Source of the DNA: Amblyomma americanum | Taxonomy: Eukaryota; Arthropoda; Arachnida; Ixodida; Ixodidae | Length of the DNA: 64,000 bases | Assembly: GCF_052857255.1 (NCBI RefSeq) | Contig: NC_135498.1 | Span: forward strand, 114,431,634-114,495,633 | Direction of reading: 5' to 3' | In this document: positions 1-64,000 of the stretch, piece after piece | Position numbering within the stretch: the stretch's first letter is position 1 | How the letters are laid out: the number at the start of each line of letters is the position of its first letter | The notes under the pieces: model-generated | Database searches by the model: none | The model's input: only the letters and a program-made list of their open reading frames with translations | Told to the model about the DNA's origin: nothing | Made by a program: the position numbers and the translations under genes

Positions 1-1508
1 GGGTGTGGCACCTTGGCCAGTGTGCTTTCGTGACAATCTCCTGCAAAGAGAGCTTCATAAGTACTAGGTGTCCAACACTTGGGTAGATAAAAGTATCTTA
101 TACAAATTCCCATTTTAACTGCTGCTATTGAATAAACAAGGGTACTGCGGTAAGTATGCATTTTCGCATGCTGAACGTAGTGTGAAAAGCCAGAAGCTGC
201 CCCCAACCGAATGCAGTAGCCCTTCTCATATAATGTAATTTAAAACTGTGCCTCACCTGTCGCAGGCTTTGAAAGCTGCCGAGCGGTTATCATAGCACAA
301 AAATTAGCGATACTTAGACCTAATCTCCTGCCGCGGTATATATAAAAGTATCAGTTGGCTACGTTTACTACTCACCGATATTCTGTAGTCAAGTTCTCTA
401 TTTTGGAATGCAACTGGTCCTTTGTGTTTATGATGCTTTGTTCGGCCAGTACGTTAGCAATTGCCTCATAAACGGGCCCTTTCCGTCTCTCCCTGCGCAG
501 TTCTGACCGGTGATCTTCCCAGAGACGGATAAGAACCCACGTTTCGCTCTCCGGCTAGTGGGCGGGTGTTCCTGTCGCTGTTCTTTTGTTGCGCACTTCT
601 GTGCGCCGAACTGGGTAGTTGCTTGAGAGGCCTCAATTATCCCTGCTTGCATTGAAATTGTGTGCAAATTTAAAATAACATACGCTTAAGAGCAAATCAC
701 TATAGATATATAACGGAGTTCAACTGCGAATGTGAAAATAGAAAACACTAGCAAAGGAAAACTGCGCCCAAAAAGCAAACGAAGAAAAAACAGCAAAGCG
801 CGATCATGTATACTATGTACTGTAACGCGAAATTAATCATTAAACAGGATAAATTATATTTTTACATCTTAAAAACTAAAAATCCGTCATTTTTTATTTT
901 TTGAGCTCCCTAGCTGGCGCTAACGTCTGGGTTGCCCCTTTAAGCGACTTTAAGGCCGCTGACTGCAGCCTTAGCGGCAGCGGACCTTTGCTGCAAAGGA
1001 CTCGACGGTTTGCAGTGTAGATGTGCGTCACACGCCTTTGGGACAAAGATCCTTAACTTCTAAGGCCTTACAAGTGCCCGCGTGACAGGGGTATAAGTCA
1101 ATCACTTTCACCTCGTTAAGCAGTTGCGAGTAAGCGCCCGTGTTGTATTCTTTCTTTTTTGCAGTGCCTCCTTGCGCGAAAATCATTTCACAATACCAGC
1201 AGCACTTCCGCCGTGATCAAGTTAGCGCCGATCGCTGAGATTCAGCGGTTGTGGGCATAGAGCGGCCATGCCCTGCACTAAAAACCTGAAACCATGAAGT
1301 GCCCCTTCCTGTCACCCGTGTGATATCTTATGTTAAGAGCTCTTCAGTGGCAAATAGTGTGTTACTCATTTATTCTACTTCGTCAGCATATAGGCTTTGC
1401 GAAAGCAATCGCTTTGGACTGCTTAAGTGTTGCAGAAAGATAATCCATTCACCGAAGCGACAAATGCAAGGATGTACTCCGGTACACAATACGCAATACA
1501 GGCACAAG
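1..1508. other. No recognised feature
   Basis: Mixed AT-rich single-copy-looking DNA. The open frames here are short, lack a start context or splice context, and match no family I recognise. Confidence 0.5.
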
Positions 1509-1743
1509 TTTGGTTTGGTTTATGGGAGTTTAACGTCCCAAAGCGACTCAGGCTGTGAGAGACGCCGTAGTGAAGGGCTCCGGAAATTTAGACCACCTGG
1601 GGTTCTTTATTGTGCACTGACATTGCACATCACACGGGCCTCTAGAATTTCGCCTTCACCGAAATTCGACCGCCGCAGCCGGGATCGAACCCGCGTCTTT
1701 CGGGCCAGCAGCCGAGCGCCATAACCACTCAGCCACCGCGGCA
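1509..1743 (-). repeat. Ruka-type tRNA-derived SINE, near full length
   Basis: Read on the minus strand, it begins with a tRNA-like head (gccgcggtggctgagtggtt) carrying A-box and B-box pol III promoter elements; the B box is seen on the plus strand as gggatcgaacccgcg. The body follows, with the conserved blocks 'gatgtcagtgcac' and 'ccaggtggtc', and the element ends in a short CAAACCAAA-type tail (plus strand tttggtttggtttatggg at 1509). The order and wording match the copies at 25638 and 56477. The family is known in Rhipicephalus as Ruka. No clear target duplication is visible, so this copy is probably older. Confidence 0.88.
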
Positions 1744-4700
1744 GCGGATTGGGAAATGTGGGGCTCGTTCTGACATATATATCAATGAAGTAAACAGTCA
1801 CCAAAATCAAGGAGAGCATAGTGAAATGCTTTCTAGTTTATAAATTTGTGGTGTGATCATTTAATGAGTTAAATATATTTATAATTTAAAAAAAACACCA
1901 CATGCCGTCAGCGGGATCCATACCCATGATCTTTGTAGATCGCATAAGGTTCTCTATCACCTATGGTGGCGCTGCTGAACACTCTCTAGGTTAGATTACG
2001 CACAATACCCATGCTCCTGAAAGTAGAATACTGGCAGATGGCGCCTTATCTGAGTTCATAGAGCACCGTGCGTGGCATGCGGAGGTCGTAGAATCAGGTC
2101 CTTCTGGTTGCATATGGTCCTTTTATCTCCTACTGAATATTATTTAACTTTCAGCGACTAAATGATTGCGCTGCTAATTTCCCAATTATCAACACCATAA
2201 ATTCAAAAATAGACAACATTCGCCGAAGATTTATTTGGCTTCGATGACTGGTGGCTTCCTTACAATTAGGCATTGTGTTTCATACATTCGGAGATGAATT
2301 GGTTGCCAACCTTTCGCTTCCGTCATAACTTTTAGACAATTATAGTCTTAAATTTTGAAGCTTTTCTCCTTGCATTTGTTAGTTCATCTCAGTTCTTGCT
2401 TTCGTCTTACTGCTTACAGATTGTGCCATTGCAATATCCCTTTTAGGCTTGACTTTCCTCTTTTACCGCATTTTGGTCGTTTACATCATTCATGGTGTTG
2501 ACTGTAAATGGTATGTCCTGCTTATATACTGCGCACTCCAGGAATAAAATACAAACAGGTGTTACCGATTCGTTTAGGCCTCATCCTTGGCTACTTCAAC
2601 TTTACTGTTTCCAGTATGTGCCATGAGGGTATAAAAAGTAGCACGAAGGAAACACGACAGATGGACGCGACGACGCAGACAGCTCAGCTATCCTAACAGC
2701 TAATTCGAATCTCCGTACTTGATCCTTTACAGGAGATGCCCCAGAGGCGACATTAATGAAAGGAACCGTACACGCTTTGCATGGACGGGAGGAAAATAAA
2801 ACAGGTGGTATAATAAAAAAAAGGAAATATTATTCTACTTTTTGGATGATGCCACTTCAATGGGCAGTGAGAAATAAAGCAAGAAAATCTGCAATTGTAT
2901 TTGCGGAGAGTTAGATAAACGCCCAAATTTTCGAACGAGTTACAATATGTAGTCTGAGATGTAACCGGAATACTGTAGCAAAATAGAAAGTTGAGCTAGT
3001 TCTTAAAGGGGCGATGGAAGGAAACGAGAGCACAGCGGTGCCTAGGTGCTTCCGTGTTCACATTTCTTTTTATCAAGCGTTCACTTCGGTAGTAGCAAAT
3101 ATACGTTAGAGTCGTGTAACATTATAGGAGGACTTCAACGTCTTATCATCACTCATGCAAAATCCCAATGAAAAGAAATTCTAACAGTGGAGCGCGTAGG
3201 TGCTGCGTTGTTCACGTTTCTTTCCATAACGATAGTACGTCACATATTCATTTGTCCTTCGCGCCGCGTTATTGCCACTAGAATAGGTGCACGGAGTTCT
3301 TGGAAATAAATGCCAGCTGCTGACTTGCCTACATTTTGGGACACATATACTGCAAAAGCCATACTGCACGGCCAAGACACAAGATACAAGCAAAATTTTC
3401 TCGTCGCACTTAGAGGCAGCTGCTTGTCATCGCTGGGAAGAATTGTTCCTTTTTAAACAGTATAATATCGTGCACGTACGGCTTTGACGTGCTGGAACTG
3501 ACGTTGAACTTAAGTAATGTGCTCGAAATAAAATATTTCGAGTTTCAGAATCCACTAGTAAAGGTCGAAAAGCGGTTAAGATGTGACAAAATATAGGGTT
3601 AAAAGATCATGACTATAATACCGTTAACCTTCTCAGACTTAGAATCTGATCCCGACAATGAAAGATGTAGATGTGTTTTTCAAAAAAAAAAAAATTTCTG
3701 CCAAATTGAAAAGGTCGAGTCTCGACCGAGGAATCCAACGCTAAGCAGAAATCAAGTTTGCAGTTCATATCGTCGGCAACCAGATAGTAAAATGAAGTGC
3801 AATTCAACTTAGGTCTCAAATAGGACAAAGTGAGGGCAGTGCGTCAGGATGTATGCTGAACATACCACTGCTTGCGATCCCACATGTGTGTAGAGTACAG
3901 TCAACTTTTGTCATAACTGTATTGTATAAAGTGTGTATTGGAACGCCAGATAGCTTAGAAGTTCAACCCGAGGCAGCCGTCGAACCGGAGACATTTTTCA
4001 AGAGATGATGTCCTTGGCCAGGGTAAGACGTCAAGGGCACATTAGCGTCAGAATAATTCCGTTCTGAGCTACTGACTGCTGCGCTATAGACACGTCGTCT
4101 TTCATCTGGTTTTATCTCGGCCGGCACTGAGCGAACGGGCAATGAAAGAGAAGAAGCTTCTATGACAGAGAAAATTGCGGTGGTATTCACTGCCGGAAAA
4201 GCATCCAAACAAATATTTATGCATGATATTTCAGAGGAAGAAAAACATGCTTTTAAGGATATGCGTAAAATAAAGAAACAGATTCTGCACATTTAAAAGG
4301 TTGTGAAAAAATGTTTTAAACCATCTGGAGATGTTGAGAGAGCATTGAAATGTCAGCAACCCATAAAAATTCCTGTAGGCCTCTAGCATTAAAAGAAGGC
4401 CACATCGCTGTCGACATATCCAAGAAATCTGCACGTCATAAGCCCGAACATGCGCTGTCGGACTGCGCCTTCAGGAGAATAATAATATGGTAGAAAAACT
4501 GTTAAGAGTTGAGCCTTTAGACAAAGTTTATAGGAAATTCTGCTTCCTTGGAAAGCTGCAGGATGCAGAAAAGCATTCCCAGCTCAAGCTAATAATTACT
4601 ACCGCCCTCGCAAGCATATACATATTGCATATGGTCAACTTTATTATGATTATAGGAGGGCACTTCGCCGGATTTTGTAACTTGTCAAAGACGATATAAA

Positions 4701-5045
4701 TAGCGAACTTAGAAGAATCTCCTGCTAGGAAAATTGGTGCATGGCTGTTGTTAAGAGTGTGTTGCGCAGACATAAAGGGTTAACGCAGGAAAGACAATGT
4801 GGACGGAAAGTGCGCGATTCCACATTTTCGTCTACCGCATCTTTCCTGTGTTCGTCCCTTCTGTCTGCACAACTGGTTCTCAACAATAAATAACGAGCTA
4901 ATAGCTATCAGAAATTCAAACAACTGAATACCTTTGTCAGGGCTGTAAAGCCGACTGTTGATCATTGTGTTCCGTTTGCTGTCTTATTCGAAATGCTCCA
5001 GCGCCCAATTGTTCTCAGGTCTTCTTTCAGATGTTTCGGTGTTTT
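1744..5045. other. No recognised feature
   Basis: No gene or known repeat is supported. A short stretch near 1905-1950 looks faintly like an inverted tRNA-like B box, and a 12-nt A-run lies near 3677. The small open frames overlap on both strands and look like chance. Confidence 0.45.
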
Positions 5046-5280
5046 TGTAGCGATTGCTACATTACGGTAGCATTTCGAGCCTTCAGCGTGGCGGCGCCGC
5101 CACCCTGTGGCTGCGCCGCAACGCTGTACCGTGGTTGGTCACGTGGTGTGGAGCAGCTGTCGGCGGCGCGGCGCCTTGGCTGATCACCTGGTTCGTCACG
5201 AAGTTGGCCACGCGACCAAGTTACACTCAGTCAGCTGTAGCTATCGCGTCACTCCAGGCTTAACCACAGCGAAGCCACTG
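5046..5280 (+). repeat. CACGTG-rich interspersed repeat, copy A
   Basis: The copy starts tgtagcgattgctacattacgg and ends ctgtagctatcgcgtcactccagg. The middle is GC-rich with 'ggtcacgtggt' and 'gagcagctg(t/c)cgg' modules. The two ends carry a short inverted repeat (gcgattgctaca and tgtagctatcgc, 11 of 12 complementary). The same modules in the same order recur at 14463-14745 (minus), 21935-22085 (partial) and 25296-25628. It encodes no protein I recognise. The ends suggest a small non-autonomous DNA element, but no target duplication was confirmed. Confidence 0.72.
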
Positions 5281-7495
5281 CAATTTTTAAAAATTATTTC
5301 TTTATATGTTGTTAAGACTAAAGATGAAAAAAAAATTGACAACCGTACCTACATGTTCTGAAAAAAATGGATGTTTGCAGTATAGCTGCATGAAGTGCGC
5401 ATATTTTGAATACCTGCATCCGCAGAGGGTTTAAACAGTCGACGGTCTGATGTGTCGTATTCTGTTTTCCGCCGGCTGGGGCATGAAGTTTTGTTAAAAG
5501 TTCTTGGACAATTTTTGGCCCTGAGAATTGGATGCCGTAAGAAAAAAGAATTGCATTTATTAAATAATGAGCATTCACAAAGCAAGTCAAAACACGTGCT
5601 GGAAAAATTTCCTTTCTTGCAATATTTGCAAGAGAATGCAAGGATTTCTCGGAGCAGGGCACCAGGGGACTGGTCGCCCTGAACAATTATCTTATTAAAA
5701 ATTTCTAATGGGCTTCCAACTACTGAACAAGCGAATGTATAGATAATGAACACATTTTATTACAGCGTACGCTTCGGCGACCACGCGCAGACCATTTTGA
5801 TTTAGGAAAAGCTGAAAATACCTATTCCTTGGAAGTTCTGCATGCCATGCTCAAAATACCTTAGTTAGACATTAAGAAATGTAGTGCTTTCGGCTCTAAA
5901 GAAAAAGTATTGTTTCTGGTCAAATTTCGTTATCTATTGCTTACCTATTTTTTCGGGTCGGCGACATTTAAAGCAAAAAGCTGGTCTATTTGCTGTCTAG
6001 AGCGGGACATGGAAAAAGGAACATAGTTTTTGGTGCTTAGTTTTTGTCCTCTGTCGTTGTTTTTACACATTAATTATTACGCTGTCTCACCCGTTGGTAT
6101 CTTCACTTTACATTTCAAGCTATAGGAAATTTACAAGGCATCATAGGCGGGAAAGAAAGCCGGATTATTGTGCCTTTTCTGAAAGCTAAGAAACATCGAG
6201 CTCATTGCACACAACACATAAGGTAAGCTAATAAATATCGGAAATATCGAGCTCATTTCACACAACACATAATGTGGCGGTAAATGCATATTTACGCAAG
6301 AAAGGTTGCTTCAGAGCCGCCTTCTTTTCCGCCGCGTCTGAAGTAGGATAAATATTTTCCCCGCAGTCAACACCACACCGCGCGCTTTCTTCTCCGACTT
6401 GAAATCGGCCTACAATATTGCATGAATGTCTTCTACTGTAAGAAACCCAAACTACCTAGGCATATTCAGCGCGTTGCTAAACAGCTGCATTATAGTAAAT
6501 CCTGGCAGAATGGCTTGATAGTCTGAAACGTTTATTTGCAGAAAGAGGCTTTCTGAAAAAATGGGAAGAAAAAAGGAGTATCTTTAAATTAAGGGCCCTA
6601 GCTTCTTTTCTTAAGTGTCTCATGAGGACGCAAAAAAAAGGAAACTACTCCAAAGAACTCTCAAAAACTTTCTTACAGCTAGTGTATCGCAACGGTGAAT
6701 CATTCTTGGCAGCTAAAATCAAATTTATAAGTACAGTTACGCCGAAACTATTAAAAGGTCTTTCTGTGGCAAAAAAAACAACAACTCAAGGACATGTAAT
6801 TGACTTTTGTGCCGGCAGTGCGCTAGCATTAGAAGGTGCTGTGCCTTTGCGCGAAGTTTCAGGTGAGGTTTGTGAGACTCAGGCTGCTCTTCCCGAGGTT
6901 TACTTGCACCGAAGCTGCAACCGGCCACGGTTGGCAGGCGAAAACTCCGAACAGACAAACCTGGTCTGGTGACGTCATTGCCGGTGTGGTAACGCCTTGT
7001 TCTTCCAGTCAAAAGAATTTCCAAGCTGGGGTGACATCACTAATGGCGTCAATGTATGCCAGCCAATCAGGATTTTTGTGCTTGACACCGAGCGCGACCA
7101 GGTGTTTGCTCCTGTAAGGATTCTACACCATCAAATAAAACCTAAGGATCTGGTCGCTGACATTGTGCAGTGAAGAGTTATCCAGAGAAGTGGACATGCT
7201 TCCAACCATCAACAAGGCGTTGCAGAAAGCCCAGACATACTTTACTTACGAAAAATTTCTGAGCAGCAAGTTATCTATTGCAAATTTGTTTTGATAATTA
7301 ATTTCAAAAATTGTGTCAAGAGAGTAATAAATGATTTGGGAACTGCGCATTAATTCACACAGCTTGACCGAAAACCACGATTTACGTCGGATGTGCACAA
7401 AAAAGTGGCTGGTGGTTAGCACTGATAAGCACGAAATACTACGTGAAAGCACAGTGTTTTGCAATGTGGACATCACCGCCACGTACTTCAAAGCA
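5281..7495. other. No recognised feature
   Basis: AT-rich DNA without recognisable genes. The frame at 6622-6972 (+) is 116 codons long but has no family signature and no codon bias that I can see. A slightly GC-richer patch runs from 6830 to 7110. Confidence 0.4.
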
Positions 7496-7595
7496 TGATT
7501 CAAGTGTGATGAAATCCAGGGTTCGACGGAAACCCGCCTGGTCGGGTACGCTCATGGCGGAAAATCTTTAAGCGCCGACCAATCGTTAAAAAGAT

Positions 7596-7631
7596 GACGT
7601 TTCGGCCCCGGCTTACGGGGGCCTTGTTCAG
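7596..7631 (-). ncRNA. Degenerate hammerhead-ribozyme-like motif of a Penelope-like element
   Basis: On the minus strand the sequence reads CTGAACA, then a perfect 6-bp stem (GGCCCC/GGGGCC, 8-nt loop), then GAAAC and GTC. This matches the layout of the minimal hammerhead motifs known in Penelope-like elements: a CUGANGA core, stem II, GAAA, and the cleavage triplet GUC. The CUGA and GAAA core pieces are kept. The conserved G8 of CUGANGA reads C here, and stem III is essentially absent, so self-cleavage is unlikely. It lies 30 bases downstream (3') of the Penelope-like reading frame, where such motifs normally sit. Assignment is by layout and context, not by test. Confidence 0.6.
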
Positions 7632-7660
7632 GATGAAAGAAAGACAGAGGTGAAGGTAAG

Positions 7661-8605
7661 TTATATAGGTTTCATTGTATGACGCAAGCAGCGGGAGTAT
7701 ATGGGGGGTAGATTGCCTTCGTTGCGATTAAGCGTGTTTGCCGTCGTCGGAATATAAAAAGATTCTAGGTAAAGCCTTGTCGTCTTGCTCTTTTCTTTTC
7801 CGATTATCTTCTTGCCGTCCCAGTCAATGTCATGGCCCTCGGAAATAGCATGATCAGCCAGTGCGTTTGTTGCCACGCGCTTGTTCTTGACATCATTGTG
7901 GTGCTGCTGAAATCTTTTCCGAAAGTCACCTGTTTCGCCGATATAGACATGCTCACAATCAGCGCAGGTAACCCTACACACGATGCCCGGGAACTTCTCC
8001 TTCCTTATCTTGTCTCTCACTGTAACCACCGCGTATCGCAGCTTCTGCGTGGGTACATATGCGACGTCCACTTCGTACGACTGGAATATGCGGGATAAAC
8101 TTTCACTTGCTCCGGGGACGTAGGGTATCGGAATCCTTTTCTTCTTCTCTCGCTGGAGTTGCTGTGGCGGCGGGTGAGCTAGGCGATTCTCGGATTTTCG
8201 TATAAAAGAACTGGGATAGCCCGAAGCCACCATATCGCGGCGAACGGTGTCCAGATCTGTCGCTTTCTCTTCCAGCGTAGAGCAGAGGTTCTCCGCTGAT
8301 GCGACAACGGACTTCTTGTGACAGGTCGGGTGTACGCAACTGAAGTTGAGGTACCTGCCAGTGTGCGTGTTCTTCCAGAATTCACTGAATGATATTCCCG
8401 GGCCGTTGCGTTTCACCAGAACGTCCAAAAAAGGCAGACGGCCATCTCCTTCCTCTTCCGTAGTAAACTGTATGGCCAGTTCCATGCTGTTCAGGTGCAA
8501 AAGGAATGTACTCACAGCCGATTTCTTGATTATGCAGAAACATTGTTTCTGCATAATCTGCTTTGTTTCTGCCCGCGCACACTCCTTAGTCACGAATGCC
8601 ACCAC
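7661..8605 (-). pseudogene. Penelope-like retroelement: RT C-terminus plus GIY-YIG endonuclease, 5' truncated
   Basis: The open frame is about 314 codons. Residues near 56-65 read GRLPFLDVLV, a block typical of the C-terminal part of Penelope-like reverse transcriptases. A basic linker follows, then a GIY-YIG nuclease region from about residue 207, with YIGETG near 221-226 and a likely catalytic glutamate near 281 (LYLES). The frame ends with an NTLNR...G.LPP.Y block also typical of these elements. The catalytic RT palm is missing. The GIY half of the nuclease motif reads GIVC where GIVY is usual, so the nuclease has probably lost its tyrosine. The family-like sequence breaks at a palindrome (8528-8558), so the first 20-25 codons are probably not original. 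A decayed hammerhead-like motif lies just downstream. Confidence 0.87.
8528..8558. repeat. Perfect 14-bp inverted repeat with 3-nt loop
   Basis: GATTATGCAGAAAC, ATT, GTTTCTGCATAATC: arms 8528-8541 and 8545-8558 are exact reverse complements. It sits at the 5' break of the Penelope-like frame and looks like an insertion or template-switch junction. Confidence 0.9.
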
Positions 8606-9133
8606 CCTGATAGCGCGTGCTTATGTGCCTGAAGCGGTTCACACTTCACTTCTAGGTTATTTTTCAGCCACCGCACCAAGGCGTGCCACCGACAAATCTT
8701 TGCATGAACCATGAAAAGGGCCTCTGAAGAACACTGATGGAAGCAGCGCAACTGCGTCAGTGTCAACATAAATCGAGCATCAAAACTGCCGGGCGGGTCC
8801 TTCGGATATTCGCTACTCCCGTGCGCTTTCGCGAATGTTGCGCGCTGGAAAGCAGTTCTCGCCACCGCTCACGTGCTCCGTTTTATTTTTTGGGCAGCTG
8901 GGCAGATATGACGCCGCTGAACTTCGTCAGTGAATGCCGTTTATGCAGGTGTGCAGGGTGGTTCACGGTGGTGCTTAGTATGGCTTACGCGGACCTTTAG
9001 TGAATAATACATGCTTCAGCTAGAACCGATGGTCGCCAAGTGTGAATGCCGCGGCCGTCAAGCGAGCACGTATGTGATTGTTGAACTTAGGCCAAGGAAC
9101 GCACCAACCGCGGCAGAATTGACGCCAGGAAGG
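8606..9133. other. Unassigned flank of the Penelope-like element
   Basis: No Penelope RT palm sequence is recognisable here on either strand. The overlapping frames at 8590-9000 are unrecognised. Confidence 0.4.
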
Positions 9134-9146
9134 GCTGTCCTTTAAA

Positions 9147-9449
9147 AAAATAATATTAAATGGTTTTGGGGGAAAGGAAAAGGCGCAGTATCTGCCTCGT
9201 ATATCGTTGGACACCTGAACCGCGCCGTAAGGGAAGGAATAAAGGAGGGAGTGAAGAAAGGAAGAGAGAGGTGCCGTAGTGGAGGGCTCCGGAATAATTT
9301 CGACCACCTGGGGATCTTTCACTTGCACTGACATCGCACAGCACACGGGCGCCTTAGCGTTTTTCCTCCATAAAATCGCAGCCGCCGCTGTCTCCGGGAA
9401 CTCCGGATCAGTAACCGAGCGCCCTAACCACTGAGCCACCACGGCGGGT
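9147..9449 (-). repeat. Tick SINE, long-tailed family, flanked by target duplication
   Basis: On the minus strand it has a tRNA-like head (ccgtggtggctcagtggttagggcgctcgg), a body with 'gatgtcagtgca' and 'ccaggtggtcgaaatt', a CT-rich stretch, then 'ggcgcggttcaggtgtccaacgatatac' and a short A/T tail. The same architecture occurs at 62098-62413. It shares its head and first body blocks with Ruka but has a different 3' half. Candidate target duplication: gctgtcctttaaa at 9134-9146 and gctgtccttaaa at 9450-9461. The copy is moderately diverged from the 62-kb one (an indel or substitution in the B-box region). Confidence 0.88.
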
Positions 9450-9461
9450 GCTGTCCTTAAA

Positions 9462-12400
9462 CATGTGCACAGATTATGTACACCGCTCAGTTATACTGGC
9501 ATGAGCTCAGCGGAGGGTCAAGGGTGAATAGAAAATTGCGGCATCTGTTCCTGAAGCAGCCGTCGTGTCCGCTTCGGCGATCGTGATTTCTGCGACGCAG
9601 ACTTCTTTCGATCTTTTATCTTCTCCTTCTTTGAACTCCTTAATGTGTATTACTTGTTGCAGTGCTATTGAGTGCCATAGTGAGCGCCTGTCCCGTCTCG
9701 CTTGATATGTGTTGTATATTTTGGTGCTACAACCCTTCCCTGAGAACTCTTTTATATTTGCACGCGGCACTGATAGTAGCAGAGTGTAGCGAGAGTTGTT
9801 TTAGTTGCCGTGCACTAAAGTAATTCACATCGTTCTTATCGCTTCTTTCTTAGTGGCGCTACGAACACCGGCGTGAACGTTGGTCATGCTGGTATTAAAA
9901 AATATTAGTGGAATCTCTGCCGCAAGACAACTTTTAGCCGGAATAAGCCGTGTTAAACCATTAGCGTAGCCGTTGTGAATTTTCTTTGAGAGCTACTGAT
10001 CGAGAGTTATGCCTGATAGCTACCGCGAAATATAAATCGCTCGATGTGATCATGATGAACACTTTTTATGGAGCAAGGGCAGCCTAAGTCAAAAGGCGCC
10101 ATAGCCAAAGTATTTTCCTTTACACAAGGTGCTGCTAACGACCACTTGCGCTTTTAGATAATGAATGGATTGAAGCGGGCGCAACATGAATTGTGGGCAA
10201 AAAAAAGGCACACAATGGCGACATCGACATGTTATCACACATGACGTTCTACGTCCGTTGCTACAGCCGAGGGAATCGCTCGTGACCGTTCTGGAGATCA
10301 ACAGGAATACAGTGGAAAGTAGGAGGCAGGGCAGTGCCGCCCTATAGCTTTGTTTGCAGCGCCCGTTCCGCGACGTGTGCGAGTGTTGGGTTCCGAGCGC
10401 ACCCGTGGCATATGTTGTCCTTCTTCCAGTTTAGAACAGCTTAAATTTGAAGCAAAAAGCGATTACACTACTAATTTTTCAGCGATCAACAGGACAGAAA
10501 AAAATGCTTTCCTTGGTGTTCCGGTGCCGATTGATTTCCTTCGTAGGCGAAATTATTGTGGCTTGCGAGATTGACCAATTTAAGCCGTTTTCTTGGGGTC
10601 TCCGCCACAGAACTTTCTGCGGTGGGTGCCAGTAAAGAAGACGCACAAATGCTGTGAAGTACCTTATTGGGTGGCAGCGAAGACACTTGTCTCCCTGCGC
10701 TCTGCCACGTGCAGATATTTAGATGCCAGCCTCACCCAGAAGCAATAAGCAGCTCTAGAGAAAGGGAGTTTGCGCGTCATTTGCTATACCTCCGAGCGAT
10801 GAAAGGAAGCTTTGCGGTAAAAATGGGGGAACACTGCTCGTATTATTCGTCGCTCGTACGGAATGAAACCATTTGCCTCAAGTGAAGTGTAGGATGCCAT
10901 GTTTCCAAATGAAAGAGCGACAATGACGCATTTGCAGAAGTTAGTCGTCTGACGAACTCTCAAAACTTGAGAAAGAAACGTCGTCGTATATTCTTTCCTC
11001 GACATTAAAGTTGTGTATGCTTAGAGAAATATTACTCTTATAGCGGCTGCATCAGCGATTGCCCATTGGCTGCGAAGACAAACAGGGCGCTCAAATGTGC
11101 ATCCCACCTGAAAGTGATGGGATTGCGAATAACCTTCAAAAGGTCACGTCGGCTGAGTAAACGGCCAAAACACTTTCGTTTATAGTAGAATTTGACGTAC
11201 CTTTAGCATCTAAGTTGAAAAAGTTCCACTAAGGCATTTGCCTTGTAGAGGACCTCAAATAACCCTCTTTGCTGTGTAATTTTGCGCAAAACAATTCAGT
11301 GTGACTTTTTGAGTTTCCAGGCAAGTACACAGTCCACAACAACTAGAAACACATGCCGTAGCGCTATGGTGAGGAATATGGCAGCAAATACAACTTTTGG
11401 AAAATAAGTGACTGTTCCGGTCGAAAAATTTAAACGCTGGGATGTCGGGTCGTTCTTTAGGTGAAGCGCATGGGAAAAACGCGGATCTCCGTTACTTCAC
11501 CAACATTATTGATTAGTCCTCTGAAAAAAGGTTGCCCCCTCCTCAGTCACACAGGTAGATTGTTACATGCTGCTGTAGTGCGTTCTAGACATTGCGCAAG
11601 CTCTGTATTTTACGCATTTCATCGCGCTATGAAATCATAAGGGAGGACTCCAGTTACGGCAGTATGTCATTTTGTACTAGACGATATACCGTTGGCACGG
11701 TCAATTGTCTGTAACTAGCGAATTACCAGAAATCGTTTAGGAAACGTCAAAGCGGAAAACGACCAAAGCCGTAACTCTGCGCTGGAGTAATTTTTTTCAG
11801 AAGTCAGCTATAGTCTCTATAAATGAGTTTGCAATACAAAAGAAGACCACCCTCCAGACAAGCTTCGCTCGATGTCATATATAAACTCTCATAAAGCAGC
11901 AGAAGGCCGCAAAATATTCGTGCCGCGAGAAGGTGTAGCCCGAGTCCTCCAATTTCTCAAAAAGCAGGATCGCCTGCAAAGGTTACTGTTACACTGATTG
12001 GAAAAAGCAATAGCCCGGGCGCTTAAAATGATGAGATTGGAAGTGACGCTCCCCACTAAGTACCTTTTATGAGTCCTAGCAACCTTCTCAATAAAGAGAA
12101 GAGGAGGCCACCGGATTATATGAGCATAAATAAATACGGTGATGACCCCAAGGAGTTTTTAGTCTCATTTGAAACAAAATAAAGTGTACGTAAGTGATAA
12201 CCTCGTTATTATACAAAAATTACTCCGAATTGGTTCACAAAATAGGCTTCAAAACCTCGATGTTTCCCCGCTGACTTGCTGCGAATGACAATAAACTGAA
12301 TGCTGAACATAGCCCGGCTAGTGGTCTGATAACACCCGAGGGAGGAATGGAATAAATAGGAATTTGTGCTCACTGGGCTTCAATTGAAGAGAAGTTGGGC

Positions 12401-14462
12401 TATGACACCCTTAATGGCGCATATGAATGCGTCATGTTATTCCAGCGCGAAAGCGCACCTTACAAGCCGAGAAGAAAAGTTAGAAACGCACCCGCGCGCT
12501 CGATTATTGCGGCAATAAAGGTGTTTTTTTCCACACCCAGATATCTCGAGAGTGCGAAGTTCTTGCGCTCGCGCCGAACTTAAAAGACTTTTGTTGCGGT
12601 AACTTTCAGTTAGCACGAACGGACTCCATAATACTCTAACCTCTTGGTGACCATCAGCGGACTGTGTCGAAAGGGCAAAAAATTTGGCGCAAGGGGAAAA
12701 GCTTTCTGATGTCAAGTTGTGAACAAGTTTTCCTGACTTATGCCTCGAGCTGTCTGACATTAAAAACTGTTTTCTGCAATAGCTTTTGTAAATTTGTTTC
12801 TGGCTGGCAGTTCATTGAGCAGGGCCAAAATAGTGCACGTCGCCTGATTTCAGTTTTTGCTAAAGGTCATAGAAAGGCACTGGGATGGAGAAATTGTTTT
12901 CACGTGACAGTGGAAACAATCCTTTCTTACTTCGCCGTGAATTTTCGTGAACTTATCAAACGTCTGTGCTGCCAGATCCCCCAAGGAATAAGAGCTCAAT
13001 CCTCTACATACAGATGAGTCGAAGGTAGTTAAGCTGTAACGCTTTCGCAGACCTGCGGTGACTGGCCGGAGTAAGTTCACCGGTGAGTAAAAATGATCGT
13101 TTTGCATTAAGAAACATCGATATTCACACGCTGTGGTGATTCAGTGGCAATGAAGGTCTCATAGTCTAATCACGACTGCGGCGACCTTGTTTTCAAGGAG
13201 CGAAGAGCGAAAACACCCGTGTGCTCTACGTTGTTAGCGCACGTTAAGAATCTCCAGGGGGATCGAAATAAATACGGAGCCCTCCACAAAGGCATCGAAC
13301 ATAGCCCATGTGCGCCTGCCTGATTTCGAACCCCGCTATAGCGAAGTTATTGCATGTGTGCTCTTCGTAGGTGAAAAGGATGCAAAATTGGGGCAAAGGC
13401 TCCAAAATGAAACGTGGCCTTGCGGAGCAACGAATCACCTCCATTGTGATTCACGGCACGCTCTCGGCAGTATACATGCGTTTTAAATTCATCTCTGGGC
13501 TTCCTTTTGTCAGGCACTCTAAACTTTGAAAATTTTCATGCATTTCTTCATCTGACCCTCCACAGCCCGGCTACGGCTATCTTTTTTTCAAGTGTAGAAG
13601 CAAAAACACCGGGTTTAAATCCATCGCTCAAGATATTCGCCAAAAATACATTTCTGCTCTTAATTTTGGTCGAGGGATAAATACTCAGCCTTGTTTTCTA
13701 ATAAATGCTACTGATGTTTCTGCCCCTGCAACTGCCGTTACCAGTTAGATTTATTGGATCGCTACGCAGTCCTTATTGTAATCTCAAGCTGGTTCGATAG
13801 CAGGTGCTGTTTCGGTCTGCAGAGGGTACTCGCAGAATACATTGGGTGTATGCATTTCTTATGATGGATTCAGCGAGCTTTACCTTTTAACTTGAGCGTT
13901 TCTGTACATGAAAGCCTTTTTTATATTTGCAACTAAAAAGAACAGTAAAGTGCTGGACATGGCATTTATGGCATATAGTGAAATAAACATTGGTACATTG
14001 AAAGAATCTCTTAAAGGATATTGCAAGTTCATGTAAGCTTATATTAGCTATATTAGATTATCCTCCTCAGTTCCGGAGTGGTAGTTGCACCAGTGAATGT
14101 TTTTCAGTGCATAGGGTACGAGAGCTCTAAAACGATACGAGTGTTGAAAAACGTGGTTACAATATCAATTCATGCATTTCCTTGGTTCTGTGCTGAGAAA
14201 CGTGCAGCATAAAATAAATTACAAATTCCTTGAAGCACACAGAAAAATTAGAGCCTCATCTCCCTAGCATGCGCGGGTAAAACCTACGACTGCTAGGAAG
14301 TGCTTTACCACCTGTAGAAGTATCCGCGAATCTGATTGCTGTTTTTGACCGCCATCGTTAAGCTTACTCGCATGGACTGTCACCGGTTTGGCAGGTGACG
14401 ATATAAAGGATAAGGCTTTTGCCACAATCACTAGATAAAAGCAGAAGTTGCAAACGCAGAAA
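9462..14462. other. No recognised feature (5 kb)
   Basis: AT-rich DNA with only short, overlapping, unrecognised frames. No SINE head, RT motif or cysteine-rich exon was seen by eye. Confidence 0.4.
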
Positions 14463-14745
14463 AAATTTGGCGGTGGTTTTGCTCTAGTTAAACCTGGAGT
14501 GACGCGATAGCTACAGCTGGCTGAGTGGAACTTGGTCACTTGACCAACCACATGACGAACCATGTGATCAGCCACGGCGCCGCTCCACCTGCAGCTGCTC
14601 CGCAGCACGTGAGCAACCACGTGACATCGTGGCGGCGCAGCCACCGTGTTGCGCGTCGTCAAAAAGGTGGCGCCGCCACAGGTTGGCGGCACCGCCACGC
14701 TGAAGCCTCGAGATGCTACCGTAATGTAGGTATCGCTACAAAATC
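14463..14745 (-). repeat. CACGTG-rich interspersed repeat, copy B
   Basis: Inverse copy of the 5.0-kb repeat. Read on the minus strand it runs from tgtagcgatacctacattacgg through gccgcc-rich and gtcacgtggt modules to cagctgtagctatcgcgtcactccagg. This is the most complete copy for comparing the two ends. It creates a GC-rich open frame on both strands (14264-14812) that should not be taken as a gene. Confidence 0.75.
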
Positions 14746-14944
14746 GCTCCCGCAGTTTTTTTGTCATATACATATAACAGAGTTCGCGTTACCAAGCTTA
14801 AGAATGATGTAAAACGTCTGAGCGTAAATGCGAGGGTCATCGAATACGTAACTGAAAAGTTTTCCTCCAAGAGAGAATCGTTTTATTCAGTGTTTAAATG
14901 TATGATAATGTTTCCCAATTAGCTTTCTACTAGAGGCTACTTTC

Positions 14945-15480
14945 CAGCCTCATCACGGTTCGTTTACGTACTACACCGCCAAATTGGGAGAGCCTGTATG
15001 CCTTCGTTGTACCGCTCTACTGACCTGTCGCTTAGCCAGCGTCTAGCTTCCTCAATGACTTTCTCATTGTGGCTGCTGTGCTTCCCACAGTGTCAATTCT
15101 TTAGTAGGCCAGCGAAAGAGAAGTCAGAAGGTTTGAGGTCCGGACTGCAGGGTGCGTGAACAAAAAAAGTCCTGCAATGATTTGTGATATCTTCTCGCGT
15201 GCGCGGACTTGGGGATAGCCTCGCGTTGTCATTAGGGAGGAAAAGTTAAGTCAGAGTTTTGTGGCGGCGACTGGAGAGCCTCACAGAGTTTATAATATGG
15301 GGAGTGTGCAGTATGTTCTCAAACATTTTACAGTAGGATTCAAAGTCGATCGTCTGACCAATAATTAGTACGTCGAGCAGAAAACCTTCTCACAGTTCCA
15401 CAAGTTCCTAGCTATGACTTTGCCAGCGAAGGGTGAAGTTTATAACTTATCGTTAACAGCAGACCTTGTGTAGTGCCGCC
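14945..15480 (-). pseudogene. Mariner-family transposase remnant
   Basis: Minus-strand fragments in several frames spell the C-terminal half of a mariner transposase. In order there is a GKVIA..LW block, an NDNAR block (usual form HDNARPH), HAPCSPDLKPSDF (usual form YSPDLAPSDF), and a helical C-terminal piece with EEARRWLSDRSVERYNEGIQ. The DDE-type catalytic core is present only as debris: frames shift and stops interrupt. The N-terminal DNA-binding region and the terminal inverted repeats were not found. The element is long dead. Confidence 0.8.
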
Positions 15481-15819
15481 ACCTCAGTTGCCGCTTTGGT
15501 TGAGACTCGAAGAGATGAACCCATGATTTATACTCTCTTACATTTTTACGAGCGTTAGCTCTTATTCATCACGTTTCTCGATTTCTTGGGGTCTGCTACC
15601 ACCTCCCTTCGGCGTGAGTCCGAGAAATTCAATACAGCGGCCCTCATAGTAAATTAATATAGCAACCCAACAGGTGATTGCTTGGTGCCGTCATAAGTAT
15701 GTCGAATTGCTCATTGATTAGTGACGTCACTGATTTTTTGACGACACAGCTGGTCACGTGAATATGTTTAATCGCCTGTAACTCAGTAATAATGAGATCA
15801 TCATTAAACGCATTAGATT

Positions 15820-16030
15820 TTTCGAATCGTCTAGATGAGTAGAACACGTCAGACACCAAGATTAACTAATGAACTTAATCTTTAGTCATAGTTAGGCTTA
15901 TATTTAATTGCTTATAATTAACCAGTCACGTCATGATCTAGCTAATGGCATATTCGTAATGGGCTCAATGAGTAGAACATGTTAGACACCAATGTCCCCT
16001 AATTAGGTTAATATTTAGTTACGGTTATGC
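15820..16030. repeat. Diverged direct duplication, period about 133 bp
   Basis: The blocks 'gatgagtagaacacgtcagacaccaa' (15834) and 'aatgagtagaacatgttagacaccaa' (about 15967) differ at a few positions and have similar TA-rich followers (ttaggttaatatttagtta-like). This suggests two units of a diverged tandem repeat in AT-rich DNA. Function unknown. Confidence 0.6.
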
Positions 16031-17064
16031 ATAACATGGCGTCCGTGACTTCAGCACTCGTATGGGAAAGCAGCCTAATCACGCTGTAATACATCGCATG
16101 GACGATAGCTAGTGCTACCAAACAGCTAACGCTCGTTGCTTCAACGTCTTCCAGATTGTGGCGGTATAATTTTTAACAAAACATGACCACCATCGACCTC
16201 ATAACGAGCAAGCAATTTGGCACATGTATTCCTTTGTTTTTCTTTATGGTCATTTATTAGTCTTCGGTGAACACAGCAGGCAAAAACTTTTTAACAGCCC
16301 AACTACTGCAAAATGGTGTCTGATGCCAGCCGTCGTGTGGGAGATCCGAATGCCTTCCTTTTCCTGGTTCGGGCGACGAGAGACGCTTCCACCAATGACG
16401 GATCGCGCTTTTATTCGCTGCCAGGTTTTCGCAGGCAATCTCTAAGCGCTTGTAAATATTTTCATGGTATCATTGCCGTCAAAGAAGTTAAATCGCACCT
16501 TTCTGTTTTGAGCCCAGCTCAGTTACAGACGACAATTTGAAACCTGGTCGCAGCGCTACCGTCTATTAGAAGTTAATGAAAGTTTAGCAGGTGACACTAG
16601 AAGGTTAAGGATCTATCGTAGGAAATTTCACAAGTTTTGGACTAAATCAGAGGAGAAAGTGTCTTTAATTATTAGTTTACTGCCTCTCGTCCGTAGGTCC
16701 CCAGTTTTGAGGATATTTTCTTCTCTTGGCCAGGCCAATTCTAGGCAAATAAACTGTCCACTATTCCTCACAAGAAAATGTTACCGTTAATCTTTTTATA
16801 TTTACCTGGCCGACGTTTATGACCGAAAGAAAAAGTAATTTATTCAATTTATTTAAAGTAAATGTGGAGAGGTCGTCCTGTGGTAAGGTGACCCTGGCCG
16901 CCTACTTCACACTGGTCGAAGGGGGAAAGGCAAGTAAAAGAAGAGTGAGGGTACAAATGGAGGCTGATGATGTTATAATACAATGAATTGCTGGGGGTTG
17001 TCTCAGTTTGAGGTGACCATGCTAGTGCCACAGACGCACATCTAGCGCTACTTCACTCAAAAAC
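16031..17064. other. No recognised feature
   Basis: No gene is supported. The open frames at 16224-16540 overlap on both strands and are unrecognised. Confidence 0.4.
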
Positions 17065-17079
17065 CTGAGAACAGCCTTC

Positions 17080-17475
17080 ATTGCACACAAGCCGTCAGTG
17101 AGGTTCGCCCCGGGGAGTATTTTTCAAGGCCCTCGCATCAGTACAGTGAGGGCAGTCGGAAATAGCGTGATGGATTGTCTCTGTATGGCTGCAGTTGAAG
17201 CAGTTTGGGCTAGCTTGAACTCCAATCTTGTGTAGGCAGCTTTTAGCGTACGCTACACCAATCCGCAACCGATGGAGCAGTGTTTGTTGACGTCGCGCAT
17301 AACATTTGATGGTAGGCGAAGTCGCGAACCAGCATCAAGCCGAGAGACACGGTACTGCTGGTGGTTCAAATCGTTGCAGTGCTGTTGCATGGCAGCCTTC
17401 ACTGAATGAGCGAGTAAGGCTGCTGCGTCACTTCTTGAGAACGAGACCTGGATGGAAGCTCGATCAGTATTAGCC
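17080..17475 (-). pseudogene. LINE ORF2 C-terminal fragment (I/Jockey-type, post-RNase H region)
   Basis: Minus-strand fragments read LLHRLRIGVAYAKSCLHKIG followed by SPNCFNCSHTETIHHAISDCP, which is the cysteine/histidine finger found at the C-terminus of many arthropod LINEs of the I/Jockey group. Upstream lies a connecting region (SRLDAGSRLRLPS...RDVN). At least one frame change separates these pieces. No RT or endonuclease is nearby, so this is a 5'-truncated copy. Confidence 0.78.
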
Positions 17476-20400
17476 AGCTTATTTGATCGGTATGAGCCAA
17501 CTTATTAGTATGAAGACTCCCAGGGATTGATGAATGCAAAGCAGAGATTAAGCAGTTCCTCATATATGGGTATTAACCCATTTTTGCTATCCGAAAAATA
17601 AAACAGAAGTCAAATTCGGCTCTCGGCTAACTACGCAAATCGACCATCATTTTTTTCTTGAGTGGTCCAAATATATTCGCTCTCTCTTTCTTTATACTCA
17701 TGAAAGCTAATTTAATATTTGTATATATTGTTTTTGCGTGCCCTTTACTTTCTTGGCATCTGTTAAAAAACGTAAAGGTCGTATACAGCTGCATCCGCAG
17801 AATGCCAGCAATGCTTGCGGGTTTCCGAAAATACTAGCAGTGAAATGCAAAAGTACGATGTATGCGTTCAGCAGCCTTTTTCTCGCTTTCGAGAAGAGTC
17901 CTTTCTCTTGCTCTCTGCATTCCGCATGCTCGCATTCCGCTTAGGGATGTGGAAAACGTGTTAAGCTTTCTGACTGAAAAATATTTTGCCCTCCGAAGTA
18001 ATGAACGCAACGAGTGCAATTGGGATTTTTCATTTTAATTACTTCATACCTTTACAGCCGCTATAGCTGATGCTGGGCGTCTTAGACGTGCTAGCTAGAG
18101 AAAGAGAAATAATTCTTTTGATCAGGCCGCAGGGTGGGCGTACAAGCGTGTTCCCGTGGCACACGACTTGACTCTCCTCTTCGATGACCATAGCCATTGT
18201 GTGAGCGCCGAGAGAACGTTCTGCAAAGTCTTTACGGCTTTGAGGGAGACACGCGAAACTCCAAGCTGGCTCTATGGGCGGCTCTTCCTTTCATAGCTGC
18301 CTAACTACGCCGCCGGATTAGAAAAATTTCGCGCGTTTATGAACGAGCGTTATACGTTGTTTTATTCGCTTTGTGGTCAAGACTTTGTCGGCCTGTGCTA
18401 CGCTTCTTTTATCTTGATATTCAGTCCATCAATTCTTAAGATAATCAGTTACTATGCGTTTGCAGTACATGCCCTGCCCGTACCGATATCTGCTTCTTGA
18501 TTTGGACTAGGAAGTGATTACCTCATGTTTATCCCCTGTCCCACTCTGCTCTCTTCCTGTCTTTATACTCCTGCTACTTTCTTTCCTACACTCAAATCAA
18601 ACCAAATGAGAGTGTAAATGATTGGCGCAACCGCTTAAACTTCACATGCGGAACTATTTATTCCATCAACGTGGAGCAAAAATGGGATAAATGACCTGTT
18701 TTACTTCCTGCCCTGAATAATGGGGCATAAAGAAGGATTCTCCTCTCTTTAACACCAATTTTTAAATAGAGTTTTTTGTTCTCAAGCTCCTCAATCTACA
18801 ATAGCGTAAAATAAACATCATTTTACGCCATCGGCACCTCCACCTATCGTCTTATCTGCTTGTCGTCAGTCGTGTAAGAATGGCGATGATTGACGTCCTC
18901 TTTGGTCTGGGTCGCCGCTCACCTCTGCTGCTTCGCGGGAACTTTTTGCGGTACAAGATGTTCCCGCTTACAGCTACAGAAGGACTGCTCCTCTGAAGCG
19001 TCCAGCACGCTCCAACAATATCCGACCTTCCTATGTTAGAGTCGGCACCCCGCAAGAGCCCCCCTTTAGGCTTCGTTCTCATAGCGCAGCTTTTTTACGC
19101 GTGCTTTGCGCGTTGCCTTGAAGCAGACTATAGTGTGTTGCATCAAAATGTAATTGCGATAAAACAGAGGTTCAACGCCGAGGTCTTGGTTGAGCTGAGG
19201 CGGTTACATTTTTCCTCAATCATAATAAAAAACCAAGCTTTCAAGACGCGAAGATGAAACCAAACTGTGCCATACCAGATTACGTTTGGCGGTGTTCTCA
19301 TTTCAAACTCATTCTATTCTGCATTTTAGTCAGCTATAGCGCAATGAATGACCGCTAAAACTACTTTGAGACCCTTTTCAAGGCCCGAACTATTTATTGT
19401 AGTGTGAAATCGCTTTATCGACGACGTCAGGCAATCAAACTAGCTCGCAAATCATAAGCAGACGACAAGCAGACGATTCCTGTCGCGTTCGCCTGCACAG
19501 CCGCTGTTCTTGCAGGCGGCAGAAAGAACGCGTGACGCGCAGTCACATCGAGATGCGCAGTTGCCCAAGCTGGGTTGCCGACCGCCCCTGCGGCTCCCTA
19601 TCCGTCTCCGCCACTGGCACTGCTAAAAGAATGACCGTGAATGAAGATGAATAAGCATGACTCCATTTTCGCGCTCCATTTTGTTGTTAGTCAAAAATTT
19701 TAATCGCTTGTGCACTTAAATACATCCCTTGTATGAGGGAGTAAATAAAGTTCTTCATATTAACGCAGAAAATAAGACCCCCATTTGGGCGTGCGCTGGA
19801 GGAGAATAAATTTACACCCAACTGGCCGTTTTTTTTAGTATGTATCACTCGCTGCCTTGTCCGCAATTAAAGATTAACCTTTTTTCTCCATTTGCTGGTT
19901 TCGGTTCATTTGGCGGTACCCGTAAGATACTGAGAGCGTATAAACTATTCTATTGAAGGATAGTGGCAAGCTTCCATTTGAGACCTAAATGTACGTGCCA
20001 AATGCGCTACTGCCTATTTTTCTAGTTGTCTCTGTGTCGTGGTCTTGAACTGCGGTCACTGCCTGCCCTAAGTAGGTCCAAGTGTTTTTTTTAACTGTTT
20101 ACAGATAGTTTTTTAAACCCTGCAAGAAATACATCAGTACGGACTTTGCAGATGGATTGTACAGCAAAGAGGGCATTATGTGCATCGTAGAGCTCAAAGA
20201 CTAAATGACTAATTAAAAAAACTAATCAACTCTTTTTATTTTGATATCAAGGGACAACATTATAATAGAAAACTCGAAGGCCGTCAGCATAAAATCTGAG
20301 CCCAGTTCTTAAATTTTCTTTATCGCCAATGCATTTCGAAATGTTTAACGTCGAAAAACGCATTTTTTTGTGCATAAAGCTGCCTTTCCGCAATGCACAC

Positions 20401-21934
20401 TTTTAAAATGGCGTCGCTCGGATCTGTTATGCAGCAAATACGGAATGACTTTGTCTATTTTATGCCGTAGAAGCAGTTAACTGGATTTCAGTACTAAGCC
20501 TAGCGGCGCCATTTTAAAAAAAAATGTTACCATTAATGTTAAATTGTTAAAAGGCGTTAAATTAAACGTCATTTTAAAGATAGTACCGATATCTAGGAGG
20601 TTGATAATAGATATACTGAAAACCAGTGCATAATAATTATGGTTATATTACTTATCAGAAGGGTGCTGACTTCGGAGAACGGCTTCTCGTCGAGCTTATT
20701 TAAAAAAAAAATGTGTCAAAAATCGGTTTCAGCAAGCGAGCAGTCTCAGCTATCCCGAAAACATTCCTGCAGGAATGCATTAATATTGATGTTTGCTTTC
20801 GGTCGTTAACCTCAGCCTTTCCTGTGTGTTTATTGCAACAGTTGAATTTATTCAGCACCGTTTTTGAGCTTAGATCTTCAACATTATTAGACAGTATATA
20901 TATCCCTGTCTTGTTGGAAGCGTGTCAACAGTGAACTAAGAAGGTAAGTTCCCCTACTCGCGTTTGTTCTCTTCCGTGCGTTTTATAAAAAGTGCGGCAG
21001 TGGTCCATCGCTGGGAACACAGGCAAAGTAGCTCTTTAAAACTGGCATTCACGTAATGTTTTATGCCATGTTTGACTTTTTGGCTTTCAACGGAATTTCG
21101 GTAACCACCTAGCTAACCAGGTATCCGCCGGCCTATGACTAGCGTGAATTATACGGAGAGTATCTTTAGCGGTAGCAGCTTCCCTTGTATTCTAGAAAAT
21201 TAAATTTCAGGTTCTTTCATTAGTCTTATTTTCGGGCTTGGTATTAGTTTTTAGAGAAGTGAATTCACGGTTTACGAAGAAGATTCGAATAAGACATGAC
21301 TTCTTGAAAGCGTTGCTTTCTAGGCTTGCCCGATCAATTTTACGTCGGTTGGGTGAGGTTGTAAATGTCAATACAAATCGGGTGCCCAAATTTCAGGAGT
21401 AAAGAAATGTTGGGCAATCTGGCAAAAAATAAACATGCATTGTAAGTTACCGCATGCAGTACATAAATGTATTTATTATGGCCAAATGCTCACGCAGTCC
21501 CGTGTGTAGTATGACATAAGAACTGCAGTTTGAGTTGCGTCAGTGCGGAAGGCAGATACCATCAAGATATGAACGTGTTATTTTGCATTTCCTTTAGTAA
21601 ATCTTTGATTTTCGTTGGACTGTTTTTCTAAAGTCGGCAGCTTTCATGAACAATAACGTGCGCATTCGTTAACACATATGGCAGACCTATTACTGCATGC
21701 ACTTCAGAAAGCGGCTCTGCAGTCTACCGTATGGTATTGCTCTCACTTGCGGGAGTGTGAATACCAAAGGCCGGCGTTAAATTTTTTGGTAAAACATCAT
21801 GTAAAAAACTGATGGCGGCCTAGCTCTGTTAGGCAAGGATATACGTAGGGAAAGTGCGGCGACGTCTGATTGGGAAGAGTTAATATATGAAACCCGTGCA
21901 TTAACTACATGCGCCTTTATTCACGATTAAACTA
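17476..21934. other. No recognised feature (4.5 kb)
   Basis: AT-rich, with short unrecognised frames only. The 18852-19082 minus frame is slightly GC-richer but shows no known domain. Confidence 0.4.
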
Positions 21935-22085
21935 CGTGATTTGGTCACGTGGTCGGTCATGTGGTGTGCGGAGCAGCTGCCGGCAGCGCGGCGCCGTGGC
22001 TGGTCACGTGGTTTGTACGCGGTTGGTCCGGTGACCATCCACGTGTTTGGTCACGTGGTGTGATGCGACCACGGTGGGACTGTGA
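21935..22085 (+). repeat. CACGTG-rich interspersed repeat, copy C (partial)
   Basis: Contains 'tggtcacgtggtcggtcatgtggt', 'gcggagcagctgccggcagcgcggcgcc', 'tggtcacgtggt' and a further 'ttggtcacgtggtgtg'. These are the central modules of the family at 5046 and 14463, with an extra module but without either end. Confidence 0.7.
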
Positions 22086-22289
22086 GCACGACGAAACTGC
22101 AAGTTCGTGACAAATGTAACTTTCGCTACAAGATCAAAATTTCATTTATGAATTACTGGAACTTTGCTTTACCCGTAAGCGAACATTTTCGGTTGATAAC
22201 TGTTATGAATGAGCATCCGGAACGCATAAACAAGTGTTTAAGCCGGATGATAGTGAGGTATGAAGAATCTATTCGACCCGACGCTGTAT

Positions 22290-22515
22290 CTGAGTGCATT
22301 TAGCGTTCGGCTGCTGATCCCAAGGTCGTGGGTTCGATATTTGCCGCGGTGGATGTTTTTCAATGAAGGAAAAATACGAAAATTCCCTGTAGATTACGAT
22401 GTCGGTGCATGTGAAAAATCTTAGGCGGTCGATAGTATCCGGACCCCAATATAAAGGCATACCTCCAAGCATGAGTCGCTTTGGGAGATCAAATTTTATG
22501 AACCAATCAAAAATA
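22290..22515 (+). repeat. Degenerate tRNA-headed SINE
   Basis: The head is partly preserved (gcgttcggctgctgatcccaaggtcgtgggttcgat). It is followed by the usual body order: 'caatgaaggaaaaata', 'gatgtcggtgcatgtgaaaaatctta', and 'ggcggtcga..tatccgga' in place of the usual ggtggtcgaaat.(t)ccgga. The first part of the head and the tail are eroded. Confidence 0.75.
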
Positions 22516-24832
22516 TATTGGACCAGTTGTGCGGGAATTTTCGTCAAGAATCATCGCGTGACTCCTGATTGTTCCTTGATAAAGAAAGTCATATAACTGA
22601 TGAAAGGGCAGCCACAGTTCAGCGAACGTTGATGAAGTTTTTGTGCAACAGTTTACGGTGCAAGCTATGTGACAACAGCGCTATAGTAAGCGGTGCAGCA
22701 CGGCTTTGTCAACTGCAGCAGATATGTCAAAGACAGTATACAGTAATGCGGTAGCGTTAAGGGTGGTGTTCAGCGTTGAAGCCGATGTCAGTGTTCTGTC
22801 GAGAAAATCCGCATTGGTGGAGAGGGCCGTGACGACACAACCATGTCATCTCGTGCGGGTAATTGAAGCAGCCCACAACGAGGACACAGTTGGAGAGTGA
22901 TGACGTCACTACACAATACCTAGTGGACGTAAAGAATTGTGACGTCATGCCACCATCCGCACGTAGTGCATCTGAAGCAAAAAGGCAATTGCACTGAAAA
23001 AGCCGCCACCGTCTGGAAGACATTTAAGTGTCCCTGTCTGTGAAGTGATATACAAAAGAGACCCCGGGCAATTGAAGGGGCTGTTGAACGCTGTCGCGTC
23101 CTAGCCTTAAGGCCGAGCTTAAGTGTGCCGCGAATTTATGCGTGATGTTGGCGGTGTGAACTGAACATTCAAACTGACAATATGGCTGTTGATGATCACA
23201 GGCATCCGTCGATTCGACAGCATTTGCCGCTGCCGTATGCTCTCAACTCGGGCGAATGATTTTACTCCTCTCGCTTTAGCACATTGAAATCAACAACTAA
23301 CACTCTCGAACGGAATGAGTGTAAAGACAAAATTAAACTGAGAGGCATCTTACAATGTTCGCCATGATGCGAAGCAAAACATATCTCTACTGGATTGTTT
23401 TATCTCTAACGATGCTAAGCTGCGGCGTACAAGAGGCACTAAATGTGCGCAGGAGTCACAAGGTATTTATTTATCTTTTTAGTCTCCTAAGGGTGTTTGC
23501 ATACTTTACAAAAAAGAGAGGGGGACAAAATTAATCTGGGATGAACATGCATGTGAGGAGAAGTTTGTGCAAAGGAGGAAATACTAGAATTTAACACAAG
23601 TGTCCACCTGTTTTTCAAGAAGAGCATATTCATACGCACAAAAAGAATTAAAAGGAATCGGCATTCAAAGTTTTTAATGGTTGCAAGCAGAAATACGCAT
23701 ACCCAAGCTTATTTTTAGCTGTAATCTTCCTCATTTGGCGTGATCTGGATATCCAGACGATCATATCAGGATCGCAGTACATGCTGCTTAACTGCAACCT
23801 ATTTCCGTTCACTTAAAAGTATGTGTCAACTGCCTGTTTGACAGGGACATTGACAGGTGAGTCATTATTCTTAATGCTTTCCTTGATGTCGTTAGAGTCT
23901 GAGGTATACGTGTAAGGCATCATTCTTTTTGTCCTCCTTCAGTGGTTCCGCAAAGGCAGAGCGAAGAGTGACGATATTTTCTCTAGAAGCTACTGTTTCC
24001 TAGTGCTCAAGTGCCTGGACAAGTGCAAGTTCAAAAGGGATTAATGGCTGAGGGAGGATTGATTTCCAATTTGGTCACAATGGGACGGAAAAGGGTCCGT
24101 TTCGCCGACTTATCATTGCCAGAAGATTTTGAACGAAATCCTATACACTCCAATAGAGGGGTCGCAGATAAGTTGCTTCACTGTAGTCTTAACGACTTGC
24201 CGTTGCATCAGGTGCAGTTGCTACGAGGAAGAAAACTTTGTGTGGTTGTTTTACTGCAAGGACGGCGTTCTTGTTTCTGGGGGCTAAATTTTACCTCTTG
24301 AAAAAGGCGGCTTAGTTGTTCTTTTACAGCGATGGACTGCACAAGCCAGCTCTGTAAATACATAAAAAAGGAACTCCTACAGACCTTTCTGACTTTAGCT
24401 CTCTCCTGATATTTTAGGACTTCCGTGAACGATGTCATTCATTACAGAATTCTCTGCGGACCAACTGCCGTGATAACATGAGGAGAGAGTCAGCGAGCAC
24501 AAAGGAAGACGACAAAAGTTTTACTGAAATTAATAATGTCCACAGCATGACTACATTCGAACACACCTCTACATCTTTAAAAACGGCTTGGTCTGAGGGC
24601 GAAGCGTGCACTGCAAAAGCAAGCATGCGACACGCAAATATGCATGTTCTCGAGGGCAGCTGCGCTCTTGTTATCTACTAGAAGCTAGATTTCCTAGTTG
24701 GCCACTGGCTCCACGTAGTGTGTGCAGTGTTATATTTTATATGTTTAATGATCATTGATTTATACTATAACAAACAATTTTATTCACTACTATCATATAT
24801 TTGGGTGTGATCTTGTCTCCGTCCCTGTTATA
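22516..24832. other. Mostly unassigned; possible MITE fragment near 23085-23135
   Basis: A segment near 23085 (gaacgctgtcgcgtcctagccttaaggccgagcttaagtgt) resembles the right end of the MITE-like elements at 24833 and 48218. Two TGACGTCA palindromes lie about 40 bp apart near 22900-22950. The 96-codon frame at 24011-24301 (+) is not recognised and overlaps a minus-strand frame. Confidence 0.4.
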
Positions 24833-25265
24833 TTAACGCGATAGCGTTAAAGGCTCCGTTACCAAGAAAATCCGATGCTGTAGTCGCCGTTGAGAGAAAA
24901 TCACGCGGATGACTCTGGCAGGTGGTCCCCATAGAACAACCTAAAAGGCAGGTAGACACCTAAGTCATATGACCTTGCGGCGTCATCACAACCTGCACAC
25001 CGGATAGTGAGCGTACTGCATACCATGGCAGCTGGCAGTAATGTATAGTCGCCCGGGAAAAACACACTGGATCGCACAAGGCGCACGTCAGGCAGTATCT
25101 GCCATGGCAGAGCAGTGGCGCATCGCTTAAGGGCTGCACCACTACGCCAGGGGGGTATTGGAACTCCTAGGTTCCTATGTGTCTGGAGTAGAGAATTACC
25201 TTCTGCGTATATGTGATTTAACCCATTACGCTATCGCGTCATAACGTTAGGAGGAGCTGAAGTGT
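24833..25265. mobile_element. MITE-like non-autonomous element with terminal inverted repeats
   Basis: The left end ttaacgcgatagcgttaa (24833-24850) and the right end ttacgctatcgcgtcataacgtta (25226-25249) contain the exact inverted pair ACGCGATAGCG (24836-24846) / CGCTATCGCGT (25229-25239). The element has no coding capacity. A related element with similar right end and internal blocks (gcatcgctta..gctgc) is at 48218-48660. Superfamily and target duplication could not be settled by eye. Confidence 0.65.
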
Positions 25266-25295
25266 CCCCGCCAATTTTACTGTTCCGTTATTGAT

Positions 25296-25628
25296 TTTTT
25301 GTACCGAAAGCTACATTACGCTAGAATTTTGAGCCTTCAGCAGTGGCGGTGCCTTGGCTGGTCACGTGGTTGGTCACATGGTGCGGAGCAGCTGCCGGCG
25401 GCGCGACGCGCAAGCGAAACAGAGGGGGGAGGGGGGAGTGGAGATGGGGAGAAGGAGGGGGGGAGTGGAGATGGGGAGAAGGAGGGGGGAGTGAATCCAC
25501 CTCCAGTGACGAAGATGAAGAAGGAATGCCCAGTGAAACGGAGCGGCGAAAGACAGACTTTGCAATTCGACTGAGCGAGTTCCAATCGCCCGGCTATAGC
25601 CATCGCGTCACTCCAGGATTAACCAGGG
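25296..25628 (+). repeat. CACGTG-rich interspersed repeat, copy D, interrupted
   Basis: The left end (gaaagctacattacgctagaattttgagccttcag), the centre (tggtcacgtggttggtcacatggtgcggagcagctgccgg) and the right end (ggctatagccatcgcgtcactccaggattaacc) are all recognisable. A G-rich tandem array (25422-25491) and a linker separate centre from right end. A Ruka SINE then inserted directly after the right end. Confidence 0.72.
25422..25491 (+). repeat. G-rich tandem repeat, unit about 29 bp
   Basis: The unit gggggagtggagatggggagaaggag occurs about twice with partial flanking units. Many G-runs of 3 or more lie close together on the plus strand, which could form a G-quadruplex. Confidence 0.8.
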
Positions 25629-25637
25629 CTAAACAAC

Positions 25638-25878
25638 AGGAGCCGCCGCGGTGGCTGAGTGGTTATGGCGCTCGGCTGCTGGCCCGAAAGACGCGGGTTC
25701 GATCCCGGCCGCGGCGGTCGAATTTCGATGGAGGCGAAATTCTAGAGCCCCGTTTACTGTGCGATGTCAGTGCACGTTAAAGAACCCCAGGTGGTCGAAA
25801 TTCCCGGAGCCCTTCACTACGGCGTCTCTCATAGCCTGAGTAGCTTTGAGACGTTAAACCCCCATAAACCAAACCAAA
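25638..25878 (+). repeat. Ruka-type SINE, full length, with 9-bp target duplication
   Basis: The head gccgccgcggtggctgagtggtt has a good A box, and the B box reads gggttcgatcccggc. The body contains 'gatgtcagtgcacgttaaagaaccccaggtggtcgaaatt' in pieces, and the tail is aaaccaaaccaaa. The target duplication ctaaacaac is seen at 25629-25637 and 25879-25887. This is the cleanest Ruka copy of the window. The short frames through it (for example 25651-25839) are not genes. Confidence 0.93.
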
Positions 25879-26364
25879 CTAAACAACGGGAATTTTCTAT
25901 TGTTATATTTACTGTAGTTATGCGTTTTCAATGACTGTAGTTTAATTTCAGTTTCTTGTTAACATTCCTTACCTGGGCTCTGTGTAATCTTCATTGTGAA
26001 TCGTATTTGCATTTCGATGTGTATTAAGCAACTTGAGCCATTGTGGCTCACGCCTTTAAAAGAAGAGGCCTAGCGCGCTCCGCTAACAGGCGCCATCCTC
26101 TCCTTAATGTTGCCTGACAATAAAAAAGGTGTGTCCAACTCTTGTACGAAAACGTCTCATTGCGGCCCCTCTGATAATTGTTTTTCAAATGTCATGAAGG
26201 AAGAAGGATCTTCTGAACTCGAAGCGATCCTGCGATCAGACCAGATCGAGATCGGAAGAAAAACGCCTAAGGGGACAAAGGAATGCTGCCGCACGAGCCA
26301 CAAGTGGCTATCGTTGTTGACAAGAGACTCATCCGTTCGGGCCAGAGACCCGACCCGGAGGTTC

Positions 26365-26545
26365 AGTTGCGGCTGTGTCTGGCTACTGATCCCCAGGTCG
26401 CGAGTGCGATCCCAGCCGCGGCGGCCGTATTTCGGTGGAGGCGAAACACAAAAACTCTCTTTCGCTGTAAAATGGCAGATATGTTACATTAGGTGCTCTA
26501 AATTGATAAGGAGCTCTCCACCGTGGCGTCTCTTGCAGTTATCCC
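26365..26545 (+). repeat. Degenerate tRNA-headed SINE
   Basis: The head is eroded but keeps 'tggctactgatccccaggtcgcgagtgcgatcccagccgcggcgg'. It is followed by 'tttcggtggaggcgaaa', 'gttacattaggtgctctaaa' and 'ccaccgtggcgtctcttgcagtta', all in SINE order. Confidence 0.7.
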
Positions 26546-27129
26546 AAGCAGAATTTAAGACACTTAAGACATGACAACAGTGCAGTTGAGGTCGCGAAAA
26601 TGCAGGAGTCGACTTAGACTTCAGGAGTCTAGGGTTCGAGCAGCTGAGGCAGCAGCGATGTGATAGAATTACTCGGAACTGCTCGGTATGCGATCGATCG
26701 AGGTTCAAGAACGATCTCTCTGTCTTGAGGCCATGCTAACGCTGGACGAATTGCGTTACAACCCTCCTAACCATCTTCCGAGCTTTTGGCATTAATGTTA
26801 CAGTGGGTTGTCTTTGTACACTTACTTGCCTGCCGTTCCCTTCAGCTCAAAAAGGACTGCATAAAAGGGACCGAAATTTTGCTGTTACAATAACACTACC
26901 TGCTTCTAAGGTCACTAAAGAACGCCATTGTTTTAGTTCTCTAGATATAATCACGAAAGTTTTATAGTAACGCAGCACGCCGTTTAGCTTTTTAGGCGGG
27001 CCGTTGACAGTGAGTGCACATCTTTATCTCTTGATGAATTGCAAACAGCCTCTATAGAAAATTACAACGTTCGGAAATGTCGGCCTATAATTGTTTTTGC
27101 GGCAACGCATTTTCTTTCTACCTTTGCAG
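26546..27129. other. 5' flank of the evasin-like gene; likely end of a 5'UTR intron
   Basis: The sequence just before 27130 (ttttctttctacctttgcag) is a strong polypyrimidine tract plus acceptor. It implies that the ATG-bearing exon is preceded by at least one untranslated exon. I could not place that exon or a promoter. Confidence 0.45.
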
Positions 27130-27187
27130 GCCATGGAGGATTTGCTCTACTCTTCGCTTTTGTGCTTCATGCTCCTGGCATCGCATG
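27130..27187 (+). CDS. Evasin-like secreted protein, exon 1 (signal peptide)
   Basis: The exon is flanked by tttgcag on the left and gtgagt on the right. The start codon at 27133 sits in an ideal context (GCCATGG). The 55 coding bases end in phase 1. They encode Met-Glu-Asp followed by a hydrophobic run rich in Leu, Phe and Met, typical of a signal peptide, with cleavage probably just after the junction with exon 2. It is read together with the exons at 29582, 32130, 48729 and 56195, whose phases fit in order. The product should be secreted, in ticks most often into saliva. A chance ATG after an AG is the alternative; the chain of five phase-compatible exons argues against it. Confidence 0.75.
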
Positions 27188-29581
27188 GTGAGTTTATTAC
27201 GAATGAATACTTCAGAAGTTTACTCTAGCTAGACAGCTACTCTGCAAAACGAAGATGGAGAATATGTACAATCTCCCTCTTCTAAAACATGTAGCTGAAG
27301 CATGTGAAATTCTTATTCAATAGCATTGCCAGTAACCCATCATCCATTCTCAAAAACACTCTCTGAAATCAAAGAGAAACAGGAGCAGAAGACATCAAAA
27401 GTCCTAAATTTCAAAAAATGCAGATGAGAGTACACGACAAAGTAGAGAAATTAATACGAAGAAGGACAAAAGAGACCACGTGGCCGAACGACACTTGCAA
27501 CTTGTTCCCAGCAAAACAAAATAACATCATTGCCTCATGACTCTCAGGAGTTTTTTTTTAATCACAATTCAGGATTTCACACTAACACCTCGATCTTGTA
27601 ACATTCCTACCACTGCCGCCCATCTCCCGTGCTAGCTTCTATTTGTACTAGTCGCCTGAATCCTTTCCCCGAATGAATTCGATTTTCTATTCCCGGTTGA
27701 ATCCGGTTTTCGTCACTGTCTCCAGGAGAAAGCTAGAAGCAGACGCCTTATGAGCGATGATTTGGTGGTCGCTGAATGAGTCATTAACACGTCGAGCAGT
27801 CTGTCTCTCACAGTGGCTGCCGCGGCTTCTGTGCACTTAATAGGCCGCCTGTCTGCTGCGGCCAGGTTACCTGAGGCATCTGCCTGCTTAAGTGGCAAAG
27901 CATTTCCCAGACATGAAATCACGTTGGGACGGGAGTGAAAATTATGAGAAGAAAGGAGGACAACCTAGTGGAGGAGAAGGAGGGAAAATGGAGAGAATAA
28001 AAGTGGTTCTGGGACTGTATTTGCTTCACATATCCCTCCACATGCATAAAAGTTGTCTGTGACTAAACAAATGCACGCCTTGTGATTTTCGCTCCAAACA
28101 CATCATGAAAGATGTGCAAGACCATTCGAGGTGCTGAAATAAAGAGAGGCAGATGAAAGCTGCACAACACATTTGCGAGTATATACCCTGAAGGGACAGT
28201 TTGTTCGATCGCACTAAACTGCGTTAACCACCAACGCAGGCTCAATCATAACATTGCGCCCAGCCGATGAAAATCATTTAGTTTGCGGAAGAACTTGCTT
28301 TTTGTATCTTATCTACTATTTATTTATTTTTACTACGGCCAGATGGCCATCGATAGCATTCTTTCATTACCTCCACCTCAACAAATTGAAAATCAGCAGC
28401 GCCTCTATCCTTATGTGACATATCGATGGCAGGGGCTTTCACGACGGAGCCGTTTTCGGCGCTGCTGGAGGCAAGTTCGTGCGGGCACAGACGTTTACGT
28501 AGTTGGAGATGGTGAGGGCTGGCTCAAATCTATTGTAAAGGGCTTGCTTGTAAACTGAAGTGAAAATTTTGTTCTCTCATCTTATGCTCCCGTAATACAC
28601 CATGTTATGAGTCTAAAATATTTGGCTGTGATTGGGAAAGTCTGCTCCTATAAATGTGGTCTTCACTGACTTTTCTTTGTTACTTCATTATGTACCTGAT
28701 TATGTACTTCAAGATTAGTAAAATTCGCTCTGACGCATGAGTTGAATTTTTTTTTTCAAATTGACTTTTGCACTAATTTTTATATAGGCTTATGCAACCC
28801 AGTTGACCGTGACATAAAGCCTCGCGACATTAAGGTAATTAAGGTCACGGCGGGTGCGTTAATGTCACTTGACCGTGAGATAAACGCACCCACCGGTAAA
28901 GACGACGGCGACGAGAAAGCTAGGGGCGGGCGCCTAACAGCTATCGCTGTAAAAATAGAGATCCTGTTAAGTCTTTCAAAGTATATAGAGAACTTTTCGC
29001 CTCATAATTATGGTACCGAACCCGACGATTAATTGAATAATTACATTAATTGATAAATACACAAAACTGCGTTATTTACGGTTCTATATTGCTATCAGCT
29101 AAGCTTTGTGCCTTGAAACTAAACGGAAAAGGTGTCCCTTGTAGCGACTAGCATGCGTACAAGCGTCACAGCACACAGTTACTGCACTTCCTATCGAGAA
29201 ACCTTGCAAGGAGAACTGGGCATGAACAGACGGATGGCGTTAATGCACAGGCGTCGTAGCACATACTCACACCTCGTTCTTTTGAGATAATTGCGCAATT
29301 AATGTCGGGTTGCTGTTGCTGTGGTGGTTTCGTATCGCGCTGAAGTAGAGTTGCGAAACGACAAAGGCAGAAATAGCTGAAAAAAAATGTGACCAATGCT
29401 GAAAGTGCTTTCGTTCTTGACATCTAGAAAAGAGAAAATTGATGCACCGTTTGTGTCGATTAGCGGCGCCCAGCATATAACAGCACTGTAGTGTGCGTAG
29501 TGCACCATTGCCATTCTTGGCCTGATGTCACCAACCTTTTTACTTACTGGAAAAAAATATTTTTGTTATTCTTGCATATAG
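27188..29581 (+). other. Intron 1 of evasin-like gene
   Basis: A GTGAGT donor and ATATAG acceptor, phase 1. It contains a strong hairpin at 28848-28890 but no recognised coding element. The frame at 28283-28558 is unrecognised. Confidence 0.65.
28848..28890. repeat. Imperfect 17-bp inverted repeat in a tick-type repeat fragment
   Basis: GGGTGCGTTAATGTCAC and GTGAGATAAACGCACCC face each other across ttgacc, with two mismatches. Neighbouring 'gttgaccgtgacataaagc' echoes the same words. It is probably the end region of a small DNA element. Confidence 0.7.
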
Positions 29582-29617
29582 GTTTTGCCCTTCCTGAGGA
29601 CAGCGATGAAGGAACTG
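29582..29617 (+). CDS. Evasin-like secreted protein, exon 2
   Basis: A 36-base exon between a T-rich tract ending atatag and the donor gtgagt; phase 1 at both ends, so it adds exactly 12 residues. It encodes the end of the signal region (FALP) and then a run of acidic residues (EDSDEGT). Its small size and symmetrical phase mean it could be skipped without breaking the frame. Confidence 0.75.
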
Positions 29618-32129
29618 GTGAGTATTTTAAATAAACCACTGCTCGCAGTTCACCTGTTTTTTGTGCACTGTTAAAGTTCTTCAGCCAGATTATAACAGCG
29701 AAAGGTTTTCCTGGCGCTTCTGTCGCCACAGCGCGGTTTCGGCCCTCGTTCACGAGGCTAGTCTGTGCATGTTTCTTGTGCCTCGAGCCTCGCTCAGCAT
29801 CCGCCTTCATCGGGTAGGACGTGAGTTCATAAGATGCCGCTCAACGCTCCTTGTTTGAACACACAAAGCACGCAATCGGGACGCTGCTGCCGGCACGAGC
29901 CCTGCCAGATTCATTTCTCAAGTCTCTGTCCACTTCTGCCAGTGTGTGCGTACTTTTATTAACGAAAGTGTGAAGAGTAGGTAAATTTTAAAAACCGACA
30001 AAGTACTGTATACGCTAACGTTTCCTTACTTGCCTGACTTAGAGAGGATATTGTCAGCGTAATCATATTTCCGTCCGCTACCACCGATACCTCTGGTCTC
30101 ACATTTCGCAGATTTTTCTCTTTTCGAAGGCTTAGATAAGTAACTCACCTCAACGGTGAGCAGGTGGCTATAAATACTGCAGGCATCTGGCTAGCAGGCT
30201 TTATGGCCTGCTATGCAAAATACTCAGTGGCAAAACACTATGTGACCGCGAGCGAGTTTCGAACCCTCGGCGGCGCGAACTCATTACATTCGCTTGCCAC
30301 TGCATAAGAACACTACGTCGTCGCCGTAATCGAACATACCGCTTGTTTAACTGCCACTCTTTCGTGCTGTGCTTTGAATGTCGTCGTCTTTATCAACTTC
30401 CATTCGTTTGCAACGGATCCAGACAACACCGCTATCGCATTGCCCTCATAAACCGAGTTATAGAATAGAAATGGAAGAGAAAGCCGAAGTGCGAGCGCAC
30501 CTATTTCGCATTTGCCTTGACCATGACAAATCTTCCTTGATTTATTTAGTTAACATCACCCATGAATAACACTGTTCGCCTATCTTATTTTTGTGTCCGC
30601 TCTGTAGCTGCTGAGAAATGCTTTCAAGATAAAAATGTTTCCTTTCAATGAGGGCTCTTTCACTTATTACATTGAATTACACTTTATCACATTAACGTGT
30701 CCGAGAAATCAACCGACCTTCCTTACCACTCGACGCAGCGGATCAGTGCCTATGGCATGCGGTTGCTGGAAAGAAGGTCGCGGGATCCCATCCCCACTAC
30801 AGCGGCCATATTTAGATTATTGAGTAATGAATGCCTTCCAGTGCTGCGGAAAATTAGTACAAAATAACTCGTCAGAATTCTTATGCAGCCTTTCACAAAG
30901 GTGTATCTCATAGCCTACGTCCATGTTTGGAATATTAAATCCCATCTAAGAACATACCTTAGCTCCTTTTACCAAGAAGCACTAAATTTATTCTGAACAG
31001 CGCGAGAAGTCTAAGGAGCAGAAAGGGACGACTGATCCGGTATAAACCGGATATTTATCGAAAAAGACAGCCTTTTATCGACATAAGTGAATGCGTGTAG
31101 AGGAGCCTTTATTGATTTATTACAAATATAACAGCATTACCTGAATTAGATGGGTTAACTTTGTCTATAATGTTTTTTTTTCAAATCTAACCAATCTGCT
31201 TGGCCCACACTTTACGCCGAAGCATAATGAAGTAATAGTTATAACACGTTAGGAAAATTAGGATTATGACCTTGAATCTCAGAACGCTGTGGGTGAAATG
31301 ACGAGTGTGGAATGCGCCTGAGATTAGCGGTGGCTAAGAGAGTTAAAAGCACCAGTGGCTTGCCGAATCGCGATGAGTTCTTGCACGCAAAACTCAGACC
31401 CGATTATTTGACAACGCTCCAAAGCTTGCACAGTTTCCTTATCTTTTATAGACAGCCCACCATGCCACTTTGTTTCAAGATATCTTTGAGAAGAGCTACA
31501 TGAATTTCTAAACGTATTTAGCTACTCTGTGGGTCACAAGGCACTCAGGACGACGAGCAGCCGCTAGTAAGCGTCTTTTGCATAAAGTATGCGCTTACTA
31601 AGAGAAATATATTTTTCTAATTAGAGAAGAAGCAAGCATCTATAATTTGTATTTGTTTTGAGCTACGCGTGCCTTCGTGCCCGCGTTTTGCATTTTAGGT
31701 ATAGGTTTCAAAGCTCTCAAAGATATACGAGGCCTGGCAACGTCCCATTGTTCACAGTGCAGATGCAGCAGCGAATGTTCGCTCTGTCATCGCGAACTCG
31801 GCGTCGCCGCTGCTGCCGGAGACACCCTACAGCGCAAAAGCAGAGCGAGAGGTTGTGAAGTGAATCATTCGTACAGGTCAAAAAGCAAGGTAACGGAACA
31901 TGAAGGCGGTGTTGTGCCTACCTCAAGGAACGCTCCAAAGGAGGCTAGATTGAGGAACTGGAATGCGTTGCGATAAAGTTTTTTTTCAGCTCCCGGCAGC
32001 AAGATACGTAGCGGAGATTGACTTATCTTGTCCTGTGATGCATTGTCGATTTAGTTTGTCAGAAAATATTTATTACGTTCTCCTGTTATATGTGTCTAGA
32101 ATAATATTTTAATCTTGCTTTTTACACAG
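29618..32129 (+). other. Intron 2 of evasin-like gene
   Basis: A GTGAGT donor and TTTACACAG acceptor, phase 1. It holds an old SINE at 30735-30945 and a weak minus-strand tRNA-like block near 30240-30320. Otherwise it is anonymous. Confidence 0.65.
30735..30945 (+). repeat. Degenerate tRNA-headed SINE
   Basis: The remnant reads cgcagcggatcagtgcctatggcatgcggttgctggaaagaaggtcgcgggatccc, then 'gcggccatatttag', and ends 'tatctcatagcctacgtccatgtttggaatattaaatcccat'. This resembles the SINE 3' block ctcatagcctgagt..ttgagacgttaaaccccat. Confidence 0.68.
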
Positions 32130-32168
32130 ATTCTGACGACTATGACAGTTACGACAATGAGCCTGAAA
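32130..32168 (+). CDS. Evasin-like secreted protein, exon 3 (acidic tyrosine motif)
   Basis: A 39-base exon between tttttacacag and gtaagt, phase 1 at both ends, adding 13 residues: DSDDYDSYDNEPE. Both tyrosines lie in strongly acidic surroundings, the usual context for tyrosine sulfation. Several evasins are known to have acidic, sulfatable N-terminal tails that improve chemokine binding, so this exon probably encodes that tail. Like exon 2 it can be skipped in frame. The similarity to sulfated tails of other tick saliva proteins leaves some room for another family, which exons 4-5 reduce. Confidence 0.78.
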
Positions 32169-33254
32169 GTAAGTGCAGTGCATCACATCGGGTAGGTCAA
32201 CCAGAATGGTTGCTTCAAAGGTGACGACGCATAGCATGCTCTCTACAGTTACTCTATTTCTTGTCGCAGATTTCTCAACTTCTAAAAGAACTAAATTTTG
32301 GTACAAAAACAAACGTTACAGTTGCAAGTAGAAATGCCTAGAAATCGAATTCCAACACTACGATAAGCAGAGAACACTTGCGACGCCCCCGCAATTACAG
32401 TGTGCATATCGACTGTGCCTTTTTTACTGTTCCAAGCGCTAAACTACAAAGTTTTTCAGGTGCATTGCATAATAAAATAAAATATTAAAATCGTAGTGGT
32501 CATTTCAAGCGCAGTGTGCCATTCTGAGAACAGCTGCCGCGGAAAATTAATGTACAGGGTTGGTGAAAAATTTCCAGACCACAGGCTTTGCTTTTAAAGC
32601 GGGATCAGATGTGAAAATGGTATTCTCCTAAGCACTGTAGACATTTTGGCATACCCTGCAGAAGCAGAAAACTTCCCCTGAGCACAAACGACTCAGTGAC
32701 GCGAATTATTCAACTTTCGCTTAAGCGCGAAAGGGCACAAATTTCATTTTTTTTATCTTTCTCTGTTTTCTGTATTAAAGGTAAAGATTTTGCCTTCTGA
32801 TCGCTAAAGTTATAGTTTATGTGCCGAAAGTCGTTGATAAAATCCTTATTTTGGAAGACAAGGTCCAAGTACGTCTTCGTAGATGCGGAGACGGAGGGGT
32901 AGCGAGTTGCACCATCAATAGCTCTTGAGCATTGGTGAGGAGGTCGGCATTGCTGCTTGAATGTGCAGGTGTCCTACACGAAGCATGGAGCACGACCTGT
33001 ACTTCAGTAATGAATTATGAGGTAGGCACAGTGTTTATGTTGAGCTACATAACCTTTATTAAATGAAGCGTAAAGAAAGGCTCCTTCACGGGAGGGGGGC
33101 ATTAGGGACATAGACATCATATATGGAGGTCAATGCCTGCCTCACGTGCAAACTGCATATACGTTATCGCCACGATATCTGGACAGGCCTACTGAAAGAA
33201 TGGCGCGGTGTGCTCGTTCCCTGCACCTTTCACCTACATCGGCATGTTAGGAAG

Positions 33255-33330
33255 CAGTGATGGCGTAGAAGTAGAGCATCCGCCTCGCGTGCAAGAGGTC
33301 CGGGCTTGGAATCCGAGTGGCGCGCAGTTC
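33255..33330 (+). repeat. tRNA-like SINE head immediately upstream of the RTE LINE
   Basis: The stretch gatggcgtagaagtagagcatccgcctcgcgtgcaagaggtccgggcttggaatccgagtgg folds in the order of a tRNA. It has an A-box-like TGGCGTAGAAGTAGAGC, an anticodon-arm-like CCTC...GAGG, and a B-box-like GGGCTTGGAATCC. It is a pseudogene, because the B box is altered and no acceptor stem is evident. The sequence runs on without a visible break toward the LINE. Confidence 0.65.
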
Positions 33331-33539
33331 TCCAAAGGATTGAAGGAAGAAAAACTGCGCGTGTTGATAGAACTGCACAGCAAGGCCTGGGGTGCAGCCT
33401 GAGCTCGGTGACCAGAACCAAAAACACACTCTCTCAACAGAACAGAATTTGGCCACCCTGGTGCAGTACTTGGTCACAGCGTTCTAAGATCAAATCAATT
33501 AATCCTCGGCCCTCAGTTGTTAGCGGCTGCGGAGCAACT

Positions 33540-36330
33540 GGCCATGGCGGTGGTCAGACCTGTGACGCGGCGCAGGGTGCTAAGAATTTCTGGCTCCGCA
33601 CAGGCCGCCACTGGAATCTCAACCTGGCAACGTTCAACGCTAGAACCTTATCTAGTGAGGCTAGCCTAGCAGTGCTGTTCGAGGAACTAGCGGGCATTAA
33701 ATGGGATGTCATAGGGCTCAGTTTATTTAGGAGGACAGGTAGGGCGTATACAGTACTAAACGATGGGCAGATACTGTTCCATCGCGGACTAGCGTATAGA
33801 CGACAACTAGGTGTGGGATTCCTCATTAATCAGTATTTAGCTGCCAACGCAGAAGAATATTGTATAAAATTAACGAGAGAGTGGCAGCTATCGCAATAGG
33901 GCTGAATAGGAGGTACAAGCTGAAGGTGCTGCATGCCCACGCATCTACATCCAGCCATGATGACCAGACTGTTGAAAGTTTCTATGAATACGCGGAATTG
34001 GCAATGAACAAAGTAAAATCACACTACACTGTACTGATGGGCGGCATCAATGCGAAGGTGGGCAAGGAGCAGGCTGGCGCCCCGGTGGTAGGCGATTATG
34101 GGATCGGTTCTAAGAATAGCCGGGGAGGGTTATTAGTAGAGCTCGCAGACAGAAATAATTTACGGATCATGAATGCGTTCTTCTGCAAACGATAGAACAG
34201 GAATTGGACCTGGAGGAGCCTCAGTGGTGAGGCTAAAAATGAAATCGGCTTCATACTATGCGCTCAACCTGGCATCGTTCAGGATATCGACGTCCTCTAA
34301 AAGGTGTGCTGTAGCGACCACAAAATGGTAAGGTCTCGAAATAGCTTAGACTTGAGGATGGAATGGAAGAAGCAATTAATGAAGAAATGCATTAACGAGT
34401 TAACGATAAGAGGGAAAATAGAGGAATTCAAGATATCTCTGCAGAACAGAGGTTCAGCCTTAATTGAGGAAGACGATGTTGATGTCCATACAATGAACGA
34501 TCATCTCACAGCTATTATTATGGAGTGCGCAGTAGAAGTAGGCAGTAGGACGGTTCGACAGGATACCGGCAAGCTATCTCAGGAGGCGAAATATCTGATT
34601 AAGGAACGCCAAAGCATGAGGGTGTCTAACCCTACAGACAGGAATAAACTAGCAGAGCTATCGAAGTTATGATATAAGCGCAAGGATTGCTTAAATAAGG
34701 AAGCTAAATATGAAGAAGACCGAGCATGCTCTATAGAACACAGGTTGCCTGAAAGCGGTTAACGGGAAACAAGGCATTGGTAAGAATGAGATGTATGCGT
34801 TAAGAGACAAAGAGAGCAATGTCATTAGCAATATGGATAAGATAGTTAAAGTTGCCGAAGGATTATACACAAATCTATACAGTAGAGAAAGTAATCAGAG
34901 CGTTAATGAGAGACAGTAACGCACAGCAATGCGTCATGCCGCTAGTAACGAAAGTGGAAGCAAAGAAAGCCTTAACAGCAATACAGAGGGGAAAAGCACC
35001 TGGTGACAATCAGGTAACAGCAGTTCTGTTGATGGACGGAGGGGAGATTGTGATAGAAAAACTAGCCACCCTGTACACGCAATGCCTTATGACCTCGGCC
35101 TTACCAGAACCTTGGCAGACCGCAAAAATTATCGTAATTCTTAAGAAAGGAGACGCCAAGGAGTTGACAAATTACAGACCGACCAGCTTACTGTCCGCTG
35201 CCTACGTGATATTTATTAAGGTAATCGCTAATAGTCAGGACAACCTTACACTTTAATAAACCAATTGATCAGGCAGGCTTTCATAAAGGATATTCAACAA
35301 TAGGTCATATTCGCACAATCAGTCAGGTGATAGAGAAATGTGCAGAATATAAACCGCTCTATATAGCCGTCATTGATTACGAGAAAGCATTAGACTCAGT
35401 GGAAGCCTCAGCTGTCATAGCTGCTTTGCGGAATCGGGGTGTAGAAGAGCCTTATGTGAAAATACTGGAAGATATGTACAGAAACTGCACAGCTACTATT
35501 GTCCTCCTTAAAATGAGCAATAAAATTCAAATAAAGATGGCCATTAGGCAAGGAGATACGATCTCGCCAATGCTATTCACCGCCTGCTTATAGGAGGTAT
35601 TCCGAGGCCTGAATTAGGAAGAGTTGGGGATAAGAGTTAATGGCAAATACCTAAATAAGCTGCGATTTACTGATGAGATTGCCTTCCTGAGTCACTCACG
35701 AGATGAATTGCAGATCATGATAAATGATTTAGACAGCGATAGCAAAACGGTGGGTCTAAAAATTAACATGCAGAAAACCAAAAGTGACTGCTGATCCGGA
35801 TCATGCACGGAAAAATGTTAGAAGGGTAAGAATGGGGTGGAGCGCATATGGCACGTTCACTCAGATCATGAGTATCAGTTTGTCAATATCCCCCAAGAAA
35901 AAAGTGCACAACAGCTGTATCTTGCCGGTACTCACCTATGGGCCAGAAACGTGGAGGCTAACGAAAAGGGTTCAGCTTAAGTTAAGGACTACGCAGTGAG
36001 CCATGGAAATAGAAATGATAGGGGTAGCGTTAAGAGACCTGAAATGGGCAGAGTGGGTGAGGGCTATAACGCGGGTATATGACATTATAGTCGAAATCAA
36101 GAGGAAGAAATGGGATTGGGCGGGGCATGTGATGCGAAGGCAAGACAACCTGCTGGTCCTTAAGGGTAACAGAATGGATTCCAAGAGAAGGGAAGCGTAG
36201 TAGGGGGAGGCAGAAGATTAGGTGTGCGGATGAGATTATGAAATTCGCAGGTATAGGTTGGTCGCAGCTGGCAAAGGACCGGGTTAATTTTAGCGACATG
36301 GGAGAGGCCTTTGCCCTGGAGTGGGTGTAG
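33540..36330 (+). pseudogene. RTE-type LINE (endonuclease plus reverse transcriptase), inactive
   Basis: Plus-strand pieces in changing frames give an RTE-like protein. The apurinic endonuclease starts near 33605 (WNLNLATFNARTL) and continues to about 34195. The RT domain runs from about 34900 (GKAPGDNQVTAVLL) through LTNYRPTSLLSA (35160), QAGF (35270), IAVIDYEKALDSVE (35365) and IRQGDTISPMLF (35547) to FTDEIAFL (about 35670). The C-terminal block KKWDWAGHVMRR lies near 36100. The endonuclease motif GDFNA reads GGINA, so a catalytic Asp is lost. The RT motif usually FADD reads FTDE. Several stops and frame changes are present. No zinc-finger ORF1 precedes it, as usual for RTE. Confidence 0.9.
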
Positions 36331-36334
36331 TCAG

Positions 36335-36371
36335 GCTGATGATGATGATTATGATGATGATGATGATGAAG
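36335..36371 (+). repeat. (TGA)n tail of the RTE LINE
   Basis: A run of tga/gat triplets directly follows the RTE stop region. Short-unit tails of this kind are typical of RTE elements and mark the 3' end of the insertion. Confidence 0.85.
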
Positions 36372-36506
36372 TCTCGTATAGACACAGAACGGAGGAGGTT
36401 CTCATAAATGTGGCAGTGTAGAAAGCTGAGTGTGTGCACCCTCTAATGCCATACGTTGATTGATGCGATGCAGAGCGTCTGTGGTTCGTGCAGACTCCGC
36501 ATGAAA

Positions 36507-36573
36507 TTTAAGAAACTAATTTTAAGAGACTAATTTTAAGACTAAATTTAAGAGACTAATTTAAGAAACTGGC
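36507..36573. repeat. Minisatellite, unit about 14 bp, 4-5 copies
   Basis: Units of the form tttaagagactaat/tttaagaaactaat repeat in tandem with small changes. Confidence 0.8.
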
Positions 36574-39172
36574 TCGGCAGCGATCGGCCACGTTCTGCCA
36601 GAGCTTTATGCTGCACTTTGTGTAAAGCGATGCGGGCTAGTGCTCGTGGTCCAGGTAGTCAACGCCGCCGCTACGTAATGCCAAGGAATGAGCTCGTAAC
36701 GCTAAATATTGTAACGTTAACCACCGATTAGGTGAATAATAATAGTGCACTAGTTCCCGCTACATCTTTAATTAGCACTATTCGTATCAACTAACAAGAA
36801 TTTCTCACGCGAGATGATTTTTAAATGCTACCTTCACTTGTAACGGCAGCACGACAAAATGTAAACGAGCACTTCTGTCGAGAGTGCTAACCTTTGACCG
36901 AAACATGTTTGTTTTCACGCACGGTTCTCTTCTGGGACCATCCATTGAGGAAACGTGTGAAACGTACTCTGTTACAGAATTCAAGATTGCTGGCTTAATG
37001 CTGGTCACTTGTATATACTCCCGGAAATCCCTTCTGGCATAGTTATTACAGTAACGAGGATTTCATGAACTATTGATAGAAATGTCACTTCCCCAGTTCG
37101 AGAATGACAGCTTTTATATGTCGGCTGAGCACTTATTTTCTTGCGCTGTAGCTTGCTGCAATATGGTGGGCGTTTTCAGTATGTCGTTGATTTGATTTCT
37201 ACCATCTTTGCGCCCTTCATCTTGATCAATGCACCTTAATGATGGAAAATGGTGGGAGGAAGATATTGGCTTAGTGTTAAGAGCAGCCAACTATTATAGC
37301 TGAGTGCTCTCAAGAAGAGAGATAACCTGGTTTGGACGGATCTGGCGTGTTTTTCTATATGAGCCTTTGAGCCATACTCGAAATTCCTGTCTACTAGATT
37401 GGGTTAAGGACCTATTCTTTCAGCACGAAGGGGATCCACGGTGGCTTAGCTTAGTGGTATCGCTGATTGCCCTCAATGCGCGATTGTCACTAGAGCGTTT
37501 GTTTTTCGCACGGGTGCCTTCTTGATTTCATTACCTGATGAGGTGTGCAATGTGTCGTACTTAGGCATTTTTGTTGCATTCTTCGTCAAGTTTCTTATAT
37601 TCGGTGCACTTAGCCTCGCTTTTCCATGCAGTTGTTGTTGATTTTCACACAAGGCAGACAAGGGTTTTAGCTAAAGTCTATATTTTGTTATTCGCGCTGG
37701 TGGACTGAAGGTAGCGGCTCATGCCTGCTGGGGACAATAAGCCGTCGTTCCCACAGCAGGGTTCACGCAACCTTCGCCGTAGCAAACCAAAGGTTTTGTT
37801 TACAACTGTGCGCTGTCTACCTGCTGAACTTTATTCGCAGAGAAAAGCGAAGACGCCCCTTATGATATGTCTTGCTTTTCGAAGGCTTTCCAACGTATTC
37901 TGGTAACACTCGAAAATGGTATGCGTTGTCGGAAGGCACTGATTTCTACGTGTTCAACCTTATTGGATGTAAAAAAATAAGCTTTCTCGGATGAGATTTT
38001 TTTCACGTTCTTGGTGTAGATGTTTACTCGCAAACCTATTGCATGCGAAATATCATTCGTATGAGCGACTTTGCTGACCTCAACAGGTGCCATGCGTTGA
38101 CCAAGATCGCTTGTGATTTTGGAGCCCTTCCAACAAATAGAGTTAACTCCACTACTAGCCGCAAGACAAGCACGGGTGTTACTATTTCGAGCCACGCGTT
38201 CATATTCCCTACCTTTGTATTGTGAGATTTGCTATCCGAGTCCACTTATTTGTCTCCAAGTGCTGAATAGAATAAGTTTGAGGAAAGGTTTTACAAGAAA
38301 AATAGGCATGGGACAACGGAGTGTAGCGGCCGCCTACATTCTCGAATGAATTCATTTAAATTGGTGCCATAATCACAGGGTCATAAATCAAGAACAGGCA
38401 TATTTCTCTTGCAGCCTACATTTTTAGCATCACCGGCAAACCGCATATGCATCCTGTAGTTGGAGAAGAGGACATTACTTCCGAAACACGACTGCATATC
38501 TGGCAATTAATGCGGAGGTAGAGGCAGAACAAATCTGTCAGCTAGACGAGAGCCCTCGGCTAAGAATAGCTGTGTCCAACTTTCAATGATCGTTTAATTT
38601 CTACTTTTGTGGTCAATGACGGTGTTCGAAACATGAGGTGCCTTATTAGACCGCAATGAACAACCAGAATGCTACGGCACTCCACTTAAGTATCATCATG
38701 AACGCTAGCCGTTAACCACGTTTGAACAGCGCGAAGAAAAGTGTACTAAGCAAGAAACACGTACACAACGAAGCGCTGTTTTTTGTTTGTCCTCGTTTCT
38801 TCGCGCCATTCAAATATGCTAAACGTTCGCCAACTCGCCCACTTTTCTATTCTACTGCAAACCGTTACCTGGCAACATTGGCGTGGGAACACTCTATTGG
38901 CGCTATTTTGAGCATTTTTTTTTGTGTGTGACACTAAATGTGCCACAGGGCGTAAAATTCGATGTCTATAACGAACGTTACGCACAAGCCTTCATAAAAG
39001 TATGAAGCCCTGTTATTTGTAAAAAGTTGCATAAACTTCGAGCGTAATTGTTTTTCGTCAACCACAAGTGGAAATTCGAGTCATTATTGGAAGACAAGCC
39101 TGCCTCTAGAATAACACGAGCGTGCACCTGAGAAGTTCTTAAACATGTCCACAGTAGGTGGTGACAGGTGTG
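36574..39172. other. No recognised feature
   Basis: A possible SINE head scrap lies near 37433-37480 (tccacggtggcttagcttagtggtatcgctgattgccctcaatgcgc) and an imperfect hairpin at 37722-37760 (cctgctgggga..ttcccacagcagg). The remainder is unassigned. Confidence 0.4.
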
Positions 39173-42100
39173 TCAGAACCGGGTGCTTCGCAGTAAGGGC
39201 ACTTTTCCGGCGCAGGAACCTTCGCACTTCGCCACTGGTTCTGAACTACAGGCGTAAGATCCACTCCGACCCGCAGCCACCTCAGAGAGACCGCATCTAC
39301 GCGTGATAGGTTTAAAGGAAGGGGGCAGGTACACAGGAGAATCGGAGCACGTGTAAGCTGCCTGAGGGAGGCTTATGAAGTTAAATGCGCCAGAAGTGAG
39401 TGGATCTGATGGCAGAGGCAGGTGAAGTTGTGGGACCTCTGTTAAACGAGATTGGATGCCAGCTGCGATGTTTTCGACATCTCTCCTAGCTTGAACCCAG
39501 TGAATGCGTAGAGGAACCATGTAGGATAGACGAGCAGTATGTATGGCCTGGGAAACCCGACGGGTTGCACGGACTTTCTTTAGATGCTTCAGAACTCCTT
39601 CTGAATCAGTAAATAGGTGCGCCTGGTTATAAGGAAGGTCGGCAGGTAAAGCGTCTGTGGCATTTAAAATCACAGTTCGAAGGCAATAGGAGATGAAGTG
39701 TCAGTACAGTAGGTTTGGCGGCTGTAGAGGTGTGGCTGCGTTGGGCTTATAAAATCAGGTGATGCCCCTTTGTGATTGCGGCAACATTTGTGTAACGGAT
39801 ACAGCCATCCTGTTTCGTACAAAAAGCTAATGGCAGAGAACTCTGACTCCTTATGCGAGCAGGCTAGTTTGAAGTAGTGTGAAAGTAGGCCCATAGAGGG
39901 GGTGGAGGCTCGAAGGTGGGACAAAGGGGAACTTTCCGTGCTCTTTTTTTGTCGCTGGATAATTAAATCTGCCAGTGTGTTGAACTGTGTGTACTCCTGA
40001 AGCAGTCAAATAGGAGTTACTCGAGGTAGGGCAGTAATGGCACTCATGGCATTGTGGTTGAGTTCAAGTGTGGACCACTGTCGTTTGTAAGTTGTTGAAA
40101 CTGATCCTGGATAGGAGCCGAGGTTGAAAGACAGCGTGAACAAAGAGACCAGCTGTATCTGAGCGGGCAGCTCAAAGTCAATTGCCTATTCTTCGGATGA
40201 GGCAAAGTGTTCATATGGCACACTTCCACATAGCTGGCAACCAAGCTGTGCCTTTGCCTTAAGCATGAACGTGCAGGCCCAGAACATTTGTAGGTTCCAG
40301 TTTAGGAAGTGGTGCATTGTCAATAGTGAGTACGAACAGAGTGCCTTTGAAAATACGACAGCCAGGTTAAGAAAGAGGCCAGTGTTGGCAAGAAATTTGT
40401 GAAGATGATTGAGAGCATTTTGCAGGGAGTCTTGCTGCACCTGAGCTGAGTGGTTTGTGGTCCGGAGAGTGATTTCATCTGCATATGCTAGAACATGAAC
40501 ATTAAGAAGGGTTGAGAGGCTGTGTTTCAGAGGAATGAATGCGATGTTAGAGTTGGAGCTAAAACAGTACCCTGCGGTACTCCGCGATTATAAATCAAGC
40601 TTCCTGTGGGTGTACCGGTAACGCGGATAGCAAACGTCCGTTGTGAAAGAAAAGCATCGATTGCTCGATAAAGGAACAAGGGCCTGCTAAGTGCTGACAT
40701 AGTGTTGAAAATGGCTGCATGGAGAATGTTATCGTTGACCTTCGTGATATATTTTACTAGGACTGTGCGAACGAGACTGATATGAGGCGCGCGACGTATT
40801 CCGTCGTTGGCAAAGCGGTCAAGACCATCCTCGGATACGTATCCTGGTCGGAAACCAATTTGGGAAAACGAATATTTTCCATAATGGTGCAGCCGCAAGG
40901 AGAGTCGAGTAGCAAGCAGTTTTTAATGCTGCTTACAAATAGTTGGGATAAGAGAAATCGGACGTAGTGCCCCAAGAGTTGTAGGTGATTTGCCGGGCTT
41001 TAGTATTGGAAATACCACTGAATGTTTCCAGTCTAAGAGCATTTCACAGAATGTCCTGATCTCGTTAATAATTCGAAGAAGTGCAGTAAATTCTTCACCG
41101 TTCGGATTCCGGAATAGGACATAAGGTACACTATCATGGCCAGGTGCAGTGCTTGGGCGGATGTTTTCAATGGCAGCTATGAGCTCAGCCATGGTGAACG
41201 GGCATGTGATCTTATCTTCTGCCTCGTATGTTGGACTGATTGGAGCTTGTGCTTGTGGGCAGTTTGGAAAGAAATGAAGGGCCGCTTGCGAAGCGAACTC
41301 ATCTGGAGAAGAACGAAAAGCTAGGACGACGCTTTCGGCTAAGTTTTTGAGGAATGGCTTTCATTCGGTCTCCGAGAGGAATACTGAGGTGAGACCACCA
41401 CTTTGTCCAACGCTTGTACAGAAGGTGTTTAGAATACCGACGGGCGTTAGTGGTTAGCCTATAAAGTTCCGTTTGCGCATTCGGACCTGACAGGACTCTG
41501 AGTGATGTATACGTCCAGTTCCTTGCACCTTGCCCAGAGATTAAGAAGCTGAAGGTCAAGATTTGGTTGATAATTGTCGATAGTGGAAGAAATTGTGTTC
41601 TCTGTTTGGACAAGCGTGGATGTTGAAAGGGCTGAGGCTGAGGTAGGCAGGAGGTATCGGGATGAGGCGGCCATCCGTGCGGAGAGTGTCCCAAGAAGTG
41701 GCAAGAATCTTGCGGCGAATTTAACGTAATTTACATACGGCAAAATCAATTGGAATAGAGAGTGATCACTGCTCCATTTCTCTGCTTCGCAAGACCAGTG
41801 AGGATTGCCGGGACCCACACACCATAAAACGTCCGGCGTCGATGGAGGAGCACGCGGGCGGATATAATTAGAGGAATTGTGGAAACGGCAAAGGAATGGT
41901 CGAAAAACGCGTCGTAAATTTGGTGTCCACGTTGAGATTCGTGAGTGCATCCCCAGGCTGTGTACGGCTCATTAAAATCTCCTCCAACTAATATGGGTAC
42001 ACCTGGGTATGAGATGGGCAGATGATTGAGCTATCAAAAGTTGAATAGAGATGTTTGTGGCCGACCATAAAATGAGGCCAATAGAACTTGAGTGCGCTGC

Positions 42101-42427
42101 GGCTTAGTGCGAATGGCAGTTAATTCTTGACGGTTATTTCACCAATGAGATAGGTCGACGGGAGAATGTGCGGTTGAACAATGAACATATACCGCTGTTT
42201 TTATGAGGAGCAAAAGCTCTGTGGAGATCGAATATTGACAGGTAGTGATATGCACGAAATTCTAAAAGAGGAAGGATCGCATTATGCTCCTGTGAAAGGA
42301 AACCACCGGCAGTGAGTTTGCCTTCTTGAATACGCAGCTTCAGTACAGGGAGCTTACTATTAAGACCACGGTAGTTACATTGTATGATATGGTAAGTAGC
42401 GTTAGTGCATTTTCGCTTGAATAACAT
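39173..42427 (-). pseudogene. I/Jockey-type LINE ORF2: endonuclease, reverse transcriptase, RNase H; inactive
   Basis: Read on the minus strand. The endonuclease begins near 42390 (IIQCNYRGLNSKLPVLKLRI) and ends near 41770 (SSDHSLFQLILP). RT motifs follow: ENIRPSTAPGHDSVPY near 41160, LRPISLIPT near 40960, QIGFRPGY near 40850, VPQGTVLAPTL near 40560, and the catalytic box YADE near 40480 where YADD is usual. An RNase H region follows near 39640-39450 (LFTDSEGVLKHLKK, RIHWVQAR). Stops and frame changes occur throughout. It pairs with the zinc-knuckle ORF1 at 42852-43680, giving one almost complete but dead LINE of about 4.5 kb. Confidence 0.88.
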
Positions 42428-42851
42428 ATAAAATCATCGGAGGCAGTTGCTGCAAAAGGGTAATGAGGAATGACATTAAAAATGCAGCTGCAGGTTTCTA
42501 GTATTGTTAATATTTTGAGTCTGAATGACTGTGCACATTAGCTAAAGGAGGTACTTGAAAAACAGGAGATCGATGCGGACTTTCTAGTAAAAGAGAGCGA
42601 CGTCGGCAAAGCTGGACAGGTTGGCGCCCTATGCCGATCGCGTCATCGATAGCCGAGATCTCATCCGGCATAGAGCAATTTATCGAAGCAAATCAACTTT
42701 TTTTCGACAGGTACGAAGACTTGGCTTCTAAACGAGAGGCATAGAAGGGCGGATACGAGAAGGTTAAGGCAAAGATGCGGGCGGGATTTCAGTACCATCC
42801 TACACTTTCTTTCAACAGAGCAGGAAAACGGCTGGAGATCTTGACTGCAGT

Positions 42852-43680
42852 CTAATTAGTGGCAGCCACCGGATGACGTTTCTTTCGAGGGCATTTAGAA
42901 TAAGTAATGTCGTGGTCGTTTGCCTTACAAAACGGAAACTCGAAGGAGAGAAGACCGCCTGCTGGTGGTTTGGGCAGTGTGTCTTGGGATGCCGAGCACA
43001 ACTTTTTGATGCTGCCTTGTCGCAGGCACCGATAGCAGAAGACTGGTGCAGGACGGAAATGCTTCGGATGGACGATTCGTCCGTTGTAGGAGAATCGAGT
43101 TGGCACTTCTAACGGCCCCACAAGCTGGAGAAGGAATGTGCCTGTGTTGCATAGTCGGTGGACATTAAGCACTGAGTGGGTGTCGGAGAAGAGATTCGTC
43201 ATCAGTTTCTTCTGTGGCGCATAAGGTTCCAGGTATTAAACGAAGCACCGTAGCCAGCCATGTCCAGAGGCCAGGTAGGCCTGCACAAGTGCATAATGCG
43301 ACTCGCTGATTTATAATTTTTAAATATGACAGGTATTTTCAGAATCGCCAAGTGATGCTACTTGGACAGTGTTGGAGTTGGAGGGACGATGCTAAATATA
43401 ACCGCGGTATCCTGAGATGCCTAGTGCATGGTCCATGAGCTCCTACACCGATCTTTAAGGAACTGACGTTATCTCGTATTGCAAGGTAGGCTTAATTTCC
43501 ACTCGGAAAAAGTGGTTGAATTCCAGGAGTGGATATTTCGACGGTGTCGTCTTTGAAGCGGAAGGATCGGTTGGAGTGGCCCATATCTTTTTCGCAGCCG
43601 GTTCAATACTGACATTAGAAACAGGCCTTACAGTATTGAGCAGGAGTGGCATAGGGGTAGGCACAGGAGTAGGCAAGCTG
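42852..43680 (-). pseudogene. Gag-like ORF1 of the adjoining LINE, with zinc knuckles
   Basis: On the minus strand a Pro/Ser-rich N-terminal part (about 43680-43455) is followed, after stops, by a region ending in two degenerate knuckles: CYRCLRQGSIKKLC near 43030 and FCKANDHDITYSKC near 42900. The second still shows the C-x2(4)-H-x4-C spacing loosely. Such ORF1 proteins bind their own RNA. The order ORF1 then ORF2 on the minus strand fits a single element. Confidence 0.75.
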
Positions 43681-45063
43681 GCGGGGGGTAATGAGGACTC
43701 CTCTCGTACAAGTGAAGACGGCTACTTGAGTAGCGATGAAATAACAGGTGCAGGAGGAGCTGAGGTGCTGAGGAGACATCCTTGAGGCGGAAGGGTAAGA
43801 GAAAGAGCAGAGGCATTGATAGCAGGATGTTGTCTTTCCATGCCATAATTACTGTTCATGTCAGTCGGCCAGGTTGAGGTAGGCCTACGTGCCTTACCGA
43901 ATCAACATCGGCATTGCGAAGGCACAGGAAGCGTAGGAGGTAGCGTCGTGAGATCTTCTGGCTTTCTTGGGATCTTCAGGCAGCGTGAGAATGTGACAAT
44001 ATGGCCATAAAAGCAAACACAACACATAAAAGCGAAAAAGTATCCGATGGGTACGGACAGGGTTGGTTGGTAGGCGTCAAAAAAAGGTTTGCACATACCC
44101 ACTACAGGGGAGCGGCCAATGCAGGCGGTGAATCGCTGGAAAAAGGAGCGTTTAGAGGCGGAAATAGTAGTAATACGGTACAGGCTAATAAATGAGACGA
44201 CGCAACGAGGGGGTCCTGTTAACTGGGAGATCTAAGAAGGGACAATGGCTTTATGTGTAAATTCGAATACAAGGCATGTATTATTCAATTTCGCGCTGAC
44301 AGAGCGGGAAGGGAAAAAATCAGAATGGGAGTTGCTGCATTTCTAGAAGGAAATCTTGCACAGCAGAGGACACACTCCCGTTGCTTCGTCCAAGCAAAGA
44401 AGTACCAATGAAAATAACAATCGCAGAGGACACAGACAGACTGAACTGGTGGAAGGGAATTTGTAATAGGCGCTTCCTCAAAGAAGAGAAGCGGCAGCAG
44501 AACAGCAGGTAGTCATCTATTGTCTCCGGTTCGGAAAATACACGGCACAGTCAGGAAATAGCAAGAGCAGATCCATGAAGGTAGAAATTTAGCAGTGGAA
44601 CCCGGCAACGCAAACGCATAAAAGTGACCTCCAGACTTTGCTACTTCAAGGATGCAGAAGATGCTGATATTAGGGAGCTGATTCAAGAGCAGAGGCAGCA
44701 AATTCCTGAAATACTGTGTAGCTGCGAAAGCTCACCCCAGCTGTATATCAATAGGTTGATAGGACAGCAATAATTTGGCACAGAAAGAGGCCCTTGATGA
44801 TGAATCTGCAACCTCATTTCAATGAAAGACCGTGTGCCCCGGTACTAAAATTAATATTACCTAATTAAGATATAGCCCTATTAGGAACTTAAAGAGTCGC
44901 AATTCACGAGACTCAATGGATGAGGATAACGAAGAGCAAATGGACACAGTCTGTCTTGGGAAACAGTAGTTTCTTATTTACGTGAGGCTTAAATTACTGC
45001 TAATAATTCAGCCAAATAAACTGGAGTGAAGTCAGGGAGAAAGAGAGAGAAAGACCAACCCAG
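43681..45063. other. Flank between two minus-strand LINEs
   Basis: 43681-43900 may still be the Pro-rich N-terminus or 5' leader of the LINE ORF1. From 43900 to 45063 no motif is recognised; this is where the 3' end of the next LINE and the 5' end of the first should meet. Confidence 0.4.
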
Positions 45064-47030
45064 TCAAGGAGAAAAAACCCACACCTGCCCTTTAGCGATC
45101 CTGCGACTAATCGCTAGTAATGAGAATATGACAGGAAAGGGCTGCAGCTTTGCATTCGATGGGAAAATGTCAACGAATGCAATCTGGACAGAAGATGAGT
45201 TGTAATATATTTGGTGGACATCTGTGAAATGAATGTTTAAAAGATCAAGGAAGGACTGCAGGAAACATATCTGCGGAGTATGCAAACGCCAATAGGCGGC
45301 ATTAAAAAAGACTGCAGGTTGAATGAGAAATATTCCACTGAAGTTGTGAAAAGGTGAGTCGTGAAATTTTAGAAATGATTTATAACTTACAAGGCGAAAC
45401 ATCGCTGATAAAGATGGGATTTGTGCCTGAATGTGCAGAACAGTATTCGCGATATGTTTTGAAAGCCCCAGACATAGGCGCAACCCCTGATGCCCCAAGA
45501 GCACAACAGAACGAAGTTCACAGGCAGGATCTCCTGAGAATACAACACAGCCGAACTCCAAAATTTGGCGGACATACACTTTATAAATCAGCAGAAGTGT
45601 GTACTTTCTCATGCCTTACCTAGCACTTCAAAGCCTACGCAGGGTGTGAATGGTCCTAATTCTTTTTGCAGACACTTGCGGAATCTGTGCCCGTCAGGAT
45701 AGCGTAGTTTCGTATACTCCGAGATACTTCACCGTGCGAACTTGAGGAATAATTGGATTCCTATATGCCAGGCAGATATTTACAGAATCAGAAACCGGAA
45801 ATACTAACAATGAGCATTCCTTCATATTGAGGAGGAGATTAATTCTTCCTAACCAGGTCTCAGGAACATTGAGACAATTCTGCAAGGTGTAATAAAGAGT
45901 GTGAATGCCACCTGCTGATGCAAAAAAAATGCAATATAGTTGGCGTAAACATATGTTTTCACATTATGAATGCATGAAATTGAGCTTAGAAAGGTATTAC
46001 AAAGAACAGGGGAGAGAACTGGTTTTTGCAGCACTCCTCTTGTCTGTCTGAATCTCCTAGAAGAGGCACCAGTTACGCAGAAATAAAATTCTGTTTTCCA
46101 AGAATGCAGAGGTCCAGGCTACAAAATAGTTTGGGAAATTATGTTCCTGCAATCTGTGTAACGTGTTCGTAGTCTTTACTGACTTAAAAAGAAAACACCA
46201 TTTTGGCAGCAATACAATTCTCTGTGTGTTTAAAGAAAGCAGAGCTCCTAGCTGCCAAATAGTTTGGATTAAGATCCTGTAACCTGTGTAACAGCGTCGA
46301 GTGCTCAACGCTGTCGTGGGCTTTACTGACATCCAAAGTGACAAGAGCCGCAAATGGTTTATTGTTGCAAGCTAGTGTAACACCACTCTCGAGGTCAATA
46401 TGAGCACACCAAATCGAACAGCCCGACCCGAAACAAAGTTCACCTGGTTTCAAGAAAGCATTCGCAGAAATGAAATACATAACATGACTCAGCAGTACCC
46501 TTTCCGCCAATTTCACTACGTTCGATGTTAATGAAATGGAGCGTATTTTGACTTAAGTTGTGCCCCGTGCTTTTCAGGCAATAGACTATTTCAGCAAGAC
46601 ATCACTCATGGGGTATCCAAGGATCTTTATTGGAATGGTTAACTAGAGCCAATAGGTCTTCAAGGGATTCGTTAAACAAAATTTTGATCACAGATGAAGT
46701 GACCTTATCGGGGCCAGGAGCCGCTGGGGATAGGCACAGAACAACGTGCGATAGCACAGGCATAACGGCATAAATAAAATTACTTGAAGTGCATGTGAAT
46801 ATAGGTGGAGAAGGTAGAGCAGATGTAAATCGACGCTATAGGCCACACGCAATGCCCCTTAAGGCCTCGAAAATGTCAGCAGGGGGCCGAACGAGGGATT
46901 TAATGGTGACAACCTGCAGAATCACTTTTCTGCTCCTCATGAAATTAAACAAATCTCGTGTATTTCCTGGTGGTGATGGCGGCCGCCGGTGCACATATTT
47001 CTCGGCAAGCTCAAGCTCCAATTCCACGGC
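45064..47030 (-). pseudogene. Second I/Jockey-type LINE, RT to post-RT region; inactive
   Basis: On the minus strand the order is: an N-terminal RT lead-in (KYVHRRPPSPPGNTRDLFNF) near 47000; SPAAPGPDKVTSSVIKILF near 46720; KLAERVLLSH near 46510; a palm block LDVSKAHDSVEH near 46320; then heavily broken sequence; and finally a 182-codon open stretch (45612-45064) beginning near LLLIYKVYVRQILEFGC, typical of the region after RT in tick LINEs. The RT catalytic Asp-Asp box is not recognisable. It lacks endonuclease and ORF1, so it is 5' truncated. Confidence 0.82.
46055..46330. repeat. Imperfect tandem duplication of about 130 bp inside the LINE RT
   Basis: Two neighbouring stretches share blocks in the same order: 'gcagaaataaaattct' and 'gcagcaatacaattct', 'aaaatagtttggg' and 'caaatagtttgga', 'cctgcaatctgtgtaac' and 'cctgtaacctgtgtaac', 'gtagtctttactgac' and 'gtgggctttactgac'. 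It duplicates codons after the palm block. Confidence 0.75.
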
Positions 47031-47039
47031 AGCACTATC

Positions 47040-47545
47040 CTTATCAAGTGGTTCACCAAACTACGAGATAGCCCATTCGGCGGCGCGAGCGCTCACCTTC
47101 CGCGCCGCCGAGAGTGACCGTTCCCTGTGGTGGTAGGAAACCAAGCACCGAGCGCAGTTATGGGGAAATTACGAAGTGTTACCGCGTAGCCCGACGGACA
47201 ATGCCGCCTCTTCACCCGGCACTCAGTTGGGAGGAGGTAGTAATCCTAAGGCTGATACAGACCGGTTTACTCGTCGCCCTTGCAGTGCTACACGTGCTTC
47301 ACCCATAAGTCTATCCGTGTGATGTGTGCACTGTTTGTGCAGTGGGTCCGGCGGACCAATTGCACATGATGTGGGACTGTGCCAGGTTCCAGACCGAAGC
47401 TACCTCCAGGACATACCCACCCAAACTTCAAAGAGCAGTGCAGTCTTCAGACAGGGGCATTCAACTATGGACCGTCCAGCAGGCCTGGGGGGCAGTCGAA
47501 AAGCACAAGCCTCACGACCCACCACAAACGAGCTGAACTGGGGCA
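47040..47545 (+). pseudogene. LINE 3' fragment: C-terminal cysteine finger of ORF2
   Basis: Plus-strand sequence gives RTMPPLHPALSWEEVVILRL, then a block around CDVCTVCAVGPADQLHMMWDC. These are the spacer and C-x2-C...H...C finger that close ORF2 in many tick I-type LINEs. Then QLWTVQQAWGAVEKHKP and a stop. A stop after VLHP shows it is broken. It lies in the opposite orientation to the LINE at 45064-47030 and abuts it. Confidence 0.8.
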
Positions 47546-48217
47546 GTGCAGAGTAGCGCATAACCGCGGGTCGACGCTTGCCCTCGCAAGTCACATCGTG
47601 AAGACTGGCCGGCGCATCCCCGCCTGTTTCCGGCGTTTACAGAACATCGTAATATTGCACTAAGAGAACTAGAGCTAGTATTGCGGCTCAGCATAGTGGA
47701 TTTGTCATCCTGCAGTTGATCTTGGCCATCGCACATCATGCTCAAGAAAGATCACGGTTGCTGGACGAAAATGTCTAGAAAATTGAAGCGCGCTTCAGAG
47801 AATTAAAAATAAGACTCCATAAATGTACCGTCTATACAAGACTCGCCCTTGTCATAAATCTCCAGGTACCATTTCGCTTTGTGCAGAAATATGAGCATAC
47901 CTGCATAAAGTAAAGAGTGGATGTTCGAAGTTGCAAAATAAGTTTTTAGCTTTCTTTAGGCTTCTGGAGATTATGTGTGAAGAAATAGCTTTTTTTCAAC
48001 GAAAATTTTCATGAAGAGCAAACATCGCCCCCTGGTGATGTGTAACGCATGAGCACAATCCAAATAATGTTTCCATTGGCACAAAGAGACCGTAACAGGA
48101 TTTTCGCATGGGGCAGTTCATCGGGACATAACTCACAACTGCAGAGGAGGTACGTCGTTATGAAAATCTGAGACTCATGCGCTGTGAGTGCATATATTTG
48201 GACAGATATAGGTACCT
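47546..48217. other. No recognised feature
   Basis: May include 3' untranslated sequence of the preceding LINE fragment (to about 47660). Nothing else is supported. Confidence 0.4.
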
Positions 48218-48660
48218 TATTAACGCGTTAAGAAGCCCGTGTCACAAAAAAGCTGGTGTCGCCGTCGCCGTCCGTTGTCGGCGTCGTTGACAGTGAACGA
48301 AAAATTCACAAAAAAAGGCAAGGAATCCGGGTGGCCCACCTAGGCAGCCCACGTAGATGGCTGGTGGGCAAACTAGCTGACGTGATCTTTTGTCGCCATC
48401 GCAACCCGCCCACAAAATTGCCGTGGCGAGAGTCGCACCAGCCCAACCGGTGGCAGCAGCTGGCATCGCAGGAATGTGGTGCATCGCTTATACGCTGCGT
48501 AACTGGCCGGGAATGTTACGACGACTCCCAGGCATCTATGGATATTAAGTATATAAAGACCAATACTAAATATATGGGCATTAAACCATTAACGCTATCA
48601 CGTCATTGCCTTAAAGCGCAGCTTAGGTGTCCGCTATTTTCCGCTTAGGTGACCGTTATT
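48218..48660. mobile_element. MITE-like element, second copy
   Basis: Left end tattaacgcgttaagaagcccgtgtcac; right end cattaacgctatcacgtcattgccttaaagcgcagcttaggtgtccgc. The right end and internal blocks (gtgcatcgcttatacgctgcgtaactggcc) match the element at 24833-25265. The left repeat has lost some bases. It ends about 70 bp before exon 4. Confidence 0.62.
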
Positions 48661-48728
48661 TTTCGTTAATGCCTCAATAATATACAAAGACCCACTTCAA
48701 ATCAGGAATTTGTTTTGTTTTCTTTCAG

Positions 48729-48802
48729 TAACTACACCCACCACACGGCCGACGAAAGCCCCATGTGAAAAAGTTCTGCATGTTAAAGGACCGACAAGCA
48801 TG
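48729..48802 (+). CDS. Evasin-like secreted protein, exon 4 (Thr/Pro linker and first cysteine)
   Basis: The exon follows a strong T-rich tract ending tttcag and is followed by gtagga. It enters in phase 1 and leaves in phase 0 (74 bases). It encodes a Thr/Pro-rich linker (TTPTTRPTKAP, a likely O-glycosylation region), then the first cysteine of the domain and 12 further residues. Joined with the exon at 56195, the gap between the first and second cysteines is 16 residues. This lies within the 14-17 that I recall for class A evasins. The donor gtagga is weaker than those of the other exons. Confidence 0.75.
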
Positions 48803-49943
48803 GTAGGAACACTTTTCATGACGGGCCTCTAAAAAAATCCTTGTTTACTAACTCATACTCTCTTATATCTAATTCGACACGTGATTTTAGCGATAAGGAG
48901 AGGACGGCAGATTTTACTAATATATACCAGTCGAAAAATAAACGACAGACAAAAAAATCGTACTGAAGCGGTAACCTGGTTCAAGCATCAGCCTCGCTTG
49001 CGGGAGTTGCGGGATTCGATCCTAGAGTGTCGTTTGGCCATCGGTAATACAATGGGTGCCCACCAGTGAAAAAATGCAATACAATACAGACTTGCTGCTG
49101 GCCACTTTCTTGGCTTAACAAGGCAAAATGCTTGAGAAATATGCCTTTGACCCCACCTTGTGTAAGAAAAAACACTTGTGCGGTGTCGTCCTTTGGTAAA
49201 AATGCACCATAAAAACTCCTTGACGCCTTGCCTGCTGTCTTCGTTTTGTTTTTATGTTACTCTAATTTATTTACCCACATGCTATGGTCTTGTTTTCAAA
49301 AGGTTCATGAAAAAGGTGCCTGGGTTGGGTGTAAAATGCTTGCATTATGTACAGCGCAGGCCACCGAGCGTTCACGCCACGTACGAGAGAACAAAACCAA
49401 GAGGATAATTTGCAATGCATTTTTTAAAACTTACCGCTTTCGCACTTCGCGATGATCAATGACGCCGTGCTTTTGCGCGAAACCTGCACATGCCGTTATG
49501 TCGTGGAAGTGACTTCAGCAGGCGGTGGTTATCATTTGTTCACAGCGCCATCTCTTTCAGACATCACGAAGGAACAGTGGCCGCAGCCACACCGGCGGGT
49601 CAGGGAGCACCGCCCGCCGAGGAATTCCCGCCCTCGCCGGCAGCCGGTGGAGGTAGCGCAAGGAATCAGTGGGTTGGGCCGGCGGAAGAGCGCCGACGTT
49701 TCAGCGATCAAAAATTGACTAGAGCAGGAAAGCAAGAAGGCGGAAAATTCAAGTTTAGACTGCAAATAACGCAGCTTGCACAAATCGCATTAAAAATTCT
49801 TACTGCAGGGTATTTGTTAAGCAGCGTCCTTTAACCTCCTAGGATTCCACTACTTTACTGAGCCCCAGTCACAGCCCCTGTAAGGCCATTCTTGTTTTAG
49901 GGCCAGTAACAACGCGCAAACATTATCTTTTCGAATCGCAGCT

Positions 49944-50005
49944 GTTTAAAGCTCCAAGATAATAATAAAATTATTAAATTTAATTATTATCTTGGAGCTT
50001 TAAAC
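49944..50005. repeat. 62-bp near-perfect AT-rich palindrome
   Basis: The arms 49944-49966 and 49983-50005 are exact 23-bp reverse complements (gtttaaagctccaagat... and ...atcttggagctttaaac). After one mismatch the pairing continues inward for five more bases, leaving a tiny loop. Confidence 0.95.
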
Positions 50006-51879
50006 TTTCCAGAACTAGAGACCAGTAGGACATATCGTAAAGGAACAGTTATGGCCCGCCAGTAAGACCTGACATTAAAAAATCACCTGGTCTACCTGGA
50101 TAAGTAGAAGCCGTTCTTTTTTAGTGTTAGCAAATGTTTCAGCCAAGTCGAGCGCTTTTTCAGATTCTACTCAGTTGATATTCCTACATTAGTTTTAAAA
50201 TCATTTTATAGGTGAAGCAAACCACACTTCGAAACTATGTGCGCCATGATGAATTTAATGATCGTAAGCCGTTCATGAGCAGCACAGATGTCCCGGCCTT
50301 CCTTGCTGATGCTATTATGACCAATTCCGTGAAGGACAGTAGTGAAGTTACTAGCACAAATGTTCAACGGCAGTTGAAATTGCAGCACGCCATAAATGTG
50401 CAGCAGAACATTGACTGGCAAAGCTTACGTAACTTTCGTTAGCAAGCGGAGCCTATATGCTGCTTGTGGAGGTAACAGTTTTGGTGCCGGCTGGAGAGGC
50501 TCTGCTCATCATCGCTTCTACTTTCATTTCAGTGTCACTGTATACAGCATGTTTTACGTAATTTGAGCTAAGGTTGAAAAAAATAGCAGACTATATAGAG
50601 TATAAAACCAACGGCATACTGCTTTTCCTAGTGCCGTTCTTGTGGTGTTCGCGAGTTTCCATTTCCAGAGTGCTGTGCCCGAGTTTTGGTTTCGGCAACG
50701 CAAGACCCATCGCCAGAGATCCGAGCAGCCGCACATGCGCCGAGAGCGCGGTCCCCTCTCTTGTAAACTTACCCATGTATCCTCTAATTAGTGAATAAGC
50801 CAAGATTAATGTTATAAGATTTGTAATCTTCATTTGAGGATAAAGCGCTTTTTGTTAGGTTGCAAAGAGGTTAAAAACCATGCTCAAGAATTCTGGGTAG
50901 GATGTATCTTTGACGTGGTCCTTTTTTCGTGGCATTTAAAGCAAGCCTATAAAATATGAAAGAAAGCTGCCTGATGACGTTCTAACTCTCCCGTACTGTA
51001 GAACAGTCGACTGGGGTTGAAAAAAATACGGATTGTGCCCTTTATCTATGATGCAGTAAGCTGCCGACGCCTCTGTTAGCGCCGGCTGAAATTGTGTCAG
51101 CGCTTTCTGTCTCGGTGCCGTCTGCGATGAGTAATAGTCAGGCCTCCGAAAGTGAATTGAAACAAAGATTTTATTTTGCCGTTACGCAGACAAAACAAAC
51201 AATGAAAGAAAATTGTTAACTTTCGTTGTTAAAGTAGCGCGCGTTTATTTTTTAGTGAAAAAGAATTTTGGTAGTACGATATAACTAAAGAACGAATGTC
51301 CTTCAAAGGAGTCTCTCCAGTAATTGGTGGCGACACATTTTCCTCCCTTACCGATCCTCCTCCTCTCCTTCTTCACCAATCCCCTTGAACCCGCTAGCAT
51401 GAAATTGCAGGGCGTGGCAGAGGAATTGGGAATAACCACTTCTTTATCGGACTAATAGCGGTGCTATGGAAATCGGTCGACGCCATTGGCCGGAAGGCGT
51501 CCTTTCAGGGGCATCCTCCGCTTTGTTCTTGAGTTTTATTCAATTATAGCTGAATTCTCTGCGATATCCGTGGCATGAGTGAAGCCTTCTGGCGGGTCAC
51601 GTGAGTCAATTTCCAGTGGCTGTAAAAACAGCTGTGAAGAGATTTGACAATGCACCTGAAGGCTCAGGATGTGATTATAGCATACTCTGACATGATCCAC
51701 GCCAAAATATTGCACCAACCACCCGAAATTTGACTTTGATGTGACCATGGCCGAAATCTACAAAAACTGTAGGGTGGATTCCAGAGAGGTAGTATGACAC
51801 GTCATCAACATGGCTCATGCACAAATATGTCATGGACCAGCCGATATTTGTCCTTAGAATTACCTTGGCCGAATTTGAC

Positions 51880-52160
51880 TACAGGTTAATCCGGGTGTGC
51901 TCGGGTGCAGGACAGGCTTGAAATACTCACAAAATGAAATTGGCACACTCCCAAAAATGGGGTAGGCCCACACCTTGATTTGAAAAGATTTGAAAATCAG
52001 TTGACCCACCGTAAGAACCGACCTCGGACATCCCCTAAATCGCCTTGGCCCACACCCAAAATTTTGAAAATTGAGTTGACCCACGTTCGTAACAGATTTG
52101 CGACACTTCCATAATAGGTTTGGCCCATGCCCAAAATTTGGGTGACCCGCCATGCTTTCG
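51880..52160. repeat. Diverged minisatellite, unit about 65-80 bp
   Basis: Repeated order of words: '(t/a)ggcccacaccc(t/a)', 'aaaattttgaaaat', '(g)agttgacccac'. Anchor words 'gacccaccg', 'gacccacgt' and 'gacccgcca' lie near 52003, 52078 and 52145. Weaker relatives extend to about 51680. Confidence 0.75.
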
Positions 52161-54910
52161 CACAATATTTAGTAGTTAGCAGAGCTAACACACCAGCTGT
52201 TTTTAATCACTGCGCAGCCCTGCAGCCCAGTCCACTGGCCGCTCAGTTGGGCACTGTCGGAGTCCACGCTTCGCCCGTTCAAAACATAGTGGAGAGCAAT
52301 ACAATTATTTCCCTTCATATTTAGCAGGTTTTTATAACCATTTGAACAAAAAGGACCGCAAATTGCTTTGAAAAAAGGGAAGAAAAAGATTTTGTGGCTG
52401 ATGAACCCTAAATAAGAGACAGCAAAGCACCAAGCAGGAAGAAAACATGCACTCATTAGAGAACCGGCGCGCACCCGGTAGCTTCCTTTCTTTTTTCAGT
52501 CCCTGCTCAACCCTCCATCTTACGGCGCAGTCAGGTGTCCACCGAGATATGTCAGACAGTTGCTGCGTCATTTCCTTAACCTCAAAAGCCAATTTTAATT
52601 TTCATTTCACCTGGGTGCAGGGGATTTAACCGGGCAAAGCACCTACCACATGCTCAGTGGATGCTCAAACCGTCGAACGTACGAAACATATTTTCCAACT
52701 GATAATGACACAAACACTTTCTTCACAGTCCAGAGAACTAACAGCAACAATCAGGAGGACCCCATCACGCATAAGATCTGAATACTTGAGTATGCTGTCC
52801 ACGGCAGCGCCTTTACGAGTGTTTTGCTGCTTAAAGTGACGCCAGCGCTTTGTGCGCACAAACTTGGGTGGAAGTAACAGCAAGAAAAAAGAAAGTCCTC
52901 GTCAATAGTATCCGTATCCGCTTACAGTATACACTTCAGCCCCGCTATAACGAAGCGGTTTATAAAACGTTAGTGGGTATGACGAAGGTGGTGTTCTTTT
53001 TTTGGTGAAAAATGCCGCTTTGTGAGGCGCCCTCAATTCTTAGCGACTATGATATCTAAACCACCGAATCAATGGAAGGAGAGTGCATGGGCTAACCACA
53101 TCAGCGCCGGGGAGTGCGGAGCAATGCTCCAAGCCGCCGAGAGGCGTCGCAGTTACGCGCTACGAGGAAAAAACGGAACACTGCGGCCGGCGCACGTGCC
53201 AAAAAGAAAGAGGGAAGTCATGCTTACTATTTTATTGTGGTCTCGGAAGTTTCCATTGTATTGATATGCCGCCATTATTTGAGATGGCTGTCGGCAGCCA
53301 CCCCTGCGACAGTAAGACTTGTCGCGCACATCTCCTTATAAGGTCGTCATGTGCGGACGTGTATTCGGCGCTTACTTTCTTCTTGTTTCTTTGCATCGAC
53401 TTTGGGATATGCATACCCAAGAGTTTCAGACAAAGGCATATTTGAACGGGAACCCTTTTATGAACTCAACTTTTTCATATAAAATACAATTTCACTATAA
53501 CAATCAATACATCCGCAGATCACCCGACGGCAGTCTTACATTTCTTTTCTATTAAAGTTTTTGTAGCTGTCAAAAGCTTTCCCTGTTGATTTTCAATGGC
53601 AGTCTTAACTGTTCGATTGCTATCGATGGAAACACTTTGAACGAAAAATTTTGCTACATGTCCGAAGAAAGGACCAATACCATCAATATTTCCACAACAG
53701 TATCTTGCAGTTTTCCAATATTCAAATTTTTTGTCCCAGAATGTTGTACATGAATGACCGAAGTGGCGTGCGTCCACGCAGAGACCAAAATAGCGTTCGA
53801 TTTTTATTCCAGCGCGAAGCCCAACCGTTGTTGTTGTGACCCTCACATGATGGCACATGCCCACGCAGGGGGACTGGCCAACCGTTATCGGCGGGCCATC
53901 CCAAGCGTTCACTGCGCGTCTTCTTGGGCTTTCTTTTTCTCAGATCGACTTCGGAGGATCTTCGCGCAAACATTGTGTGTCTGCGCAGGAATGCTTTGTT
54001 ACAATCTGGTCGTCGGTCCCATAAGCTTTAGCGGCTCTCCTCTACTGCTGTATACTGTATACAACTTGGAACCGTGGGCTCGTACGTTCTACGTGAGAGC
54101 GTGGTTTTCCCGAGGTTTTTGACCTTAGACAAAGAGCGAGCGACAACTGAGGTCTTGGGCTTCGGAGGCGATCGTCATCTTCCCGCGCCCTTGCTTTGCA
54201 GCGCGCACTGCCCTAGATGTAATGATTGGTTTATTTCAGGTTCTCTAATATTCGATGTTTTTATGATATGCCACTGGAGTGTACTTTTCTGTGAACAAGT
54301 CAGTGAATTCAGTTCTCTCTATTTAGTTCGGCCCAGCATGTAGTATTCTGCAGCTAGGTGATCATAGATCGACGAAGAAAAAAGGAGGGACCTGCGAAAA
54401 GGAAGAACGCTGCAACACGGCTAGGCGATTCCATAAAAAAACAAAATAAATTTAATTCCCCTGACTTTTCCTCTACAGACCTTGCCCGAAAACATCGTTG
54501 GTACGTTTGTAATCTCATCCTCTTGGGCCGGTCGGGGGAGCTTTCTGTTCGCCCGCGCCCCACGCGGGTTTTCTATGACCCGGCAAAATCCGTCAAAACA
54601 GCAGGAGCACGCAGATATTCCAGCCCTCATGGGGAGCTCCAGGGACAGTGTAAACAACTTCACAACCGGAACCGACTTCCTCCTAGAAACAATTGCCCAG
54701 AGGGGCACTTTTCCCTTCGCGACACGCCTCTGTGAAAGTGTTTTTAAACAGACAAATCGCCTCTTTGCCTCCGCTCTATCAAGTAATGTGACAGCACCCG
54801 AAGCTGATTGGCTACATCTTGCAGCAATGTCCCTTCGTCACTTGTTTCTTCTCTCTACTGGTGGGCCTTCCTTCCTTCTCTCCACGTGTCTTCCTCTTCA
54901 GGTCACACTC

Positions 54911-55145
54911 TCGCGGTGGCTAAGCGGTTATCGCGCTCGAAAATTGACGCCGAGGACGTGGATTAAGTCCTGGATACGGTGGCCGCATTTCGATGGGGAC
55001 TAAATGCAGAGTGCCCGTGTAGTGTTCGAAGTGAGGTATGTCAGTGCAGGTTAGAGAACCGCTTTTGCCGAAATACTTCCGGAAAGCTCCGCTACAGCGC
55101 CTCTTTCTGTCTCACGTCTTTCTCTCCCTCCTTTCTCACGGCGCG
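54911..55145 (+). repeat. Degenerate tick SINE (long-tailed family)
   Basis: The head gcggtggctaagcggttatcgcgctcg is good. The B-box region is eroded (ggattaagtcctgg). The body has 'atgtcagtgcaggttagagaacc' and a CT-rich stretch ending 'ctccctcctttctcacggcgcg', as in the 9.1- and 62.1-kb copies. Confidence 0.8.
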
Positions 55146-56194
55146 ATCAATGTGCTGATCGTGAAACTAGGCAATGAATGCGCCTTTGATCTTGCCTAAA
55201 GAAGCAATTTTCACTCTGCTGACAACACGAGCCCGCTATGTAACCACCACGTCGGGAGTTAAAGCAAGGAACAGTGGTCGCTCTAAAAAAATGAAACATG
55301 CATGTTATATTGTATTGACTTGTGTCAAGTGGCCATCTGACATCCTTTCTTCTAAAAAATCGCTAACTTGACAGCTTTTTGATGTCACTGGTTCTAACTA
55401 ATTGCATCTGATGTTTTTTTTTCTTTCGTTCCTTAGTTTTGTTCATGAGCATACACTGCATTTTTTTCAATAATATTGACTTCATGGTCAGCGCTCTTAT
55501 ACCTGTCGAAGCGTAAAACCGCTCACTCCGTGCTTTTTTGCTTGTCATCGAAATATACTTACTTCCATCTTCTCACTAACTTTAGCGCCTATATGCCGCG
55601 GCGTAGCCTCTTATAAACATGAATGATACTGAATGAGCGGCGGCCAGTAATACATGATATTTTGATTAGAAGAATTAGCACTTCTCTACCGCGAGTGTGT
55701 GGTGATCGTTATTTCCATTAAAAAGATTACAAATGGGGCAAAAAGTTTACAGCAGGTTTATTTTTAGTGTTTTCTTTTCAATAGAACGTGTATTTGTTCG
55801 CTGACTGTGAACCCAATCCATCTAAGTACTAAATAGACGCCAAAAAGCACAACGGAACATATCTTCATGTAGCATACAAGGTGTAATATTTTTACACTTC
55901 TGTCCCTTTTCAAGTGCGCGGAAGTGAGAATCAGAATTTCCCTTCCTACATTCCTAATGAGCACCCCGTGTTTAAATTCACGCCGGCCACAGGACCACAG
56001 GTGGCTGATGCTGAAAGCACTGCCTACACTTCCTGCATATCCCTTGTGCCTCAACGTATTTCTGGCACCAGTTAAATGAGATTAGTTTTTTAAGACATAT
56101 TAACAGTGGTGCCGCTTACCGAAGGGAGCCCGTCTTACACCTGTAAATTTAACAATGTCCACTTCCGTGACTTATATACCTCTCTTTCTCATAG

Positions 56195-56263
56195 GTACCT
56201 GTTGGATGCAAGAACGACTGTGAAGGGATTTATTACACTGTGCAAAACAATGTGTCTTGCTAC
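56195..56263 (+). CDS. Evasin-like secreted protein, exon 5 (cysteines 2-4)
   Basis: A 69-base exon after tctctttctcatag, with the consensus donor gtatgt; phase 0 at both ends. It encodes 23 residues. They include a Cys-x3-Cys pair (CKNDC) and, 12 residues later, a further cysteine followed by Tyr. Spacing across exons 4 and 5 is C-x16-C-x3-C-x12-C, inside the first half of the class A evasin pattern as I recall it (C-x14-17-C-x3-C-x11-16-C). An N-glycosylation site (Asn-Val-Ser) precedes the last cysteine, and evasins are typically N-glycosylated. The second half (four more cysteines) is not found before 64000, so more exons should lie downstream. Evasins bind host chemokines and damp leukocyte recruitment at the bite; that activity is inferred from family. 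Confidence 0.8.
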
Positions 56264-56476
56264 GTATGTAACCAATTTTGTTATTCTGTTATATAAGTTG
56301 CCGATGTCTCCTTTGTAATCAGGCTCAATGAGAGCCAAGATTGTTGCCAGAAACTTCCGCAGCAAATTATGTGATCGTCTTGATACGAAAATACAGCATT
56401 TATTTGACACAATATTTAACGGCCGTATGTAAATCTGCACTGTCCATCCATTGAATGAAAACGCAATCATAATAGA

Positions 56477-56720
56477 GCCGCCGTGGTGGCTCAGTCGATA
56501 TGCGCTTCGCTGCCGACCCGGAAGACGCGGTTTCGATCACGGCCGCGCCGGCAGCGGCGATCGCATTTCGATGAAGGCAAAATTCCAGAGGCCATTGTAC
56601 TGTCCGATGTCAGTTCACTTTAAAGTACCCCAGGTGGTCCAGATTTCCGGAGCCCTTCGTTACGGCGTCCCTCAAAGCCTGAGTCGCTGTGGCATGTTAA
56701 ACGCGCATAAATCAAATCAA
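56477..56720 (+). repeat. Ruka-type SINE
   Basis: The head gccgccgtggtggctcagtcga is followed by a slightly altered B box (ggtttcgatcacgg), body blocks 'gatgtcagttcactttaaagtaccccaggtgg', the 3' block 'ggcgtccctcaaagcctgagtcgc', and an aaatcaaatcaa tail. Possible diverged target duplication gcaatcataata / gcattcataaca. Confidence 0.9.
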
Positions 56721-56879
56721 GCATTCATAACATTGCGTTGTATGTATAGGATAGTACTTTTTTCAACAGTAATGTTCAAGGGTTGCAATCACAACGCTGC
56801 ATGTTTTGTATGAAAAGAAATACGCCTATCCCCTTCGACCTGGGCGACTGTTTATTCGCCATACATGTATGCGCCTTAC

Positions 56880-57871
56880 TTACTGTCACCACTTCACGCA
56901 CTTTAGCGTGCGCTCCCAGAGACCCTTAGAGCGTGTGGGGGTAGCGGTCTCGGTCACAAAGGAGATGCCCGAATCAGCGTGGTAAGCTCCGCCGGAGGCC
57001 AGCTAGCAAGTGACAAGGGGGTTGGTCGTTTGGTGTCCAGCTCTCGCCGGCCGCAAGCCAGAGAATGGGTCGCAGCCAAAGGTCACAAAAAAATATTAAG
57101 TTTATACAGCTAAGAGGCGATGCAGAGATTTCACACTCACCCGTACGACCACATACAAAGTGATTCACAAATACCATGCAACGCGTGCAAAGTAACACTT
57201 GAGAGAGATAACAATTCAACAAAATCTTTGCACCTAAACTGCACTAACACAGAGAGAAAAACAAACAAAACACAATTTGTTCACCGGGCACTGCGACTGT
57301 CTGACGACCTGAGGAGCTCGACGGGGCCAATCCGCAGACTGGCGCACGTTGCCTCGCTGGTCCTTGGCTGGTCGAGTGGTGCTCTCCCGGGAGTCAAGCG
57401 GGCGCGCTTCTCGGAAACTTAAACGGCGGCTCGGGCTAACCGACAGTGGTTGCAGCCCCTCATGTATAGCCGCAGACCGCGTCTGTTTGTTCGTCGTGCC
57501 AAGGCAGGCGCGCGCATACACGCAGCTTGAACTGCACGAACTCCTTCTCCTTCCCGCGCTGGGCGCGCGACCCCATTGGTCGAGCACAGAAATCACCGTC
57601 CAGGAAAATCTAGATTGTCGGTACGGGGCCGGCGAGTGCGAACGCGCTACGCATCGGCTCTGCACAAGCACGGCGATTTCGTCCGGATTTGAACCCACGC
57701 AGTGCCAACGTCTTCGCTGCAGCGTTCGTAAAGGTGAGCGCTACCATCTATTCAAATTTCGTGGCCGTCGGTCCCCCGTAAATGGGCCCACGGGCCGAAA
57801 ACCGCCCTTTGCCGATCAGCTGCCGCACTAGGCGCTAAGCATAAGCCGCTCGACCTCCCCTACTCGCCAGC
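56880..57871. other. GC-rich unassigned segment, probably 5' leader of the downstream LINE in part
   Basis: About 57700-57871 reads like a LINE leader running directly into the ORF1 start. The part before it (56880-57700) is GC-rich and opens long frames on both strands, but none shows a domain I recognise. It could be another element's non-coding end. Confidence 0.45.
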
Positions 57872-59550
57872 ATGGAGGTCCACGTGATCGGAGAGACAAT
57901 CAACCCGAAGGACTACGATCCCAGGGACTGGAACCATATCTTGAGCTTACCCGCCCGTCAGAAAGGAGCACCTAAAAACAAGGACCAGGCGAATACCACC
58001 ACCGGCTCACGACCTGAAGATTCAGTTTACCAAGCGTCCCAGCTGCGCGCGACGCGTCTCGCGGCGCAAAGGTCGCAACGCCAGCCGCGGTTGTCTGGGG
58101 ATACCTACAAGATAGTGTTTCGGTCAAACGGGGACTCAACTTAACCGACTTTCAACCGCGACAGCTTCGCCTGGCCCTGATATCTGCAGCCAAGGACCGC
58201 CAAGTCCCGGACACACCAACGTGCGTATCCACCCCCTAAACAACACCTGCACGATGAGTACCCCGCATCAAGACAACGGGCTACGCCTGGCCGCCATCAA
58301 ACAAATCTCAATTCGAACCCAAATCTACACCGTCACCGCCTACATCGCCCCCCCCCCCCCCCCGGATGGTGCAGTAAGAGGAGTAATCACTAATGCCTAC
58401 TGGGAAGAAACCCCAGCACAGATTCTTGAAGACCTCATCACGGGCAACCCTGGCGTCCCCATCATTGATGCACGCCGCATGGGACAGACCCGTTCGATCC
58501 TCACCACCTTCCGTGCGGGTCCAGTGCCCCAAACCATCTCCTATGGAGGCGGTCTCCACAACTGCACTTTATATAGAGGACACCTTGATGCTTGCACAAA
58601 CTGTAGAAAACCAGGGTATCGCGCGGATGAGTGTACCCTTCAGCGTACGCACAACTGTTCAAGATGCGGTATCCCCCAGCCACGAGAGGACACTCCGACA
58701 TACACCCCAGCCTGCATACTCTGTGGAGAGGCGCCCACATGAGGGTACTAAAGGTTGCAAAGCGATGAGACGGCGCTCACCGCAACCGCACACTTCCCGC
58801 ACACCGGAGCGAGACGCGGACCGCGCCAGCGTTCGTCGCTCTAGCAAGTCTCGCTCATCGTCTCGTCGCCGCCAGGCCTAACAGCCTACACAACTTTCCT
58901 GGGCAGAGTAGCAGGCAACAGGCTCAAAGCTACCAGCAAGCCCTCAATCCCCCCCGCCCACACAGGTGGACGCCCTTGACCGAAAGCTACAGGCCCTGCG
59001 AGAGGAGGTGAGTCGTCTTACCTCTCTCATCAAGACCCCCACCTCTACCCCTCTACCGCTTCCGCCATTAGTCCCTCCCACGCAACCCACGCTGCTACCT
59101 GAAACACCCACTGAAAACATGGAACGATCTGACTCCCAAACCCCCACCTCACCCCCACCCAAGAAAGAAACGCACAACAGAGCACCCACCGGTCACCCTG
59201 ACCGGCCTTCAATCCCTATAGGCCCGCATGGGTGTTAAACTCGCCGAAATGGACGCGCGTCTAGAGGCAAAATTCAATCAACTCATCGACCACCTGTCCC
59301 AATGCTTCGAGCAACATATTTAAGCGGCATTTACGCCCATGTTGCACGCCTTTGAGATGAGCCTCGCACGGTACGACACCCGCCTCCAAACAAAAGAGCA
59401 GGTCCTTCCCTCACTGCACCTACCCAATACCCCCATCAATCCCGTCCACCTACCCCACAGAACCCCCTACCCAACCCACCTACCCTCACTCCACCGAAGC
59501 TACAGTATGGCGGGGCGACCACCTAATTCCTTATTAATACTGCAATAGAA
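57872..59550 (+). pseudogene. I-type LINE ORF1 (gag-like, zinc knuckles, coiled coil), frameshifted
   Basis: The start ATG at 57872 opens 90 codons, then a stop. The protein continues in another frame from about 58221 to 58742 with an RNA-binding region (ITNAYWEETPAQIL, IIDARRMGQTRSILTTF) and three Cys-rich knuckles: CTNCRKPGYRADEC, CSRCG and CILCG. A third frame carries a Ser/Arg-rich stretch (58750-58880). A predicted coiled coil follows (near 58966: LDRKLQALREEVSRLTSLI), then a Pro/Thr-rich tail. A run of 16 C (58348-58363) lies in the reading frame and is a likely frameshift source. These features are those of tick I-clade ORF1 proteins. Confidence 0.85.
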
Positions 59551-61920
59551 CTGCCGCCACTTCCGGAGCAAACGCGAACACCTCTAACTCCTCCTCCCCA
59601 CACTTCCCACGCCCCACATCCTCCTCCTTCAGGACACACATGCCCCTGCAACACTTCCCAGCTACACATCCGCTCACTCGGACGCAACGAATACAGCCAG
59701 GGCTTCCACACTCATACATCACTCCATTACACGCCAAACGCATCAGATCACTTCCGAGACGCCCTGCGTGTACACAGATATGATACCAGATGCACACTCC
59801 ACACCATCTATTTTTATTGCAAATATATATCACACACCGTCTCATCCGATGGCTTCATTGGAAACGCTACTGCGCGATCTCCATCGTATTGCAGGTAAGC
59901 ACCCATTGATTATCGGAGGGGACTTCAACAGTCAGCACACTGACTGGGACTACCGCACCACCACGGGACGAGGAAGGCGACTCTGGTCCTTGGTACAACA
60001 GCTCCGCCTCACAATACACAACTTTAACACTCCCACGAGAATTGGCAACAGTGTTAGCGCGGACACCAGCCCGGACTTGACACTGAGCCGCAACCTTGCG
60101 GGTATTACGTGGAACACAACACATCACAAATTAGGGAGCGATCATTACATCTTCTCCGTTACAGTACCGAACAAACAGAGAACGACCCTTCACCTAACAC
60201 ACAAACTCACTAACTGGGATGCGGTCCGCGCAGCACGGGCGGCCCTTCCTGACGCCCTCATTACAGACATCGACCAGTGGGTGGCATCACTCATGAATGA
60301 TGTCTCCGCACATAATCGAACGCTTGACACAACACCACATACGCCCACCCTCGACACTCACCTGGCCCACCTATGGGACGCCCACCATAGCATCCTAGAG
60401 CGCTAGAAAGGCCGAAAGCTCAATCAGGCCCTTAAAAAGCGGCTAGCCGCACTGCAAACACAAATTACTGAGCACTTTGAGGAGCTCTGCCGATCGAACT
60501 GGGGACAGTTTTGTGACAGTATGGCTGGCAATCTGTCATCCAAACGCAGTTGGCAACTCCTCCGTCGCTTAATTGACCCGACGCAATCCAAAACAGCCAC
60601 AAAACACCACGTCACACGCCTTATACACAGGACCGACCTTTCTCCTGACGCACTCATCGACATACTAAGGAACACACATACAACTCCCGGTACCTCAAAC
60701 CTCTTTCCCCCTATTCCGGCACCCCGAATGCGAATCTCGACGCGGAGATTACGGAAACAGAAGTCAGAGCGGCCCTCCTGACTCTCCGCTCTAACTCCAC
60801 TCCAGCTAGGCTTACACAACACGATAGGTGAGCTTATCGAGGCCTACCGACAGACTCAATACATACGTCTCGCGAGAACCACCACTGGCAGACACATCCT
60901 ACACACCCTCGGCATCAGGATACCAGCCACAAATCACACACAGCTCCGGGTCCCCCACCACATTCACCGCGAACTACTTATTAAAACTCTCCCTAAAAAC
61001 ATGTACACCACCTACCACGAGCCCCGCGCAGAGCTCGCGCACGGGCGCTCCACAAAAACTATGGCATGGAACCGGATGCTGTTTGGGTGGATGCCGCATG
61101 CACAGGTGACGACGCGGTTGTAACCATCACGAACCCCTCCCTACAACCGATTGCTACCCTCCACATATCCCCCACTTCCACTTCGGAGGAGGCTGAAGAG
61201 GCCGCTATTGCCGTAGCCATCACGCGCACGTAGGCCCGGTGTATACTATCGGACTCTAAAACTGCCATACTAAATTTCGCCCGCGGGAGAGTTCACGTCC
61301 CTGCATTTCGCATATTACACTCCCTCTCCGCACACCCGCCCCGCCACATGGATCTCATATGGGTGCCTGCCCACTCCGGGAATCCCGGAAACGAGGCTGC
61401 AACGCTTTAGCCCGAGGTTCTCTCAACCAGGCACCGGCGGTCTTCGATCTGGAGTTCTCAAGAGAGCGCATGCATTCCTTCAGTTAACTGACGCAGGCCT
61501 GCAAAGCCGAGCGTCGGCTGTACCCCCCAGCCCATCCCTCCCTCGACAATTATCATCAGACACTTTGGAGGCAGCTCCAAACACGCACCTTACGCTCCCC
61601 TTATATACGCTCGCGCTTTCACCAAGTCCACACAAACCCCTCCTGTACCCTCTGCCACCACCCCAAAGCCACTCTCGATAATATCCTTTTCCTCTGCCTG
61701 TCGGATCCTCCCCGCGGGGCGTGGAGCACCTTACCACTTGAGAGGCTTGGGAGACCCTACTGCGCGCCGAGGACCCGGCCAAGCAAGCCATCGCCACAGG
61801 CCGGGCTGCCAGCGTCATGAGCCTCCGGGACATGAACGTTTGAGCGCAGTGGGGCCGTGCGGGGGCCCAAGGACCTGTGCGTACTAAACTCCCCTGTATG
61901 TAATAAAGTTAACACCACCA
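59533..61920 (+). pseudogene. I-type LINE ORF2: endonuclease and RNase H kept, most of reverse transcriptase deleted
   Basis: The endonuclease starts near 59535 (ILQ*NCRHFRSK, where the usual Trp codon is a stop). It is open from 59768 to 60406 with the motifs IIGGDFNSQHTDW, SPDLTLS and LGSDHYIF. After a linker the RT lead-in ends near 60770-60800 (VRAALLTLRSNSTP). It then jumps straight to a post-RT stretch near 60830 (IGELIEAYRQTQYIRLARTT). The RT palm with its Asp box is absent. RNase H follows (DAVWVDAA near 61075, EAEEAAIAVAI near 61190, LSDSKTAI near 61250, WVPAHSGNPGNEAA near 61360), then a C-terminal finger, and an AATAAA at 61902. The element cannot reverse-transcribe itself. Confidence 0.87.
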
Positions 61921-62097
61921 CCTCTCGGCACGCTGAGTCATCGGCGCCGGAGCGAAGTGGGAGGGTATCACTTTGGCGCGCACAAGGTTACCCCCTTTCG
62001 GTCGACAACAAGCAAAAACTTCGCCAACATTCGAGAAAAATCGACGCCGCACGTGTCTATGTTTACTTTCTCGCCCCGCCTGCGAGCTGAGTGAAAA

Positions 62098-62413
62098 TAA
62101 TAATAATATTAATTGGTTTTAGGGGAAAGGAAATGGCGCAGTATCTGTCTCATATATCGTTGGACACCTGAACCGCGCCGTAAGGGAAGGGATAAAGGAG
62201 AGAGTGAAAGAAGAGAGGAACAAATAGGTCCGTAGTGGAGGGCTCCGGTATAATTTCGACCACCTGGGGATCTTTAACGTGCACTGACATCGCACAGCAC
62301 ACGGGCGCCTTAGCGTTTTTCCTCCATAAAAACGCAGCCGCCGCGGTCGGGTTAGAACCCGGGAACTCCCGATCAGTAGTCGAGCGCCCTAACCACTGAG
62401 CCACCGCGGCGGG
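62098..62413 (-). repeat. Tick SINE (long-tailed family), young copy with perfect 12-bp target duplication
   Basis: On the minus strand it has an intact tRNA-like head (gccgcggtggctcagtggttagggcgctcg), a B box of gggttctaacccg, the body blocks seen at 9147, a CT-rich stretch, and an (ATT)n tail (plus strand taataataatatt). The 12-bp duplication gctgagtgaaaa flanks it exactly (62086-62097 and 62414-62425). Confidence 0.94.
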
Positions 62414-62425
62414 GCTGAGTGAAAA

Positions 62426-62769
62426 GCCCACGCTCGGCTTACGCGCTCTCCGGGCGTTCTTTTCCTGTTTTTTTTTTACACTACCGCGCGCGGGTGCGAT
62501 TGCTTAGGCGCAGCGCCCGTTTTTTTTTGAAAATGCGCCGTATTTTGTGACACTGACTAATTGCGTCGCTTATTCCAAAATCGATATTGCAGTTTTGGAG
62601 CAGAACGAATGAATGAAGAAAGTAATCATAACTGCGTACAAAACAAGGGTCTGAATGCAGACCTTGATTATAAAGGCTGCGCGGACATGTGGATGGCAGG
62701 AAATGAATTTTCAAAGTCACAAGGCCGTTCTTATCATCGTGTTAGCATTTCTTAGTGAAGTAGATTAGT
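62426..62769. other. No recognised feature
   Basis: A GC-rich start (62430-62520) between T-runs, then AT-rich sequence. The small frame at 62561-62755 is unrecognised. Confidence 0.4.
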
Positions 62770-63150
62770 TTTTTGATGAATTTCTTTGATGAAACGACCA
62801 GAAACTGACGACGCTGAGGCGGCGATCGTATATCGAGCGTTAACACACGTAACATAGGTCGCCGGTTCAAGTCCCTGCCGCGAGGGAGACTCTACTTAAG
62901 TAGTAAGTTTAAGCTGCATGAAACGCGAAATCATGTGTTCTCACCCCGAACACTCTGCGGCCAACTGTTGACCCGCAATGTTCATATGAAGATTGATAAA
63001 GGCGTGGAATGGGGTACATAGGTGACCGGTTCTGATTTCTGATGTGAGGTGCGCTCTAGCTTAACTAGTAGGTTTATGCTGCGCGAAAGGCTGAATCGTA
63101 TGACATTATCTAGAGCAATCTGAGGCAAACGGGTGGCCCACAAATTTCAC
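62770..63150 (+). repeat. Two diverged 5'-leader monomers, unit about 163 bp
   Basis: Two stretches align in order: 'gccggttcaagtccctgccgcgagggagactctacttaagtagtaagtttaagctgcatgaaacgcgaaatcatgtg' (from about 62861) and 'gaccggttctgatttctgatgtgaggtgcgctctagcttaactagtaggtttatgctgcgcgaaaggctgaatcgtatg' (from about 63024). The first contains a perfect pol III B box (GGTTCAAGTCC). They lie upstream of the LINE ORF1 at 63584. Confidence 0.65.
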
Positions 63151-63170
63151 ACGAATGTCGGGAATATTTG

Positions 63171-63380
63171 GCCCGACTTCGACGCCTCTTAGACATAGAT
63201 GTATACACCGGATCGACATAGATTATCAGTCCCCACTCCGTAGAGTATCTGTTACGGGTCCAATGGAACGCTCAGGCCCGACTTCGACGCCTCTTAGACA
63301 TAGATGTATACACCGGATCGACATAGATTATCAGTCCCCACTCCGTAGAGTATCTGTTACGGGTCCAATGGAACGCTCAG
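63171..63380 (+). repeat. Two exact 105-bp tandem monomers
   Basis: 63171-63275 and 63276-63380 are identical by eye, beginning gcccgacttcgacgcctctt and ending ccaatggaacgctcag. A third unit would start at 63381 (gcct) but diverges at once. The period is a multiple of three, which creates a repeating open frame with no sign of being a gene. Confidence 0.93.
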
Positions 63381-63403
63381 GCCTCACCTCATGTACGTAC
63401 TAA

Positions 63404-63457
63404 TCTTTCGCCTTTTACTAAAGATTACCGCTTTTACTAAAGATCGCTTCTCGGCCT
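63404..63457 (+). repeat. U2 snRNA 5'-end-like sequence in LINE leader
   Basis: 63443-63457 (atcgcttctcggcct) is identical to the first 15 bases of the highly conserved U2 snRNA. Just before it, 'ctttcgccttttactaaagattacc' resembles U2 bases 6-31 with changes, and 'cttttactaaagat' is repeated. This is not an intact U2 gene: the sequence leaves the U2 consensus after base 15. Confidence 0.5.
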
Positions 63458-63583
63458 GCTCGGACTGCTCGGCCTGCTGTGTTCCTGCGTGCGTTCCGGC
63501 CGCCGGCTTGCGTCGGTGGCCGGTGTTCGACCACCAAGAGTGATCTTTTGTTCCGGTGTCCTTCGGCTGGCGGGCGCCTCAAC

Positions 63584-64000
63584 ATGGTGAGCCAGCCACC
63601 TACAAAGGCCCTTGCCTTTGATGTCGTCGTCCCTGAGGGGGCTAGTCCGGAGGATGTCGTCGATGCGACAGCCTCCGTAGTTCGTTTGAAAGAAGTTTAC
63701 TGTGTCCAGCACTTCGGTGGACGCAACTACCAAGTTACCGTAAAGAGTGAAGCCGCCATGGCTGCAATCGTTGATGCGTCTTGCCTCATCATCGGCAACG
63801 AACGCGTCCCCATCGTTCCCCTGAGCCCCCAGGTGACTCAGGTGACTGTTCTTTTTCTGCCCGCCCGAGTACCAAGTGATGCCCTTGCCAAGGCTCTTTC
63901 TCCTTATGGCAAGGTGCTGCACATAAGTCGCGGCATCATGGGGTCGCGTCCCACTGTCACCACCGGGACGCGGTATGTCCGAATTGAAATGAAGCCCGAG
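63584..64000 (+). CDS. Tx1/L1-like LINE ORF1 protein, N-terminal part, open to window edge
   Basis: The ATG at 63584 (context aacATGg) opens 139 codons without a stop up to the last base. The upstream frame is also open for at least 20 codons, but this ATG begins where family-like sequence starts. The protein has two alpha/beta blocks resembling those of ORF1 proteins in the Tx1 group: VYCVQHFGGRNYQVTVKS and, after about 25 residues, VTVLFLPARVPSDALAKALS followed by YGKVLHISRGIMGS. Zinc knuckles usual for the C-terminal half would lie beyond the window. High GC and third-position G/C use differ from the AT-rich surroundings, and no stops are present, so the element may be recent. The product would bind the LINE RNA. 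Confidence 0.78.
   Translation, partial: MVSQPPTKALAFDVVVPEGASPEDVVDATASVVRLKEVYCVQHFGGRNYQVTVKSEAAMAAIVDASCLIIGNERVPIVPLSPQVTQVTVLFLPARVPSDALAKALSPYGKVLHISRGIMGSRPTVTTGTRYVRIEMKPE

What the first reader, a model, noticed from the sequence alone, without database searches (positions are those of the whole stretch)
27130..56263. A split evasin-like gene spread over at least 29 kb
Five small exons with good splice signals fit in phase and encode a signal peptide, an acidic tyrosine-containing tail, a Thr/Pro linker and four cysteines spaced C-x16-C-x3-C-x12-C. This spacing matches the first half of class A evasins as I recall it. The gene would be missed by an ORF search because no exon exceeds 75 bases. 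The second half of the domain should lie beyond 64000.
Basis: partly seen in the sequence, partly recalled or inferred. Interest (0 to 1): 0.88.

Follow-up and report, generated by a model that had tools for sequence, protein, structure and literature searches.

The report
Tick class A evasin gene, split
Five tiny exons scattered over 29,000 bases of tick DNA are the first two thirds of a predicted but unnamed gene for an evasin-type saliva protein, a kind known to block the host's inflammation signals; the gene is an ordinary new member of a known family.

Summary
Exon 5 alone has one Pfam match, EVA_Class_A (E = 0.015, below the family cut-off). None of 17 other tested pieces of the window with that cysteine spacing matches it. 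Searched alone, exon 5 retrieved one public protein, 'uncharacterized protein LOC144118987 [Amblyomma americanum]', 138 residues. Its residues 1-91 agree with the five exons, each compared apart. Residue 44 (Ile) is read as Val in contiguous DNA and as Ile when exon 3 is joined to exon 4.

The record supplies the missing half. Its cysteine spacing is 16-3-12-18-4-4-8, inside the published class A motif, and it matches PF19429 at 57 bits against a cut-off of 27. Residues 92-138 were not found in the window, so their exons most likely lie beyond 64000.

By sequence this is a class A evasin gene of the eight-cysteine (A1) type, predicted in public data but not named there. CC-chemokine binding is inferred. 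One point worth testing: exons 2 and 3 are in-frame cassettes, and exon 3 carries both likely sulfation tyrosines.

The parts
27130..27187 (+). Exon 1: 3 bases of 5' untranslated sequence, start codon at 27133, probable signal peptide (residues 1-18 plus first base of codon 19)
   Evidence: Acceptor rank 6 of 4191, donor GTGAGT rank 12 of 3606; residues 1-19 of public protein P0010 match 100%. The strong acceptor suggests an untranslated exon upstream, not located.
29582..29617 (+). Exon 2: acidic segment, end of codon 19 to first base of codon 31; 36 bases, phase 1 at both ends
   Evidence: Acceptor rank 73 of 4191, donor rank 11 of 3606; residues 19-30 of P0010 identical
32130..32168 (+). 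Exon 3: acidic segment with two likely sulfation tyrosines (Tyr35, Tyr38); 39 bases, phase 1 at both ends
   Evidence: Acceptor rank 19 of 4191, donor rank 35 of 3606; residues 31-43 identical to P0010; 4 and 5 acidic residues around the two Tyr
48729..48802 (+). Exon 4: Thr/Pro linker and first domain cysteine (Cys56)
   Evidence: Acceptor rank 4 of 4191, donor rank 120 of 3606; residues 45-68 match P0010. Residue 44 is Ile in the record and Val in contiguous DNA; the split codon with exon 3 gives Ile. Alone it has no Pfam or PDB match up to E 10
56195..56263 (+). Exon 5: Cys73, Cys77, Cys90 of the evasin domain and an N-x-S site
   Evidence: Only Pfam hit up to E 10 is EVA_Class_A, E=0.015; acceptor rank 5 of 4191, weak donor rank 447 of 3606; residues 69-91 identical to P0010, which then departs from the intron reading
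32169..48728 (+). Intron 3 (16.6 kb), containing LINE-like reverse-transcriptase fragments
   Evidence: RVT_1 matches at 35225-35593 (+), 40527-40922 (-) and 46184-46552 (-), all below the curated cut-off
56264..64000 (+). First part of intron 5, by inference; no exon for residues 92-138 found; contains endonuclease coding sequence of a non-LTR element
   Evidence: No full C-x4-C-x4,5-C-x8-C on + strand, no credible next exon, no shared 6-letter word with residues 92-138 in six frames; the two shared 5-letter words lie at 48953 and 19035, before exon 5; endonuclease at 59588-60406

Best explanation
This is the 5' two thirds (91 of 138 codons) of an intact class A evasin gene, of the eight-cysteine A1 type, from the lone star tick Amblyomma americanum or a very near relative. 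Shown here by sequence: the exon order, the phases, the agreement with a public predicted protein, and the class A domain with its full cysteine pattern in that protein. Inferred from the family: exon 1 directs secretion; exons 2-3 give an acidic, probably tyrosine-sulfated N-terminal arm; exon 4 gives a Thr/Pro linker and the first cysteine; exon 5 and exons beyond 64000 complete a four-disulfide domain that binds host CC chemokines and so lowers leukocyte recruitment at the bite.
For: Exons and splice signals in phase; the exon 3-4-5 set found in 0 of 1000 shuffles. Exon 5 alone hits only EVA_Class_A, and 0 of 17 tested same-spacing pieces do. Exon 5 alone retrieves P0010, LOC144118987 [Amblyomma americanum]. 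Residues 1-91 of P0010 map onto the five exons, with Ile44 explained by the 32168/48729 join. P0010 matches PF19429 with E 2.4e-15, 57 bits against a cut-off of 27. Best PDB matches: Evasin-1 E 2.5e-9, P1243 4.9e-7, P974 1.4e-5, P991 8.8e-4. Cys spacing 16-3-12-18-4-4-8 against published 14-17, 3, 11-16, 17-20, 4, 4-5, 8 (PMC8569228, passages). Three N-x-S/T sites and two Tyr in acidic N-terminal surroundings, as the review describes for class A (PMC7322545, passages).
Against: No spliced read was seen. The public protein is probably an automatic prediction from the same species' genome, so it is not independent wet evidence, and the source's support was not visible. The last donor is weak (rank 447 of 3606). 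The exon 5 hit alone is below the family cut-off, and its PDB hit alone is weak (E 1.4). Exon 4 alone hit nothing. P0010 found no relative but itself in the protein collection, though that search needs shared 5-letter words. A single-sequence AlphaFold model is too poor to test the fold (mean pLDDT 43.6). The two residues after the start, before the hydrophobic stretch of exon 1, are acidic, which is unusual for a signal peptide (sequence; the rule is recalled; no predictor run). The assembly beyond 64000 was not read.
Confidence: 0.95

Rival explanations
1. The exons are a chance chain picked out of 64 kb of tick DNA.
For: C-x3-C-x(11,16)-C by itself gives 19 matches in six frames, and the last donor is weak.
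Against: 0 of 1000 shuffles give the exon 3-4-5 set; agreement of all five pieces, the exon 3/4 junction residue included, with one public protein that has the class A domain.
Confidence: 0.01
2. It is an evasin pseudogene or a silent copy: exons intact but not expressed or not completed.
For: No transcript evidence seen here; weak fifth donor; transposon fragments in intron 3.
Against: All five exons open and in phase; the public model is complete with all eight domain cysteines; long introns are reported for the tick Ixodes scapularis (PMC4748124, passages).
Confidence: 0.08
3. It is an evasin-fold protein that does something other than bind CC chemokines, for example acting through its acidic tyrosine arm on coagulation.
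For: A weak Pfam match of residues 24-53 to the thrombin inhibitor Madanin family (E 0.053, 14.2 bits, cut-off 25). Family membership does not prove activity.
Against: The match is far below cut-off and lies in a low-complexity acidic stretch; no coagulation inhibitor among the PDB matches up to E 1; characterised A1 members exclusively bind CC chemokines (PMC8569228, passages).
Confidence: 0.1

Closest known systems
Class A1 evasins (Evasin-1, PDB 3fpr)
   Same: Eight cysteines in the published spacing, N-glycosylation sites, acidic Tyr in the N-terminal region; E 2.5e-9 over residues 70-130
   Different: Distant in sequence; an acidic arm and Thr/Pro linker carried on separate small exons. 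Evasin-1's own gene structure was not seen.
Class A3 evasins of Amblyomma (EVA-AAM1001, earlier code E1243; the PDB name 'Evasin P1243' is taken, by inference, to be the same)
   Same: Same genus, same core domain (best E 4.9e-7)
   Different: A3 has two further cysteines, in the N-terminal region and fourth strand (PMC10349104, passages). P0010 has only the eight core cysteines after the signal peptide.
LOC144118987, uncharacterized protein, Amblyomma americanum (P0010)
   Same: Appears to be this very gene: residues 1-91 agree with the five exons
   Different: Public record is not named as an evasin; it adds residues 92-138, which were not found in the window

Membership tests
Class A evasin (A1) | Cys8 motif C-x(14,17)-C-x(3)-C-x(11,16)-C-x(17,20)-C-x(4)-C-x(4,5)-C-x(8)-C | tested here: met
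   First half in the window; full 16-3-12-18-4-4-8 in the public protein P0010
Class A evasin (A1) | Match to the family profile PF19429 above its curated cut-off | tested here: met
   P0010: 57 bits, cut-off 27, E 2.4e-15. Exon 5 piece alone: 16.1 bits, below cut-off
Class A evasin (A1) | N-terminal signal peptide | tested here: inconclusive
   Exon 1 codes a start and a hydrophobic stretch; no signal-peptide predictor available; two acidic residues before the hydrophobic stretch
[quoted passage not shown]
   Tyr35 has 4 and Tyr38 has 5. Tyr6, 81 and 82 have 2 each but lie in the signal stretch or the domain (criterion from PMC7322545, where 21 of 24 sequences have it)
Class A evasin (A1) | Several potential N-glycosylation sites | tested here: met
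   N-x-S/T at residues 87, 94, 123 of P0010; only the first lies in the window
Class A evasin (A1) | Two completely conserved glycines | tested here: inconclusive
   Gly112 and Gly117 align with Gly of 3fpr; whether these are the two that the review means was not checked
Class A evasin (A1) | Binding to CC chemokines | not testable with these tools
   Needs a binding assay
Class A3 evasin | Two extra cysteines (N-terminal region and fourth strand) | tested here: not met
   No Cys between residues 12 and 55; eight Cys after the signal peptide (definition)
Class A2 evasin (Ixodes) | Lacks one pair of the conserved cysteines (the fifth and eighth in the Ixodes sequences of the review) | tested here: not met
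   Both present in P0010, Cys109 and Cys128 (definition)
Class B evasin | Cys6 knottin motif C-x(3)-C-x(6,10)-C-... | tested here: not met
   The x(3) pair is followed by x12, outside 6-10

The most novel reading that the evidence does not exclude
The gene is modular. Exon 2 (36 bases) and exon 3 (39 bases) are both phase 1-1 and a multiple of three, and by reading the junction codons every way of leaving one or both out keeps the frame open (GAT or GTA at the join). Exon 3 holds both likely sulfation tyrosines. Natural alternative splicing could therefore make evasin forms with and without the sulfated arm from one gene, tuning chemokine binding during feeding. That splicing may diversify tick saliva proteins in general is already in print as an idea lacking data (PMC7517725, passages).
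Probability: 0.1. Interest if true: 0.55.

Novelty: new member of a known kind. Interest (0 to 1): 0.3.

Why it matters
It puts a family name and an exon map on a tick gene that public data carry as 'uncharacterized', and it shows how an evasin domain and its acidic arm are divided among very small exons. Such genes are easy to miss by ORF search, so family counts made that way on tick genomes would be too low (inference). If the acidic exons are spliced alternatively, ticks would have a simple way to vary chemokine binding. Otherwise it is an ordinary member of a well-studied family.

Tried and rejected
A second-half exon inside the window was sought and not found. No full C-x4-C-x4,5-C-x8-C exists on the + strand; one exists on the - strand at 59836, antisense to the endonuclease ORF. 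Phase-0 candidates from 56323 to 64000 with C5 in place were listed; the only one that also has C6 in place (63424) has an acceptor score of 1.99, lower than all five claimed acceptors, lies on a 9-base tandem repeat and has no C7 or C8. Residues 92-138 of P0010 share no 6-letter word (0 of 42) and two 5-letter words (2 of 43) with the six frames; these lie at 48953 and 19035, before exon 5, and the reversed sequence shares four, so they are chance.

The idea that exon 5 runs on to the stop ending at 56296 was rejected: the public protein leaves the genomic reading after Tyr91.

The structure model of P0010 alone was too poor (pLDDT 43.6), so no fold search was run.

Literature searches for evasin gene structure and for splicing of evasins were read as top listings only, apart from the passages cited, and showed nothing on this gene there; a search for the record name and two of its peptides found 0 papers. 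The Franck 2020 paper on evasin sulfation is not held and was seen only as a reference-list entry.

Controls: of 18 other pieces with the C-x3-C-x(11,16)-C spacing, one (50810, 19 residues) was too short for the profile search and was dropped. The 17 tested include two overlapping pairs, so 15 separate places; one piece matched DUF2179 weakly (E 0.091), none matched EVA_Class_A.

Full report
What is there. The five exons were read one by one. Exon 1 starts after a strong acceptor at 27130 with a start codon at 27133; exons 2 to 5 are 29582-29617, 32130-32168, 48729-48802 and 56195-56263. The coding pieces of 55, 36, 39, 74 and 69 bases make 91 codons with phases 1, 1, 1, 0 and 0. With a generic splice matrix recalled from memory, the acceptors rank 6, 73, 19, 4 and 5 of 4191 AG sites and the donors 12, 11, 35, 120 and 447 of 3606 GT sites. 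Four of the five acceptors are in the top 20; the last donor is weak.

Is it more than chance? The cysteine spacing alone is not: 19 matches in the six frames show C-x3-C-x(11,16)-C. The ordered combination is. A set standing for exons 3, 4 and 5 (an acidic Tyr exon, a Thr/Pro-linker exon with one cysteine and a C-x3-C exon, in phase and with the right C1-C2 distance) occurs once on the + strand and 0 times on the - strand. It occurs in 0 of 60 shuffles at each of three thresholds and in 0 of 1000 at the threshold that admits all the claimed sites; in those 1000, a C-x3-C exon alone occurs in 25, a linker exon in 133 and an acidic exon in 1. These thresholds were chosen after the fact, and exons 1 and 2 were not part of the test. 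With a stricter donor threshold the real set is lost too, because of the fifth donor.

Profile evidence on pieces. Exon 5 alone (23 residues) has one Pfam match up to E 10: EVA_Class_A, E 0.015, 16.1 bits, profile positions 13-36 of 73, below the family cut-off of 27 bits (repeated). Of 18 other pieces in the window with the same cysteine spacing, 17 were long enough to test (two pairs overlap); none matched EVA_Class_A, and one matched DUF2179 weakly. Exon 4 alone matched nothing. In the PDB, exon 5 alone matched only Evasin-1, weakly (E 1.4, cysteines in register).

The public protein. An endonuclease ORF of a non-LTR element at 59588-60406 showed that the protein collection holds tick proteins: of nine matches, six are named, all from Rhipicephalus, Dermacentor or Hyalomma, and three are unnamed. 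Exon 5 alone, padded with X, then returned a single protein, P0010, 'uncharacterized protein LOC144118987 [Amblyomma americanum]', 138 residues, E 1.2e-10, longest contig 235 Mb. Compared piece by piece, its residues 1-91 agree with the five exons. Contiguous DNA before exon 4 reads Val at residue 44, while the record has Ile; the split codon A|TA across 32168/48729 gives Ile, whereas joining exon 1 or 2 directly to exon 4 would give Val (read), so this junction is specifically supported. After Tyr91 the record departs from the genomic reading, as it must if the intron begins at 56264. The window is therefore from A. americanum or a very close relative (inference).

The missing half. Residues 92-138 of P0010 carry four cysteines. 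The whole domain reads 16-3-12-18-4-4-8, inside the published Cys8 motif (PMC8569228, passages read). P0010 matches PF19429 at 57 bits against a cut-off of 27 and eight distinct evasin sequences in the PDB, with Evasin-1 best at E 2.5e-9 (the ninth listed match, at E 0.09, is PARP9, taken as unrelated). These residues share no 6-letter word with any frame of the window, and the two shared 5-letter words lie before exon 5; no credible second-half exon lies in 56323-64000. The assembly itself could not be read: the genome search did not answer in six tries.

How it works. By family knowledge (PMC7322545; PMC10349104; passages read), class A evasins are secreted in tick saliva. The A1 type has a domain with four disulfides (five in A3) that grips CC chemokines. 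Most have N-terminal tyrosines in acidic surroundings that are likely sulfation sites, and sulfation is reported to raise affinity. P0010 has Tyr35 and Tyr38 in such surroundings and three N-glycosylation sites. Eight cysteines after the signal peptide, and none of the A3 extras, make it A1 in type; A2 and class B are excluded by their definitions. Binding itself is inferred. A weak match of the acidic arm to the Madanin thrombin-inhibitor family (E 0.053, below cut-off) is probably composition.

What is ordinary and what is not. Long introns have been reported for one tick: Ixodes scapularis introns resemble those of vertebrates in length and are about ten times longer than those of the insects and crustacean compared (PMC4748124, passages read). 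The gene is already in public data, unnamed. What may be worth a look is that exons 2 and 3 are each a multiple of three in length and phase 1 at both ends, so leaving out either or both keeps the frame; whether this happens is unknown. P0010 retrieved only itself when searched whole, which may mean a divergent member, but that search needs shared exact 5-letter words.

Surroundings. The window is rich in mobile-element remains: reverse-transcriptase fragments in intron 3, an endonuclease ORF after exon 5, a GIY-YIG ORF near 8 kb, and repeated short elements, three with tRNA-like parts. Of 20 long ORFs scanned against Pfam, five had a match at E 0.001.

Noticed in passing
1507-1745, 9146-9453, 25640-25880, 56475-56720, 62099-62417: Dispersed short repeats, pairwise 69-93% alike; three copies (1671, 25645, 62339) have tRNA-like parts (Rfam tRNA 38.7-50.9 bits). 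They look like a tRNA-derived SINE family.
   Followed up: partly
7661-8620 (-): 319-residue open stretch with a GIY-YIG domain (E 5.5e-5); reads like a Penelope-type retroelement (recalled, not tested).
   Followed up: no
57845-61820 (+): Non-LTR retroelement remains: endonuclease at 59588-60406 (E 3.9e-19), 91% identical over 47% of the query to a Dermacentor albipictus protein that also carries a reverse-transcriptase domain. The extent of the element is a guess from neighbouring open stretches.
   Followed up: partly
63170-63383: Two head-to-tail copies of a 105-base unit (100% identity), next to a partial U5-like match at 63394-63430 (42.9 bits, gathering 40, model 21-57 of 117).
   Followed up: no
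29582-32168: Exons 2 and 3 of the evasin gene are both phase 1-1 and multiples of three, so skipping either or both keeps the frame.
   Followed up: partly
P0010 residues 24-53 (exons 2-4): Weak Pfam match to Inhibitor_I53, the Madanin thrombin inhibitor (E 0.053, below cut-off), in an acidic stretch.
   Followed up: no
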